The position numbers and the translations under genes are program-made. The notes under the pieces were generated by a model. That model was not told the DNA's origin, did no database searches, and worked only from the letters and a program-made list of their open reading frames with translations. Shown one piece after another: positions 1 through 64,000 of a stretch of DNA of 64,000 nucleotides; the first letter of the stretch is position 1, and every line of letters starts with the position of its first letter. Origin of the DNA: Deroplatys truncata (Eukaryota; Arthropoda; Insecta; Mantodea; Mantidae); contig CM060984.1 in assembly GCA_030765065.1 (NCBI GenBank), positions 101,165,488 through 101,229,487 on the forward strand, in the 5' to 3' direction.

Positions 1-640
1 GTGACAAACTAAGGCAAGATATCGCTGAAAAAGTAAAAAATGTACGAAAATTTTGATTTTTTGATATGTGCTCCTAAAATAATTTTAGATCATAGCTTTC
101 GAAATGTCCTGCTGCTGTTTAAGGATACGACTGTGCTTAGAAACTTTACGATATATATCCCCAAATGAAGACGCGCTTCGTTATAGTTCTTGTTTTCTCG
201 CATTTCAATTTTTCAGCTCTTTGTATTCTTTGAAACTCTACTTTAGAAAAAATAAAGTAAAGCAATTGACTTGGAATTTGCAGCAGATCTTTTTGAAAGT
301 GTAACGAAAACAGTAACTAATGCTTTTTTGCTTACTCCTTTTATATATCTCACAAACTGTTGAACACTTTATCTTTATTGCAAATCTCAAACAGTTTTGT
401 AGTGAAACTTTGTAATTTTTCCTCAGAAATGAAAGAATAGAATTATAAAAGCGTATACGAGTTTTAAATGCATATGAGGAAAGTAGTTCTGACGTATTTA
501 CTTCTTTTTTGTCAGAATATTTTGACAAAATAATTATTACAGAGCATGAAGTTAATTAAATTGTTAAACGAACACCACTTAAGATAGACGCTTCTAAATT
601 GGTACAGTGACATAAAATTTGGAGAAAATGTCCAAATTTT
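1..640. other. No gene seen, AT-rich
   Basis: Short open frames occur on both strands here, but none has a recognisable motif, a plausible splice context or a codon pattern that stands out from the AT-rich background. I see no RNA gene and no long repeat in this stretch. Confidence 0.5.
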
Positions 641-644
641 CAGA

Positions 645-905
645 AATTTTAGATCACATTTTTAAATACTAAATTTCAGTGATCCTTTGCCTTAAATGCA
701 CATCTTAACTTTTTTTTTCTTCGAAAAGCATGTGAACTGCTCTTCATGCGGATTTACTTTTGTTTAAATTAGTATACTGAGAAATCATATAGTCAACAGC
801 TTACCACTGGAATAATATAGAAGTTATTAAAATAAATAATTTATATCAAATATAGTTTTTCGTAGCATTAGCCGTCTCCGAAATAGTCTATGTTGCAAGT
901 TTACA
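645..905 (-). repeat. Diverged fragment of the M1 repeat family
   Basis: Read on the minus strand, this stretch follows the middle part of the M1 repeat that is better preserved near 2.3-2.6 kb and 12.4-12.8 kb: the blocks for the 'cacatctt', 'agcatgtgaa' and 'atttcaaatag' regions occur in the same order. It has no intact terminus. Similarity is weak enough that the exact ends are uncertain. Confidence 0.45.
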
Positions 906-1679
906 GTTTCCAAGTGCGTTATCTGACGGACATCTCGACATTTTGCGGTTCTTCTTTTTTCTTTCCATCGCAAGAAGTTGTTACTACGACTAAACGTTTG
1001 AATGCTGTTTCTGTATGCCGCATATACTTAACTAAAACTTATTTCTTAATTTGAAATCATTTATAAGAGAAACAGTAATGTGGCTAGATTCTCGTAGGTA
1101 CTAGCGTAATAGGTCCAAGTTGAGCCCCTAAATGGAATTTCCAAAAGTGAATTCAGGAATTTTAAATCTTATTTATATAGGCATTATACAAAATTAGATT
1201 AAACAATACATAAATAATTATGCATACATATTACTTGGTTTTGCAATTTTTAAGAGCAGTGGTTTCAAATAATGAGATGTTAATTGTTTTATCTAGCTTT
1301 GTATATTTCTAAAAAGTATGGCATTATCTTATCGTTGCGATAAAATTAACAGGATCAGAACAGGTGTGTTTAAGACTTAAGATCTTACTAAGCTAAAATA
1401 ACAACATAATTTTCCAAATAAAAATAACTTGTCTTACATGAATGAATTAATTAAACTTTTTATAGATCTAAAATACTTAATATTATTCAGCTATGTCACT
1501 AGTCACTGGGTATTATTGAAGTAAACGTAAAACAATTTTAAAAGGACAATTTAAAGTAATAAAAACAAAGACTAAAATTTAACACAGCTTAAAAGCCCAT
1601 ATGCTCTTGATATCAGGAAAATAAATTATTTATTCAACAGTAAAACATGGTTTAAAGTGAGAGGTGAAGATTTCTTTCT
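906..1679. other. No gene seen
   Basis: Intergenic AT-rich sequence. I recognise no coding segment, RNA gene or repeat family member. Confidence 0.45.
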
Positions 1680-1885
1680 TGACTGCAAATCGGTAAAACA
1701 ATTAAGGACTTTAACAACGTTCCGTCGCGCCCTTTCATTTTCTATTGACAATAGAGCCAAACCATTTAGGTGTTCTTGAGTCATAGCACTTCTAAGGTAA
1801 TTTTCGATCAGTTTTAATTTACAAAATGATCCTTCAGCTTTGCGACTGTGACAGGAACAGTTCCAGCAAGCAGCACATATGTACT
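1680..1885 (-). pseudogene. hAT transposase C-terminal dimerisation domain remnant
   Basis: Translation of the minus strand gives, with one or two frame changes, a stretch resembling the hAT C-terminal dimerisation domain found in hAT transposases and domesticated ZMYM-like proteins: VPVTVAK, then KLKLIENYLRSAMTQEHLNG, then LALLSIENERARR. The family is recognised by the KLKxIKxYLRSxMxQERLxxLAxLSIE pattern. No upstream catalytic or BED-finger part is visible, and the next M1 copy begins about 160 bp away. It is a dead fragment; a captured exon of a ZMYM-type gene is less likely because of the frameshifts. Confidence 0.7.
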
Positions 1886-2045
1886 TTAGGATAGGTAGAA
1901 GTAATCAACAACCTATTTCACATCAGCCATGTTTTTAACCTTAGGTCTAAAGGAACTTCTTAATGACAATATTTATGATCTAAATAAAGGTTTTATGTCT
2001 CATAAAATGTTTCTACAAATTTTTTGACCATCAGTAGAAGGAGCC

Positions 2046-2927
2046 AAAAAAACCTGATGTGTTACATTCACATGACTTTCTCTACCCTCTATCACATATT
2101 AGTGGGTATACAAATTATTCTTACCAAAGCTTATTTTCCTATCTAATTCATGTTAATCGAAACAAACCTTTCAAGAAATAGCTGCATTGCACATTTCGTT
2201 ATATACACAAGGTGAAAAGTGAAAGCCAAATGTTTTACAGCTAGACGCTATATGCTGGTTTTAAAATTTCATACTCTTTCAATAACATCCCGAGAAACAG
2301 CTGAAAATTGACAGGGCTTTAAAAGAATGGCGAACTATTGAAAACTTCGAGCCATTAATAACGGATATCTAGGAAATGGCTGATGCCACAAAAAAGTTAT
2401 TTGAAATAAAGTGTGTGTTTTAAATAGATCTGTATTTTTTTGTGTAGTACGTTTTCGTCTGTCGCTTAATTCTTACCAGTGATACAAGATTATACAAAAT
2501 TCCTTCCGAATGAAGAGGATTTCACAGGCTATTCCAGAAAATTCAAGGTATACATTTCATTTTTATGTAAATATTTTTAACGTACGGTATTTTAATCAAG
2601 ATCGTCAGAGTTGCTTTTTTGGAAAATAAAAAAATTTCGAAAAATGTTCCATGTAAAAACTATTTTGGGGTGGGGAATTTTCTTAAAAATCATCTTGTCG
2701 CATCTTTGGAAGGTACTGAACCTAAATACCAAGTTTTTTTGTATTTATGCGGCTTTTTGTTTTTGAGTTATGCCGTTCACAAACTCTCACACACGGACCT
2801 TTTTCTAAAAATACTTTACTTATTTAAAGGGCCTCAAAATATGTATTTCCGATGAAAACTCGATATCGAATTTTTATATAGAATGCAATACCTTCTCTAC
2901 CTACTATGTGAAGAGGAAATAAAAATG
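2046..2927 (+). mobile_element. M1 non-autonomous repeat, near full-length copy
   Basis: This is one of the longest copies of a family present at least twelve times in the window. It starts with a TGATGTGTTACAYTCACATG block followed by ACTTTCTCTACC, and ends in a hairpin-prone TACC/TACTATGTG block followed by a degenerate gagaaag sequence. It carries a central block (aaaatgttccatgtaaa), a CA-rich patch and a conserved 3' part (cctcaaaatatgtatttcc). It codes for nothing: frames such as the one at 2619-2855 are repeats of the same translated sequence in every copy. The ACTTTCTCTAC / GTAGAGAAAGT ends suggest a fold-back or MITE-like DNA transposon. A Helitron-like origin is the alternative. Confidence 0.7.
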
Positions 2928-3009
2928 GCTCCCTTGCAAAATTAGGAGTAACACATAAAACGAAATCACCCGATATTGCCCTTCTACAGGTTCAAACAAT
3001 GTTTTTTGA

Positions 3010-3770
3010 GAAAAAAATTTCCATCTCTACCACCTACCTATAGTGGACAGAGGAGGTAAGTATTGTATTTAACCCAAAAATTTGATACCGAGATTTCACC
3101 AGAAATACACGTTTTCAGATCCATTGAACCCAAAATAGGTATTGGTATTTCAAGAAAAAAGTCCATGTTTGCATTTCCATCTGTGTGTTGGTGAATAGCA
3201 TAACCCAAAATGAATAGTCGGATAAATACCAAATGTTATATTTGAGTGAACCTTAAAGCATACCAAGCGAATATTTTTCAACAAAATATCCCCGCTCCAA
3301 ACTGCCCTTCACATGGAAAAATGTTTCGTTATTTGCTCAAAATGGCTCTAACGATTTTGATTACAACACCAAGTGTTACAGATGTATTGTGATGACATCC
3401 TCTTAATTGTAATAATTTTCCATAATTTTCTATAGCTCGTAAACCATAAAAGATAGTTAAAAACTTACTTCGGGAGATCTGGACTTAATCAGATACACAA
3501 TTTAAGTCAAAGTTCTTACGCGATTCTTCTTTTTTCTTCGCAAGGGTCCATTAATAATAAAAACTGACTTAGAACATGTGAACAGATGTGTTTCCTTTTC
3601 GTGCAGTCAATTATAACAAGTCCATATTACTTAATTTTAAATTATCTGTAGTAAAAAAATGTATAACGTAACTATATAGATCATTTCTATATGAGTCGGT
3701 ATTATGTAAGGGATTATGACGAAGTTGTAATGGGTAGAGAAAGTCACAAAGTATGATGCATTAGATTTTT
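3010..3770 (-). mobile_element. M1 repeat, inverted neighbour
   Basis: This is a second near-complete M1 copy, head to head with the copy just upstream. The 3' part (minus strand) lies at 3010-3360 and the 5' terminus at about 3733-3770, where gggtagagaaagtcacaaag is followed by a degenerate acaca-type block and agatttttt. The two copies together make an imperfect palindrome of about 1.7 kb. Confidence 0.65.
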
Positions 3771-3889
3771 TACCGGTTTTTTGTTAAAACCTCAGCAACA
3801 ATGCACCTCAATGTGCATTCTAGGTCATTTTCCTTGTATACTATACATAAATTCAAAATAAAAACATTTAATTATATCTGGACTAATAG

Positions 3890-6800
3890 AATATACCCCG
3901 ATAATTCGCGCTCTGCAATAAATAATACCTATACTTAAGCTCAATAAAGACCCGTCTATACCAAATAGCTTCAGGCTGATAGCTCTAACCTGTACAATGT
4001 GTAAAATTGTTGGAAAAAATTATAAATAAAAAACTAAGCTGAATCCTCGAAAGCAAGAAGCTACTGTCTGAAGCCCAATATGGATTTTGGCAATTCCATT
4101 CAACCACCGACAGACTAATTATACTTGAATCTAAAAGACGCTTTCTACCAAACATCTTTCGTTAACAGTCTAGATATATAAACGGCATACGATACTTATG
4201 GAGAACACGTATACTTAAAACACTGCAGCAGTTTAAAATATCTAGAGATACATTTTTCTTCATAAAACATTTCCTCCAGCAGCGCACCATCAGTGCACAT
4301 GTCAATGATGCTTTATCGAAACAAATTGTATTAGATAACGGAGTACTCAGGGTTTTGACATCAGTGTTACACTTATTCTTATGGGAATCAATGACAGTCT
4401 AGGTACTATTTCACTCCCCGTAAAAGCATCTCTATTTGCTGGTGACTTTGCCATCTTCTGTAAAGGAAACAACATCTGAAATAAACAAGCTCAACTACAA
4501 AAATTATGAAGTTCAAACCTGGGCCTCACAAACAGGATTCAAGTTCTTTCGACAAAAATCGAAATCTATGTGTTTTTTAAAAGAATCTCTGTACGTCTCC
4601 CAAACCCCGTTATCAAATTAAACGGAATACCCATTGAAAGAGTTGAACACTTAAAACTACTGGGACTAATTGTCGATTAAAAACTATCCTGGAAAGCACA
4701 CATCAAATCCCTAAACGAAGACTGCCAAAGGCGATTGCACAAACTAAAAACCTTAGCATACCGTTATTGAAATGCTGGTTGGCAGGTTCTTCAAATTACT
4801 TACCAGGTCCTTATCAGAAGTAAACTTGATTATGCAGCCACTGTGTACAACTCTACTACCCCATGACACTAAAACAATTCGACATCATCCTAAATTTTTC
4901 GATTAGATTAATACTAGGACATATACTAATCTCACTTCCAGTTTGCTTCTCTAACCACCATTGGGGATTAGAAGAATAGAGCTAACTATACATATGTAAT
5001 CAAAGTTGCAGCACGCCAAAATTCTAACATCCACATTCAACACTTACGTCTTTTCAAATACAGACAGGAATGAAAATCGTTACTACAGAAACGGCGATTA
5101 CCTTTTCACCGACAACTGCAAGAATATCTGAACGCTGGGACAGGAATGTTTTCGCGGAGGGAAGGGGAGGGAGAGATACAGGACGTGCATGGGTGGAACG
5201 ATGGATCTCTTATCTCAGATGGTATTTTCCGATGCCCAATAAAGATAAATAACTTTATTACACGCACTTTATATTTTTCCCTTTAGCTCCTCTCACGCGG
5301 ATCGATCCTGACCACACAAACATTAATTATATCTTCGCTTCAGAGGCCGTTTTCGTGAACCATTCGGTATAAACTTCCTTTGCTATACCTCAAGATTTTC
5401 ACGTACACCGGCACTACATAGCAACCCGTACTTCCACTTTATGAATTACTTTTCCATTTTTTGCCTACTTCCAGTTTAAAAGCTTTACATGCCCACCTCT
5501 GCGTACTCCCAAATTATGTTACATATCCATCTTGGCACACGTTCTATTTATGAGCCTTACATGTCTGTACCTGCGTACTTCCAAATTGCAAGTGATCTTC
5601 CCCATGCATTCGCCATGTAATGGTTGTGTTACTCCTACCAAATCACGTGACATCTTTCTTTAATATTGTTTGCTGGCAAAATTTCCTCAAAGTAAGTCTA
5701 ATTTTCCTATTGGTGGATAAATATTACAGAAACCCCCACACTTAGTTTTATTACATGAGTTTGCAGCATAAACGTTCTAAACGTTCCAATGGAAACCGAT
5801 GCGATCTCAAGGTAAAACAGTCTCACTAAAACCTTGTCTTGGCACATATAATCCTAGATCAAATTGTCCTGGTCACGTACCCTGCATGTGCAAATAATTC
5901 TGCAAAGAATTATACCGCCAACCTGCTGGCCTATTAAATTTCTAAAATGGTCTGTTTTTCCCAACGGAGGTATACTTCCGTCTGCCTACGATATTACATG
6001 CCTCTAAAATTAATATTAAACTGATATAAGGATTCGTATTATTATCTATCACAATCATTTGCTTTTACATAGTTTCAACATCTACAACATCAAAGCCCCT
6101 GCCACGATGACCAGGGTAGACCACCCTGGAAACTCAAAACTCCCAATATATGTACTAGCTTCTTTTCACATGAAATCGAACACCGCTGCAAATATTTACA
6201 GAATGTTATTTCAAGAAATGTGAATAGTTTCCCTTCTGAGAAGGAAACCAGTTTCCTATACACTAACATTACAAAAACAGATAACCGTAATAGTTCCTGG
6301 TACAATTTTACAGTATAGGCCACCTGAATACTATTCCATCTTCAGAAATCTGAATTGTACGTCATTTATCAACCACTTGCTTATAATTTGACAACTCACC
6401 ACAACCGCTTTGTAATGATTCACTAAAAGGTAAAGGCAAACGCACATATCAGAGGGGCCCCCGGAACGGGCAGAGCACCTCACGCAGGCCAGTCGGCCAT
6501 ATTGCTTCCACCGTGACCCCTGGGAAGGAGGGATGAGGGGAGAGATCCGAAGGACCACCAGTTCCGGATGCCGACGGGCGTAAGCATGGATGGAGTCCCT
6601 AACGTTTCCAGATAGAACGTATCCTACGCCGCATGGTCCCTTCCCACAAGCTACCAAACTCCAGGGTCCCCGGGAGCGAAGCCCCACGCTGAGGAGAGAC
6701 CTAAATGAGTGGTACTGCAGCGACAACCCTTACAGAGCGCAAACCACCGCCCAACCGCAACCCGCCGAACACCGTCGCCTGATCCTACAACCCTGAAACA

Positions 6801-7545
6801 GATAACAAGGAGGATGATGGGTATAGGAAATGAGAGGAAGGAGAGTCGTGGTAGATGAACCACTCCAGCATTCGCCTGGCGACCCGGAGAAACCAAGAAA
6901 AACCCATGGGCCAGAGTGGACGGTAGCCGGGATCGATCCCGGGACCTCCCGAATGCGGGCCACAGACGTAACCGACTGAGCCATCCCGCTCGGTACTGAT
7001 TCACTAAACACCCTACACAGAATCAGCAATTATACTACAGGACATGCAGAAATTAATCAGTACCGTCTCTGACGGTGGCAAAAATGCAGTACTCATTTGG
7101 ATTCCTTCCCATCAAGGAATAAAGGGGAGTAAACGAGGATGCTACTAAGGGTGTCACACTGTTACCCCAATAAACGAGCATTCAAACATCATACTCGACG
7201 TAAATCACTTCTCCAAAGCGCCAGTAGAAAAATGGAAGTTTGAGTGGAGTCAACAACCATCAGGAAAGTTGCAGGTACATGGGAACCACCACTCCCCATC
7301 CCACTAAGTCGCTCACTGAACAAGTCATTCTCAGCCGACTACGAATTGATCACTCCAAACTTATTCACTCTTATCTTCTCTCAAGGGCAGATGCAGCCAA
7401 CATGTGACCTGTGCCAAAGAAACTTCACCGTCTACACCTCCTCGTAGTGTGTGCTAAATACAAAAACGAAGGAAACCGTATGGAATTACACATGAGATTT
7501 CAACAAGGCTAAATAGCTTCCTACTACGCCGCAGACTTTTCGCTC
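3890..7545 (+). pseudogene. Non-LTR retrotransposon with RT and RNase H, decayed
   Basis: Broken frames on the plus strand follow a LINE ORF2. Reverse transcriptase comes first (about 3930-4990): the 'PNSFRLIALTCTMCKI' block, a GFRQFHSTTD-like block, and an active-site region where the usual YADD is changed to AGDF at about 4440, followed by the KSKSMCF and GLIVD blocks. An RNase H domain follows (about 6200-7160, with a YTDGSKT-like start and an SHQGIKG block), then a C-x2-C tail near 7400. RT followed by RNase H places it with I/LOA-type LINEs. The segment 5100-6060 has no clear homology and may hold an unrecognised insertion. A SINE splits the RNase H domain. Many stops make it non-functional. 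Confidence 0.75.
6428..6996 (-). mobile_element. tRNA-derived SINE with 12-bp target duplication
   Basis: The element is flanked by identical 12-bp direct repeats, TGATTCACTAAA, at 6416-6427 and 6997-7008, inside the RNase H region of the LINE. On the minus strand its head reads GGATGGCTCAGTCGGTTACG (A-box) and, about 35 bp on, GGTCCCGGGATCGATCCC (B-box), a tRNA-like pol III promoter. The 569-bp body is much more GC-rich than the surroundings. The well-kept target duplication suggests a fairly recent insertion. Confidence 0.85.
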
Positions 7546-7605
7546 GCCTAAAGGATTTGGCATATAGGATTTAATATGAATGCAAACCTGTATTCTTAAA
7601 AAGCT

Positions 7606-8305
7606 GATGTATTGCACTCACATGACTTTCTCTACTCTTGTACAAATTGTTTTTACAAACGCTTATTTTCCAACTACTTCATGTTAATCGAGATAAACAT
7701 TTGCAGAAATTATTATATTGCTAATTTTCTTGTAGGTGCAAGGGGAATATGGTAGGCTTTAAGCGATAGCCAAATATTTTAAGAGCTGGTTGCTATGTGC
7801 AGCATTTCATTCTCTTTGTATGTCCAGAACATAAAAACACGAATAGCGAATTCTCATTTGAGAAAAAGTATATATAATGAACAATTCAATCAAATAACAA
7901 GGAATATCTCGGAAATGGTTCAATCGACAAAAAGAATGTATATGACATACATTGTGTGTTTTAACCAGATCTACATTTCTTGTGTACGTTAGAGCCATTT
8001 TTGAGAAAATCAAAATTTTAGAAAAATGTTCCATGTAAAGGGTAGTTTGGGGGGGATTTTCTTGAAAATCTTCGTGTCGCATCCTTGGAAGATACTGAAC
8101 CTAAATACCAAGTTTCGTATTTATCCGACTTTTCGTTCAGAGAAACAGACACACACACACGGACCTTTTTCTAAAAATGCCTTTTTGGAGGGATTCAGGA
8201 GGCCTCAAAACATGCATTTCTGGTGAAATCTCGATATCGAATTCTTGGGTGGAATACAATACTTCCCCTACTTACTATACGTAGTAGAGAAAGTAAAAAT
8301 ATACT
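7606..8305 (+). mobile_element. M1 repeat, near full-length
   Basis: Full arrangement: tgatgtattgcactcacatg, ACTTTCTCTAC, the internal blocks, a short CA run at 8150, and the 3' end ctatacgtagtagagaaagt at about 8277-8300. It lies directly after the LINE pseudogene. Confidence 0.7.
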
Positions 8306-8721
8306 GTTACTAACATGCATATGTTTGAGTGTACACGTATTTGTCGCGTTATGCTGAAGCGACCTTAAATAAATACATTTAAAAATATTCAAAATAGGGA
8401 ATATCCAAAAAATAGGGTACATGTATTTTTTTCGGCAGACCGCGGCACCAACCTTTTGTTTGTTAATCTCTTTTCTGTCACGTCAACTTTTGCTGAGAGT
8501 GCAAATCCAAGGTTCAGAATGACAGTGACAGAGAGCTCATTCACTCCAGCGACTAGATGGAGACCACAAAGCATTGGTTTTGCTGCACCCTAACACCAAT
8601 ATTTCTGCTTCGTCCACCCCTTACCTATAGGAAGTAAATACTGCGTTTGACCAAAAAATGATGCGGCATATATACCTACATATAAATAACATTTAATGAA
8701 AACTTTATTGGTATAGTTTAT
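8306..8721. other. No gene seen
   Basis: Between two M1 copies. Short frames on the minus strand (8195-8574) show no recognisable domain. Confidence 0.4.
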
Positions 8722-9078
8722 ATTACTTTCTCTACCACGTACCAACGTAGTAGGTAGAGAAGGTATTTTATTCCACCAAAAAATTCAATACCGAGATTTC
8801 ACCGAAAATACATGTTTTGAGGCCCCCTGAAAAAATCATTTTTAGAAAAAGGTCCGTGTCCGTGGTGTGTGTGTGTGTGTGTGTAAACATAATTCAAAAA
8901 CGAAAACTCGCATAAATACCAAACTTGGTAATGAAACTCAGTATCTTCCAAAGACGCAACACGAAGATTTTCAAGTAAATCGCCTCGCCCCAAACGTTTT
9001 TTTGTATGGAACATTCTTTAAAAGTTTTTACTTTCTGAAAAAATGGCTCAAGCGATTTTGATTAAAATACCATACGCT
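8722..9078 (-). repeat. M1 repeat, 3' half only
   Basis: Starts with the terminal hairpin region (ttactttctctaccacgtac / gtagtaggtagagaagg), then the CA-rich patch at 8864-8883, and stops at about 9075 where similarity to other copies ends abruptly. Confidence 0.65.
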
Positions 9079-9377
9079 ACCTGCTTTCCCGACGTTGCAC
9101 GGTTACCCTTTCAAGCTCGAATGATGAATTAATTTCATTTACCTTCGCCCTTTCTTTAAGAAATTATTGTAAAATGATCTAGTAGATTTTATAGTGAATC
9201 CTCCCCTTTACCCCTTATAATTATAACTTCGCACAACCCCGGCTATTCCTAATAACGGATGAAACATTTCCTGATTTTCACACAAGAGAATGTGAAACAT
9301 CGAGTAACAACTGACTCACCTAGTTATTTAATAACATAAAAATTACATCGTTTTCACATAATGCAGAAACACCTAAC
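9079..9377. other. No gene seen
   Basis: Unique-looking AT-rich sequence with no coding or RNA signal. Confidence 0.4.
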
Positions 9378-9625
9378 ATATTAGCCTCTAGTTCCCGAAG
9401 TCACGGGTTCATACCCGGCGAAGGGCGATAGATTTTTTCGGGCGTAAAAATCCTTAGCATTGCCTCCTTCGGAAGGGAAGTAAAGCCGGTGCTCCCGTGT
9501 CGTAGATTTACGGAACGTAAAAGAACCTCAAGCCTGATAAAGAAGCCTCTGAGCAAAATTACCGCTCTTTCACGCTAAGGACCACAGTAGTTAAACAGCG
9601 TCCATAAATAAAACTCAATTTAATT
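9378..9625 (+). mobile_element. tRNA-derived SINE (CATAAATAAA-tail family), copy 1
   Basis: Copy of a SINE family found five times in the window. The B-box like gggttcatacccgg lies at about 9405. It is followed by the family core (ttcggaagggaagtaaagcc, gtcgtagatttacgg, cctctgagcaaaattac) and ends in agcgtccataaataaaactc. The A-box end is degenerate or truncated. Confidence 0.75.
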
Positions 9626-9784
9626 TGATTTTACCTAACTATACAACGAAGTAGAAGTTAAGCTTGTAAATATGAAAATTCCGCACTCCCAGGCCCCAAA
9701 ATTAACCTCTTTGGAAAAGACACACAGTCTATGCCCATCGAGAATAATAATCTTCTTATTTGTGAATATAAACTATAGGTTCAG

Positions 9785-9819
<35 letters not shown>
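9785..9819 (+). repeat. (GAT)n microsatellite
   Basis: About eleven uninterrupted GAT triplets. Confidence 0.9.
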
Positions 9820-10586
9820 CTTTGTGTTTAAGGGCGCTTAGCTGCTAGGTCGTTAGCACTGTAGTTCACTGATTTCTAATGTTAGCAGTTTTCTCTCTTT
9901 ATACTATTATTGGTAACGGTTCCATAATTAACCGACAAGGCAACTGCCACAACAGGATGATTTAGAGAATCAAAATTCACGTATTAGATAATATAAAATG
10001 AGATGTGAACAGTTTCGAAGCCTGTGCCCCACCCTCCTCCCTTTCTAAGATACTTTCTTAGGTACGAAATAAGTCGCTAAATTATCAACAAACTCCTCCA
10101 TCTTGTTACTAGTGTGCGTGTACGGAAGAAAGTGCCAACCCATGAGTATTGGCGAAATCCTCAAAAATAGCGATTTGTTTATTCTTATTCTTCCAAAACA
10201 CACTCGTTGCCGATATATCTGCAAGCATCATTAAGAAGTAAAATACTTAGGCGACCGTGTGAAATTCGCTGCCGCCTCCTTCACTATGAAACTTCTAATA
10301 TCATAAACGTTATTTCAAACGAAATTGTGGAGTTAAGGAGCTCGCTTCGTTCGCGTGCTTTGGTGTAACCACATAACCTACGTTTATATAAAAAAAGTAC
10401 ACCTAACCTAACCTCCCATGAATCACTGGTTGCTAATTAACCTAAGTTTACATATATATAAACAAAACCTAACCTCCTGCGAATCATAAATCTAAGCTTA
10501 TATAAATAGTGAATCATAAACATCGTTAAGGAACGCACGCTCGCGTGCATTGGTAGTTACTAATTAACCTAAATTTACATAAAAAA
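9820..10586. other. No gene; short diverged direct repeats
   Basis: At 10360-10570 three diverged copies of a segment containing 'attaacctaagtttacat' or 'taacctacgtttatataa' occur, with a short CCTAACCTAACC run. No coding segment is recognised. Confidence 0.45.
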
Positions 10587-10588
10587 TA

Positions 10589-12248
10589 TAACTTTTTAAA
10601 TGGAACAATACCTAGTTACATCAACAGAATAAAGATAGGGTAAATTAGAATGCCAATGGCGTTTGTTGCAAGATTCTGGTGCAAGTGGTTTACGAGAAAT
10701 CTTATTTTGAAACTTTTACAACCTGTGGTAGCACAAATTAAAGAAAAACAAAAGGGAATTACAATACTTCCATGGATTCTTACAAGTAAAGAGAACATAG
10801 CCCTTCAAAGGTTGTGTTCAAAATGACCACCGGCAGTTTCAATACACGCTTCCAGTCTGCTATGGAAAGACTGCTGTACACGTTCTAGCATTTCAGCGGA
10901 AATTTCAGAGCAGGCAGCAGTAATACGTCGTTTCATAACGTCTGGTGTAGTTGGTACATCCTTGTAGACAGTGCCTTTCAGCCTTCCCCACAGAAAAAAG
11001 TCTAAAGGAGTCAGATCCGGTGAACGGGCCGGCCAAGGTACAAGTCGACTTCGCCCAATTCAACGATTTGGAAACAATCCGTTAAGACAAGCTGTAGTAC
11101 TTCCTGCACTATGGGCTGGACAGCCATCATGTTGGTACACAGGTTCCACCTAGTTTGCAAAGGAACGTCTTCTAGCATCTGTGGCGATGGTCTGTCAGGA
11201 GGCAGCGATACTTGTGCGAGTTCATTGTTCCTTCTATGAACAAAGGGCCTATGAGCTGATGTTTCACTATCCCCCACCACACGTTTAAACTCCATGGACG
11301 TTGACGTTCCACCTGACGAAGCCAACGGGGATTGTCAACAGACCAATAGTGCATGTTTCTGCGGTTTACCTGGCCATGATTAGTGAATGTTGCCTCATCA
11401 CTAAATAAGATAAACCTGGAGTATCCTGTCTTAATGCCCATGTACAAAAGTTAACACGATTCTCAAAATCGTTTCCATGCAGCTCTTGATGGAGAGAGAT
11501 GTGATAGGGATGGAACCTATGTCGATGGAGAATGCGCAGTACGCTTGCCTGATTTATGCCACTTCCACGTGCGATTGTACGGGAACTAATTTGCGGTCTA
11601 CTGCAACGGCGGCCAAAACATTAATTTCTGCCTCTTCTCCAGTCACTTGTTTGTTTCTGTTACGTTTTCTAGGTGTTACAGTATGTTGCAGTACCACTTT
11701 CACGTAATTGGTTCAAGACGTTGATAAATAATTGCCGAGGTGGTTGACGTCTATTGGGAAGCGTTTCCGCATACACCGTACAGGAACGAACTGAATTCTT
11801 CCTACACTCTCCATACACCAAGAGCATGTCGGCTTTTTCTGCATTAGTAAACCCCATCTTCCACTCATGACTTACTGCTTGAATTGTCAAAGACTAACTG
11901 ACCAGAAAGTCGCAATGCAATCAATGAACAGAAAACACAATGCAAACCAACATAACATAGTACCTAGCAACTAAGCAGGTTGAATGGGACAAACAATTGT
12001 GGGGGTGGAAGCTTTTCAAAATCAATCTCTATTTTATTTGTAATGCCTTTAATAAATACAAATTTACGAAGATTATAATATTATTCATTAATCAGCTAAT
12101 ATTTTGACTTATTAAAAATTTACAAGATATTTGTTTCATAGGAAATTTATCAATGTTTATACCTTTTTGCAACAACGACCATTGACATTCTAATTTACCC
12201 TACCTTTATTCTGTTGATGTAACTAGGTATGGTTCCTTTAAAAAATTG
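10589..12248 (-). mobile_element. Tc1/mariner-superfamily transposon with paired TIRs
   Basis: Inverted terminal repeats of about 80 bp pair 10589-10670 with 12168-12248; both contain CCTAGTTACATCAACAGAAT and the block GGTAAATTAGAATG on their inner side. TA dinucleotides flank both ends (10587-10588 and 12249-12250). The 1.66-kb element holds one broken transposase gene on the minus strand. Complete ends on both sides mean the whole element is present, although the gene is dead. Confidence 0.85.
10804..11890 (-). pseudogene. Tc1/mariner-type transposase, frameshifted
   Basis: The minus strand reads FTNAEKADMLLVYGECRKNS near the start (the helix-turn-helix region often annotated as DUF4817 in insects). 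It then gives the first catalytic Asp block FSDEATFTNHG, a second Asp in the QHDGCPAH block and a third in SPDLTPLDFFLWG. It ends with AGGHFEHNL. Counting from the second to the third Asp gives 41 intervening residues (through one in-frame stop), which would make it a DD41D-type element. Several frameshifts and stops separate the pieces, so no transposase can be made. TIRs of its own element flank it on both sides. Confidence 0.8.
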
Positions 12249-12379
12249 TATGTTTGCTCAAAAAGTACACTTTCTCGGTATTATTAAAATCTGTTTATAG
12301 GCTAAATGTACGAGCCCCTGACTACCAATCAATGCTGTGAAAATTGCACTTCAATAGCACTTCCATTTCCGAAATATTT

Positions 12380-12775
12380 GCGGTGCAAGTTTTAGGTGAT
12401 TCACCTGTACACATACACAGTTTTTCTGTCTTTCTAATATTAGTACAACCTTAAGATATGTACATGAAGTGCACATCTTGAATTTTCTGGGGATAGCATG
12501 TGAAGTCCTCTTTATTTGAAAGGAATTTTCTTTAACTGATACACGTTAAGAGATAGACAAAAACGAACTCACAAAAAATGTAGATCTCTTTAGAGCATAC
12601 AATTTATTTCAAATAAGTTTTTGTGGCAACAGCAATTTCTGAATTAACCGTTATTTTAAGAGATAAATAAAAACGTACTTCACCAAGAATGTACGCCTCT
12701 TTAAAACACACAATATATTTCAAATAACTTTTTGTGGCAACAGCAATTTCTGAATTAACCGTTATGTTTAGTTCG
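12380..12775 (-). repeat. M1 fragment with internal 113-bp tandem duplication
   Basis: Middle part of an M1 copy. The segment about 12545-12655 (gagataga/ta-aaacg through 'ctgaattaaccgttat') is repeated directly at about 12658-12768 with few differences. Confidence 0.6.
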
Positions 12776-12838
12776 AATTTTTGGATACTTTGTCACTTTT
12801 AAAGTGTTGTCGCTATTCAGCGATATCATAGAAAGGGA

Positions 12839-13173
12839 GTGAAAGTTCAAGGTAGTATACATTTGACTATCGATTCGGTTTCCTCTATCCCCTTGTACAC
12901 TCGCTTCCATTTATGCCGTCACCGCATCTTCGGAGGCATTTTACCAACCTTCTCAGTGGGCGCGTACATAGCAGGAAGGGGTATGTCTGGACCGTTCTGT
13001 TTTTGTTGTTCGATCAAGCAATGGTGTGTGTTAACTGTAGCTCACGCGATGTATGCAAATATTTCGAAGGTGTATCAGGGAAGAATTGTGGGTGTGTGGG
13101 AAGCCATTTGCCATTTTATGACACTGCTAGGACAATTCCATACAGCATTTACATGGACAGCTTATTAGAATAA
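12839..13173 (+). other. Two overlapping open frames, unknown
   Basis: Frames of 109 and 86 codons overlap here. The second (12913-13173) has a cysteine cluster, CVNCSSRDVCKYFEG, followed by GKNCGCVGS, and no recognisable family. The sequence GCTTCCATTTATGCCGTC at about 12902 recurs inverted at about 13627-13650, so this may be inside a small inverted-repeat element rather than an exon. I do not claim a gene. Confidence 0.15.
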
Positions 13174-13455
13174 TGTCTAGTAAATGTGTCCTCTTTGAGA
13201 GTAAAAAGTAAATTTACTTCAGTTTTACAATGTATTGTCATTAAAATACTTTTTATGGAGAAATTGCGCAAAGCAGTGTTTTATTTAGTTGTATGCTTAG
13301 TTTGGACAGATGATTCCATTAATGTCTAGTAAATGTGTGCTCTTTGAGAGTAATAAGTATAATGCATTTTAGTTTTACATTATATTGCCATTAAAATATT
13401 TGTTCATGGAGATATTGTACAAAACACCGTTTTATTTAATTATATATTTAAACAT
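13164..13455 (+). repeat. Tandem duplication, ~150-bp unit, two copies
   Basis: AATGTCTAGTAAATGTGT begins each unit at about 13171 and 13320. Both units continue with ctctttgagagtaa and end with gttttatttagtt-type sequence. Confidence 0.75.
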
Positions 13456-13649
13456 AGTTATTATAAGTGATGACGACTAAAGCTATTGCTCAAAGTTATA
13501 CAGTCATATCGAATAATCTATAACTGTACGCGTAAAACAAGACGCACTGCATGCGCGAAAAGATAACGGATTCCTTGCTATACATACTCCACCTGTGAAG
13601 GCCAGTAGATGTCTTACAAAGTTGTGGAGACGGCATAAATGGAAGCGAT

Positions 13650-13800
13650 TGTACCTGCAACGAAGTGTGTAATTCAACTATTTCTGCAAAGATTTATCTG
13701 ACTAACATGAAGTAGATAGAAAAATAAGCTTTCGTAAGAATAGTTTGTAGAAGGTATATAAAACAAAAAACGATCGAAAGTCATATAAATGCAACACACC
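13650..13800 (-). repeat. M1 fragment, 5' end
   Basis: Minus-strand sequence matches the first 150 bp of M1 (gactttc...ctacaaactattcttac..agcttatttttctatctacttcatgtta). Confidence 0.6.
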
Positions 13801-13865
13801 AATTTTTTTTAACCCAGTTCAGTGTGCATATTTTCAACGTCCAGGAATTTCCCTGTCATCAGACT

Positions 13866-14445
13866 TGGTACTATAAAAAAAATCTGTGTTACAGTTACAT
13901 GACTTTTGTACCCTCTATCGGTTATTATTATTCTTGTGAAAGTTAATTTTTCCACCTACTAAATTTTAATCGCGATAAATCTTTCCGGAAAGAGCTGCAT
14001 TGCACATTTCGTTATATATGTAAAGGGAATAGCGATAGCCAATGTTTTCGAACTATGCGCTGGCGTTAAAATTCCACACTCTTTCCATGATATCGCGAGA
14101 AACAATTGAAAATCCACAGAATTTTTAAAAGAATGAAAAGTATTGAACAATTGGAACCAGTAATAACGATAACTTGGAAAGGCTGATGCTACAAAACAGT
14201 TATTTAGAATAAATCGTGTGTTTTAAATGGATCTACATTCTTTGTGTAGTACGTTTTCGTTTATCGCTTAACGTTTACCGGTTAAGTATACAGGATTATA
14301 CAAAATTCCTTCCGAATGAAGAGGACTTCAAAGGCTATTGCTAGAACGGTTCAAGATATACATTTTATTGGTCGTGTAAATATCTTTAATACGTGGCATT
14401 TTAATCAAAATCGTTAGGGGCAGTTTTTAGGAAAGGTACCTCGAA
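13866..14445 (+). repeat. M1 copy lacking its 3' third
   Basis: Starts at tgtgttacagttacatgac and follows the M1 order to ttaatcaaaatcgttaggg at about 14418, after which similarity stops. Confidence 0.65.
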
Positions 14446-15190
14446 ATTTGTTTTTACTGCTGATAACATGACATCATAGATGTCAAGTTTGAAAATATAG
14501 TAGGCAAATTGCCAAATACAGTAGTAAAAACTACAGGACTCCATACAATATTATATGATTTTTACACAAAAATTGACATTTTAGAAAAAGATTCTAGACT
14601 GTAAAAACTAGTGTACTGAGTTTATCAATTTGGTTTCAACAGTTTTTAGTTAAGCGTGATTTTTACTTAAGGTATGTGTTATTTGTTTCATTTTACTGTA
14701 GCGCTCAGATTGGATTTTTACATATCTAGACGTGTGTTGTGACAAAAGTTGACATAGAACTTATAATTTGCTCATCAACAGCTGTTTGGTATAATTGAGG
14801 ATTATTTAGTTTTCTGCCTCGGATTTAGGTTTACAATTTTATAGCTAATCGTAAAGTATGCTGAAAGGGTTTTCTACAAAAAAAAAGTTACTAAAATGTT
14901 ATTTTACCACAAAAAGTTGGTAAATTTGAAAAACTAATATTTTGCTTTCTTTCTTGTGCTGTGCAAAATGTAGCCAAATATGAATTTTCAGGTGATTTTT
15001 TAATATAATAAATGAAACAGTTTTTATGTTTGTATGTGTTATTCCAAATCCGCAAACTTATATTATTACCAAAAATGAAACGAGTTGAACAAGGTAATCC
15101 CATTACCGTAAACTAATAATTTCCAAACTCTTAATTTATAATTTCGCCATCATTCCGTATATTTCAAGGATCTTTTGAATGAGTCGGATC
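14446..15190. other. No gene seen
   Basis: AT-rich sequence with no recognised coding, RNA or repeat content. Confidence 0.4.
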
Positions 15191-15194
15191 TTTT

Positions 15195-15320
15195 GAATGT
15201 ATCTTTGGAGACGTTATTGAGGGCCCTAAGTCGCAAAGCGTAGCCGAGGGATGTATTTTAGAAGTAAGGGAGTGGAGCAGTTGCGGCCAAGCGACGACAG
15301 GGTGTAGCCGTAGGATTTGC
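15195..15320 (+). repeat. Dispersed repeat, inverted partner near 51.8 kb
   Basis: Shares, in inverted orientation, the blocks CAAAGCGTAGCCGAGGGATG, gcagttgcggc and gacagggtgtagcc with 51750-51870. Each copy itself carries two similar CGTAGCCGAGGGAT-like words. Identity of the element is unknown. Confidence 0.6.
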
Positions 15321-15719
15321 TGCCGTATTGAATCCTATTATGAATCGTTTCCGTAAGTGTTATGCATCTCAGATCGTTGTTTACGTATACAGAGTTTTAT
15401 CCCATAATTTTAAAGAGTAATTGAGGAATGATCATGCAATGTTACTGTCTAACCTAACTTACGCATCTTTTTTATCTATTTAAACCCTACCAATTCACAG
15501 GTTTTCGCAACGATTCGAACGTTAGCCCCTAATCCAAGTCCAAATGCATTAACACCTGTTACCATTGTATTTGCAAAATTTCAAGAAAACGATATGGTAA
15601 TATATATATATATGCTGTGTGAGTTGATAAATCGTACTCTTAACCACCACAGTATAATAAATTCAGTATTCTTTGTAACTAATTGATATATTTAAGTTTT
15701 CAATGTCTGAACTATAACA

Positions 15720-15862
15720 CCCGTTATTATGGAATCCCTGTTATTCTTTTCAAGTCCCGTTGATTTTCAGTTGTTTCTTGCGATGTCATGTAAACAGTAT
15801 GGAATTAAAATATCAGCATATGGCGTCCAGTTCTTAAACATTTGACTATCGCTGCTCTCTCT
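15720..15862 (-). repeat. M1 fragment, internal
   Basis: Contains the minus-strand M1 blocks ttcagttgtttcttgcgatg and agtatggaattaaa. No ends present. Confidence 0.5.
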
Positions 15863-15944
15863 AGTTCCATTTATACCCCGCCTTTAACTAATTGGTCTTA
15901 TCGGCGGCCTTTCCTTCGGAACTTATAACTCTTGTCATTAGGTT

Positions 15945-16108
15945 TCTTACACTTTTGGTTTTTTAATCATTAGATCATACACACATACTTCCAGACTCTG
16001 TAGAGAATAGGGATTAATCTTGGCTAGAGAAAAATTCCCACCCCCCAGCCGGGAATCGAACCTGAGAGCTGGCAGTTGCTCTACCGACTGAGCTACGGGA
16101 CCACCCTG
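15945..16108 (-). mobile_element. tRNA-derived SINE head, or tRNA pseudogene
   Basis: The minus strand gives GTAGCTCAGTCGGTAGAGCA (A-box region) and, 22 bp later, AGGTTCGATTCCCGGC (B-box/T-loop). The sequence after the T arm does not pair with the 5' end to form an acceptor stem, so this is not a working tRNA gene. Where the SINE body ends is unclear. Confidence 0.65.
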
Positions 16109-16227
16109 TTCTCTTTGTATCTATAACGAAATAGACGATGTAGTTATTCCTCCTAAGGTTAATCTCCATTAAAATTAAATAGATAAAGAAATTAACCTTC
16201 GTAAAAATAACACCCCTAATAAACGAT

Positions 16228-16382
16228 AGATGGTAAGAAAGTCAAGTGAATGTAACACATTAGATTTTTGGATTCAAGGAGCCTCAAAACATGCATTTCC
16301 GTTGAAATCTCGGTATCAGATGTTTGGGCGGAATGCAATAACTTGTCTACCTACTATGTGCTTGGTAGAGAAAGTAAAACAC
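16228..16382 (+). repeat. Rearranged M1 copy: both ends fused
   Basis: The M1 5' terminus in minus orientation (16228-16272, aagaaagtcaagtgaatgta..) is joined directly to the last ~110 bp of M1 in plus orientation (cctcaaaacatgcatttccg ... gtagagaaagtaaa). It lies about 160 bp upstream of the insulin-like gene's start codon. Confidence 0.6.
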
Positions 16383-16487
16383 ATGGGTTTACTTCTTCAA
16401 GGCTTCTTTACATGTCTGTCTGTTCAGTAAGTGCCATGATGCTGATAATTATTACATCATGGTAAGTAACAGGATAGTGATATGGCT

Positions 16488-16525
16488 CTATATGAATGAA
16501 GATGTATAATGTTTCTGTGTACAGC
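16488..16525 (+). promoter_or_regulatory. Possible TATA box and start region of the insulin-like gene
   Basis: A TATA-like word ctatatgaa lies 43-51 bp upstream of the start codon. Alternatively, ttctgtgtacag just before 16525 could be a 3' splice site of a 5' UTR intron. Neither can be settled from sequence alone. Confidence 0.25.
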
Positions 16526-16538
16526 AGGGTAGTACAAT

Positions 16539-16701
16539 ATGCAGTGGCTGTGGTTTGCTGTGACAGCGCTGGCATTGTTGCAGTACTGCAGCAGTGAAAG
16601 TGTTCCTGCACGCATCTGCGACTGGAGCGAACTCAGGCACCTCATCTACCGAGCATGTGGCACCATACACCAAGAAGAGGATCTCAGCCACGACGAGATA
16701 G
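16539..16701 (+). CDS. Insulin/relaxin-family peptide, exon 1 (signal peptide and B chain)
   Basis: The exon starts at an ATG in a good insect context (A at -3). The first ~19 residues, MQWLWFAVTALALLQYCSS, form a classic secretory signal peptide. The B chain follows, with its two cysteines in CDWSELRHLIYRAC (residues 27 and 40), then a Gly and the start of the C peptide. The frame ends in phase 1 at ATAG|GTATGG, a good 5' splice site. A phase-1 intron in the C peptide is the conserved intron of insulin superfamily genes, and exon 2 at 41744 is phase-compatible (G|AA gives Glu). The product would be a secreted hormone acting on an insulin-type receptor or a relaxin-type GPCR. Odd points: 12 residues between the B-chain cysteines instead of the usual 11, and a transposon starting within about 45 bp of the donor site. 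The subgroup (relaxin-like, IGF-like or gonadulin/Dilp8-like) is unresolved. Confidence 0.85.
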
Positions 16702-16730
16702 GTATGGGCATCATAAGACTAGGCTCAGAA

Positions 16731-17516
16731 TGGGAGTGTTTAGAATTTGACTGATTAAATTTAAGGGGTTGTAAGGAGTGTTGGGGGAGCAATTGGAGAT
16801 AGACACTTATGGTTCCACAGCGCAGGATTTTTTGCAATAAGCCAAAATAAATTTGAATCAGTACGCCACTGATACCACCTCAATGGTATATGCAAGCATT
16901 TGCTGTACTCCGCAGAAGTGTACAACTGTGGCTCAGTGGTAAAGTGGGCGGTTCTCAAGCCAGTGACACCAGAGTCCAAGTTCAAGCCGTGACGAGTGTT
17001 TTCTCTCTCTCCTATTTTCTTTTCTTTTCTTTCTTCAAACTGTTGATTGTGAAGGATATGGAGTACTTACTGTACTGTTCCATTTGTTGTTACCGCTGCT
17101 GTTAAATGTAATCAAGCAAATCAAACGAATGAATTTTGAACAGGAATGTACAACATAAGATACTGTAATGTTCTAAACATATACATGATATGTAATCAGA
17201 ATCCTTTATGGAGGTGACTTATAAAATGGCATTACCATGACCTGGGACTAATACACTATTGTGCTTTCAAATTGAAAGAATGCGCTGTTAACTCTGGATA
17301 AGAAATATCTAGTGCATAAGACAAATCACAGTCACATTACTGCTTAAGCTTTATTTATTCACTTCCAGGAACTGTAGAAAAGCTTATTTCTTCTTCAGAT
17401 ATACGGAAACAGCTAACAGTGAGCATTTCCATTTGTGAGCTCTGATTTTGTGAAATAGTTTCGTTTTGGGAAGCGCCAGCGAATCACGAGACAGCACTGC
17501 TATACATTTGCAGAAA
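16731..17516 (+). repeat. Left TIR, outer part
   Basis: Matches the reverse complement of 27046-28085 with roughly 80% identity by eye. Shared landmarks include aattggagata, gtacgccactgataccacct, atgcaagcattt, tggctcagtggtaaagt, gaaggatatggagtact and gtgagctctgattttgtgaa. It contains a tRNA-like pair of boxes at 16921-16990 (tggctcagtggtaaag and ccaagttcaagcc). Confidence 0.8.
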
Positions 17517-18368
17517 AAAAATTTTAAAAAAATCTGCATAGCTAACAGCCAGCTTCTAGATTCTATACCTGGCCTTATTATGCATACTTTATTTTTCCAC
17601 TTTATTTAAATCTTTCAATACATCTTTTACCTTTTGCAGAAATTATTACAACTAAACTACAACTCTACTTCTATCTATCAAACTACTGGTTACTGGATTC
17701 CAGTAACCTTACAATCTACTTCTATTCTAATTCCTAAAACGGTCTTTTTACTACTTCTACAATTTTTAATTCAACAAAATTCTACTATTACTACAAAAAT
17801 TCTAAATTACAAGATCAATTTATTACTTTATCATTCTAACTACTTTGCAAACTCTACAATGTTACTTCAAAACTACTAAATTCACTAAAGACTGTTTCCT
17901 AACCTGTCTCAAATGTGGTTTATTGGCAACTGGTATCCAGGTTGATCCTCTATCTGGAATCCATGTCCTCTCGGAATGGCATCAGCAGAGGAAACCGGAA
18001 CATCAGCTCCTGTTGTCATTGGTTCCTCTTCTATGTCATCTCCCTTGCTGCTCTTACCCTTTCCATATATTCTTGGGAGGTTTCATTGGAATCTCTTCTT
18101 GGTTTTATCCTCCTCCTCTCAGCGGCTTCCTGTCTACCTGTAGTCGTTCAATATAATCTTCTTCTGTTATAATTTGGATCTTCTGCATCTTGCAGTATAA
18201 GTCGCTTCCCATGTTCTTCTTGGATGTCATTTATTGTATTACTTCGTGTTATTAATTCTCATGGACATACTTGCTGTTGCATATTATTTCTTCTCCTCAC
18301 GGTTCCCTTCTTCCATTGCTTTAAATATTCCTCAGCTGCTCGCTTTGATGCTTTTTGTGTCATTTCCT
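17517..18368 (-). other. 3' untranslated region of the R1-type LINE
   Basis: T-rich on the plus strand with no conserved protein motif. It lies between the stop after the cysteine/histidine tail and the left target duplication. Confidence 0.5.
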
Positions 18369-19044
18369 CTAATTTGTATATGTTTGTTGATTTCTTATAA
18401 TATCCCATATATTTAAACCTTGCAGTTGATATCGATGTTCTTCTAAATCTTCAATGTAACTTGAGCATTCAAAAATCACGTGCTCTGGTGTATCCTGTGT
18501 TCCACATTTTTTACAAATAGCATTATCGATACTATTTATTCTTTTTAAATAACTTTTGTACGGTCCATGTCCGGTTATATAATTAATAAACCTTGTCTTG
18601 GTTTCACATGCCGTAATTTTAACCTCTCTTATATCTGGACTAATAGGTTCTCCTCGCCACATCTAATTCATTCCATTCTTGTAGAAAAAAATTAATAATG
18701 TCGCGTTTTGTTTTACAATTACTTCCTATAATTTCTTCTATTTTATCTAATTTACCTTTCTTCAACCAGTAGGTGGCTCCTCTTAAATGTATCAACAAAT
18801 CTATTGGCCATATCCCAACAGCTACTAATAATGCCATTGTAGATGTTCCAAACACCCCACAGCTCCTTAACAAAATCCGTCGTTGGGTTCCTCTCATTAG
18901 TTTTATGTTGCGTTTCAGAGTTAGTCTATGTGCCCATATGCTTGCTCCATATCCTGTTATTCCTATAACGAAGGTCATATGATATATTATTGTTGCCTCT
19001 AAAAGTATACGGTAACTCTTCTGTATTATGTTTGCTAATTTCAT
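18369..19044 (-). pseudogene. R1-type LINE ORF2, C-terminal part
   Basis: Two overlapping frames (18640-19044 and 18369-18662) continue the pol protein after the reverse transcriptase. They hold the thumb region (YGASIWAHRLTLKRN) and then the R1-clade tail with HGPYKSYLKRI followed by the C-x2-C-x8-H-x4-C finger (CKKCGTQDTPEHVIFEC). A one-base shift separates the two frames. In intact R1 elements this finger helps bind the RNA/DNA target; here it is only a landmark of clade membership. Confidence 0.8.
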
Positions 19045-19066
19045 GACAACTTATCAACTTTCTCTC

Positions 19067-19905
19067 TTATATTCTTAATATGCGTATCATAATTGGCTTT
19101 TTCATCCAATTCAATTCCAAGATATTTAAATGTCTTTGCTCTTCTAATATTCCTATTTCGAATTTAATAATGGGATCCCGTTTCATTTGTCCCTTTAGCA
19201 TCATATATGCTGACTTATTTGAGGCTAAGTTTAACTTATATCTCAGGCACCAGTTTTCCAGGACGTTAACTATTCTATGTGCTTTCGCTTCTAGTTGTAT
19301 TCTACTATTGGCTTCTAACATTATCATAATGTCATCGGCATATGCTATGACATCAAAAACATCCTCCATTGCATCAAGTTCTTCCAATATTGGTTCAGTC
19401 ATTATATCCCAAAATAGGGGTCCTAATATGGATCCTTGCGGACAGCCTTTTGTTATTTCTTTCACCATACTTATATGGTCGTTGTATGTATTTTCACACG
19501 TCGATCTCTACAATAATCCTTTAGGCTATTATATATACACCTCGAATAGTCCTTGGTTCTCATTATTCGAAAAAGCTCTGGCCACCATAAATTATCAAAT
19601 GCTCCTTCAATGTCAAAGAATATAGCTATTGTATATTTACTCCCACATTCATTTACTCTTCTAACGGCGCGATTAATGGCATCTTCTGTTGATTTATTAC
19701 TGCGAAGTCCATATTGCTTATCACACATCCCGATCATTTGTCTAAATTTATTGATCCTTTTGTATAGTAATTTTTCTTGAACTTTGCCCAAGGTATTTAA
19801 AAGACAAATCGGTCTATATGATTTCACCTTTGATGCATCTTTATCCTTCCCTTTCTTTAAAATTACTATATTGGCTTCCTTCCAGCAAAAGGGAATTCTA
19901 CCCAA
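19067..19905 (-). pseudogene. R1-type LINE reverse transcriptase
   Basis: Two frames cover the catalytic domain. The first (19471-19905) has FCWKEANIVILKKGKD, the SYRPICLLNTLGKVQEKLLY block and the FFDIEGAFDNLWW block with the first catalytic Asp. The second (19067-19468) has GCPQGSILGPLFWDIM and the active site IAYADDIMIML with both Asp residues intact. One frameshift separates them. All catalytic residues are still present, so decay is by frame breaks rather than by loss of the active site. Confidence 0.9.
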
Positions 19906-20709
19906 ATATAAGCATTCGTTGTATAGTTAGCATAGCTCTTGTGCGATTTTATCTTCTATGCATTTCACAACTTCAAAGCTTATACCATCTGGTCCCGTTG
20001 CTTTTTTATCTTTTCCTTCTCTAATTGCTACTCTTACCTCATTGATGTCGAATGGATAAACTAATCGATTTTCGATATATATTCTTCCTTAAACAGAGAT
20101 CTTTTTATTTCATGTTCCTCATTATCATGGATCATATTATCTTGCGGTAATAAGTTGCCCAGCAAGCAATTAATTGATTCCTTTCAGGTCTTTGTTTTAC
20201 ACCATCTTCTTTTTCCACGGTCGAAATATATTCTGGGGCATTTATCTTTTCCATAGTTATCTTATATGGCATTCCCCATACATCATCTGTCAATTTTTCA
20301 TCTACAAATCTATCCCACGATTTTTTTCTAAATTCTTCAAGTTCGAGTTTATATTTTTGCTTTATCTAAATATATCCTCAAATTCCTTTCTCTTTCCATA
20401 GCAGTTACTGACCGTTGATATATTCTTCTGACCTTCCTCATTTTTCTTCTTAGCTTATCATTTCATAGGCCATTTATCCTATTACTTTTAGTTTTAATCG
20501 GTATACTTTTCTTCGTGGCCTCTTGTATTCTCTCTGTTAATCTTTTTGCTTTATAGTCCACTGTCTACATTCCATAATCATTTATTGGTTCAAAATTTCC
20601 TATTACACCATCCCAGTTCGCTTTTTTGTAATTATAAATATTTCTCTTTTCAATTCTTGTAAAATATTCTTCAAATGTCATATCATATTCAAAGAGTATT
20701 ACATTATGG
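19906..20709 (-). pseudogene. LINE ORF2 linker between endonuclease and RT, many breaks
   Basis: Minus-strand sequence between the endonuclease and RT frames. No frame stays open for more than a few dozen codons, but composition and position match the ORF2 linker. No foreign insertion is evident. Confidence 0.5.
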
Positions 20710-21376
20710 TCACTTGTAGTTTGATTTTCCGTGACTCTCCATTTGCTTAAGTTTTTTTATTATATGTCCCTTTGATAATGTAATATCTATATTCTCTTCC
20801 GCACCTGCACGGTTACTAAAAGTATACGGATTGTTAGGTTTATTTAAGATAAATAGATTGTGAGTATGCATAAGTTCTCCTAATTGATCTCCTTTTATGT
20901 CGGGATTTTTGCTCCAGCAGAGTGCCGATTTAGCTTTGTCATCCATGGTAAATATTATTGAACTATTGGGGTAGTTTCTTATTACCTTCCTCGTTTTCCC
21001 CAAATGTATCTCTATTTCATCCTTAAATTGGTAATACTGATTGCAAATAATATTACTATTGCCTCTATACGTCTCAACTCAATATACATCATGTGTTCAT
21101 CACAAAGTTGTGAAATTTTTAAAATTTGCATTTATTATTTATTATTATTGCAGCTTTAGGATTATCGCCTTCCGATACGATCCTTATATTGGCTGGCATG
21201 TATGACACTTTTCCCTTATAGGTATATGGTTCTTGTATACAAATTATATCAATTTTCATTTCTTCTATTATTTTTCTCAATTCCATTATTACCATTTTAC
21301 TATTCTGTGCATTAATTTGTCCAAATCTAAGGTAATTTACATCAGCCATCTCGCAATGTATCATTAACCAAATCAT
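20710..21376 (-). pseudogene. R1-type LINE AP-like endonuclease
   Basis: The upstream frame (21119-21376) has LRFGQINAQNSKMVIMELRK and then IDIICIQEPYT, the Asn and Glu motifs that open an AP endonuclease domain. The downstream frame (20710-21003) has the SALCWS region and the HNLFILNKPNNPYTFSN end with the final ENIDIT block. This domain nicks the target DNA in target-primed reverse transcription. A frame break lies between 21003 and 21119. Confidence 0.8.
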
Positions 21377-21480
21377 CCATTCCTTCCTGAGTTGGATTCC
21401 TCCGTGAATTATAAAATCCCCTAATTTTTTCTATTGTTTTCTTTTGGTTTTCCTTCTGCTTTCCTGTTATTTCAACCTTT

Positions 21481-22089
21481 TTAATTTTCTCCCCACACAC
21501 CTTTCCTTTTTTTACAATCGGTATTAGTTTGAATCCTTATTACTCTTGGGGATCGTGGTATTGAGGTGTATTTGGGTGACAAAGATGAATATTTAGATTT
21601 ATTATCATCTCTTCTACAAAAACTCTCATTTGTGGTTTTTGTTATAATTATTGGTGCTTTTGCTTTAGGACATACATGTTTATTTCCTCCTCCTTGTTTA
21701 GCTTGCCTAATATGAACATAACAATTAGGCCAGCTCTGTTGGAAATCAAACACTACTCTTCCGTAGCACTTTACAGAATCATGTATTTCATCCATATCAA
21801 AAACCTCATTTCCTCTGGCAAACGTTTGAGCTAGTAGATTCAATAATTCTTCTTGTTCACTTGGTAAATTCACCACTCGCAGTTCCATTCTATCCAGTGC
21901 ATCTAGAACAGGAAAGGTTATCGTTTTTCCTTGTGGGTGTGCTATTCTTACTACATGTCTCAAGGGTGCCAAGAGTATATTCTTCTCTTCAAATCTGCTC
22001 ATTTTTAATTTTGTTTCAAAATCTTCATAAATACTATATGGATAAATTGCATTACTTTTACTTTGTTCTTCATATTCTATCTCTTCCAT
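21481..22089 (-). CDS. 202-codon intact frame between zinc knuckles and endonuclease
   Basis: This is the longest uninterrupted frame in the window and it has no stop in 202 codons. It starts MEEIEYEEQSKSNAIYPYS, has a central block with PVLDALDRMELRVVNLPSEQ and FDMDEIHDSVKCYGRVVFDF, and a basic, serine-rich C terminus. I recognise no domain. Typical R1-type LINEs have two frames, so this may be the C-terminal part of ORF1 cut off by a frameshift, or a separate middle frame. It lies about 100 bp before the endonuclease frame. Confidence 0.55.
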   Translation of the reverse strand: MEEIEYEEQSKSNAIYPYSIYEDFETKLKMSRFEEKNILLAPLRHVVRIAHPQGKTITFPVLDALDRMELRVVNLPSEQEELLNLLAQTFARGNEVFDMDEIHDSVKCYGRVVFDFQQSWPNCYVHIRQAKQGGGNKHVCPKAKAPIIITKTTNESFCRRDDNKSKYSSLSPKYTSIPRSPRVIRIQTNTDCKKRKGVWGEN

Positions 22090-22167
22090 TGATTCTCCAC
22101 CATATTTAGTATTTCCTTCCTGTACTTCTATTTTCCGTAGTAGGAAATCTATAAATCCTTCAACTAT

Positions 22168-22724
22168 CTATTTCTCTTCTGTTATTTCTTCTTCCGACGA
22201 TGTATCGTCTCGTATAATCTCATAAAAATTAACCGTTATCTTCTTTTTAGATTCTACCTTTATATTTCTGTTTAAGATATCAGATTCTCTCAAATTATTT
22301 ATTAGAGATTTATTTTCGGTGTAGACTTCTGCGGTTGTAATTATTTTCTCTCCCATATAAACTTCTTGCGTTTGTATTCCTATGTTCATTTTGTTTTTTA
22401 TTTTTATTTTGCACATATTTCTGGGCTCTCATCATATTTCTTCTAATTCTACTTGGATTCTTCTTTTTTGTCTTATTAATAAATAACTTAATAAGTGGCT
22501 TCTCCATAATCCGTTCTATGAATCAATCTTTCCCAGAAAATTTTATACATGCTACAATTCTTCCCTCCATCACATTTCTTCTTATTATTCATACATGGAA
22601 CACAGACTCGTGGTTGTTCTGCCTTTTTACAATCTTTCTTACTATGTCCTTCTTCACCGCAGTGAGAACAAATGCCTATCTTACTTTTATAATATTTTAC
22701 ATGTCCTAGTTCTTGACATTTCAT
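22168..22724 (-). pseudogene. LINE ORF1, zinc-knuckle region and basic tail
   Basis: The frame 22488-22724 has CSHCGEEGHSKKDC, a CCHC zinc knuckle, then CVPCMNNKKKC, as in the Gag-like ORF1 of R1-type LINEs that binds element RNA. The next frames (22310-22507 and 22168-22416) are Lys/Arg/Asn-rich, then acidic (SSEEEITEEK). Frames overlap with shifts, so ORF1 is broken. Confidence 0.75.
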
Positions 22725-22790
22725 GCACCGTGCGACTATAGTCCTTTGTGATCACAGATTGAAATCCTAGATACATTCTTCCTCTTCTTA

Positions 22791-23773
22791 TCATTGTGAC
22801 TCTAATTTGTGGATGAACCTCCAATACATGATGCACAACTGGGTTGTTCCTCGGTCCAGTCTTGAACCTAAACTGAACTTTTTTTTATCGAATTTCTCCC
22901 AATCCATCTCTTCAAAATTTTGATGGTAAAGCATCCTCTTCAATTCCTCTTCTTTTTCTTCCACAAATATGTCATACAGGATGACTAAGGGGTTCCTCTT
23001 TTTTGGGTTTTTCAATTTTCAGATCCTTCTCTTTTAGGTCTTTGCTATTCAAGATCTTTTCAATATCCTCTTCTGTTTCGGTTTCTATTACCACGTTACT
23101 TTTATTTGCTTTGATTCTATTTATTTTATTTTTTTCTTTTATTGGTTGTAGGTTCCTTGTTACTATTTCTTGTACCTCTTCTGGCTGTTTTCCTTTTTCG
23201 GACGTTATCAATACTATATGTTTTTTCTTTGTAGCGTATTCTCAACTTTAACTATGCTTTGCGGTAGTTTTGGCTTTTGTACTGCTTGAGCATAACTCAT
23301 TGGTGCTTGCATTTTTATCTCTTTCATTATTCTGTTTTCAGTTGTAAGTTTTACATTTTCTACTTTCATTGTTTCCATTTGCTCAGTAGTTTAGCTAGAG
23401 CGGTTAATGCTTTCTGATTGTTACCAGTTAACGTTTTACTATCCCTTCCAATAATGGTTTGTAGTACACTGATAGTACCTACAATATCCAAATACTTCTG
23501 ATCTGCCATCTCTGTACTATTTGTGGCTATATCCTCTTTTACGCATTCTTCCTTATCCATTTCTTTATCCTTTCTTTCTGGTGAGCGCACTAGGGATCTC
23601 CTAGGCGTAAAAATATTGCTCTCCTCCACCTCCACTCTCTGAAGTTTCCCTCTATCCTTTTCCGTCATTTTTAGCTCCTCTCCGCCAAAAGCAAGTAAAC
23701 CACTTACTTTTGCCCAGGGTCGGGGGACGAGGACCCGGGAGCAGCCTGGCTTAATTTCTACGGCCGTGTACAC
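22791..23773 (-). pseudogene. LINE ORF1, N-terminal part
   Basis: Frames at 23366-23773, 22972-23211 and 22791-23015 are Lys/Glu-rich and charged, in line with the low-complexity N-terminal half of a LINE ORF1. The EEDIEKILNSKDLKEKDLK segment may be part of a coiled or RRM-like region. 23774-23840 would be the 5' UTR, with a GGGGTCGGAGTCTGGCGG start. Confidence 0.6.
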
Positions 23774-23840
23774 ACAACTGACACCGTGAATTACTTTGTA
23801 ACCATTTTGGGCAGGGGGTTAACCGCCAGACTCCGACCCC

Positions 23841-24163
23841 ACATTTGCAGAAAGTCAAATATACATAATTATGAAAGCGCTTGTTACCACCTGCACGGGC
23901 AGCTCAGTTAGTAACATGGTTGACTATAAGGAAATAATGCTGTGTTCAATTCCCTCTGTAAAACAACTTTTGTTTTTCTTCATTTCTTCTTCTGTTTAAG
24001 ATGAGAGGCGCATGCATACGCGATAGCAATAGTAATTTTAATTTCTGAATAATCCAGAAGATAAAACATTTAGCTTTAGTGTAATAAAGTATTTCTAAAA
24101 AGGGTTTATTATATTGTTTAAATCTATTGCGTAGGAACACCTGCAATATTCCTGTTCGCACAG
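23841..24163 (+). repeat. Left TIR, inner part
   Basis: Pairs with the reverse complement of 26505-27058, for instance at agtcaaa, gttgactata, attccctctgtaaaa, atgagaggygcat, taattttaattt, gtttaaatctattgcgtagg and cacctgcaa. It holds a second tRNA-like pair of boxes at about 23895-23960 (GCAGCTCAGTTAGTAAC and TGTTCAATTCCC). Confidence 0.8.
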
Positions 24164-24263
24164 TACAGCTGCGATACCTAAGCGCATGCGCGACTCTGAA
24201 GATCACTGCGGCTGACAGTCTTGCTGTGTCATTTGAGTCACGTTGATCGTATTCAGTGGAATA

Positions 24264-25361
24264 ATGGCTAACAATTACAGTTTTGAGGAGGTAGCAGACA
24301 TGCATTTTGTTTACCGGGAAGCTAAAGCTATTCGACTTTACAGAGGAAGATAACATCAGACGTCACCCACATCCCTCGCTTTTCAGTCTGTTCACCAGCG
24401 TCTAAGGGAAACTCCCTGGAGGTGCAACGCCAAACGCCGGTACAAGACGAACACGTTACACTCCGGTATTTGAGGAAGACGTCCTCAAAAGATTTCAGGA
24501 GACCCCTTCAGCTAGTACCCATGCTATTGTACGTACAATGGGCACACATCATTCGAGTATATGGCGGGTGGTGCAGGAAGCTCGATCCATCTTTTAAAGT
24601 GCAATCCTTGACACCAACAGACGGTCGACGAATGCAGTTCTGTAACTGGGTCTCTGAACAGCACGTCGAACAGCCTGATTTCTTTTTCCGAGTGCTCTTC
24701 ACTGACGAGTGTTGTTTTACAAGGGATGGAATGACAACTCAACCAGAGAAATAGCATGTGTGGAGTCACGATAATCCACGCACCACTGTGCAGAGCAGCA
24801 GTCAGTACATGTTCGGCGTCAACATTTGGGCTGGCATAATTTCCAATTACCTTGTTGGTCCATATCTTCTTCCACCTCGACTAAATGGACATCTGTATCG
24901 CCAGGTCTTGATTAATGTTCTACCTGGCTTTCCGGAAGACGTTTCTCTTGTTCTCCATCATATGTGGTTCCATCATGATGGAGCTCCCGCCCGCTTTGAC
25001 AGGGGCGTTAGAAACATCTAAATAATGCATTCCCTGGACGATGGATTTGTCGCAGTGGTACTGTTTCTTGGCCACACGTTCTCCTGGCCTCACTCCTCCA
25101 GATTATTTCTTATGGGGTCACATTAGGAGCCTTGTATACGACAGCCCAATAAACTCGGAAGAAGTACTCCTCGCGAGAATAATGGCTGCCTGTGACGTAA
25201 TCCGCGACACTCCAGGCATCTTCGAGAGAGTACGAGATACATTTCTTCGTCGTTACAATCTATGCTTAGAAGTTGAAGGACGTCATTTTCAAGTTCCTTC
25301 GAACTGCTTTTTGCACGAAAGCGTGAATAACATGCTTAATCTCCTTTGCATTTTGTTATAA
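24264..25361 (+). pseudogene. Tc1/mariner-type transposase of the long-TIR element
   Basis: It begins MANNYSFEEVADMHFVYREA, close to the N terminus of the 10.8-kb transposase. Key blocks in order are RRMQFCNWVSEQHVEQPDFF, the first catalytic Asp in LFTDECCFTRDG, VWSHDNPRTTVQ, the second Asp in FHHDGAPA (Asp codon 24977) and the third in PPDYFLWGHI (Asp codon 25101). The end is VEGRHFQVPSN. The spacing of the last two Asp codons is 124 bases, or 41 codons plus a one-base shift, again suggesting a DD41D type. At least four frameshifts make it inactive. It starts about 100 bp inside the left TIR. Confidence 0.8.
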
Positions 25362-25374
25362 TTTTCAAGTTTCG

Positions 25375-25985
25375 TTTACTCCCAGGAGAAATAGGAGCAT
25401 TAATTTTCCTTGATCTTCCTTGTTTTTATAATTTTTTTCCACCCTGAGCATAAATAGCAGCTTTAATTTCCCTTTATCTTCCTTGGCTCTAGTCTAGGGA
25501 TAAATAAGAAGTTTAATTTTCCTTCATCTTTCCCAATTTCTGCAACTTTCTTCCGAACCGAGGTGTGAACAAATAGCTTTCCTCCTAGCTCTTCATCATT
25601 TTCCAGTTTCCTCCAATGCAAGAATAAAGAAGAGCTTTTATTTTCCTTTATCTTCCGTGATTTCTAAAATATTCCCCTACTACGAAATGTGAATAAACAG
25701 TTTTTCTCCCTAATTTGTCCTTAATGTTTTCCAGTTCCCTCCACTGTAAGGATAAATAAGAAGGTTAATTTTCCATGTCTTCGTGGATTTGTAATGTGCT
25801 TCCATTTCCTCCAGTCCAGGTTTGAATACACCCCCACCTCCTGTTTTCTTGTTATCACTTTCAAAAGGATAAACAATTTTAATTTTCCTGGTTCTTCGTT
25901 ATTATTTACACCTAATTTTCTCCAGCCTGAGGCTGGAATAGAAAGCTTATTTTCATAATTTCCTCCTGTCATTTTTTAATTTCGT
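25375..25985 (+). repeat. Degenerate ~75-bp tandem array inside the transposon
   Basis: Eight or so diverged units with the theme 'ggataaataagaag-tttaattttcctt-atcttcc-tttct-caa', e.g. near 25390, 25460, 25500, 25625, 25750 and 25870. It lies between the transposase stop and the right TIR. Such subterminal repeat arrays are known in some transposons. Confidence 0.5.
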
Positions 25986-26504
25986 CCACAGCTTCTCTAC
26001 GAAGTATGAGCATGTATGGTTTACATTGTTGTACATCTTTAACAGCTGCATTTCTCCATGGCTTACGTGGAATGGATAGAGTAATCAATTTTTGGGCATA
26101 TACAAGGCCACATACCAAATAACCAACACATTTTACCATTAACACCTATTCTTTTTATGATTACTGGCATCTACTTACATATGAAGCATGATTGCTGAAT
26201 TATCTTTGTGTGTTTCTTCCGGCCTACTGTGAAATTAAAATCCTACATTTCCTTCTTCATCCATTGTCGTTATAAATTTACACCACACCCGTATTAGACC
26301 ACATGTTATTTCCGTTGCTTTGTTTAAAACGCATGCGCTATATCATTCCTTGGTTATTTCTTATATCCACGTAACGGAATACTTAATGCCGCGTCTTTTG
26401 TACAACGTCTATATCATTAATTAATTTCTACATTTAACTAAATAGCACTAAATATCGCCATAGTGACCTGAGAAAGGAGCAGGCGTCTAAGCAGTGCAAC
26501 CCAC
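25986..26504. other. Transposon interior, nothing recognised
   Basis: AT-rich filler between the tandem array and the right TIR, with no coding signal. Confidence 0.4.
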
Positions 26505-26663
26505 TCTGCGAACAGGAATGTTGCAGGTGTTCCTACGCAATAGATTTAAACAGTATAATAAACACATTTAGAGATGACTTTGTTATACTATAGCTATTTT
26601 TTTTCTCTGGATAATTCAAAAATTAAAATTACCATTGCTGTTCGCAATGCACCTCTCATTTTA

Positions 26664-26887
26664 TAGCATGGCTCCTTTCGGAAGGGAACTAAAGCCGGTG
26701 GTTCGCTCCTTTGGAAGGGAACTAAAACCGGTGGTTCCGTGTAGTGGATTTACGGCACGTAAAAGAACCTCAAGCCTGATAAAGAGACCTCTGAGCAAAA
26801 TTACAGGTCTCTCACGGCCAGTATAGAATGAGACGCTAAGAACCACAGCACTTAAGGAGCGTACATAAATAAAAACTAAATTTTAAG
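26664..26887 (+). mobile_element. SINE (CATAAATAAA-tail family), 5'-truncated, copy 2
   Basis: Flanked by an 11-bp target duplication CTCTCATTTTA (26653-26663 and 26888-26898) inside the right TIR. It starts within the SINE body (tagcatggctccttt) and has the 'ttcggaagggaactaaa' block twice, a small internal duplication. It ends cataaataaaaact. Confidence 0.8.
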
Positions 26888-27477
26888 CTCTCATTTTAAA
26901 CACAAGCAGAAAAACAAGTTATTTTACAGAGGGAATCGAACACCGCACTATTTCACTATAGTCAACTATATTAGTGAATGAATTATCCGTCCGAGTTGCA
27001 ACAGTCGCTTCCATAGGTGTGTTTGACTTTCTGCAAATGTGCAATCCCATCTTGTGATTCACTGGAGCTTCCCTAAACGAAAATGTTTCACAAAATCAGA
27101 GCTCACAAATGGGAATGCTCACTGTTAGCTGTTTCCTTGTATTTGAAGAAGAAATAAGTTTTTCTACTGTTTCTGGAAGTGAATAAATGAAGCTTAAGCA
27201 GGAATTTATACTGTGATTTGCCTTGTACACTAGTTAATTCTTATCCAGAGCTAACAGCGCATTCTTTCAATTTGAAAGCACAATAGTGTATTAGTCCCAG
27301 GTCATGGTAATGCCATTTTAAAGTCACCTCCATAAAGAATTCTGATTACATACCATGCGTATGTTTAAAACATTACAGTATCTTATATTGTACATTCCGT
27401 TCAAAATTCATTCGTTTGATTTGCTTGATTACATTTAACAGCAGCGGTAACAACAAATGGAACAGTGCAGTGTTCCA

Positions 27478-27765
27478 TGTCGTCTTCCCGGCTGCAGTGG
27501 TTACCATGCTAGCCTCTAGTTCCCGAGATCGCGGGTTCAAACCCGGCGGAGGACGACGGATTTTTTTCGAACGTAAAAATCATTAGTATGGCTTCCTTCG
27601 GAAGGGAAATAAAGCCGGTGGTCCCGTGTCGTAGATTTACGGCCTCAAGCCAGATAGAGGCCTCTGAGCAAAATTACAGGTCTTTCACGCCCAATATAGA
27701 ATGAGACGCTAAGGACCACAGCAGTTAAAGAGCGTCCATAAATAAAATTCAATTTATTTCAGTAC
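27478..27765 (+). mobile_element. SINE (CATAAATAAA-tail family), best copy
   Basis: Head: GTCTTCCCGGCTGCAGTGGT then TACCATGCTAGCC (A-box region) and CGCGGGTTCAAACCC (B-box), followed by the core and agcgtccataaataaaattc. It interrupts the right TIR between aacagtgcag and cagtactcc. Confidence 0.85.
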
Positions 27766-28106
27766 TCCATATCCTTCACAATCAACAATTTGAAGAAAGA
27801 AAAGAAAGGGGGGAGGAAAAGAAAACATTCGGCAGGGCTTGAACTTGGAATCTGGTGTCGCTAACTTTAAAACTCCCTACTTTACCACTGAGCCATACAT
27901 GTACACTTCTTCGGAGTACAGAAAATGCTTGCATATATTATTGAGGTGGTATCAATGGCGTACTGGCTCAAATTCATTTTGGCTGATTACAAAAAATCTG
28001 CACTCTGGGACCATAGTGTCCTATCTCCAATTGTTACCCAACACCCCTCAATAATCCCTTAAAGTTAATCTGAAACACGCTGTTTAGGTCGATTAGTGTC
28101 TCAGTT

Positions 28107-28400
28107 TTAGTTTACTTTTACAGGCTCTAGGCAGTGGCCTTCTATTTCTGTTTTCCAGAGTTTCCTATCCTCCATTATCCTTCTCCCAGGTGCCTCTTTC
28201 ACATGGCTGTGCTTATTCCTATATGCCACGTCTTTCATACTCTTCACGTTTATTCCCACCAGACGCAGCCCAATTGATGATACTTTGGGCTGTTGAACAT
28301 GTCCGTACCACTGCAGATGTCTTCTTTGTATCCTATCAAGAAGGATTTCTCCTGCATCCATTTCATTTCTTGTGTATATAAGTATATTTCTTGTACGCGT
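28107..28400 (-). pseudogene. Non-LTR retrotransposon RT C-terminal end
   Basis: The minus strand has LLDRIQRRHLQWYGHVQQ followed by GRRIMEDRKLWKTEIEGH, the familiar C-terminal end of LINE endonuclease-reverse transcriptases. Its upstream continuation lies at 29485-29860, so about 1.1 kb of other sequence interrupts this LINE fragment. Confidence 0.65.
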
Positions 28401-28419
28401 ATTCTGGATATTGTGACAG

Positions 28420-29484
28420 CGCGCACGAGACCACCTGCGAGCGGCCGGCAGGCGCCTTGGACCGTCCATCGGAACAATAGGCCGGTGGAACCCATCTCGG
28501 TCCGTTTTCTACTTTCGAATTCTAAATCGCTCCCGTATCCCAAGAAGGGACAGCCTATATTGGTCCCGTCTTCCAAAATATAAGTAACCTAACTCGGTCC
28601 TATAGGAAATCAATCTCAATCTAGACCAGAATGCATAATTTCCCTCCCCATTTTAAAAGAATCGGGACTTTCAGCATACCTATAGTGACTGCAAAACGAT
28701 ATTGCAGTTTCATGTTTCACCAAAACCGATTTTAACCGGAAAACCAGATGTTATATAAAACAATTTGCTATACTAAATGCATGTGACAATTCTGTAAACT
28801 CCACACACAAAATAGTCGAAAATCGGTGTATTATTAACAAAATTATAATTCTAATCAAATGAAAGATTTTGAAAAACGCCAAAATAAGTCATCTATAATA
28901 AAGTTTGTTCTTTTGTGAAGGGCTACTAGCAATATCACGGTTACAACCAACTACTTGAGCTCAATGCCGCTATAGATGGGGATGCCACACCACTTTCTAC
29001 TTCACTAGGTTCAGAGTATTATTACGGTTTCGTACTATATGCTACAGAGCTGGGTTGTTGACAGTATATGCAACGGGACTGAGTTGGGTTGTTGACAGTA
29101 TATACTACTGGACCGAGCTGGATTGTTCACATTTTACTCACGGAGATGAATGGGACCAAGTTAGGATGCACTCCAATAGGCAGTGTGGAACAATAGTCAT
29201 TGTGTGCCGTTTACCTGTTCCAGAACCTTCTTTTCGGCGTGTTCTATTAGCTTCTCTTTCTTGAACCTTGTTCTTCGAATGCGAGGCTCTGCTCTTGCCC
29301 GGAGTTCAGTTAAGAAAAGACGAAGTAAAAAGTGGACAGTGTCAGTGCAGTTAGTTGTGAATTGTGACTCGACGGATCAGTTGTGCTTTGTTCTGAGTGC
29401 GCCAAAAGTGACTCAAGTGTAACGTTTGTGCTACGCTGAGTGCCTAAGTAATAAATAGTGTGTTTTCAGTAACTGGCGTTCTCA
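28420..29484 (+). other. Insert inside a LINE, possibly a solo LTR
   Basis: A roughly 1.07-kb segment separates two LINE pieces. It opens TGTGACAGCGCGCACG, holds a GC-rich patch, a TATA-like repeat block at 29040-29125, and near the end gtaataaatagtgtg, a poly(A)-signal-like word. This layout would fit a solo LTR, but I found no convincing target duplication and no internal coding region. Confidence 0.3.
29040..29125 (+). repeat. ~35-bp tandem repeat, three units
   Basis: GAGCTGGGTTGTTGACAGTAT, GAGTTGGGTTGTTGACAGTAT and GAGCTGGATTGTTCACA follow each other at about 35-bp spacing. Confidence 0.7.
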
Positions 29485-29860
29485 TTTCTTACTATATTAT
29501 CTTGTTTCTTGGCAGTCCTTACACCTCCATTGTCATAATTTGTTTCCACACATTTTCATGTATTGTCCAAGTTTCTGCACCATACATAAGGATACTCCCT
29601 GTTATAGTTTTTAGAATGTTTTATTTTTAGCTTTTAGCATCCACAGGACACTATTCAGCGATCTAATTGCTTTCTTAGCCTCATTCACTTTGCGATTAAT
29701 ATCCTTTTCGCAGGTACCAGATCTGTCAATAACAGAACCAAAATATTTGCCATGTCATTGCTTTCAAATATTCTTCTTTTCCACCAACCGCCATATATTC
29801 GGTCTTATTTGGGTTTACTTTCAAACCACCTACTTTAAAATATGTGTTTGCTCAGCTTTA
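29485..29860 (-). pseudogene. Non-LTR retrotransposon RT thumb region
   Basis: Minus strand: LKVNPNKTEYMAVGGKEEYL, then GSVIDRSGTCEKDINRKV, NEAKKAIRSLNSVLW and GSILMYGAETWTI, the usual order after the RT active site in many LINEs. Several frame changes are present. It joins logically to 28107-28400. Confidence 0.65.
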
Positions 29861-30144
29861 AGGATTGACAAAAAAAAGTCAAGTTTTTCATTTAATGGTT
29901 AAATTATAACAATGGCTACAAAAGTAAGAAGGTACTATAGTCTCCGTCACGAACGAAGGCGCTAAATGACAGTTACCACGCAGAGGGGGGTTGTTACACG
30001 TTAGTGCACTACGTAATTTGCATCATTCTTCGTTGCTGAATTCTCTTCCAGAATCCGAGTCAGGACAGTGCATGTACAATAGAGTCGATTTAGAGCAAAG
30101 AATTATTAAAGTTCACCGTTGCACAAGTTCTCTCTCACTCACTC

Positions 30145-30146
<2 letters not shown>

Positions 30147-30189
<43 letters not shown>
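30147..30189 (+). repeat. (CA)n microsatellite
   Basis: About 20 AC dinucleotides without interruption. Confidence 0.9.
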
Positions 30190-30190
<1 letters not shown>

Positions 30191-30295
30191 ACTACCGCTG
30201 ATAGGCTAGGAAGCATACAACTATGCTGTTATAGAGCTTTTGCTAGTGCAGAAACGCCTTTGTTCATGACTGTTACTCTCAGCAGTAACTGCACC

Positions 30296-30530
30296 GATAC
30301 GGATGGCCGCGGTCGTTAAGACACAGATTCGTGAAAGGGAGATGCGCGGCTCAAATGCCGCCATGATCGTCCTCATTGACTGAGGTTTATTCCAGGTTTC
30401 CTCAGTCTGCTGGCAAATGCCTGGGAAGACCCTAAACTTAGGCCCGGAATGTTTCCTTCCCAAACTTCCTTTCCCAAATATTATTTCATTGCACATTTCA
30501 CCAGTATTCGCCGTCGGTGGTAAGAACAGG
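30296..30530 (+). mobile_element. tRNA-like SINE, third family
   Basis: GGATGGCCGCGGTCGTTAAG (A-box region) and, about 33 bp on, GCGGCTCAAATGCCGCC (B-box-like), followed by a body with ttccaggtttcctcagtctg and ending near ttcattgcacatttcac. The B-box is diverged from the consensus. Confidence 0.55.
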
Positions 30531-30579
30531 CTTTAAACTCTATTTAAAAAAAACAGTAACTGATCATACATACATTACC

Positions 30580-30883
30580 CTAAAATTAAGTTTTACTTAT
30601 GGACGCTGTTTAACTGCTATGGTCCTTAGCGTCCCATTCTGCATTGGGCGTGAAAGACCGGTAATTTTGTTCAGAGGTCTCTTTGAGGCTTGAGGTGTTT
30701 TACCTGCCGTAAAACTACGACACGTTGATTTCACGGGACCACCGGCTTTACTTCCCTTCCAAAGGAAGCCATGCTAAGGATTTTACGCCCGAAAAAATCC
30801 ATCGTCCTCCGCCGGATTTGAGCCTGCCGCCTCGGGAACTGGAGGCTAGCATGGTAACCACTACACCACGGAAGACAATAGAG
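30580..30883 (-). mobile_element. SINE (CATAAATAAA-tail family), copy 4
   Basis: Inverted copy: the tail lies at 30595, the core in between, and the head (gaggctagcatggtaaccac..cacggaaga) ends near 30883. Confidence 0.8.
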
Positions 30884-30892
30884 CACCGTCCT

Positions 30893-32175
30893 GTTATACC
30901 AAATGGTAATAGAAATATAAACTGGGTGCTTTTAACACACATTATATAGCTAAATCATCTAATTTATTGCACTCACATGACTTTCTCTACTCTAGTATAA
31001 ACTATTTTTACAAACACGTATTCTCCATCTACTTCATGGTAATGGAGATAAACGTTTGCAGAAACCATCTTATTGCTAATTTTCTTGTATGTTCAAGGGG
31101 AATATGGTAGGGTTTAAGCGACAGTCAAACCTTTTAAGAGCTGGTCGTTACATGGAACGTTCCATTCTCTCTGCATGTCCAGGACAAAACAAAACAAAAA
31201 ACTAATAAGAATTCCCATTTGAGAAAGTGTATAAGTAGAAAATTCAAGCAAATAACAAGGAATTCTTGGAAATGGTTCACTCGACAAAAAAATGTATATA
31301 ACATAAACTGTCTTTTAACGAGATGTATATTTTTTGTATAGTAAAATTTTGTCTATCTCTTACGGTTCACCAGTTATGCAAAAGTCATTCAGAATGAAGA
31401 GGACTTGGGGACATTTTCAGAAAATTCAAGATAAACATTTCATTTGCCATAAAAATATCTTAAACATATTTTAATCAAAATCGTTAGAGCCATTTTTGAG
31501 AAAATCAAAATTTTCGAAAAAATGTTCCACCTAAAGGGTAGTCTAGCATGGGGATATTTTCTTGAAAATCTTCCTGTCGCATCCTTCGAAGATACTAAGT
31601 TCAAATACCAAGTTTGGTATTTATTCGATTTTTCATTTCTGAGTTATACTGCTCACAGAGACGCGCACGCACACACCCACGGATATGTTTCCAAAAATGC
31701 TTTATTTGGATTCAGGGCACCTCAAAACATGTATTTAGGGTGAAATATCGGTATCGAATTTTTGGATGGAATGCAATAGTTTCCCTGCTTACTGTACGTA
31801 GTAGGGGAAGTAAAAAGTAACATAACAGCTACAAAAATAATGGGGTCAGAAAGTCAATTAGTTACTATAAGGCTACAAAAATAACGGGAACAAAACAATA
31901 ACAAATACTCTCAGCAGTTACCAGTTTGCGTAGATTACCGCCCTGTTATGCCAAAGAGCAACAGAAATATAAACTAGGTGCTTTGTAACAAACATGATAC
32001 GATTTAAAAAGTAACGTAACAGTTACAAAAGTAATGGGGTCAGAAAGTGATTGGTTGTTATAAGGCTCAAAAATAATGGGGACAAAAAGTAACAAACACT
32101 CTCAGCAGTAACTTGGTATGCATAGATTATCGTTCTATTGCACCATATGGCAACAGAAATTGAATTATGGTACGG
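30893..32175 (+). repeat. Segment present 2-3 times in tandem, split by an M1 insertion
   Basis: The unit 'aaagtaac-taacagttacaaaa-taatgggg ... aaacactctcagcagtaac ... accaaatggcaacagaaatataaa' occurs at about 31813-31998 and 32011-32175. Its last part also occurs at 30893-30950, directly before the M1 copy at 30952. Confidence 0.65.
30952..31817 (+). mobile_element. M1 repeat, near full-length
   Basis: Starts at attgcactcacatgactttc and ends at gtacgtagtaggggaagtaa. Comparison with the neighbouring uninterrupted tandem unit (around 31990-32015) gives its limits to within a few bases. Confidence 0.75.
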
Positions 32176-32458
32176 CCAATGTTGAGATAGTACAGGTCTT
32201 ATGCCAACAGCGTTGTCACATGTCAAGAGATACGTTAATAACGTTCATCTGTTGTTCTATATGTGGGAGACAATTTTTTTCCAACACCAACCGATCAATG
32301 CTCCGCACTTTGCTACTCATTATTTACCCTGATTTCTTTTCTATTTTAATTTACTTCACTTTGCACTACATAACACGTGGGTAACTATAGCAAGCACCAC
32401 GGAGAGTCCTGCACAGTGCAGTGCGCGTTCGGCTTGGCAGGACTGAAATAGGGTTCTA
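32176..32458. other. No gene seen
   Basis: No recognised coding or repeat content. Confidence 0.4.
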
Positions 32459-32675
32459 CAGAGTGAGTCAAAAGACTCCGAACCGCCTGCGCGGTGTTTT
32501 TCCTGTCCGCGTCCTGGGCGCTCGTTGCCGTCTGCCGCTATCACAGAAAGGCGCGGATGAAACCATACAACATTTTTAAAACTACTTATAAAGGCTTTAC
32601 TTACCAATTTTATGAAAGGAAATGCTGAAACTGGCCACGTCGTTATCCATACATTTTTGGCACCTCTTTAGGAAA

Positions 32676-32957
32676 CTATCCATCATGGAATTTTTGGGGG
32701 GAATTTTCCAAGCGATGACCGATGTCGTCTAATGTTTCTTCGGTAAGAACCGAACGCCGTCTTTTAGATTTCTTAGCCTGAACACTTCCTGTGGCCTGAA
32801 ATTTACTGTAAAGTGCATGGATTGTTGTACGGCCTGGAACTTTTACACCTGAAAATCTTTCTGCAAATCGTACTTTCACTTGGCGAGCTGACCGAGTTAA
32901 CACATACGAATCATAAATAAATACACGCTGTGCAGTAGAAAACATATACTGAGCCAT
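32676..32957 (-). pseudogene. Tc1/mariner-type transposase, N-terminal domain
   Basis: MAQYMFSTAQRVFIYDSYVL begins a helix-turn-helix (DUF4817-like) domain, continuing with VKVRFAERFSGVKVPGRTTI and LTEETLDDIGHRLENSPQK. After residue ~90 the frame runs straight into the transposase C-terminal code (MDSFLKRCQK region, shifted), so the whole catalytic core is deleted. A related transposase is at 63398-64000. Confidence 0.8.
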
Positions 32958-33196
32958 AATATACTTTGTGACTAAGTACAGGACGAAATAATAAACAACT
33001 CGTAATAACTGAATCACATCACATCACTGTCAACTCAAAACTGCACTTCACACTGCATAGCAAAACCACAAAAGCGTGAGTTTGTTTATAGCAGCAGTGC
33101 GTTATCATGTTTTTATCATATTTCCACACGCCCAGTGGAAAAACACCGCACAGCCGGTAATATTGTTCATAAAATACCCCTCCGGGGTAACTTAAA

Positions 33197-33343
33197 ATGT
33201 ACAACACAAACCCATACACCCTGGAAGAATTAAAACAAAATATCCGCCAGGAACTTTCTCAGCGTGAACTACGGCGAGTGATGGATAGTTTCCTAAAGAG
33301 GTGCCAAAAATGTATGGACGACAGTAGCCAGTTTCAGCAAGCT
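33197..33343 (+). pseudogene. Tc1/mariner-type transposase, C-terminal fragment in opposite orientation
   Basis: The plus-strand frame gives NPYTLEELKQNIRQELSQRE followed by LRRVMDSFLKRCQKCMD, the normal C terminus of these transposases. It points away from the N-terminal fragment on the other strand, so they cannot be parts of one gene copy. Confidence 0.75.
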
Positions 33344-33601
33344 GGTAAAGTAAAGCCTTTAAAAGTAGTTTTAAAAATGGTTTATGGTTTCATCCGCGTC
33401 TTTCTATGATAGCGGCAGACGGCAACGAGCGCCGAAGACGCGGACAGGAAAAATACCGCGCAGGCGGTTCGGAGTCTTTTGGCTCACTCTGTATGTGCTG
33501 AGCACACTCCATTTCAAAAATAAAACCGTTATCGTAAGAACGAAGTATCAGTTGGTTCGAACCTTGCACAGCTCCCTTATTACCTATACGTATTAGTCAT
33601 T

Positions 33602-33720
33602 GTTTTATTTGATAGTCATTGACTATCAAATAAAACCCAAAATTTAATTCTAAGTTGTGTTTATCTATAGGTAATAAGGTCATTGACTATCAAATAAAAC
33701 CTAAAACTTAATTCTATGCT
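33602..33720 (+). repeat. 35-bp palindrome plus direct copy of one arm
   Basis: GTTTTATTTGATAGTCA is followed at once by TTGACTATCAAATAAAAC, an almost perfect palindrome (33602-33636). The right arm with ~20 further bases is repeated directly at about 33679-33712. Confidence 0.8.
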
Positions 33721-33860
33721 GTAAGCTAAGAGGTGTTTACAGCACATAGGCGCTGTACTATTTCCCAAACGTTAGTCACTGAGTAACAGTATGTGCAGGC
33801 ATTGCCTATTGGGGGTGTAGAGAGCCGCATGTCACATTCACGAGGGTGGGTCGTGGTGTG

Positions 33861-33897
33861 GTGACGTGACGTGACGTGACGTGACGTGACGTGACGT
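33861..33897 (+). repeat. (GTGAC)n pentanucleotide repeat
   Basis: Seven tandem GTGAC units followed by GTAAC; every junction reads TGACGTG, a bZIP-type (CRE/UPRE-like) half site. Confidence 0.85.
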
Positions 33898-34844
33898 AAC
33901 GTAGCTTTCCCTCAATCGGAGCAGTGGCGTAATGCTGATTCTTAGTTTTGAAGAGCTGGCAATGACTACTCATTACAATACAAGGTATGCATTAAATCGC
34001 CAAACAAAATCAAGTGCTTTATTCATTATCATTCATAAAAATAAAGGTTTGAAACTCGAAATATCTCGTACGTATCAAATTGAGGAAATAAAATATAACT
34101 AACTATAAACTTATAGGAAAAAGAACAAAACATTCAATACTTAAGAGCTTTTACAGGGAATAAATAACATCTTGCTTTAATTGACGATGGCTTACTAATT
34201 GGAGTCAGGGGTAATATCCCATGCTTTTTTGTATTATTTTGCAGAAAATATAAATTTAAAAATTCAGTTATTAAAGCAGTAGCCCTCAGTGTTATAAAAG
34301 GGTCACCAGATATATTGAAAGAGCATTTGTATGGTAAGCTAATTTATTCTTGCAAACAAATTTGGTTATTTTAGATAAGGGTCATTTCCATACATATTTG
34401 TAGATTTGTATTTTCAGGTAGTGTTTTATATAGTTGCAACTTTGTTAAGAATCAATCATATATTTATATGCTTTTGTTGTTTAGTATGCTTTGTTTATAG
34501 CAACTCTCAGTAATTGGGGAGGCTGAATTTGGTAATGAATTCTGTACACACACGCGCACGCACTCTATCACACTACATTGCAGCATCTTTGTGTGCTACA
34601 AAATATGAAACAGCTCATTCCTCCTTAAATGTCTTACCAACTCCTGTGGAATGCACCTTGTAAATTGCCTACAGCAGTGTTCCACCACAGGTTGGAAGAC
34701 TGCTTGTGTGTTGCAAACAACAAATGAGAAGGGAAGGAATGGAAGTCGTTTGACACGCGGGGTCAATGACTTCCATACCTAGCCTGCTGAGAACAAGTTA
34801 TCTACAAAAAAAATTACATAATACAGAGGCTTCATTTGGACGCA
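33898..34844. other. No gene; small hairpin
   Basis: AT-rich. A hairpin TGGAAGTCGTTTGAC / GTCAATGACTTCCA with a 7-base loop lies at 34740-34775. No coding segment is recognised. Confidence 0.4.
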
Positions 34845-34932
34845 TGGCCAACTTGAAGGGAATTTGCTTGGCACCGGGAAGCAAGCATTTTGCCGGTGGA
34901 GTCGGATATTTATAGTCCATTAAATTTAAGCG
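34845..34932 (+). repeat. Inverted repeat, partner at 37975-38065
   Basis: Shares GGGAATTTGCTTGGCACCG, gccggt, and ggatattyatagtccrttaa in the same order with the reverse complement of 37975-38065. The pair flanks the Mutator-like pseudogene. Confidence 0.6.
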
Positions 34933-34947
34933 TACATATTTCTCATT

Positions 34948-35145
34948 CGTACGCGATTTCTATTATGGGGGACCTTGAAAAATAAAGTGTATGGGTATAA
35001 CTCGCATACGTTGTAAAAACTGAAAGACAATATAAGAAGAGAAATTGCTGCAATTGCAGAAGAAGAATTACTGAGTGTTAATGCAGATTTTCTTAAAAGG
35101 TTTAGAGATGTGTGGCGGCACAAGGACATATTTCCAACATATACT
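34948..35145 (+). pseudogene. Tc1/mariner-type transposase C-terminal fragment
   Basis: With one frameshift and one stop the plus strand reads FYYGG-LKNKVYGYNSHTL, then KLKDNIRREIAAIAEEELLS and VNADFLKRFRDVW. This matches the C-terminal part of the same type of transposase as at 33197. No TIR is seen next to it. Confidence 0.65.
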
Positions 35146-35854
35146 ATGATGAAGGTACTTTCTCAATAACTATTTAACATAGTTAAATTAAACTTTGACC
35201 CCGAATACAGTAATGTTTTCCAAACATAATCCATGATAAATTACTCAAGTGTGTTAAAAGTTAATGTTACCCACATATAAATAATATAAAGAGTTTTAAA
35301 ATTATCACTAATAGGGGTATATTCAGGTGTCTTTTCTCTAAAACTATATATTATTTTTTGGTGAACTTTTGTATGTTTTAACAGATGCACTACTTGACAA
35401 TTTTCACCTAAATTTGTTACTTGAATATGAAGACAATCTCCACAAAAATTTTTATATGATGAACACAAAACTCATGCTGTTTACATACATGTATTTTTTT
35501 AATAAATTATGATTAGCAAACTGTTAAATAATTTTAGGTGCAATAGCTAACCCTTGAACTGAGAAAGAACCAGCAAAATTTTCATCTATGTAGCTTAATG
35601 GGTTGCTGAGAAAAGTCCACCTGAAATATGAAAAATATAAATTATGGTAATCTGCATTTAACGATAAATGTGGACCTAACAGCAGTAACTCACCAAGTTA
35701 GAACATCCCTGATCCACAATCCATATCCTTTGCCCTTTCCTCACTTTGTTTCCTGTTTTTCTCTTATCTCTTCATAACTCTGGCCTCTTTAGACATGCTT
35801 TGTATATATTTTAAGGCTTCGATGGCTCTTCTATCATCTATTCCTTTCAGTGTC
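35146..35854. other. No gene seen
   Basis: AT-rich. The first ~150 bp left of 35854 may still be 3' tail of the Mutator-like element. Confidence 0.4.
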
Positions 35855-37400
35855 ATTTTCATGTTTTCCCCACCGGTATCCCAAGTTGTTCATACACTTT
35901 AATTCTCCTGCTGCAGTCATCATTAAAGCATTCTACTGTATCCAAAACATCCAGTTTTAATGTACTGGCTCCAACATAAACAGTTTTAGGGATGCGCTCC
36001 CAAATTACATGGTGAAAACTTTCATTGGAATTTTGTGTGCGGCCATTAAACATTTTCCCAATAGTTTCTCCTTAGCAAGATCCCTGAAAACTTGTTCTGT
36101 TTCAAGCAGCATAGCTTCTGGCAGAGAATGCTTATGCTAATATGCTTCTACAGTATTTGGTACTTTTTGAAAACCATAACATGAATCTGGACCTTTGGGG
36201 CACAGGCCATGACTAGGAGACGCATCTGTAGACAATTTGTGGAAATAAATTGCCCATATAGCTTTCTTTATTTCCCTGACAGAAGTTCCAGCATTTCTCC
36301 TAATAGCTAAGCCACAATACCTTTGCAACAGTTCAATATCTGCATTTCATAAACGCCCTCTGCCAGATAAAAATTTCCCATCTGAAAGTAGTTTTCCTTT
36401 TAAGTCCTTCTTCAATTTTCTTAATTCAGATCCTATTCTCTTCTATTCATGCCCTATACATTCTAATTTTATAATCTGAATATCATTTCCATAAACTTGA
36501 AATGAATTGAAATACAGATGGCTCCTGAAATCTCTATCTCCTAGGTAATGGGTATAACTTACTTTACATGTGGATACAGAGCGACTGAAAATTTCCAATG
36601 CACCTGCTGCTTCCATTCCTCCATTGTATTCTTTGTAATTGATGCTGCAATAATTGTGTTCTAAGTTACTGTTTCCATGGCATAAAGAGCAATTTTTGGA
36701 CATGGGATGCACATCAACTACCTTTCCATTATCCAAGAATGTTGCTGTTACAACACAGTCGGAAGAATTATGGCCCCTTCTTTGCCAACTTCCATCCAAT
36801 GCTATAGCTATATTGTGTTGCTGTCATTTAGGCTTATGGCCTCTTGCACAGCACAGAGCCTGAATTTTCTGCAACTGTGTTTAGGGCACTTTTTATATAC
36901 GGCATAAGTTTTGTTTATGGAAGTGACAGGTCCATTACATCACAGAAAGTTTTTTGCAGAATTCTGACCTTTGCCAATGCATTTCATGCTACATACAAGT
37001 CTAATATTAATATCATAACAACCACTATGCTTCCTATACGTCATGCTGGACGTGACAGACCTACATTTATTGCACACAGTTTTTAATTTAGAAACTAGCC
37101 GGCCCCTTCTTCCTAGTTCGTCTTATGCAAATGTTAGGCTGCATTGTTCATTATAATATATACATTTGCAGGCTTTATTTAAGGAAGTGAGTAATTCCAA
37201 GTCCACTATAATATTTTTATTGTCTGTAATAATAAACTGGGGTTTGGATTGCAGTTATTGTAACTAACCTGAATTTTCTTTGAACTTGCACTGTGACCAG
37301 CTTGTAGGTTAAGATTACATTTTGTTTCATTTGATTTTAATGGCATTTACAAATGCTGATTATGGAATTTACTTTTCTCAAATTGCTTCACTCTTCCCAT
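35855..37400 (-). pseudogene. Mutator-like transposase, about 515 codons, broken
   Basis: Starts MGRVKQFEKSKFHNQHL at 37400. Landmarks in order are a cysteine-containing N-terminal part (NKACKCIYYNEQC), the 'GKGQNSAKNF-CDVMDL' block, the core LDGSWQRRGHNSSDCVVTAT with MSKNCSLCHG and NYKEYNGGMEAAGALEIFSR, then VSYTHYLGDRDFRS and KLECIGHE. After a stop come LLQRYCGLAIRRNAGTSVRE, then HGLCPKGPDSCYGFQ and NGRTQNSNESFHHVIWERIP. This order is typical of the Mutator-like transposase family widespread in arthropods (DGSWQKRGH, GDGDS, ECIGH, NxNESF). It is a single exon with six or so breaks, fairly young by the look of it. Confidence 0.85.
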
Positions 37401-37849
37401 TGTGTTTTGCAATGTTACTTTGTGTAAACACCCGAAAAACAACCTCAAACCACTGAAAATCAACAAAACACTTTACCGCCATACTTCTCACTATAAAATA
37501 ATAGAGGAAGGAAATAATGGCCTTCTGAAAACGTAAACAAATACATGCAACCTAAGGCCAGAGTTAAACTTAACAAAACAAAATTTACCATCTCATAACT
37601 TCAAGATTTAGAAAGGAGCAAATGCATGTAAATGGTAGGCTTGTAGGTTTGTTGTGAAGGGGCGTGGTCTATGCGCCGCCAAATTTAAATGTCCAAATTA
37701 AAGCCCCTTATGAATAGGAAGCTGCAGCATGACATATATATATATATATTTGAAAGCTGCGAGTTTCTAGTTTTTTAAGCTTTAAAACAAAAAAAAATCA
37801 TTTTTTTTTACCTAAACAACTACCCAGTGTACTTAATGCAGCCCGATTC
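37401..37849. other. Upstream flank of the Mutator-like pseudogene
   Basis: Presumably 5' part of the transposon; (TA)n run at 37736-37750. No coding segment. Confidence 0.4.
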
Positions 37850-38070
37850 GCCTTTTCAGGATAGGGAAAATAGTAGATAAATGTTACCCGAGTAACTCAC
37901 CCTAACCGAGATTCGAACAGAACCTCTTGACCACAGAGGCGGGCGGTATGTGGTTATTGTAGTCATAGTCGGCATGACGCTTGAATTTAACGGACTATGA
38001 ATATCCAACTTTGCCGGTAAATAGCGTGCTTGTCGGTGCCAAGCAAATTCCCACTTAGCAAATTCTGGTA
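37850..38070 (-). repeat. tRNA-like SINE or TIR-containing repeat
   Basis: The minus strand has TGTGGTCAAGAGGTTCTG and then GTTCGAATCTCGGTTAGGG (B-box-like). The right part (37975-38065) is the inverted partner of 34845-34932. Confidence 0.45.
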
Positions 38071-38365
38071 TTATCACCACGGATTCAGAAATAACTTGAA
38101 ATAAGTGTGAAGTTATTGCATCACACCTAGTGCACGTGTGCTTATTATCGTTTGGAACTCTGTGGCACGTAAAGTTGCATTGCATTGCATTGACTGTTAT
38201 TCAAGAGGCTTGAAAGTGTATGAGATTTTCATACATTGTGTGCAATTGTTGCATAATGACAGAATCTATGGTCTACATCAGAGCTCAACTGTTATAGTTT
38301 TGATATTGAATAAAAGTGTTACAAGAAACAAGAAACAAATCTATGTGTAGCATTCACCTAAATTT

Positions 38366-39180
38366 CACTACTCCCTATTCTGCAAACTATTCTTACAAAA
38401 TCTTATTTCTCTACCTGCTTCATGTTGAGATAAACATTTGCAGATATTATTACCCATTTTGTTGCAAGTAGAAGAGGAATACAGTAGGCTTAAGCAATAG
38501 TCAAATCTATTGCTACATTATGACTGAAATTTCATGCTCTTTACATGACCACGAGAAAAAAAGAACAGGGATTTTCACTTAAGAAAAGTACTTTCAAACT
38601 AATAACAAAGCTTATTTCAGAAATTGTTAACACTGCAACAAATTTCATTTGACATAAATTGCGTGCTTTAACAAGATTTTTTTTATTATTCGTTCATTTA
38701 TTTATTTATTTATTGTAGCAAGATTCTCTTATGGCTCATCAATTATACAAAAGTCATTCAGAATGAAAAGGTCTTCACAGGCTATTCTTAGAAAATCCAA
38801 TACATTTACATATACATTTGTCATGAAAATGTATTAAATGTATAGTACTTTAATCAAAATCATTAGAGCCATTTTTGAGAAAACAAATATAAGAAAAATG
38901 TTTCTTGACAAACTTTGTGTTGCATCTTTGGAAGATATTGAACTTAAATACCAAGTTTGCTATTTATCGCACCTTTTCTTTTTGAGTTATGCTGTTCTCG
39001 CACGCGGGCACCCACACCCACACACACGCACGCATACACACCTTTTTCCAAAAGTGCTTTTGGGGAGGGCAGTCTAGGGTGCCTCAAAACAAATATTTCT
39101 GCTGAAATCTTGATATCAAAATTTTTGGGTGGGATACAATACTCCCTCTATGTACTGTGTGTAGTTGAGAAAGTAAAAAG
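38366..39180 (+). mobile_element. M1 repeat, near full-length
   Basis: Follows the M1 order from 'ctattctgcaaactattcttac' to 'tactgtgtgtagttgagaaagt'. It has a CA/GC-rich patch at 39000-39040. The first ~20 bases of the 5' terminus are degenerate. Confidence 0.7.
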
Positions 39181-39934
39181 TACATGAGATTTCTTTTCTT
39201 TATTTCTTTTTTACCTGTTGTGTATATGCTTGTGCACAGGTGCTTCTTTAGAAATTAATTGCCGAGGATAAATTAGTTTTTATCAGTAGTGAATGATCTA
39301 GAATTTCAAACTTGCAGCAGATCTACTCTATACAGAGTGCTTTAGAAAACATGAAATTTCCAATATTTGAATTTGTAAAGCCTATGTAAAGTTGTGTGCT
39401 ACATAGTTTGCTAATACTCTGAATTTGTTGTCATGCCTTGTATTACAAAGGACCAGAAATGTATGACATACCAAAATTGGTGGCCCCGACATCACAGAAT
39501 CAGGCTCCGAGATGAAAGGAGATCTGCTATCAAACACTCCATTAGCTGTGAGCTTAATATTTTTTATTAATATTATATAATTGCACACTTCTGGCACTTT
39601 GTTTGCATGAATATAAAAGTTTGTTGCATTTCACTCCCAGCTATGTCATGTTGTCCATTTGTCCCATTTTCCATGCACTTTAGCAGTTGGAGAAGGCAAT
39701 GCAAAAATATACCTTGGTGTGTGTATAGTGAGAGCAGATTGAGAAGAAAGAGAATTTGGTGCAAATGTATTTAGCAATCATAATTCACTATTATAATCAA
39801 GGTATTAGCAGAGTGACAGAAACTTTCTTGTAATAGACAGCTTGTAGTGTGTTGCTGGTATAGGGATCCCATATTTCGAAATGAAAATGTGCGACATGTG
39901 CTCAAAAGGCAAATAATTAAAAAATGTTCTACTT
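39181..39934. other. No gene seen
   Basis: No recognised coding or repeat content. Confidence 0.4.
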
Positions 39935-40490
39935 TTTCTTCCTTTCATGGGTTAGGCCACGGTCTGCTCCAGTCCCAATTCCATCTTTACATAAGTCTTC
40001 CTATCCACCTTCTCTCTTTTGGTTTATAACCCAACATCTTTCTTGGTAGCTTGCTTGCATCTATTCTATTTATATGATATTTTCATTTTTGTTTATGTTG
40101 TTCTATAATTTCTAATATTGGACTAATCTCTAGATCTTCTCTTATTTCTTCCTTAGTGACTGTATCTCTTCTTGTTATTCCTTTGACAGATCTCAAAAAT
40201 CTCATTTCTACTACCTGGATATGACTATCTTCTGGGTTAAAACCCAACTTTCACTCCCATAAACTATACTGGTGCAGCCATGGTTTTATAGAATTTAAGC
40301 TGTGTTTCCTTTCTTGTGTTTTTTTAAATTTATTCTGTGTATATACTTATATTTTTAACTTACATCACAGCCAAGATAGTTACAATTTTGTACTTGATCA
40401 ATTATTTTATCTTGTATTACTATCACAGTCTGTTTTCCTATGAATGTCATTACTCTCATTTTATTTACTGACATTTTCATTCATACAGTA
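39935..40490 (-). pseudogene. Non-LTR retrotransposon RT C-terminal fragment
   Basis: Minus strand, with frame changes: MKMSVNKMRVMTFIGKQTV, IIDQVQNCNYLGCDVS, SIVYGSESWVLTQK, KEEIREDLEISP-like and KREKVDRKTYVKMELGLEQ. This is the usual order after the RT active site in LINEs of the endonuclease-RT type. It differs from the fragment at 28.1-29.9 kb. Confidence 0.65.
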
Positions 40491-41049
40491 TTTCAAAACG
40501 AGCAGCAGGGTGTTTAAATTACTAATACTCTCTAGCATATGCAACAGTGAATGAATCACCAGCATTACATATCTTGTAACAGCCCTTTTGTGTTTAAAAA
40601 GTTTAATATCTATAAAAATGAAACTATTTTCTCAAAAAGCGTAACAAAAATTGATCCACTAGGCATTTAGATAGGACATGGGACAAAGGATTTAATTTGG
40701 TGCTGTTTCACCATAATTGGAATGTTTGGGATCCCTATACTGGTAAAGGTTAACTAAAACTAACCCGGTCTTAAAGTTGTTCATACCATGCATAATCATA
40801 TTAATAATTACGTAACCATTAATACAGTGTAACTGTAAAAGTCTTAATAAGTAAAGCACTGCAATTGTTAATTATAACCATTGCACAAATATAACTGTTT
40901 TCTGTGCTCCCACTCTTTGTTAATTTTAGATCATAAGCAGTGTATGTGAACATGAACATATAAAAGACATTTATGCTAATATTTTGACAAATTCTATATT
41001 GTAGTGACACTGCAGTTTTTCCTGTTGTAAGCTTTTTATTCTTTTTGTT
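40491..41049. other. No gene seen
   Basis: AT-rich intron sequence. Confidence 0.4.
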
Positions 41050-41442
41050 TTTTCACATATGGAATATTCAGTGAAAATAAAGAGAACTTTACAACTATTT
41101 ACAGAAAATTAAAATCATACATTTCATTCTGCTACCTAAAAAATACATTTTAATCACAATCGTTACAGCCAGTTTTAGAAAATAAGTGACTTTTTTTTTC
41201 CGTGTAAAGGGTTAATCAGGGTGGGTGAAATTTCATGAAGATCTTCATTCCGCCTCCTTATAAAGTGCCTGAACTAGGATTAAATTTAGTATTTATCATA
41301 CATTGCTTTTTAAGTTATGATGTTTTCTTTTTCTCAGGTTCAGCTGACCCCCAAGTATATTTTGTTGAAATATCAACCCCAAATTTTTTAATGAAATACA
41401 TTATTTCCTCTACCTAACATAGTTAAGCAGCCGAGAAAGTAA
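41050..41442 (+). repeat. M1 repeat, 3' half
   Basis: From 'tacatttcattctgctac' through 'cgttacagccagttttagaa' to 'gccgagaaagtaaa'. It ends 300 bp before exon 2 of the insulin-like gene. Confidence 0.6.
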
Positions 41443-41743
41443 ATCTTGGTGTAACAAATACTTATTCATTTGACATTTTTTTAACACAATCATAGTTTGA
41501 ATTGTTGGTTTTGTGTCCCATTATTACCCTCTCTCTCCCTCTGTAATGTTTGGTTTCAGATAGGCTATTATGCACATTAACTTCAGTTACTTATCCAAAA
41601 TGAAAAGTGACCAGAAATTTTTTGTTCACCGTTTTATTATATGTACCTACAGAAATGTTCCATACACAGTACTGGTTTGTTAATAAAGTAAGCTGCAACT
41701 ACTGAATTGCTCCTTATCATATTATGTGTTTTGTTATTTTCAG

Positions 41744-41886
41744 AAAAATGGTTTCCAATTTGGCAGCCACTGAAGCCATTCCTAACACTTCCCCCTTACA
41801 ATGCAGATCTAAGGGAGCCCAGAACACTTCTCGAGAAGTGCTGTGCAGATGGTTGCACAGAGCATGACTTCAGTGGAATATGCTAA
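41744..41886 (+). CDS. Insulin/relaxin-family peptide, exon 2 (C peptide and A chain)
   Basis: The exon follows a pyrimidine-rich tract and TTATTTTCAG. Its first two bases (AA) complete the Glu codon begun by exon 1. It then encodes a C-peptide part rich in Pro and Leu, and the A chain CCADGCTEHDFSGIC, ending in TAA at once. The A chain fits the insulin family signature C-C-{P}-x2-C-[STDNEKPI]-x3-[LIVMFS]-x3-C exactly. With the B-chain cysteines this gives the six cysteines for the bonds B1-A2, B2-A4 and A1-A3. No dibasic (KR/RR) site lies between B and A chain in the two exons, so either the C peptide is retained, a monobasic Arg is used, or an unseen middle exon exists. No in-frame stop is present; the sequence looks under selection, unlike its surroundings. 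Confidence 0.87.
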
Positions 41887-43253
41887 GTGACCTTGGTTAC
41901 TGAGTTTTTCAAGATCAATGCAAGCATGCCTCACAGAACTTTCAGTACAAGTTTTAAGCTACAATACAGCATCAATATGCTTCTGTGGTTTGAAGTAAAG
42001 TATCTAGATACTATGGAATTACAACACAAACTGCATTAGTCAACCAAGATTCCAAATGCATCGAAGGTCTTATGCATTTACAGAAAATATCCATATACTG
42101 ATCTCTCTACTTTAAACAATAATTATGTTGTGAGAAAAATGCATTACAAATAAATATTTTTAACTAATATTTAATTATTATATACTTTGAAGACTGTTAT
42201 CATATCACTAATATTGACTGAAATTTAGGATTTTAAGTAATGGTACTGAGTATTTTACAATTCTTTTCTAATAAATATTTTATAGTAAACATTCTGTATT
42301 GACTAAATATATACTACCATAACTTATGTGAACAAAATGTATTATATTGTTTAAGCACATAAAATAAATTATTCTACTATGGATGTTCTCTTATCTCTGT
42401 AGCTAATAAGTTTTGGAAGCACCATTATAGAAAATGTTTACTAATAAATCAACCACATGGGTGGTATGATGGACATTATGGGGATGAAGTGGAATAGCTC
42501 AGTCTCAGGAAATGTTGTGGAGTGGCCATAGAGTTCAGGTTTTTGCTAGGGAGTTTTGGTTTTATATAGTATATGTGAGCATGGATCCTTCTCAGGGGTG
42601 GTAAAGAAGTCAACTACTGCATTCCACCATTGTTTATTTATCTTTCACCTTTTCTTCTTTCATTTTGTCCTTCTAACATGTGCACTGCACTGCACATCCT
42701 GAACTCACAGCCTCCAATTCAAGACAGCCAGCTAATCACTTTCACTTCATATTTGGCTAAGCACAACTCTTATGGAGTGTCAGACAGTAAAAACCTACTC
42801 ATGAAACAAAAACAGCTGCCATAATAATGTCTCTTACTGAACCTCCCATCATTATTTTCTCCTCAAAACTTACACTTTGAAAATACCCAGTGCCATAATA
42901 TGTGACCTATAACTTCCCTTTAATTAGACAAAGAAATTCAGTTATTTCCTATTAGTTAATTCTTAAATGTTCCTAATGTTGGCATCAGAGTTGTAAAAGA
43001 GCATTGAACTTACATTTTCACAACTCTCCAGTCTTACTTAGTAGGTAACAGTCTTTCTTGTTCCCAAATCTAGGTACTATAATGGTAACCAAAAACATTC
43101 TGTAATGGGACTTCAATAACAAAAGCAGTGCGTTCATTGCACCATATCCCTTTGAATTCCTTTCCTTTTCACCTTTCATATGTTATAGATATTTTAAATT
43201 TATATTATACATATTTTCCTTAATAAGCTCTTCATAAGCATTTTGCTCATGAA

Positions 43254-43254
<1 letters not shown>
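41887..43254 (+). other. 3' UTR and downstream sequence, no further gene seen
   Basis: AT-rich sequence; the first few hundred bases are probably 3' UTR. I recognise nothing else. Confidence 0.4.
42149..42154 (+). terminator. Candidate poly(A) signal of the insulin-like gene
   Basis: AATAAA 263 bp after the stop codon. Another lies near 42270, so the true 3' end is uncertain. Confidence 0.4.

Positions 43255-43336
<82 letters not shown>
43255..43336 (+). repeat. (ATT)n microsatellite
   Basis: About 27 uninterrupted ATT triplets. Confidence 0.95.
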
Positions 43337-43337
<1 letters not shown>

Positions 43338-43469
43338 AATTCTGTATGTACTACCTGTCACAACAGCTGGCACACAGTTATCATGTCTGATGCTCTGGTA
43401 TACTTGCTACTGCTAGCTGTATTTTTAAAACAAAAAGTATGTTATATTTGCATCACTTTCTCTACATAT

Positions 43470-43634
43470 TTTTGTAGTTTATTACTTTCTCTACTATGTA
43501 TAGTAAGTAGGGGAAGTATTGTATTCCACCCAAAAATTCGATGCCGAGATTTCATCGGAAATATATGTTTTGAGACTCCCTGAATCCAAAAAAAAAGCAT
43601 TTTTGGAAACGTGCGTGCGTGCGTGCGTGCGTGC

Positions 43635-43675
<41 letters not shown>

Positions 43676-44365
43676 CGTGCGTGCGTGCGTGTGTGAACAG
43701 CATAACTCAGAAACGAACAGTCGGATAAACACCAAACTTGGTATTTAGGTTCAGTATCTTCCGGAGATGCAACATGAAGGTTTTCAAGAAAATCCCCCCA
43801 CCCCAGATTACCCCTTACATGGAACATTTTTCGAAAATTTTAATTTTCTCAAAAATGGCTCTAACGATCTTGATTAAAATTTCATATGTTTAAGATATTT
43901 TCATGACAAATAAAATGTATATTTTGAATTTTCTTGGAATGTCCCCAAAAGTATTCTTCATTGTGAATGACTTTTGCATAACTGGTAAACCATAAGAGAT
44001 AGACAAAATTTTACTACACAAAAAAATATAGTGCGCGTTAAAATACACAAATTATCGACATATTCTTGTTATTCCCTTAAATTTTCCAATACTTAATACT
44101 TTTTCTCAAATTCGTTATTAATTTTTTTTTTTGTCCTGGTAATGCAAAGAAAATGGAATACTCCACATAGCAATCAGCTATTAAAATATTTGACTATAGC
44201 TTAAAGCCTACGAATTCCCCTTGCATCTACAAGAAAATTAGCAATAAGATTAACATCTCGATATCTCGATTAACATGAAGCATATGGAGAATAAGCATTT
44301 GTAAAAATAGATTGTACAAGAGTAGAGAAAGTCATGTGAGTGTAACACATTAGATTTTTTGTCTT
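43470..44365 (-). mobile_element. M1 repeat, best full-length copy, with long GT/GCGT run
   Basis: 3' end hairpin at 43478-43520 (ctttctctactatgtatagt / aagtaggggaag), a (GCGT)n(GT)n(GCGT)n run at 43609-43693 in place of the short CA patch of other copies, the internal blocks, and the 5' terminus gtagagaaagtcatgtgagt at 44318-44337, then gtaacacattaga. Confidence 0.8.
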
Positions 44366-44379
44366 GGATATGCAAAGAG

Positions 44380-44695
44380 TATTAATCTGTGGCAAAGAGC
44401 ATGGTGTTGCACATAGCAACCAGCTTTTAAGAGATATGTCTATGCTTAAAGGCTATGTATTTCTATATTGCCCTTGCAAATACAAAACAAGGGGAACATA
44501 GTACGCCTTAAGCGATAGTCAAATATTTTTATAACTGGTCGCTATGTGTAAAATGTAATTCTCTTTGCATGTCAAAAGATCGTTCCTGCAAATGTTTATC
44601 TCGATTAATATGAAATAGATGGAGAATAAGCGTTGATAAAAATAGTTTGTACAAGAGTAGAGAAAGTCATGTGAGTGTAACACATCAGATTTTTT
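44380..44695. repeat. Scrambled M1 pieces
   Basis: Minus-, plus- and minus-oriented pieces of M1 follow each other (approximately 44380-44480, 44485-44575, 44585-44695). The last piece includes an intact 5' terminus gtagagaaagtcatgtgagt. Confidence 0.6.
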
Positions 44696-44699
44696 TTTA

Positions 44700-45022
44700 T
44701 ATGCATTCTACAAAGTATTCTTGCAAAAGCTTATTTTTCGATACTGTTCTAAGCAAATGTTTGCAAAAATAGTTTCATTACACTCTCTATTATAGCTACA
44801 AGGGGTATACTGAAGCCTGAAGGAATAATCAAATCTTCAAAAAAGTGGGTGACCAAATGTTGGCTTTGAAATTCCATATTCTTTACATAACATCATGAGA
44901 AACAACTAAATGGTAACAATATTTTTAAAAATGAGAAAATATGGAAACATTCAAATCAATAACAAATATTTTGAAGATGGTTGATGCTATAAAAACAGGT
45001 GATTTGAAATAAATTGTGTGTT
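44700..45022 (+). repeat. M1 5' half
   Basis: Plus-oriented blocks from ctacaaagtattcttgcaaa to gaaataaattgtgtgttcaa. Confidence 0.6.
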
Positions 45023-46369
45023 CAACAGAGATCGTTCTGGGACTTAAACTATGGATCTTATGCCTACACACTTACTGCTTGAGCTGTCAATGCAAGGTGC
45101 CCATGTGTGTATTAAACGTTCTCATCTTATTCAAGTATGTATTTGAGATTACAACAATCTCAAATACTCAAGATATTGTACCTCAAAGTGACTTGCAATG
45201 CTGCAGGTGCTTTTATTTTCCAGGTTTTAGGTTAACCAATATTTGTGTTAATTTATGTTTTAGTTTTAAGACCTAATATTTTGTAAGTACTTGCAAGAGA
45301 AAGTTATAGTACCCTATGCTCTCACCAATAACACAATGATATCTATTTCAAATCTCCATTGCCTTCATACAAGTTTTGTTTTTCAGTATCCACCTGCTGT
45401 GGCTCTTCTGCAGGTATATCATTTCAATTAAGGTATCTAAAACTTAAGCCAAATTGTTTTAATGGCAATTATGTCAATATGCTGAATACTTCCGTGGATG
45501 GTCAGGGTACTTCTTCCCAAAAGGCTTATTAGAAAAATGTTGGAACAACTGCCATTATTACTCGTATACCAATGCACCTTTATTGAAACCCCTTTTTAAA
45601 AAAAAAAAAAAATTGCGGTGTGCATCTCATTTCAGTTTGTTATGTTGGAAGCATGGCTTTTGACTTGTGTAGTCCCACACGTGTTTCTGGAAGGGAGTAA
45701 GAAAAATGTGTAATATGAAGTTATAACAGTTTGGAAGAGGAAAACAGTTTGGATTAAATTTGTTGGTTTTCGAAATTTGCAAAATTAAAATATAATTCAA
45801 GAAAGAAGAATGAGCCAAAGATCGTTAAATCAATATTAAGGATGGAATGATAAAACTAGGAAAAAGAAGTTTTCTTAGATTAAAAAGTATAAGATGCTAC
45901 AATCCAAAGAAAGTGTTAAAGCTAATAGGATTCATAAATAAATATTGAAGTTCCTATCAGTACGAGGTAAAATAAAAGTGAAAACAATGTGTTAATTTAT
46001 AAAAGCAATATTATTATTATCATCTTTATTACTGAAGGTGAAAGTGAGATTTTAAAGTGGAAATCTAATATAAGAAATATGAATTCATTTGAAGCAAAAT
46101 AAAAGACGATTTTAATAAAGTACATAAAGTATGCATCCATAAGTATAAAACCAAGATTTACTAGCAAATGTAAACGTCTTAAATGAGAAAAAAGAAGAAA
46201 AAGAAAGTATAGTATTATTAAAATAAAAGATAATTGAAGTAATTAATGGGAATATCAAATGGATTGATACGAAAAAATAAATAACATATAATAAGCATTT
46301 AATGTAATGAGTCATTTAATATTGTTGGTATAAGACGTTAAAGAGATCAAGGCTATCTCAGGACATCGT

Positions 46370-46370
<1 letters not shown>
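45023..46370. other. No gene; A-rich part may be a LINE 3' region
   Basis: 45023-45630 shows nothing recognisable. 45700-46370 is A-rich on the plus strand and runs into a (GAA)n tract after 'ttaaagagatcaaggctatctcagg'. That could be the 3' end of a LINE with a GAA-repeat tail, but no protein motif supports this. Confidence 0.35.
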
Positions 46371-46400
<30 letters not shown>

Positions 46401-46453
46401 AAGAAGAAGAAGAAGAAGAAGAAGAAGAAGAAGAAGAAGAAGAAGAAGAAGAA
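46371..46453 (+). repeat. (AAG)n microsatellite
   Basis: About 27 AAG triplets. The polyserine frame on the other strand is only its translation. Confidence 0.95.
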
Positions 46454-46626
46454 ATAGTGTTTCTGGTATGTGAGGGCACGAAGTATAAAATAGGGTTAGC
46501 AATAACGTCAACGTCAGTTTTTGTTCGTCTCGAAGTGGTCTCCAGCATATGCGATAGTTCTGATTTACGTACCATTTGTTCTTTATGACCAGCGCTCGTG
46601 TTCACATCTCAATGGACTTACAAAAA

Positions 46627-47940
46627 TGAGTATTATAAGATTGCGTACATTCACTGCTGCGGAAAAAATTTAAAATTATCAAAGTGGAAAAAATAGGAAA
46701 TCGTGCTGCAGAAAGAAAATGCAATGTTAATCTTGTGTAAAGGGATTGGAGGAAAAAGGACAAGTTTCAAGCAACCACCTCATTAGGTTGGTCTCTCCGA
46801 GGATTGCTGGCCAAGTATCCAGAAGTGGAGGATAGACTTGGAGCCTTCATAAATTCGAAGATGCCAGTTTGGTCATGCTGTGACCATAGAAATGTGCCAG
46901 CTTCAAGCAATGAATACTGCACAAGAGATCAGCATTGCACAGAATTTCAAAGCAAGCATGGGTTGGATTCTTTTTTTGTACGGCACCTTTTCAATTTGCA
47001 GCATAACACAATAGCGCAAAGTATGCCAGAAGCTTATGAAGACAAACTTTTGGCCTTTCAAAGGTATAGGTTATACGACTTCATAAGCAGCATGAATATC
47101 TGCTTTCACAAATAGGAAATGCCGATCAAATATGTGTTTATTTCGAGATGCCAAATGATACCATCATTGAGAGAAAAAAAAAAGCCTCGAAGTCTGTGGC
47201 AATATGTACATCTGGTTGTGAAAAGTAGTATTGTACCGTTATTGGCTATGTTTGCTGATTGCAGGAAACTTCCACCATTTGTAATATTTAAGTGGAAAAT
47301 TTAATCAGACGCTAATGAAACTTGATTCAATGCGTCTTTAAACAAAACAAGTGGAAAACCATTACCAAGGAAGAGAATTTTCCTTCTGGAGTCCTGGTGG
47401 GAGCACAGGAAAAAGTGTGGATGGACAATACGCTAGTCGTTGATTGAATTAAAACCGTATTGAGAACAATGTCCTGGAGCACTTCTATCATGCCAGAGAA
47501 ACATGATAGTGTTTATTGCACAGCTGTTGCGGGCAAGAACGGAAGGTACAAAAAGAAGACTAGCTGCAAGAAATTCAGACCTGGTTAAGATTAACTGCAG
47601 GAAATTCAGACCTGGTTATGATTCCTGGTGGAATTACTTCACTGCTACAGCCAATGGATGTTTGCATAAACCGTTCATTTATGGTTCATTTGAAAAGACT
47701 ATACAAATGGATGACAAGCAACAACCACAAGTTAACGCCCGCTGGGAATATTCAAAGACCTACATTGACTTTGGCATCCAACTGGGTAAAAGTTGCATGG
47801 GACTGAATTCCAGCCACTCTCGTCGAGAGGTCATTCAAGAAGTGCTGCATATCCAATAAAATGGATGAGACGGAGGATGACACAATCTGGACCGTCATTG
47901 ATGACGATGATTAACCATGTTCCGGAAGTCGGGGAGTCCA
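46627..47940 (+). pseudogene. pogo/Tigger-type transposase, decayed
   Basis: Starts MSIIRLRTFTAAEKLKIIK (first helix-turn-helix of the CENP-B-like DNA-binding domain), then the LAKYPEVEDRLGAFINSK block of the second DNA-binding half. The DDE part follows: LAMFADCRKLPPFVIFK, the PGGITSLLQPMDVCINRSFM block (in a shifted frame), and a VKVAWD block before the C terminus. Seven or more frame breaks make it inactive. A related fragment is at 55985-56757. Confidence 0.8.
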
Positions 47941-47989
47941 GCAGTCATAGCGAGGATTAGTTACCTACATAGCGCAATCAGGGCCGTAT

Positions 47990-48030
47990 TTAGAGGGGGG
48001 GTTTAGGGTTCAACCCCCCCCCCCCCCCGA
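47990..48030 (+). repeat. G7 and C15 homopolymers
   Basis: gaggggggg ... caaccccccccccccccc, likely part of a dispersed repeat end. Confidence 0.6.
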
Positions 48031-48508
48031 AACTTCTGACAGCTTTATTTATTCAAATTCATATCAAACCAATATGGGAAAAAGTCGTTAGATAACGGTA
48101 GGTCTACTGCTAGTAGCTCATTTACAAGAAAAAGAGAAACTTAATAGTGTCACCTTACATAGGTAAGGTGACCATATATCCTGGTTTTCGAAGCAGTCTC
48201 AGTGTTTTGTGCTGTAAGGTAGAATATCTTCATTCTGGTGAGATTTTCCTGTCTCTATAATGTCTCCAAGCAATTTTCTTATCTACGTAACGTCTACTTA
48301 CTTTGGAGTAGGTACATGGTAATTGTGGGGTACTGTTAAGTTTAGATCTAGTTATGGAAAACCCTCCCCGAAATTGTTTTCTGGGTATGGGCATGGGATC
48401 AATACAACATAAAAATGTGAGTAGATTACTTAGATGTTAGTTACATTAACCACAATGCGCCATTTTAGTAGGTGTATATTTTATTTGTTTTAGGTCATCG
48501 GCTTGCAT

Positions 48509-48701
48509 GGAACATTCTTCTTGCTGACAGAATACTGACACAATTGAGAACCATTCCTTTATTGTACATTTGTAAATAGTTTCTAAATAATAGATATTAA
48601 TAATCTCATGTAAGAGCATGGTTTTGTAATGCAGAAATCGAAAAACTGAACGCACGTTTTATTTGTGTGCGTGTGGTACCCAGCCCTTGTACAAATTCAA
48701 T
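48509..48701 (+). repeat. 193-bp inverted repeat, left copy
   Basis: Reverse complement of 51955-52147 with only two differences that I can find. It starts GGAACATTCTTCTTGCTGAC and ends gtacaaattcaa. Confidence 0.9.
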
Positions 48702-48869
48702 AATAATATTTTTTGTTTTAGTATATGCCGCATGCATATGCAATGGGATGCCGCATCCCAAGTAAATTTGTTTTTTCTTTCATTTATGAAGTAATAGATG
48801 AATATATTAATAAATTTCATCCTGTAACAAATTTTAAAACCAAAAAGAAAAATAAACCTATGTGGTAGA

Positions 48870-51345
48870 ATTCTAATTGTCAGAAATATGTTGAAGAGAG
48901 CAAACTAAGATGTTATAATTTTATGAAACATAAAATAATGGGGAAATTTCTGTTAATGAGACAGCAATATACTAAAACAAAAAATATTATTAAACAGTTG
49001 AAATTTAATGGATGGATACTGTAATTCTATTACGTTAAAAAAAAGGTTTCACAAATTTGGAATATGGTACAGAATATGCTACTCATAGAAAATACCAGCA
49101 ATTTTCTCCAATATCGGATAATCATTGTTTACAAAATAAATTTCTTAATCTACTTTCACCTGCTTCAGTTTGTTGTAATATTCCTCCGATTATTTCAGAT
49201 TTTGAACCATCCAATTATATAGAGAGTTAATTAATTACTTTACTTTCAATGAATTTCAAGGAGTTATTAAAGGACAAAAGGATTCTATGTCAGGCTCAGA
49301 TGAAACTAAATATAAAATGGTTCAACATTTTCCTACTGAATATCTGTATTTATTACTTCATAGATACAACTTTATTCTTCATAATGGTATTACTTCTAAG
49401 ATATGGCAACATTTTTACATTGTTCTAATTGAAAAACCAGGAAGAGTAGAAACAGTGAAGAAAATTATAGACCTATCTTAGAAAAAAACTGGTGCAAAAG
49501 ATTCAATTTTTTTAGAAATATATGGAGATTGGCTAAAAATCAACATGGTATTCATCTAGGATGTGGAACAACACACAGTCTGAGTACACTAAATTTTGAC
49601 ATTCTTCAAGATTATGCAAGAAAAAGGCATTACAAGGACTTGATTTGGATGTTCCCCATGCTTATGATACAGTAAATTTAAATCTTTTAATTCTAAATTT
49701 GCAGAAGTTAAACTTACCTAAGAAGATCATAACTCTTTCCAATTTTTTATAACTTATGCATCTCTCAATTATCTCTTATGAAATCAGTATCAAAAAATTT
49801 ATTATTCTATGCACATGATATTTTTATCTATCAACAGATTCATTTTAAAAAACTTCAAATTAATAATGAAGAGTTCAAGAATTTGGTTAATAGTTGTATC
49901 CCTCAGTTAGAAGAATTGGGACTTAACACCAATCCTCAAAAGAGTAAATGGATAATATTTAAAACAGGAAGATTCATACCCAATTGTTTCCAAAAGTAGG
50001 AAATGAAATCCTTCAACCAAATCCATGTATAAATTTCTAGAAATTAATTTGGATTATAGACTGAATTGGAAAAATCATTTTAATTATATAGTTGATAAAA
50101 TAAAAAGTATATCTCATATTTTTCATCATATTTCTAGCTCCTCTTGGGGAGCTCATTTGTTCATAATCCCATCAAATCAGTCATACAATATGGTTGTTTA
50201 ATAATAATCCATTAAAAAGTTATTTTCAAATACTTAACTCAGCGGTGTATGATATTGCTAAAATTATTTTAGGTATTAGAGGCAATCCATCTACCAATTC
50301 ACATTAAAAGAAATTGGATTTAGAAATTATCAAGATACTCAACATATATGAAATTATAAATTTCTCCCTAAATTATTCATTTGTTCTGAAGATAAACTTT
50401 TCCTTCTGTTATCTCAAATTAGTAACTCAATTCATGTGGGGAAATAAGAACATCATGAATTTGGATCACAATTGGATGTCTGGAATGAATATAATTCATA
50501 TATCAAACTTAGCTATTACTCCTTGTCATCTTCAATATTGTATTAACTGGAGGATTTTCTTCAATAATTTGGATATTGATACTAATACTTTTACCAACAC
50601 AAAGTTGTCATAATCTACATTTTTTAGAATTTCTTCAGAGATTTCCTAAGAATATATGGAATCTATTCTTCACTGATAGTTCCAAAAACTGATCAAAATG
50701 AGTGGGAGGGGCAGTATATCATTGTAATTTAAACAAGTCAACTCTGATTAAATTAAATGGTAATGGTCTATTTATTCATCTGAAATGCTAGCCATTAAGA
50801 AAGGTATTCAGATCATCAGAAAACATAAATGTAAATTTAATATTATATTCACAAATAGTAATAAATCTTCTCTGCTGGAATTCCAAAATTTCTCTATAAA
50901 GAAAAATATTAGTCTCTTAGAAGTGGAAATTAAAATTTTAATTTATCAGGCTCAACTTGATAGTATAATAATTAAAATGATATGGATCCCAGGCCATAAA
51001 AATATTGTTTGTAATGAAAAAGCAGACTCTTTGGGAAAAACAGCAAAGGAATGAAGGAGATAATTCATCAGATACTTCCTTTAAAGGATGCAAAAATCTG
51101 TATCCTTGATACATGATGTGATAATTATTCTCATAATTTGGATTCTACTAACAATTTATATAATAATAAACCTTGGTTCTGCAACATCAAGAAAGAAGAC
51201 AAGATTATTTCAAAGATAGTTACAAGTAGCTTATACACCAGATTTCCAATATAAATTAGGTAATAAATGCTCATGTGGCAATTTTGGAAATTTAGAACAC
51301 ATTTTGTTTGAATGTTCCTTCAATGAACAAGAAAATAAAAATTAT
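48870..51345 (+). pseudogene. Non-LTR retrotransposon with RNase H, heavily decayed
   Basis: RT landmarks: ENYRPILEKNW (shifted), NQHGIHLGCGTTHSLSTLNF, and the active site changed from YADD to YAHD in LLFYAHDIFIYQ, then EELGLNTNPQKSKWIIFKT. The RNase H domain is at about 50650-51054: LFFTDSSK, SEMLAIKKGIQIIRKHKC, WIPGHKNIVCNEKADSLGK. The tail CSCGNFGNLEHILFEC follows at about 51270. It is an I/LOA-type LINE by RT-RNase H order, and is distinct from the copy at 3.9 kb. Confidence 0.75.
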
Positions 51346-51954
51346 TATTAAAATTGTACAAATTAGGCTTTTCTGGGCCCATTAAAATTACTAATATAAT
51401 CTAATAAAGGTATTTAAAAATCATAACCCATATCCATAAATGCAAAATTAAATTATAAGTTAGGATTACTTAGCCATTTTAGATGTTGGGAATATTAAAT
51501 TAATCTTACAGATTGGTAATCAAGCGTCAAAGAGGTCCCTTAATGACATCAGGCCGTTTCAAACCCAGTATAAAGAAGAAGTGTAAGTGATATGGCACAT
51601 ATGTTCTATGTTCCATGTTTTTGCCTCACGTAATCACATTGGGCTTTTTGCATTACTTTGGTCTTCACTGAAAACATTAACAAAAGTAACGGTTATATAG
51701 TCGTTTTTGGCGACTTTTGGAAGGAATTGCTGCCAACATGAATCATTCGAGTTTTAGACGTGCAGATCCCTCCGCTACGCCCTGTCATCGCTTCGCAGTT
51801 GCGGCAAAAACATCCCTCGGCTACGCTTTGAGGCTGAGGGCCTTCAATCGCGTTTTCAGCTATGTTGGGATTTCAAATGTTGGCTTTGAAGACCAACGTA
51901 ATGCAGGTTACCGACGTTTTCAATGAAGACCAAAGTAATGCAGCTTCGCCTCAC
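51346..51954. repeat. LINE 3' tail and dispersed repeat
   Basis: 51750-51870 is the inverted partner of 15195-15320. The words 'gaagaccaa-gtaatgca' at 51890 and 51925 are repeated inverted at about 51645 (tgcattactttggtcttc). Confidence 0.55.
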
Positions 51955-52147
51955 ATTGAATTTGTACAAGGGCTGGGTACCACACGCACACAAATAAAAC
52001 GTGCGTTCAGTTTTTCGATTTCTGCATTACAAAACCATGCTCATACATGAGATTATTAATATCTATTATTTAGAAACTATTTACAAATGTACAATAAAGG
52101 AATGGTTCTCAATTGTGTCAGTATTCTATCAGCAAGAAGAATGTTCC
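51955..52147 (-). repeat. 193-bp inverted repeat, right copy
   Basis: See 48509-48701. It abuts the mariner transposase at 52148 without a gap, cutting off its C terminus. Confidence 0.9.
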
Positions 52148-52985
52148 AAAAATTGGCGAACAGAAAGAGCTTTGTGCGCGGGCGCATTGTCATGATGCAG
52201 CAGCCAGTCACCACTCCTCCATTTCTCCGGCCGTTTGCGTTGCACATTCTCCCTTAATCTTTGCAGCACTTGTTTGTAGAGCACTTGATTCACTGTTTGA
52301 CCCTGTGGCACAAATTCCTTATGTACAATGCCTTTAATGCCAAAAAAAAAACACAATCATTGACTTCACTTTGGATCGAACTTGTCTGGCCTTTTTCGGA
52401 CGTGGAGATGAAGGACTCTTCCATTGTAAAGATTGTTGCTTCGTTTCTGGATCGTACCCACAAATCCATGTTTCATCACCAGTAATAATTTTCTCCATAA
52501 ACTGTGGGTTATTTTGTAGCTGTTCTTTAAGATCTGTGCAGGCAATCATACGGCTTTCCTTTTGGTCATTTGAAAGCAGGCGGGGCACGAACTTGGCGGC
52601 AATTCTTCTCATGCCAAATTGTCTTTCAATATGCTTTGAACGCTTCCAAGGGAGAGTCAGAAAGTAGTCTTATTGTAATGCGCCTATCATTTAAGACCAT
52701 TTCTCTCACCTGATTGATATTTTCATCAGTTTTGCTGGAACAGGGTCGCCCCGAACGATCTGCATCTTTAACTGATGTCACACCAATATTAAATTTCGAA
52801 AACCACTCAAATGCTTGAGTTTTGCGCATAACTTCCTCCCCATAAGCTGTTCTTAACATTTCATAGGCTTCTGTTGCAGTTTTACCGAGTTTAAAGCAAC
52901 ATTTGATGTTCGTTCTTTGTTCTTCGTAATCTGACATTTCTGCTACGCGGAAAAATCGCAGCACCTGCAAAACAGGTGTTCACTT
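52148..52985 (-). pseudogene. mariner transposase, C terminus missing
   Basis: N terminus MSDYEEQRTNIKCCFKLGKT with the helix-turn-helix region (YGEEVMRKTQAFEWFSKF), then KIITGDETWICGYDPETKQQ with the first catalytic Asp and WLLHHDNAPAHKALSVRQFL with the second. The frame then ends at the 193-bp repeat, so the third Asp is lost. There are two or three frameshifts. It is a typical mariner by sequence style, different from the one at 60.7-61.5 kb. Confidence 0.85.
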
Positions 52986-53362
52986 CAGAGCGTCCACCTC
53001 GTCACTGCATGGTTACAGGAAGTCACGTGACCTCTCGTTTTTATCGGGAAAGAACGCTGCATGTACAGTCTGGATAAGAATTAAAGAAATCTCAGCGTCA
53101 GCATTGTTGTGAAGCCATTCCTAAACTTTTTGATCACATCTCGTATACCTGGTGTTAAGAGACTAATAAGACATGGAAACAGGGTCACTAGAACGTAAAT
53201 TAAAGATTACATTCCATTGTAAGGAAATTGCTAAATGTACTGAACAAACTGCTATATCAAGGTGCGAAAAAGCATTAAAGGAGTCTGAAAGAAATGTAGG
53301 CTTTCCGGTGTTCAGAAGAGCTAAGTATAATTGTGCAAAAGATCGGCAGTTAATTTACCTCT
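52986..53362. other. No gene; right flank of the mariner
   Basis: Probably includes the mariner 5' end, but no paired TIR remains. The small frame at 53173-53364 has no known domain. Confidence 0.4.
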
Positions 53363-55441
53363 AGCACAAGTCCGAGGTGAGCCCCAAAGAGGGTGATGGC
53401 ATTAACGTCTCCCACCAACAGAAAAGGCGTTGGTAACTGGAAACTCGGTCTTCTAAATCAGTGAGTGAGAGGTCATCTGATGGTGGCAGATGAGTGTTAC
53501 AAATGGTAAATCGGATGGATAGCAGTTTAATCCTTACAGCCACTACTGGATAAAGATTCCATAAATATATCATCTGATGAGCATCATAGTGCCCCCGTGC
53601 GCAGGAATACCGTCTTCGGCTGTAAGATCACACCGTACTTGGGTATACAGCCTGATTTGAAGGCTTATTGCGGATGGAGCTTAGTTTACTGTAAATATAC
53701 GACCAAAGGATTATTCTTATTGAGTAAAAATTGAAGCTCCGGACGATGTGTTCTAATTCCACGTATGTTCAATTGTAGGATAGCCATAGCATTCATAATG
53801 AGATAAGTTCTCAATTCTATAAGTCCACTACATTGAGGACGTCGGTGGTCGAAACAATTTGTCCTTTTTCAGTGTCGTTTTAGCACCTTTAAAGGAGGAA
53901 GAGTCCTGCATCTTTTTCATTGTCGTTCTGGCAGTGCAGGCAGAATCCTTCTGTTCTATCTCCTCCATAAGAGAGGACCCCTTTTCAATTGAAAACTTCG
54001 GTTCGAGAACCTCGAAACTATTGGAAGTGGAAATCAGCGAATATGTAGATCGTCGATCCGAGTCCTACCCAGAAGAGGATCTCCGAGGAGATGATCGTGG
54101 ACTTTTCTTGCCTTTAGATGTTCTGGGTAAAGGCTTACCATTTTCTTTTAGGAAGTCGGTTCTATTATAGTTGGTCTTGAACTTTATGTGATGCATTATA
54201 CATTACGGGCTTGCCAGTCTTATTGTTTGAGGTCGATGGTCTTGGCGGTGACTTTACTGAAGAGATCTTATCAGTAACAGACTTGGCAGATGATGTTGAT
54301 TTCGTGGGCTAAGGAAGTGATCTGGCTACGAGAATCTTTTCTGAAACTGTGGCCCGTTAATATCGCTAATTTGAGTTGTGATTTTTGACTCGGTACCGGT
54401 TTAGCCGCAACTGAGCTATAAATACTGGACTTCGGGACAGATTGGCGGATGCACAGGAGTTTTCGGGCTTCCGAGAAGGAAACCTTCTCCCTAACCCGGA
54501 TCTCTTGAATCGCCCTTTCCTCTGTAAAACGGGGGCATTCTCGGGAACTAGATGGATGTTCACCACTGCAGTTAACACACGTTGGAGCTTATGTACATGC
54601 TTCCCTGTGTAAGAATTCTCCAAAGTTAACACGGCTGGCTTCACCGTTACAGAAATCACTTGTGTGACCACACTTATAACGTCCCAGCAGGTTAGGGATA
54701 TATAGCCTAGTTTCAATGGCTTCATATCCTGCCTTAATCCTTTGAGGGAAAAAAAATTAAATTGAGTTTTATTTATGGATGCTCTTTCACTGCTTGGTCC
54801 TTAACGTCCCATTTTATATTGGGCGTGAAAGGCCGGTAATTTTACTCAGAGGCCTCTTTATGAGGCTTGAGGTTCTTTTACGTGCCGTAAATCTACGACA
54901 TGGGACCACCGACTTTACTTCCCTTCCGAAGGAAGCTATGCTAAGGATTTTTATGCCCGAAAAAATCCATCGGCTTCCGCCGGGTTTGAAACCGCAACCT
55001 CGGGAACTAGAGGTTAGCATGGTAACCACTACACCACGGAGGACGACACCTCCTTTGAGGGAGGTCTACCCGATCAAAGGTAAGAAACAGGGTACGAGTG
55101 GGCACAAATTCACCTCCTTCTCTCCGCTGAATCCGATATACAGATGTCACACCCTGATCCTTAAGATTTTCTTTAATTTCCTCATTGGAAATACCGTCCA
55201 ATGCATCGGTATTTACATCATCACGCGAGGAGTTCAAGGTCTTGTGCATCTCGACTCCGACTCGGATAGCTTGCTTCCAGGATAGTCGCTGTCTGGGATG
55301 CTGAATTTGCTTCAACCAGAAGCATGCCATTACGACTTCTAATGCACGACTTGACAGGACCAGCATTTTATTGAGACCCTTTTGAACTATAAAATGGTTC
55401 ATTGATGTAAATTTCTTTCCTTCCTCTGTTCTACGAATCAC
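53363..55441 (-). pseudogene. I-type LINE: ORF1 and start of ORF2
   Basis: ORF1 runs from 55441: LSSRALEVVMACFWLKQIQH, GVTSVYRIQRREGGEFVPTR, LFLTFDRVDLPQ, then, after a SINE, YIPNLLGRYKCGHTSDFC, CVNCSGEHPSSSRECPRF and IREKVSFSEARKLL (zinc knuckles of a Gag-like protein). ORF2 starts near 53790 with AILQLNIRGIRTHRPELQFL and has YLQETKLH-like and VTNAFSVGGR-like endonuclease blocks before the element stops at 53363. The style is that of I/Nimb-like elements. It is truncated at its 3' side, so no RT remains. Confidence 0.75.
54750..55051 (-). mobile_element. SINE (CATAAATAAA-tail family) with 11-bp target duplication
   Basis: Flanked by CCTTTGAGGGA at 54739-54749 and 55052-55062, inside the LINE ORF1. 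The minus strand starts with the head ccgtggtgtagtggttacca and gttgcggtttcaaacccgg, and ends with cataaataaaactcaattta and an A-rich tail. Confidence 0.9.
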
Positions 55442-55975
55442 TTAGTAGGGAGGACAAGACTTCTTTTACGACTTTGGTGTTTATAAGGATCCATAGCGCT
55501 TAAATTCCCCACCATTATAAATGTCTCCGATGGCGTGCTCACATCCTGGGCATCAGGTCCTGGCCTGAACCTTGCTCACCTTAGGATCTCACCTCCCAAT
55601 TTAGATAGTGGGACCCAAATGCCTTCAGGAGTGTAATAGGTAATGTAATGGCCCCTCCCGGGGACTGACCATTACCAGCGTATACTAAACACAGTCATAC
55701 ATGATACTCAGGGGCTGCGTTACTCAGTCAACCCTTGCGACTCCCCTCCTCCGTCCCACGCAGCGGTATCCTTCAGACTGTGTTCAGGGAGGTAACATAG
55801 TGGGTCAAACACACTTGTGGACCAAAGCTGATTGGGTGTTTGGCATAAGCCCTCTCACGTCTTAGAGGAACCCAAACGAGAGTGTGACTCCGGACCATGG
55901 GAGCGCAATTCCATACTTATCGTGGTAGGTCCCTGGGGGCACACTAGTCCTGCATCTACCACGTGACTACACATA
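55442..55975 (-). other. 5' UTR of the I-type LINE
   Basis: GC-rich compared with the surroundings. Minus-strand sequence directly upstream of ORF1, with no open frame of note. It ends near 55975 at the pogo-like fragment. Confidence 0.5.
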
Positions 55976-55984
55976 ACGTTTCAT

Positions 55985-56757
55985 CGTTTTATAATCCAGC
56001 TGAGGCGCGAAAATGAGTTTCTGCTATCACAAGTAGAGAATGTGGACCAGACATCAGTATTTTTTTATATACCACGAAATAAACAGTGGATGTAAAGGGT
56101 GCTTCTAGTGTTTTAATTAAAACAACGGATGCAGAAAAACTTCGCTGCGTGGTGATGCTAGCAATGCTAACAGATGGAAAAAAGTTGCCGCCCTTTGTTA
56201 TTTTTAAGAGAAAAACTGTGCCAAAATGTGGTACTCTGCCTAGTACAATTGTGAGAATGTATGAAAAGGGATGGATGATGGCTGACCTCAAGAAGGAATG
56301 GCTCAAAATTGTGTGGGATCAACCTTTGAAGCTTTGATAAGGAAGAGGGCCATGCTTGTTTGAGACAGTTTTCAGGGCCATTTAGCAGAAAAAATGTTAC
56401 GACTGAACAGACTTCCAACAATAATTCCTGGAAGACTTATATCAGTAGTACAACCTCTGGATGTGTCAATTAACAAACTATTTAAACGTCACCTTGCCGA
56501 CTGCATTGGGATTGGATGGTATGTGGTTTATTCTCTCTTACGAAAGGTGGCATCATTAAGCGGACCTGTATTGAACAAGTGTGTCAGTGGATAAAAAGTG
56601 TGTGGAATCTCACCAAACAAGAAAACATCACAAAGAGCTTCAAGAAGACTGGCATTTCAAATGCAATGGATGGCTTCGAGGACCATATGACATGGGATGC
56701 CGATTCTGATGAAGATGATTTAGATACGCCCTCATATGAAAGTAGTACAGAATAAAC
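55985..56757 (+). pseudogene. pogo/Tigger-type transposase, C-terminal half
   Basis: Starts within the DDE domain: VLIKTTDAEKLRCVVMLAML, TDGKKLPPFVIFKRKTVPK and MYEKGWMMADLKKEWLKIVW. Then come VQPLDVSINKLFKRHLADCI (shifted frame) and the end KSFKKTGISNAMDGFEDHMT followed by an acidic DADSDEDDLD tail. It is less broken than the copy at 46.6 kb but lacks the DNA-binding part. Confidence 0.8.
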
Positions 56758-57184
56758 AGGTATGTTTATTTTTATTTAGGTATGTAATACATGACTAAAC
56801 TTAATGCACATTCCATTTATCATATTTATCATTGCTTCCTGTTTCAGTATTGCAGGGGTGAGGCCAACGTCACAGTACCAACATGGCTGCATAATAAAAC
56901 AGTGGATGGCACCTATGGAAATATTGTGAATTTGCAATTGTATTTCTGTATATAACTCTTTTCAAAATAAATTTGTTTCAGTTTTAGGGTACCTACCTAT
57001 TTGATTTATTTATCACAATTGACTTCTCTTTTCTCTTTTTCTGTTTTTTTTTATTATTATTATCACGTAATCCACTCTAGATTTCTTGCTTTAAAATTTA
57101 GAAAAGGGGGGGGGGGAATTATGCAAATAAATATGGTAGTTAAAACTGCCAACATAATTGATGCCATTTTATGATATTTTAATA
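56758..57184. other. No gene; poly-T and poly-G runs
   Basis: Contains an AATAAA at about 56970, a T/ATT-rich run at 57048-57063 and a G10 run at 57106-57115. It may be the pogo element's 3' part. Confidence 0.4.
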
Positions 57185-57584
57185 CTCCAACTAATCCACA
57201 AATACAAGCTTATTTCGAGCAATGGATGGTAGAAGAAATGGCCAACCAGGAGATTACCCGAGACAATCAGCAAATACGTCACCAGTGACGAAGTCAGTGT
57301 CACCTCCAGCCCAGCTGAGGAGGGATGGGGAAAATACGTCATCAATGGGATCACCAAGGAGGTTCAGTGCAACCCAAATCACAGCTAATTAAAGACATGG
57401 GAGGGAAGCCATGGGAACAACAGCTGGCTTGGATGTATGGAATCAAGAAGGTTTAAATGCTGTATCAATGCCATCAGGCAGTATTTTGGAAGTAAAAGAC
57501 CGTGTGCATACAAGAAGGCAGGTGAATCTAGAGAAGTTTGCATTTGAGAGGAAAGGCTCAGTATAGGGATTCAAGTTATCGATA

Positions 57585-58190
57585 GTGAGCTAGAATGTAC
57601 AGGGCCTATTAGAGAATAGTATGTAGCGACAAAATTCAGCATGTATTAAAAAGTGGAGACATGATAATGGCAGTGGAAACAATAGTTGGAAAGTAAAATG
57701 AATATAGAATCACCTGGGTTTGACTTTTGCAGTGTAAATGGTATGAAGAATCAGAATAAAGGTAGGGCTTCAGGTGTTCTAGGTTGTTTTGTGAGGAAAG
57801 ATAAGGGGTTTAAGGTGAAAGAAGAAAAAGAGTTGTGCAACCAATCAATGTTTATGGCTTACCTTGTGTGATGTTTTCCAAAAAGGCGATGTTGTGTGTA
57901 TTGCTGTTGTGTATAACCCCACTACTCTATCAGAGTACTTTGATACAAACATGTTTAGGAAAGTGAGTTGGGGCATTGAAGCACTGAGAAACAAGTATGG
58001 TAAACGGGAAATAACAATTGTTGGTGACTTTAATGCAAGGACAGGGGATCAAAAGGTTAAGCTGATCAATCCAACTGAAGAGTTTGACAAGGAGATTGAA
58101 ACAGAAAATAGGCACAGCAAAGATAAGCTTATCAATAATGAAGAGAAAAACTTACAGATTTTTACGAAGACATAATCTTATTATCTGTAA
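57585..58190 (+). pseudogene. LINE AP-like endonuclease
   Basis: LSIVSxNVQGL-like start at 57585, then GFDFCSVNGMKNQNKGRASG, then VCIAVVYNPTT and REITIVGDFNARTGDQKVKL (frame 57864-58175). The GDFNARTG block holds the conserved Asp and Asn of the nuclease. There are two frameshifts. Confidence 0.75.
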
Positions 58191-59127
58191 TAGGTTGAAA
58201 GGTTCGGACTCAGAGGGAAATTCACATTTGCAAATAAGAATAGTGGTGTGAAGGAAGGGTACACAGGTTCTTATAGGGTTGTGGAAGTACGCAAATGGAG
58301 GAAAGAGAAGCATGAAATATTTTGTAAAGAATTAAATTCAGAAAGTAGGAAAATATTACAAATAAGAGTAGAAAGCTTATTAAACATTGATAAAATAAAT
58401 CAAGCTCTAGAATACAGTGTGAAAAGGGCGGGAGGTGGGATGAAAACTGTGATCCATAAGTATAGCAAAACAAAATGGTCTGAAAAGACTGTCAAATGGC
58501 AAAAAGAAGAGTAACATAAGAGTTGAGAAACTGGTGGCAGTCAGGGAAAAAGTTTTGGCCCTTAGATGGGCATATAGGTGCCTTATTGAGGGGGGAGGGA
58601 GGATATGGATTAAGAATAAGCCTAAAGTTAAAAGAAACAGCAAAAGCCCATGATACAAAGAATATATGGTCAATAGTAAAAAGCCTACACAGTAGGAGTA
58701 CAAGAGAAGATATAAACCCAGATAAATGGTGCACACATTTTAAAGTTTTTTTAGGTCAGAATAACTTAGTGAGAGTAGAGCAGCTTTTGAATGAGGGGCA
58801 TGTTACTAATGCATTAAATAGGGAAATCATGGTCATTGAACTGTGGGAACAAATTAAGAGGTTAAAAACCAACAACACAAGTGGTACTGATGGTATCCCA
58901 GGCGAATTTTAAGGCTTGGCTGATAGATGAAACTAGAAGAAAAATAGTGACAAAATTGTTCAATAAAATACTGGAGACAAGGGAAATTCCTAAGAGTCGG
59001 CAAGCAAGTTTGATAGTGCCAATATATAAGGGAAAGGGAGATAAAAACAACTCAGCTAATTACAAGGGGATAAGTTTACTTTCTGTTCTAGGGAATTCTA
59101 GCTAACAGGTTGCAGAGCTGGGTGGAG

Positions 59128-59249
59128 GAGGAGGAGGAGGAGGAGCAGAAGAAGAAGAAGAAGAAGAAGAAGAAGAAGAAGAAGAAGAAGAAGAAGAAGA
59201 AGAAGAAGAAGAAGAGGAGGAGGAGGAGGAGGAGGAGGAAGAAGAAGTT
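59128..59249 (+). repeat. (GAG/GAA/AAG)n triplet run inside the RT
   Basis: GAG triplets, a CAG, about 24 AAG, then AGG triplets and AAG again, all in one frame with the flanking RT code. Confidence 0.9.
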
Positions 59250-59717
59250 ATCAGAATTCCAAACAGGATTTAAAGCAGGTAGGAGAACATCAAATAATAT
59301 ATTCATAATCAAGACAATTGTCGACAAGTATTAGAGTAACAAAAGGGAAAGGGTATGTATGGCATTTAATGATCTTGAGAAGGCATTTGATACCATAAAC
59401 AGAGAAGCATTATGGATGAAATTGAAAAGTATAGGTGTAAGTTTTACATTTATAGAAATACTATGTATAGTATATTAGGAGAATAAGTTCTGTATAAAAC
59501 TACCAGACAATAAAGTAACCGAGTATGTTCAGAGTAAGGCAGAGGTAAGTCAGAGATGTAAACTTAGTCCAGTGCAATTCAACCTTTACATTGGTGACAT
59601 CCTAGATAAGATCTCGTGATATAAAGTCCACTCGCCAGTTATTAATAATAAAGAAATCCCAGGACTATTGTTTGTAGATGACTTAGTAGTTGGGCTGAGG
59701 AAAACAATCAAAGCAGT

Positions 59718-60055
59718 AAGGAATTTTTGTAGAAAATGGGGACTGAAAGTAAATTAAAAGAAAATAAAGATTCATTGTTTTTAGAAAAGGTTATCAACTG
59801 CATATAGATGAGAAATGGCAGATAAATGAATGAAGAATAAAAGTGGTAAGGAGATTTGTTTATATAGGGGTAAGCCTAAGTTCGAATAAGGAATTTTTGT
59901 AGAAAATGGCAACTGAGAGTAAATAAAAAAAAACTAAGATCTTGGTTTTTAAAAATGGTTATCAAGTACTCCAAGATGAGAAATGGCAGATAAATGGAAG
60001 AGAAATAAAAGTGGTAAGGAGATTTGATTATCTGGGGGTAAGACTAAGTTCAAGC
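59718..60055 (+). repeat. 169-bp tandem duplication inside the RT region
   Basis: AAGGAATTTTTGTAGAAAATGG occurs at 59717 and 59886, and each copy is followed by gagaaatggcagataaat and taaaagtggtaaggagattt. Confidence 0.85.
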
Positions 60056-60662
60056 AGAAGTTGGAGTGAACAAAAAAGGATGTCTAGAGCAAAAGGTATA
60101 TTGGCCATGAATGTTGGATCATGTTTAAAAAAATTGCCAGACAAATGCCAAACGGCTTGAAAGAATCCACACTGCTACAGTAGAAAGTAAGATATTGCAT
60201 GGGGCAGAGGTATGAAGAATAGATGATGCTTGGAAAGAGGTTGGCAAAGTCAAGAGATCTTTTTGCAAATATATTTTAGATCTACTGATAGCATCAACAA
60301 ATAGGGCAGCACAGCAACAACTTGGTAGGTACTCCAACAAGATCACAATTTTCACAAGAGCTTTGAAATATTTACATAGAATTTCAAATCTGGAAGATAG
60401 CGATATTGTCAAAGAATGTTTTTATATACAAAACAGAAGTAAGGGGGAAGGGTTATGGTTATTAAAAATTCAGGAAGTTAAGGAACAGATAGGTATGGGA
60501 GATACATGGATAAATGCAGAATATCACATTAGAAGCTTCTGGAAAGAAGTAGAATTAAGGCTAGAAGATTTTGACAGACAAGGTATTTTTGGCAGTACAA
60601 GAGAGAAAAAGTCCTTGAGGATGTACAAGGGGAAAAAAAACAGCATGAAAGAGGGAAAAGTA

Positions 60663-61544
60663 CGAGGGCTAATCAACAAAGACTGAGACTGATTTTATCC
60701 TGTAGCTTCCATGATAGTTTCGTATCTGTAACATAAATATTTGAAAACAGCGGATTTTTATGTATAATTTTGGTAGGCGGCAGCACTCTCGTATTGGTAG
60801 GTTGGTAGCACGGCTTATTTTGTACACCCTACATGCATTTCGCATACCAGACAATGAGGTGCTGTGTCTCTTTGCGATGGAGGGGATGCATTTTTTAAAC
60901 CGATTATCACCGGTGATGAGTCATGCTGCATCATTATGATCCTGAAGGAAAACAAGCCAGCACAGTGTGGAAATCGCCAGGTTCTCCAACACCAAAAAAG
61001 GCAAAAGTTGTTCTATCTGCAGGGAAAGTGATGATCACATTTTTTGACTGTAATGGAATGATTTACCAGCATGCAGTTCCCCCTCACACTACTGTTACAG
61101 CAGCATACTACACGTCAGTATTGGCTACACTGAGGAAGCACATTGCAAAGAAACAACCAGAGCTTTCTCAGACTGGGTGGTGACTTCATCATGACAATGA
61201 ACGGCCTCACGTCGTAAATCAAGTCATGCAGTTTCTGGCTCGATTCAACATTACCTGTGTACCATATCCACCTTATAGCCCTGATCTTGCACCCTGTGAC
61301 TTTTTTTTTTATTCCCATCACTAAAGGCAAAGCTTAGGGGTATTCGATTTGAGAACTCTGAAGCAGTGCTCAAGAAAAGTGAGGCGATTCTCAAGGACCT
61401 GACAAAAAATGGTCTGCAGCACGTGTTCAAGGACTGGCAGAGATGCTATAAAAAGTGCATTGAAAAAGATCATGTAAACATTGAATTGGAGTAATAAACA
61501 TCTGTAAAAAAAAATCAGTCTCAGTCTTTGTTGATCAGCCCTCG
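60663..61544 (+). mobile_element. mariner element, internally deleted, with TIRs
   Basis: TIRs pair CGAGGGCTAATCAACAAAGA (60663) with its counterpart at 61544 (rc CGAGGGCTGATCAACAAAGA), continuing through ctgagactgatttt. TA dinucleotides flank both ends (60661-60662 and 61545-61546). At about 880 bp it is shorter than a full mariner (about 1.3 kb). It splits the surrounding LINE. Confidence 0.9.
60905..61495 (+). pseudogene. mariner transposase, catalytic part (DD34D)
   Basis: Asp 1 in IITGDES (60905), YDPEGKQASTVWKSPGSP, the MITFFDCNGMIYQHAVPPHT block, Asp 2 in LHHDNERPHVVNQVMQFLAR (after a stop replacing a Trp-Leu region) and Asp 3 in PPYSPDLAPCDFFF. It ends with a KCIEKDHVNIELE C terminus. 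Thirty-four residues separate the last two Asp, the mariner DD34D pattern. The N-terminal DNA-binding domain is missing and two or three frameshifts are present. Confidence 0.85.
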
Positions 61545-61900
61545 TATATAGAGATATGTAATAAACTAGGATGAGAACAGGAGTTAGAAACTTGAAAGGT
61601 ATAAGGCATGATGAGGATATAGTATAATGTCTGATATATGGTGAAGTGAACCTGGATTTCCACTGTATATTACATTGTAATCAAACAAAAACATGGAGAG
61701 AACAATTTTGACAACTGAAATGGAAAAACTTGGATGGGGAAGTATTAATAAGGAAGATTCCATAAAAGAGGACAAAAATATAAAAGCTGTTTATTTTTAC
61801 AATACTTCTATTTGGGTAAGCTTAAAGACAAATGGTTAAGAATGACTACAAAGAAAGTGAAGTTAAAGGCAGATGAAATAGACGAATAGTGTAAGCAAGT

Positions 61901-62130
61901 AGACAGTGGGGTCATCAATACGGGAAAAACCAGAAGTTGTGTGTATTGAGACCATAGATCAGTATAAGCAAGCAATCAAGAAGTGAGTTTATAATGTAAA
62001 TAGCCTAACATATTTCAAATATTATTGTAATGTAAAATGTATGTGATTTAATTATGTAATTATGAGTATTGAGAAATAAATTTTCGTTCATTCATATTCA
62101 TACAGCTAATCTTGTCCATTCATTATCTTC
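61901..62130. other. No gene; possible LINE 3' end
   Basis: AT-rich; AATAAA at about 62076. The LINE 3' end is somewhere here. Confidence 0.35.
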
Positions 62131-62134
62131 CCCA

Positions 62135-62350
62135 CCAAGCAGGGTGGCTCGGGCACTAGCATCTGAGATTTGCATTCAGGAGGTCCTGGGTTGGATTCCC
62201 ACTGGACTGGCCACTTTGACTTCAGGAATTTTCATGCCTTTTTCAGATTGATAGTTAAATGCTTGAGGGATTTTATACTACCATGTATTTTCCTGTCCAT
62301 TTCATTTCCTTTCTGAGGTTGCACAATAGTTTGTAGTATGTGTCACATGT
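62135..62350 (+). mobile_element. tRNA-derived SINE, fourth family
   Basis: AGGGTGGCTCGGGCACTAGC (A-box region) and GTCCTGGGTTGGATTCCCAC (B-box region) about 37 bp later, then a T-rich body. It is not a working tRNA: no matching acceptor stem. Confidence 0.65.
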
Positions 62351-63222
62351 GGTAGATGTGCTTTAAGGAGAAAACTGTTTCTTTCCCATTATGGAACCTT
62401 CTGCCCAAACCTGTCCGTCCACTCTTCTGGAAAGGTTGGGGGAGGACATAGAAAGGGTATCTGGGGATGCTCTATCTGGAAATAATAGGGACTCTGCTGC
62501 AATGTCCTTTGTACTCTCTTGCCTCATTCCTTCCTTCCGGAAGTTTCTGCTTCTTAAACCTAAAATCTTCCCCTACTTCAAATGAAGTGACCAGAATGCT
62601 AATTTTATCCCCTTATCTTATTTTAAAATAAAAGGAAATGCTGTTTTATAAGAATCGTTGAAGATTACAGCTTCCTGTCACACATGTTGAATATTCTTCC
62701 TGGTTATGCAGGTAAACATGTACTAAATAGCAGAAAAGACGATTTCTTAGGCTATACACAGATTCCAAGTCCATATTTTACACTTCATAACATGAACTAT
62801 AAACAAAAACTGTTACAAAAAGGGAAACTTATATATCCCACACCCATAGAATGCGAATAACAAATTATTTATGTGAGGGAGTTGACATTACAATTATTCA
62901 CATCCATTATTGAATGTTCACACCTATTTACTGCTCATCAGAAGTACTAGTAGCACAATTAGTGCAAAAGTGAGAGCAATACATTCAGAGTGTAATCTCA
63001 AGTTAGCAAGAAGTCTTACAGAATTATCAACAAATTACAATAAAATGCAATAGAATTTATTGCTTTGCTATGTATATGGCAAAAATCTGAAACACTATAA
63101 ATCTATACACACAGCCATAAAAATGCCTCCATTGCTACAAAACTGTAAAAAGCCTTCCGTTCCTGTACATTTTACAGGCAAACTGTAACAGTTGGCAAGT
63201 ATGGTAATGGCATTTAAATGTA
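62351..63222. other. No gene seen
   Basis: A frame at 62391-62585 has no recognisable domain. The rest is AT-rich. Confidence 0.4.
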
Positions 63223-64000
63223 CAGTGTGATCCAATGAACCATGAAACCACTTAGGAGGTTTCCCCACTGTAGGCGCAATGTAGCCACATCAGTATATGA
63301 GTGTCTGGTTCTCCATTATCAACCCAGCAGTGGCTGAGCGTAGTTCAGTTATTTTGAGTGATTTATTTGATCCTGTATTTAATCAGAAAAAGAACTATGG
63401 CTCAGGATATGTTTCTACTACACACTGTGTAGTTATGTATGATTTATCTTTAAATACAATTTGCAGAAAGATTCCTGGGTACAAAAGCTCCAGGTTGTAC
63501 AATGCTCCATAATCTATAAATTTCAGGCCATAGATAGTTTTCAGTCTAAGAAAACTGACAGCATAGTCTTCTAACTGAAGAAACATTAGACAACATTGGT
63601 CATCATATGGAGAATTCCCCCCAAAAGTTGCTTAGGCATCTTTTGTAACAAACAAGAATTTCTAATGGTTCTGTGAAAAGAGGTACTACAGTGTTGCAAT
63701 TAAAACCGTATAAAATAAATGTGGCACATGCTCTTCAACCAGGTGATCCTTTAATTATGTGCATTATATGTGATTTGAGTCTGAATAGTGTATACACCAG
63801 CAAAATGGACTAAGATGCAAGCCACTTCCATTTTCATGGTTAACAAAGCTCTGCCGTAGCTCATTTAGCTGATATTTAAATGAAAACTGAAATATTGTTC
63901 AGGTGGTATAGTTCCAAGACACTGATAAATCAGCAGTATCCAAGCATTTTTGGGACACAAATCACCAACTGAAAGAAAATCCAAAGCTTTTAATGGCCAT
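63223..64000 (+). pseudogene. Tc1/mariner-type transposase, same family as at 32.5 kb, cut by the window end
   Basis: Begins after a TA with CAGTGTGATCCAATGAACC, resembling the 32.5-kb element's end. The frame starts near 63398: MAQDMF, IQFAERFLGTKAPG, LTEETLDNIGHHMENSPQK, LKPYKINVAHALQPGD, a HFHFHG-like block where the first catalytic Asp block should be, then FWGTN-like (shifted) and the window ends. There are multiple frame breaks. It includes the middle part that is deleted in the 32.5-kb copy. Confidence 0.75.

Follow-up and report, generated by a model that had tools for sequence, protein, structure and literature searches.

A probable gonadulin gene in the dilp7 and aIGF neighbourhood of the mantis Deroplatys truncata

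Two exons in a 64,000-nucleotide stretch of the Deroplatys truncata genome (the window, meaning the whole stretch that was analysed) most probably make up a genuine insect hormone gene of the insulin family, which is taken, with a probability of roughly 0.7, to be the gonadulin (dilp8 orthologue) of the ancestral arthropod dilp7–aIGF–gonadulin trio in a large dictyopteran genome. Position is the stronger evidence for this identity than sequence similarity, which alone is weak. Gonadulins evolve too fast for sequence searches; the complete candidate described here was picked out of raw sequence, and the neighbouring genes lend it support. If the orthology is true, a gonadulin is added from a further large-genome dictyopteran, and the locus tests how rigid the published tail-to-tail order with IGF really is. 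The finding would leave the general view of this hormone family unchanged. Gonadulin itself is a known reproductive hormone.

Gene model and predicted precursor

Joining of the exons at 16539-16701 and 41744-41886 gives 306 nt that encode 101 amino acids and a stop, with no internal stops. The predicted precursor carries a signal peptide followed by six mature cysteines, of which the B part holds two and the A part the others as CC-x3/4-C-x8-C, the layout by which the superfamily is recognised; dibasic sites are absent from its 101 residues. A sequence-only reading had described exon 1 as a signal peptide plus a B chain with two spaced cysteines, exon 2 as an A chain bearing the insulin-family signature and stopping after the last Cys, and the two exon phases as compatible. 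The analysis agrees with this description for both exons and their phases, and the 306-nt join is in frame at phase 1 without a stop. Its assignment to the insulin/relaxin family is also the best reading here, backed independently by the presence of dilp7 and aIGF on the same scaffold and strand. That reading mentioned neither the C-x12-C spacing of the B chain nor the type of hormone. The features, in window coordinates, are as follows.

16539..16701, plus strand: coding exon 1, with signal peptide, B chain and start of the C domain (54 codons and 1 base)
16539..16598, plus strand: predicted signal peptide, about residues 1-20, boundary set by eye; hydrophobic 9-mer with mean Kyte-Doolittle value 2.57
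16617..16658, plus strand: B-chain C-x12-C, CDWSELRHLIYRAC
16702..41743, plus strand: predicted intron of 25,042 bases, phase 1, GT...AG, from exon phases and site scores
19070..19926, minus strand: fragments of reverse transcriptase, from a broken non-LTR type element inside the intron (Pfam RVT_1, E 2.9e-15 and 4.4e-17)
20713..21078, minus strand: endonuclease piece, probably from the same non-LTR type element (Pfam Exo_endo_phos_2, E 2e-10)
36446..36823, minus strand: Mutator-like transposase piece in the intron (Pfam Mutator, E 5.2e-23)
41744..41886, plus strand: coding exon 2, with the remaining C domain and the A chain; stop immediately past the final Cys
41812..41823, plus strand: REPR, a possible furin-type site ahead of the A chain, from the sequence
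41839..41883, plus strand: insulin-family A-chain signature CCADGCTEHDFSGIC, from the six-frame signature match, simulations and Pfam Insulin
42149..42154, plus strand: AATAAA, the first past the stop and a possible poly-A signal; three further copies up to 42448

A six-frame scan of the window gives the A-chain signature once; the looser CC-3/4-C-8-C pattern is found one further time, at 47003 on the minus strand within a frame of 28 codons. Sixty order-3 Markov windows of 64 kb yielded the signature once in total and never with a stop within 5 residues; it exceeds chance expectation. The combination of a hydrophobic start, C-x(9-13)-C and a phase-1 donor has a single instance upstream of exon 2, which is exon 1. 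With thresholds picked once the exon had been seen, an exon-1-like match appeared in 5/60 simulations at a donor threshold of 3 (3/60 at stricter hydrophobicity) and in 24/60 without a donor threshold (19/60 at stricter hydrophobicity), so that exon 1 by itself is weak evidence.

The splice sites had been called good, and GT...AG is indeed in place: scored with a consensus matrix, the donor is among the top 2.3% of 3,418 GT sites, and the acceptor is of average quality, since 16% of 1,664 YAG sites are equally pyrimidine-rich. The claim that everything between the exons is mobile DNA went too far, since repeat or transposon evidence covers 13,023 of the 25,042 intron bases (~52%). An intron of 25 kb is ordinary for a large genome of this kind, because dilp7 of the same genome has a 16.1-kb intron at the equivalent place and one aIGF intron reaches 21.9 kb. 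A phase-1 intron in the C domain, put forward as a superfamily trait, is stated as such for ambulacrarian genes in PMC8286064; it is present in the window gene and also in the dilp7 of this genome.

By Pfam Insulin (PF00049), the 101 residues scored E 0.049 and 15 bits and exon 2 alone E 0.016 and 16.6 bits, both below the cut-off of 23 bits, and PDB match scores were likewise below significance. A comparison of the prediction with arthropod insulin-like peptides had been proposed; the database search with the 101 residues returned no homologue at E<=10 (5 candidates). Queries with this genome's dilp7 and aIGF, unlike the window gene, retrieve many database relatives. This lack of homologues fits the published variability of gonadulins, which, according to PMC7357564, are hard to recognise and too variable for detection without a close relative. 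Within the mantis genome, exon 1, as part of the 101-residue query, was found at the window locus only (E<=0.001, 9 candidates scored), as was exon 2 (E<=10, 5 candidates scored), and no second copy of the gene emerged at these thresholds. One stretch of viral contigs fitted a pattern and none was confirmed; peptide strings from or resembling the prediction had no match in literature text, figures lying outside that search, and the Rfam and tRNA scans gave no matches.

Genomic neighbourhood

The dilp7 orthologue was located at C10:100631005-100647448 on the plus strand of the same 263-Mb scaffold (C10), 0.53 Mb upstream of the window gene and on its strand, with 71% identity to Periplaneta and 67-72% to cockroaches and termites. 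Exons 2-4 of aIGF lie at C10:100998483-101021691, also on the plus strand, with 51% identity to Periplaneta, and the window gene follows 160,335 bases beyond; a reading of the 11.5 kb that precede the aIGF A-chain exon did not reveal the gene's first coding exon. The three genes thus occupy one strand of one scaffold over ~0.58 Mb in a genome of 4.29 Gb. Other A-chain exons fitting the signature were absent from C10:100986952-101024000 and C10:101165488-101429487, and the 200 kb downstream of the window contained no aIGF, which sits upstream. The window gene lies beside aIGF in a trio with dilp7; immediate adjacency is unproven because the 141 kb between aIGF and the window (C10:101024001-101165487) lies outside the stretches read.

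A sirp-type cluster (short IGF-related peptides, including atirpin) was found on the opposite strand of this scaffold at a distance of 103 Mb, with four A-chain exons above the Pfam cut-off and with RR or KR pairs. The sirp cluster is similarly placed in the mantis Tenodera. The trio order with IGF central and a separate sirp cluster here agree with the published state, in which the sirp cluster lies elsewhere on the chromosome (PMC7357564, PMC8286064, PMC10148640 and PMC11874938). Gonadulin is the most likely identity because dilp7 and aIGF share the scaffold and strand and the sirp cluster is 103 Mb off.

Three other identities were rejected. The conserved dilp7 sequence (e.g. ECC..AGCTWEEYAEYCP) is missing from the window protein, and the dilp7 orthologue was identified elsewhere on the scaffold; the window gene also has none of the C-terminal extension that aIGF carries on two additional exons, its stop following the sixth Cys directly, and the aIGF gene was identified elsewhere; a sirp was ruled out by the different place and features of the sirp cluster.

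Orientation and alternative readings

PMC8220825 reports a tail-to-tail arrangement of gonadulin and aIGF for locusts, cockroaches, termites and stick insects, and the mantis Tenodera is said to share the organisation of the German cockroach (PMC11874938). Here both genes are on the same strand, for which an inversion or an error in scaffolding may be responsible. Tail to tail is an observed arrangement and no definition of gonadulin. Furthermore, the B chain has C-x12-C, one residue more than the usual C-x11-C of dilp7 here, cockroach IGF and one sirp here. Both features would suit a fourth, lineage-specific insulin-like gene by the trio, with the true gonadulin in the 141-kb gap, farther away or lost, and the Pfam search, which overlooked the window gene, would likewise overlook a weak-scoring gene in that gap. 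This is nevertheless unlikely, as the stretches read gave no second candidate and a single gene next to aIGF is the more economical interpretation. It is tentatively proposed, at somewhat less than even odds, that the dilp7–aIGF–gonadulin block was rearranged to one orientation here or that a fourth hormone with a C-x12-C B chain arose beside it.

That a real insulin-family gene has been modelled wrongly or incompletely, with an extra exon in the intron or with exons of different genes, is quite improbable: the 25-kb intron is a prediction from sequence, and introns in the plural separate gonadulin coding exons according to PMC8220825, but the phases match, the window has a single A-chain signature and a single fitting first exon, and dilp7 here has the same lone phase-1 intron separating its B and A parts. 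Recent inactivation of a gene still intact in appearance would follow several termites, in which gonadulin is pseudogenised or lost (PMC10148640); it is very improbable against 101 codons without stop, frameshift or cysteine loss and the persistence of three multi-exon relaxin-receptor-like loci, classed to that level only. A chance match, to which the subthreshold Pfam and PDB scores, the lack of database homologues and the fitting first exons in 19-24/60 simulations without a donor threshold would point, is the least probable, since simulations seldom produce the A-chain signature, and the location next to dilp7 and aIGF within a genome of 4.29 Gb is evidence independent of that signature.

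For the gonadulin reading, the two exons would be spliced into one transcript, and the precursor, in which a dibasic site is absent, may leave the cell through the constitutive pathway, with possible furin cleavage after REPR. The product would act on the relaxin-type receptor LGR3, and the gonads may be a main source, in line with reports on gonadulins from other insects. The three multi-exon relaxin-receptor-like loci of this genome were also counted in favour of the gonadulin reading.

Comparison with known insulin-like systems

The window gene resembles insect gonadulin, or Drosophila insulin-like peptide 8, in its place beside aIGF in the trio, its six-cysteine precursor, its very fast sequence change and its absence of dibasic sites, and differs in lying on the aIGF strand; the C-x12-C of the B chain is also counted as different, its spacing having been compared with dilp7, IGF and sirp. 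With the dilp7 (arthropod relaxin) of the same genome it shares the phase-1 intron separating B and A parts and, by eye, a similar LRHL-YxAC in the B chain, whereas dilp7 is highly conserved and has CC-4-C and a tail past the last Cys. The aIGF of this genome is a same-strand neighbour with a CC-3-C A chain, but it has extra exons with an Arg-rich CRC stretch and GTISPSYM, and the window gene ends directly after the sixth Cys. The sirps are likewise short precursors with few residues past the last Cys; those of this genome, unlike the window gene, score above the Pfam cut-off, carry RR or KR pairs and map to the opposite strand at a distance of 103 Mb.

Exons, predicted product and similarity of the window gene

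The window gene lies on the plus strand of C10, the scaffold on which the window spans 101165488-101229487, in a genome of 4.29 Gb and 818 contigs:

window 16539-16701, +, coding exon 1, product MQWLWFAVTALALLQYCSSESVPARICDWSELRHLIYRACGTIHQEEDLSHDEI
window 41744-41886, +, coding exon 2, remainder of the product

Both exons are open in frame and join in phase 1, as the sequence-only reading had proposed, with a stop codon immediately past the sixth mature cysteine of the predicted precursor. The A chain, CCADGCTEHDFSGIC, matches the insulin family signature and is its sole occurrence in the window in six frames. In order-3 Markov simulations (n=60, 64 kb each), the signature occurred once in total, and never with a stop within 5 residues. 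A search upstream of exon 2 for exons that combine a hydrophobic start, C-x(9-13)-C and a phase-1 donor found exon 1 and no other. Such exons arose in 5/60 simulations (loose hydrophobicity) or 3/60 (stricter) when the donor had to score 3 or more, and in 24/60 or 19/60 when a score of 0 sufficed, figures that serve as guides and not as P-values because the thresholds were fixed after the exon had been seen. By the same donor matrix, an approximate consensus, the exon 1 donor ranks in the top 2.3% among 3,418 GT sites. The exon 2 acceptor is average. Most evidential weight rests on the A chain.

The precursor has no dibasic site and REPR precedes its A chain, which agrees with the constitutive route discussed for locusts in passages of PMC8220825. 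By eye, TACAG/CAG at window 16520-16527, just 5' of the start codon, could mark the 3' splice site of an intron in the 5' untranslated region; a tRNA-like stretch with box A-like and box B-like words, perhaps a SINE, lies at window 16040-16101 on the minus strand, and ARAGORN called no tRNA in the window.

Similarity by itself is weak support for the predicted protein. At E<=10 it matched just two Pfam families, each short of its cut-off: Insulin (E 0.049; 15 bits against 23) and nematode Ins_beta (E 0.014; 15.9 bits against 21). In the PDB it matched two entries for the INSL5 A chain (E 0.71 and E 0.89) along with a hemocyanin (E 6.8). A protein database of 5.8 billion entries gave no match at E<=10. 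Since dilp7 and aIGF (arthropod IGF) of the same genome both find matches there (111 of 128 candidates at E<=10 and 11 of 83 at E<=1, respectively), that database includes insects, so the window protein either evolves far faster than its neighbours or lacks relatives in the database. In the own genome, the 101-residue query returned the two window exons alone at E<=0.001 (9 candidates scored), and exon 2 alone recovered nothing but itself at E<=10 (5 candidates scored).

Content and size of the predicted intron

The intervening DNA had been taken as wholly mobile, which proved too broad: 13,023 of 25,042 bases, about half, are shown as repeat or transposon stretch, a total with limits partly hand-set between domain matches and including window 24326-25358, whose three open stretches match no Pfam family. 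Repeats shared within 264 kb account for 24.6% of the intron, which is overlapped by 68 open stretches of at least 75 codons; among the 17 scanned with Pfam, six carry transposon-type domains, namely two reverse transcriptase pieces, an endonuclease, a Mutator-like transposase and, as weak matches, a zinc knuckle and DUF4817. Given mean introns of 12.8-15.0 kb in two mantises (parts of PMC10415354) and same-genome sister-gene introns of 16.1 kb (dilp7) and 21.9 kb (aIGF), an intron of 25 kb is ordinary. Beyond exon 2, at window 43254-43336, 46371-46453 and 59147-59247, stand arrays of 28-34 trinucleotide copies (TAT, AAG, AGA), perfect or nearly so.

The neighbouring trio genes and the proposed identity of the window gene

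Two members of the ancestral trio dilp7, aIGF and gonadulin were located on the same scaffold and strand:

C10:100631005-100647448, +, dilp7 orthologue (ILP7 query)
C10:100998452, +, Pfam Insulin match in the aIGF A-chain exon (own-genome search)
C10:100998483-101021691, +, aIGF exons 2-4 (exon reading)

Of 11 candidates scored with part of Drosophila ILP7 as the query, 5 matched at E<=10: two (E 1.6e-12 and 6.0e-10) are the dilp7 orthologue, and three are weak (E 4.7-5.6). The B and A exons of the orthologue join in phase 1 across 16,102 bases. It is 67-72% identical to dilp7 of four cockroaches and termites (Periplaneta 71%; Blattella record partial), which share 79-86% among themselves, and 60 and 65% identical to two Timema, 57% to Anabrus, 53% to Nicrophorus and 48% to Gryllus. 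These identities fit Mantodea, as a branch close to but outside Blattodea, and so does the placement of the trio and the sirp (short IGF-related peptide) cluster on one chromosome.

Screening the genome with Pfam Insulin scored 16 candidates and left 7 places at E<=10, five of them above cut-off; the window gene was not one of the seven. In aIGF, the A-chain exon reads NPRPPETS past the sixth cysteine and ends at a phase-2 donor, the exon with the Arg-rich CRC region begins 0.8 kb further on, and the last carries GTISPSYM and ends at C10:101021691; aligning the product with three IGFs of cockroaches or termites supports the joins. The product shares 51% identity with the IGF of Periplaneta and 49% with that of Zootermopsis (over 89% of the product). 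The first coding exon of aIGF was not found in the 11.5 kb upstream of the A-chain exon. The Arg-rich exon has two candidate donors 78 bases apart, GGCAAG and GGAAAG, which would yield both published IGF isoform types. The aIGF stop lies 160,335 bases before the window-gene start.

The A-chain signature, the phase-1 join and these neighbours uphold the claim of an insulin-family hormone, and the window gene is very likely a real member. According to passages of PMC7357564, PMC10148640 and PMC11874938, gonadulin, aIGF and dilp7 adjoin one another in cockroaches, termites, stick insects and Tenodera, and IGF is the central gene of the three (passages of PMC8286064). With dilp7 and aIGF both identified, the window gene occupies the third place, and we put the probability that it is gonadulin at roughly seven in ten; gonadulins are described, in part of PMC7357564, as so variable that detection in a genome is hard without a close relative.

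The remaining oddities are orientation and B-chain spacing. The B-chain cysteines are 12 residues apart, in contrast to 11 in same-genome dilp7, the three aligned IGFs and one same-genome sirp (short IGF-related peptide). In locusts, cockroaches, termites and stick insects, published gonadulin/aIGF pairs are tail to tail (passages of PMC8220825), and the Tenodera organisation is said, in part of PMC11874938, to resemble that of the German cockroach, whereas here both genes are on the plus strand. A scaffolding join within C10:101024001-101165487 may account for this, or that interval, between aIGF and the window, may hold a convergent gonadulin. C10:100986952-101024000 and 101165488-101429487 contain no A-chain-like exon besides aIGF and the window gene, leaving aside a 28-codon frame and a poly-cysteine tract, neither of which fits the family. 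As a gonadulin, the window gene would be a further member beside the mantis gonadulin gene reported in part of PMC11874938.

Putative receptors and the sirp-type cluster

With the transmembrane part of human RXFP1 as the query, 58 candidates were scored and 14 matched at E<=0.001; five are single places, and nine form three multi-exon loci on other scaffolds (3 on C6, 4 on C14, 2 on C11):

C6:193112776-193124074, relaxin-receptor-like GPCR locus, closest to human RXFP1 (40-56%)
C14:200947545-200962004, relaxin-receptor-like GPCR locus
C11:113042306-113050506, relaxin-receptor-like GPCR locus

These three putative loci agree in number with LGR3, LGR4 and LGR5 of hemimetabolous insects (part of PMC7357564).

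The other six places of the Pfam Insulin search form one cluster:

C10:203.91-204.14 Mb, -, sirp-type cluster

It holds four A-chain exons above cut-off, with three residues between cysteines 2 and 3 in two and four in the other two, and two weak B-part matches (E 2.9 and 7.2), one read as a B chain. In Tenodera sinensis, as here, the trio and the sirp cluster lie on separate parts of one chromosome, according to passages of PMC11874938.
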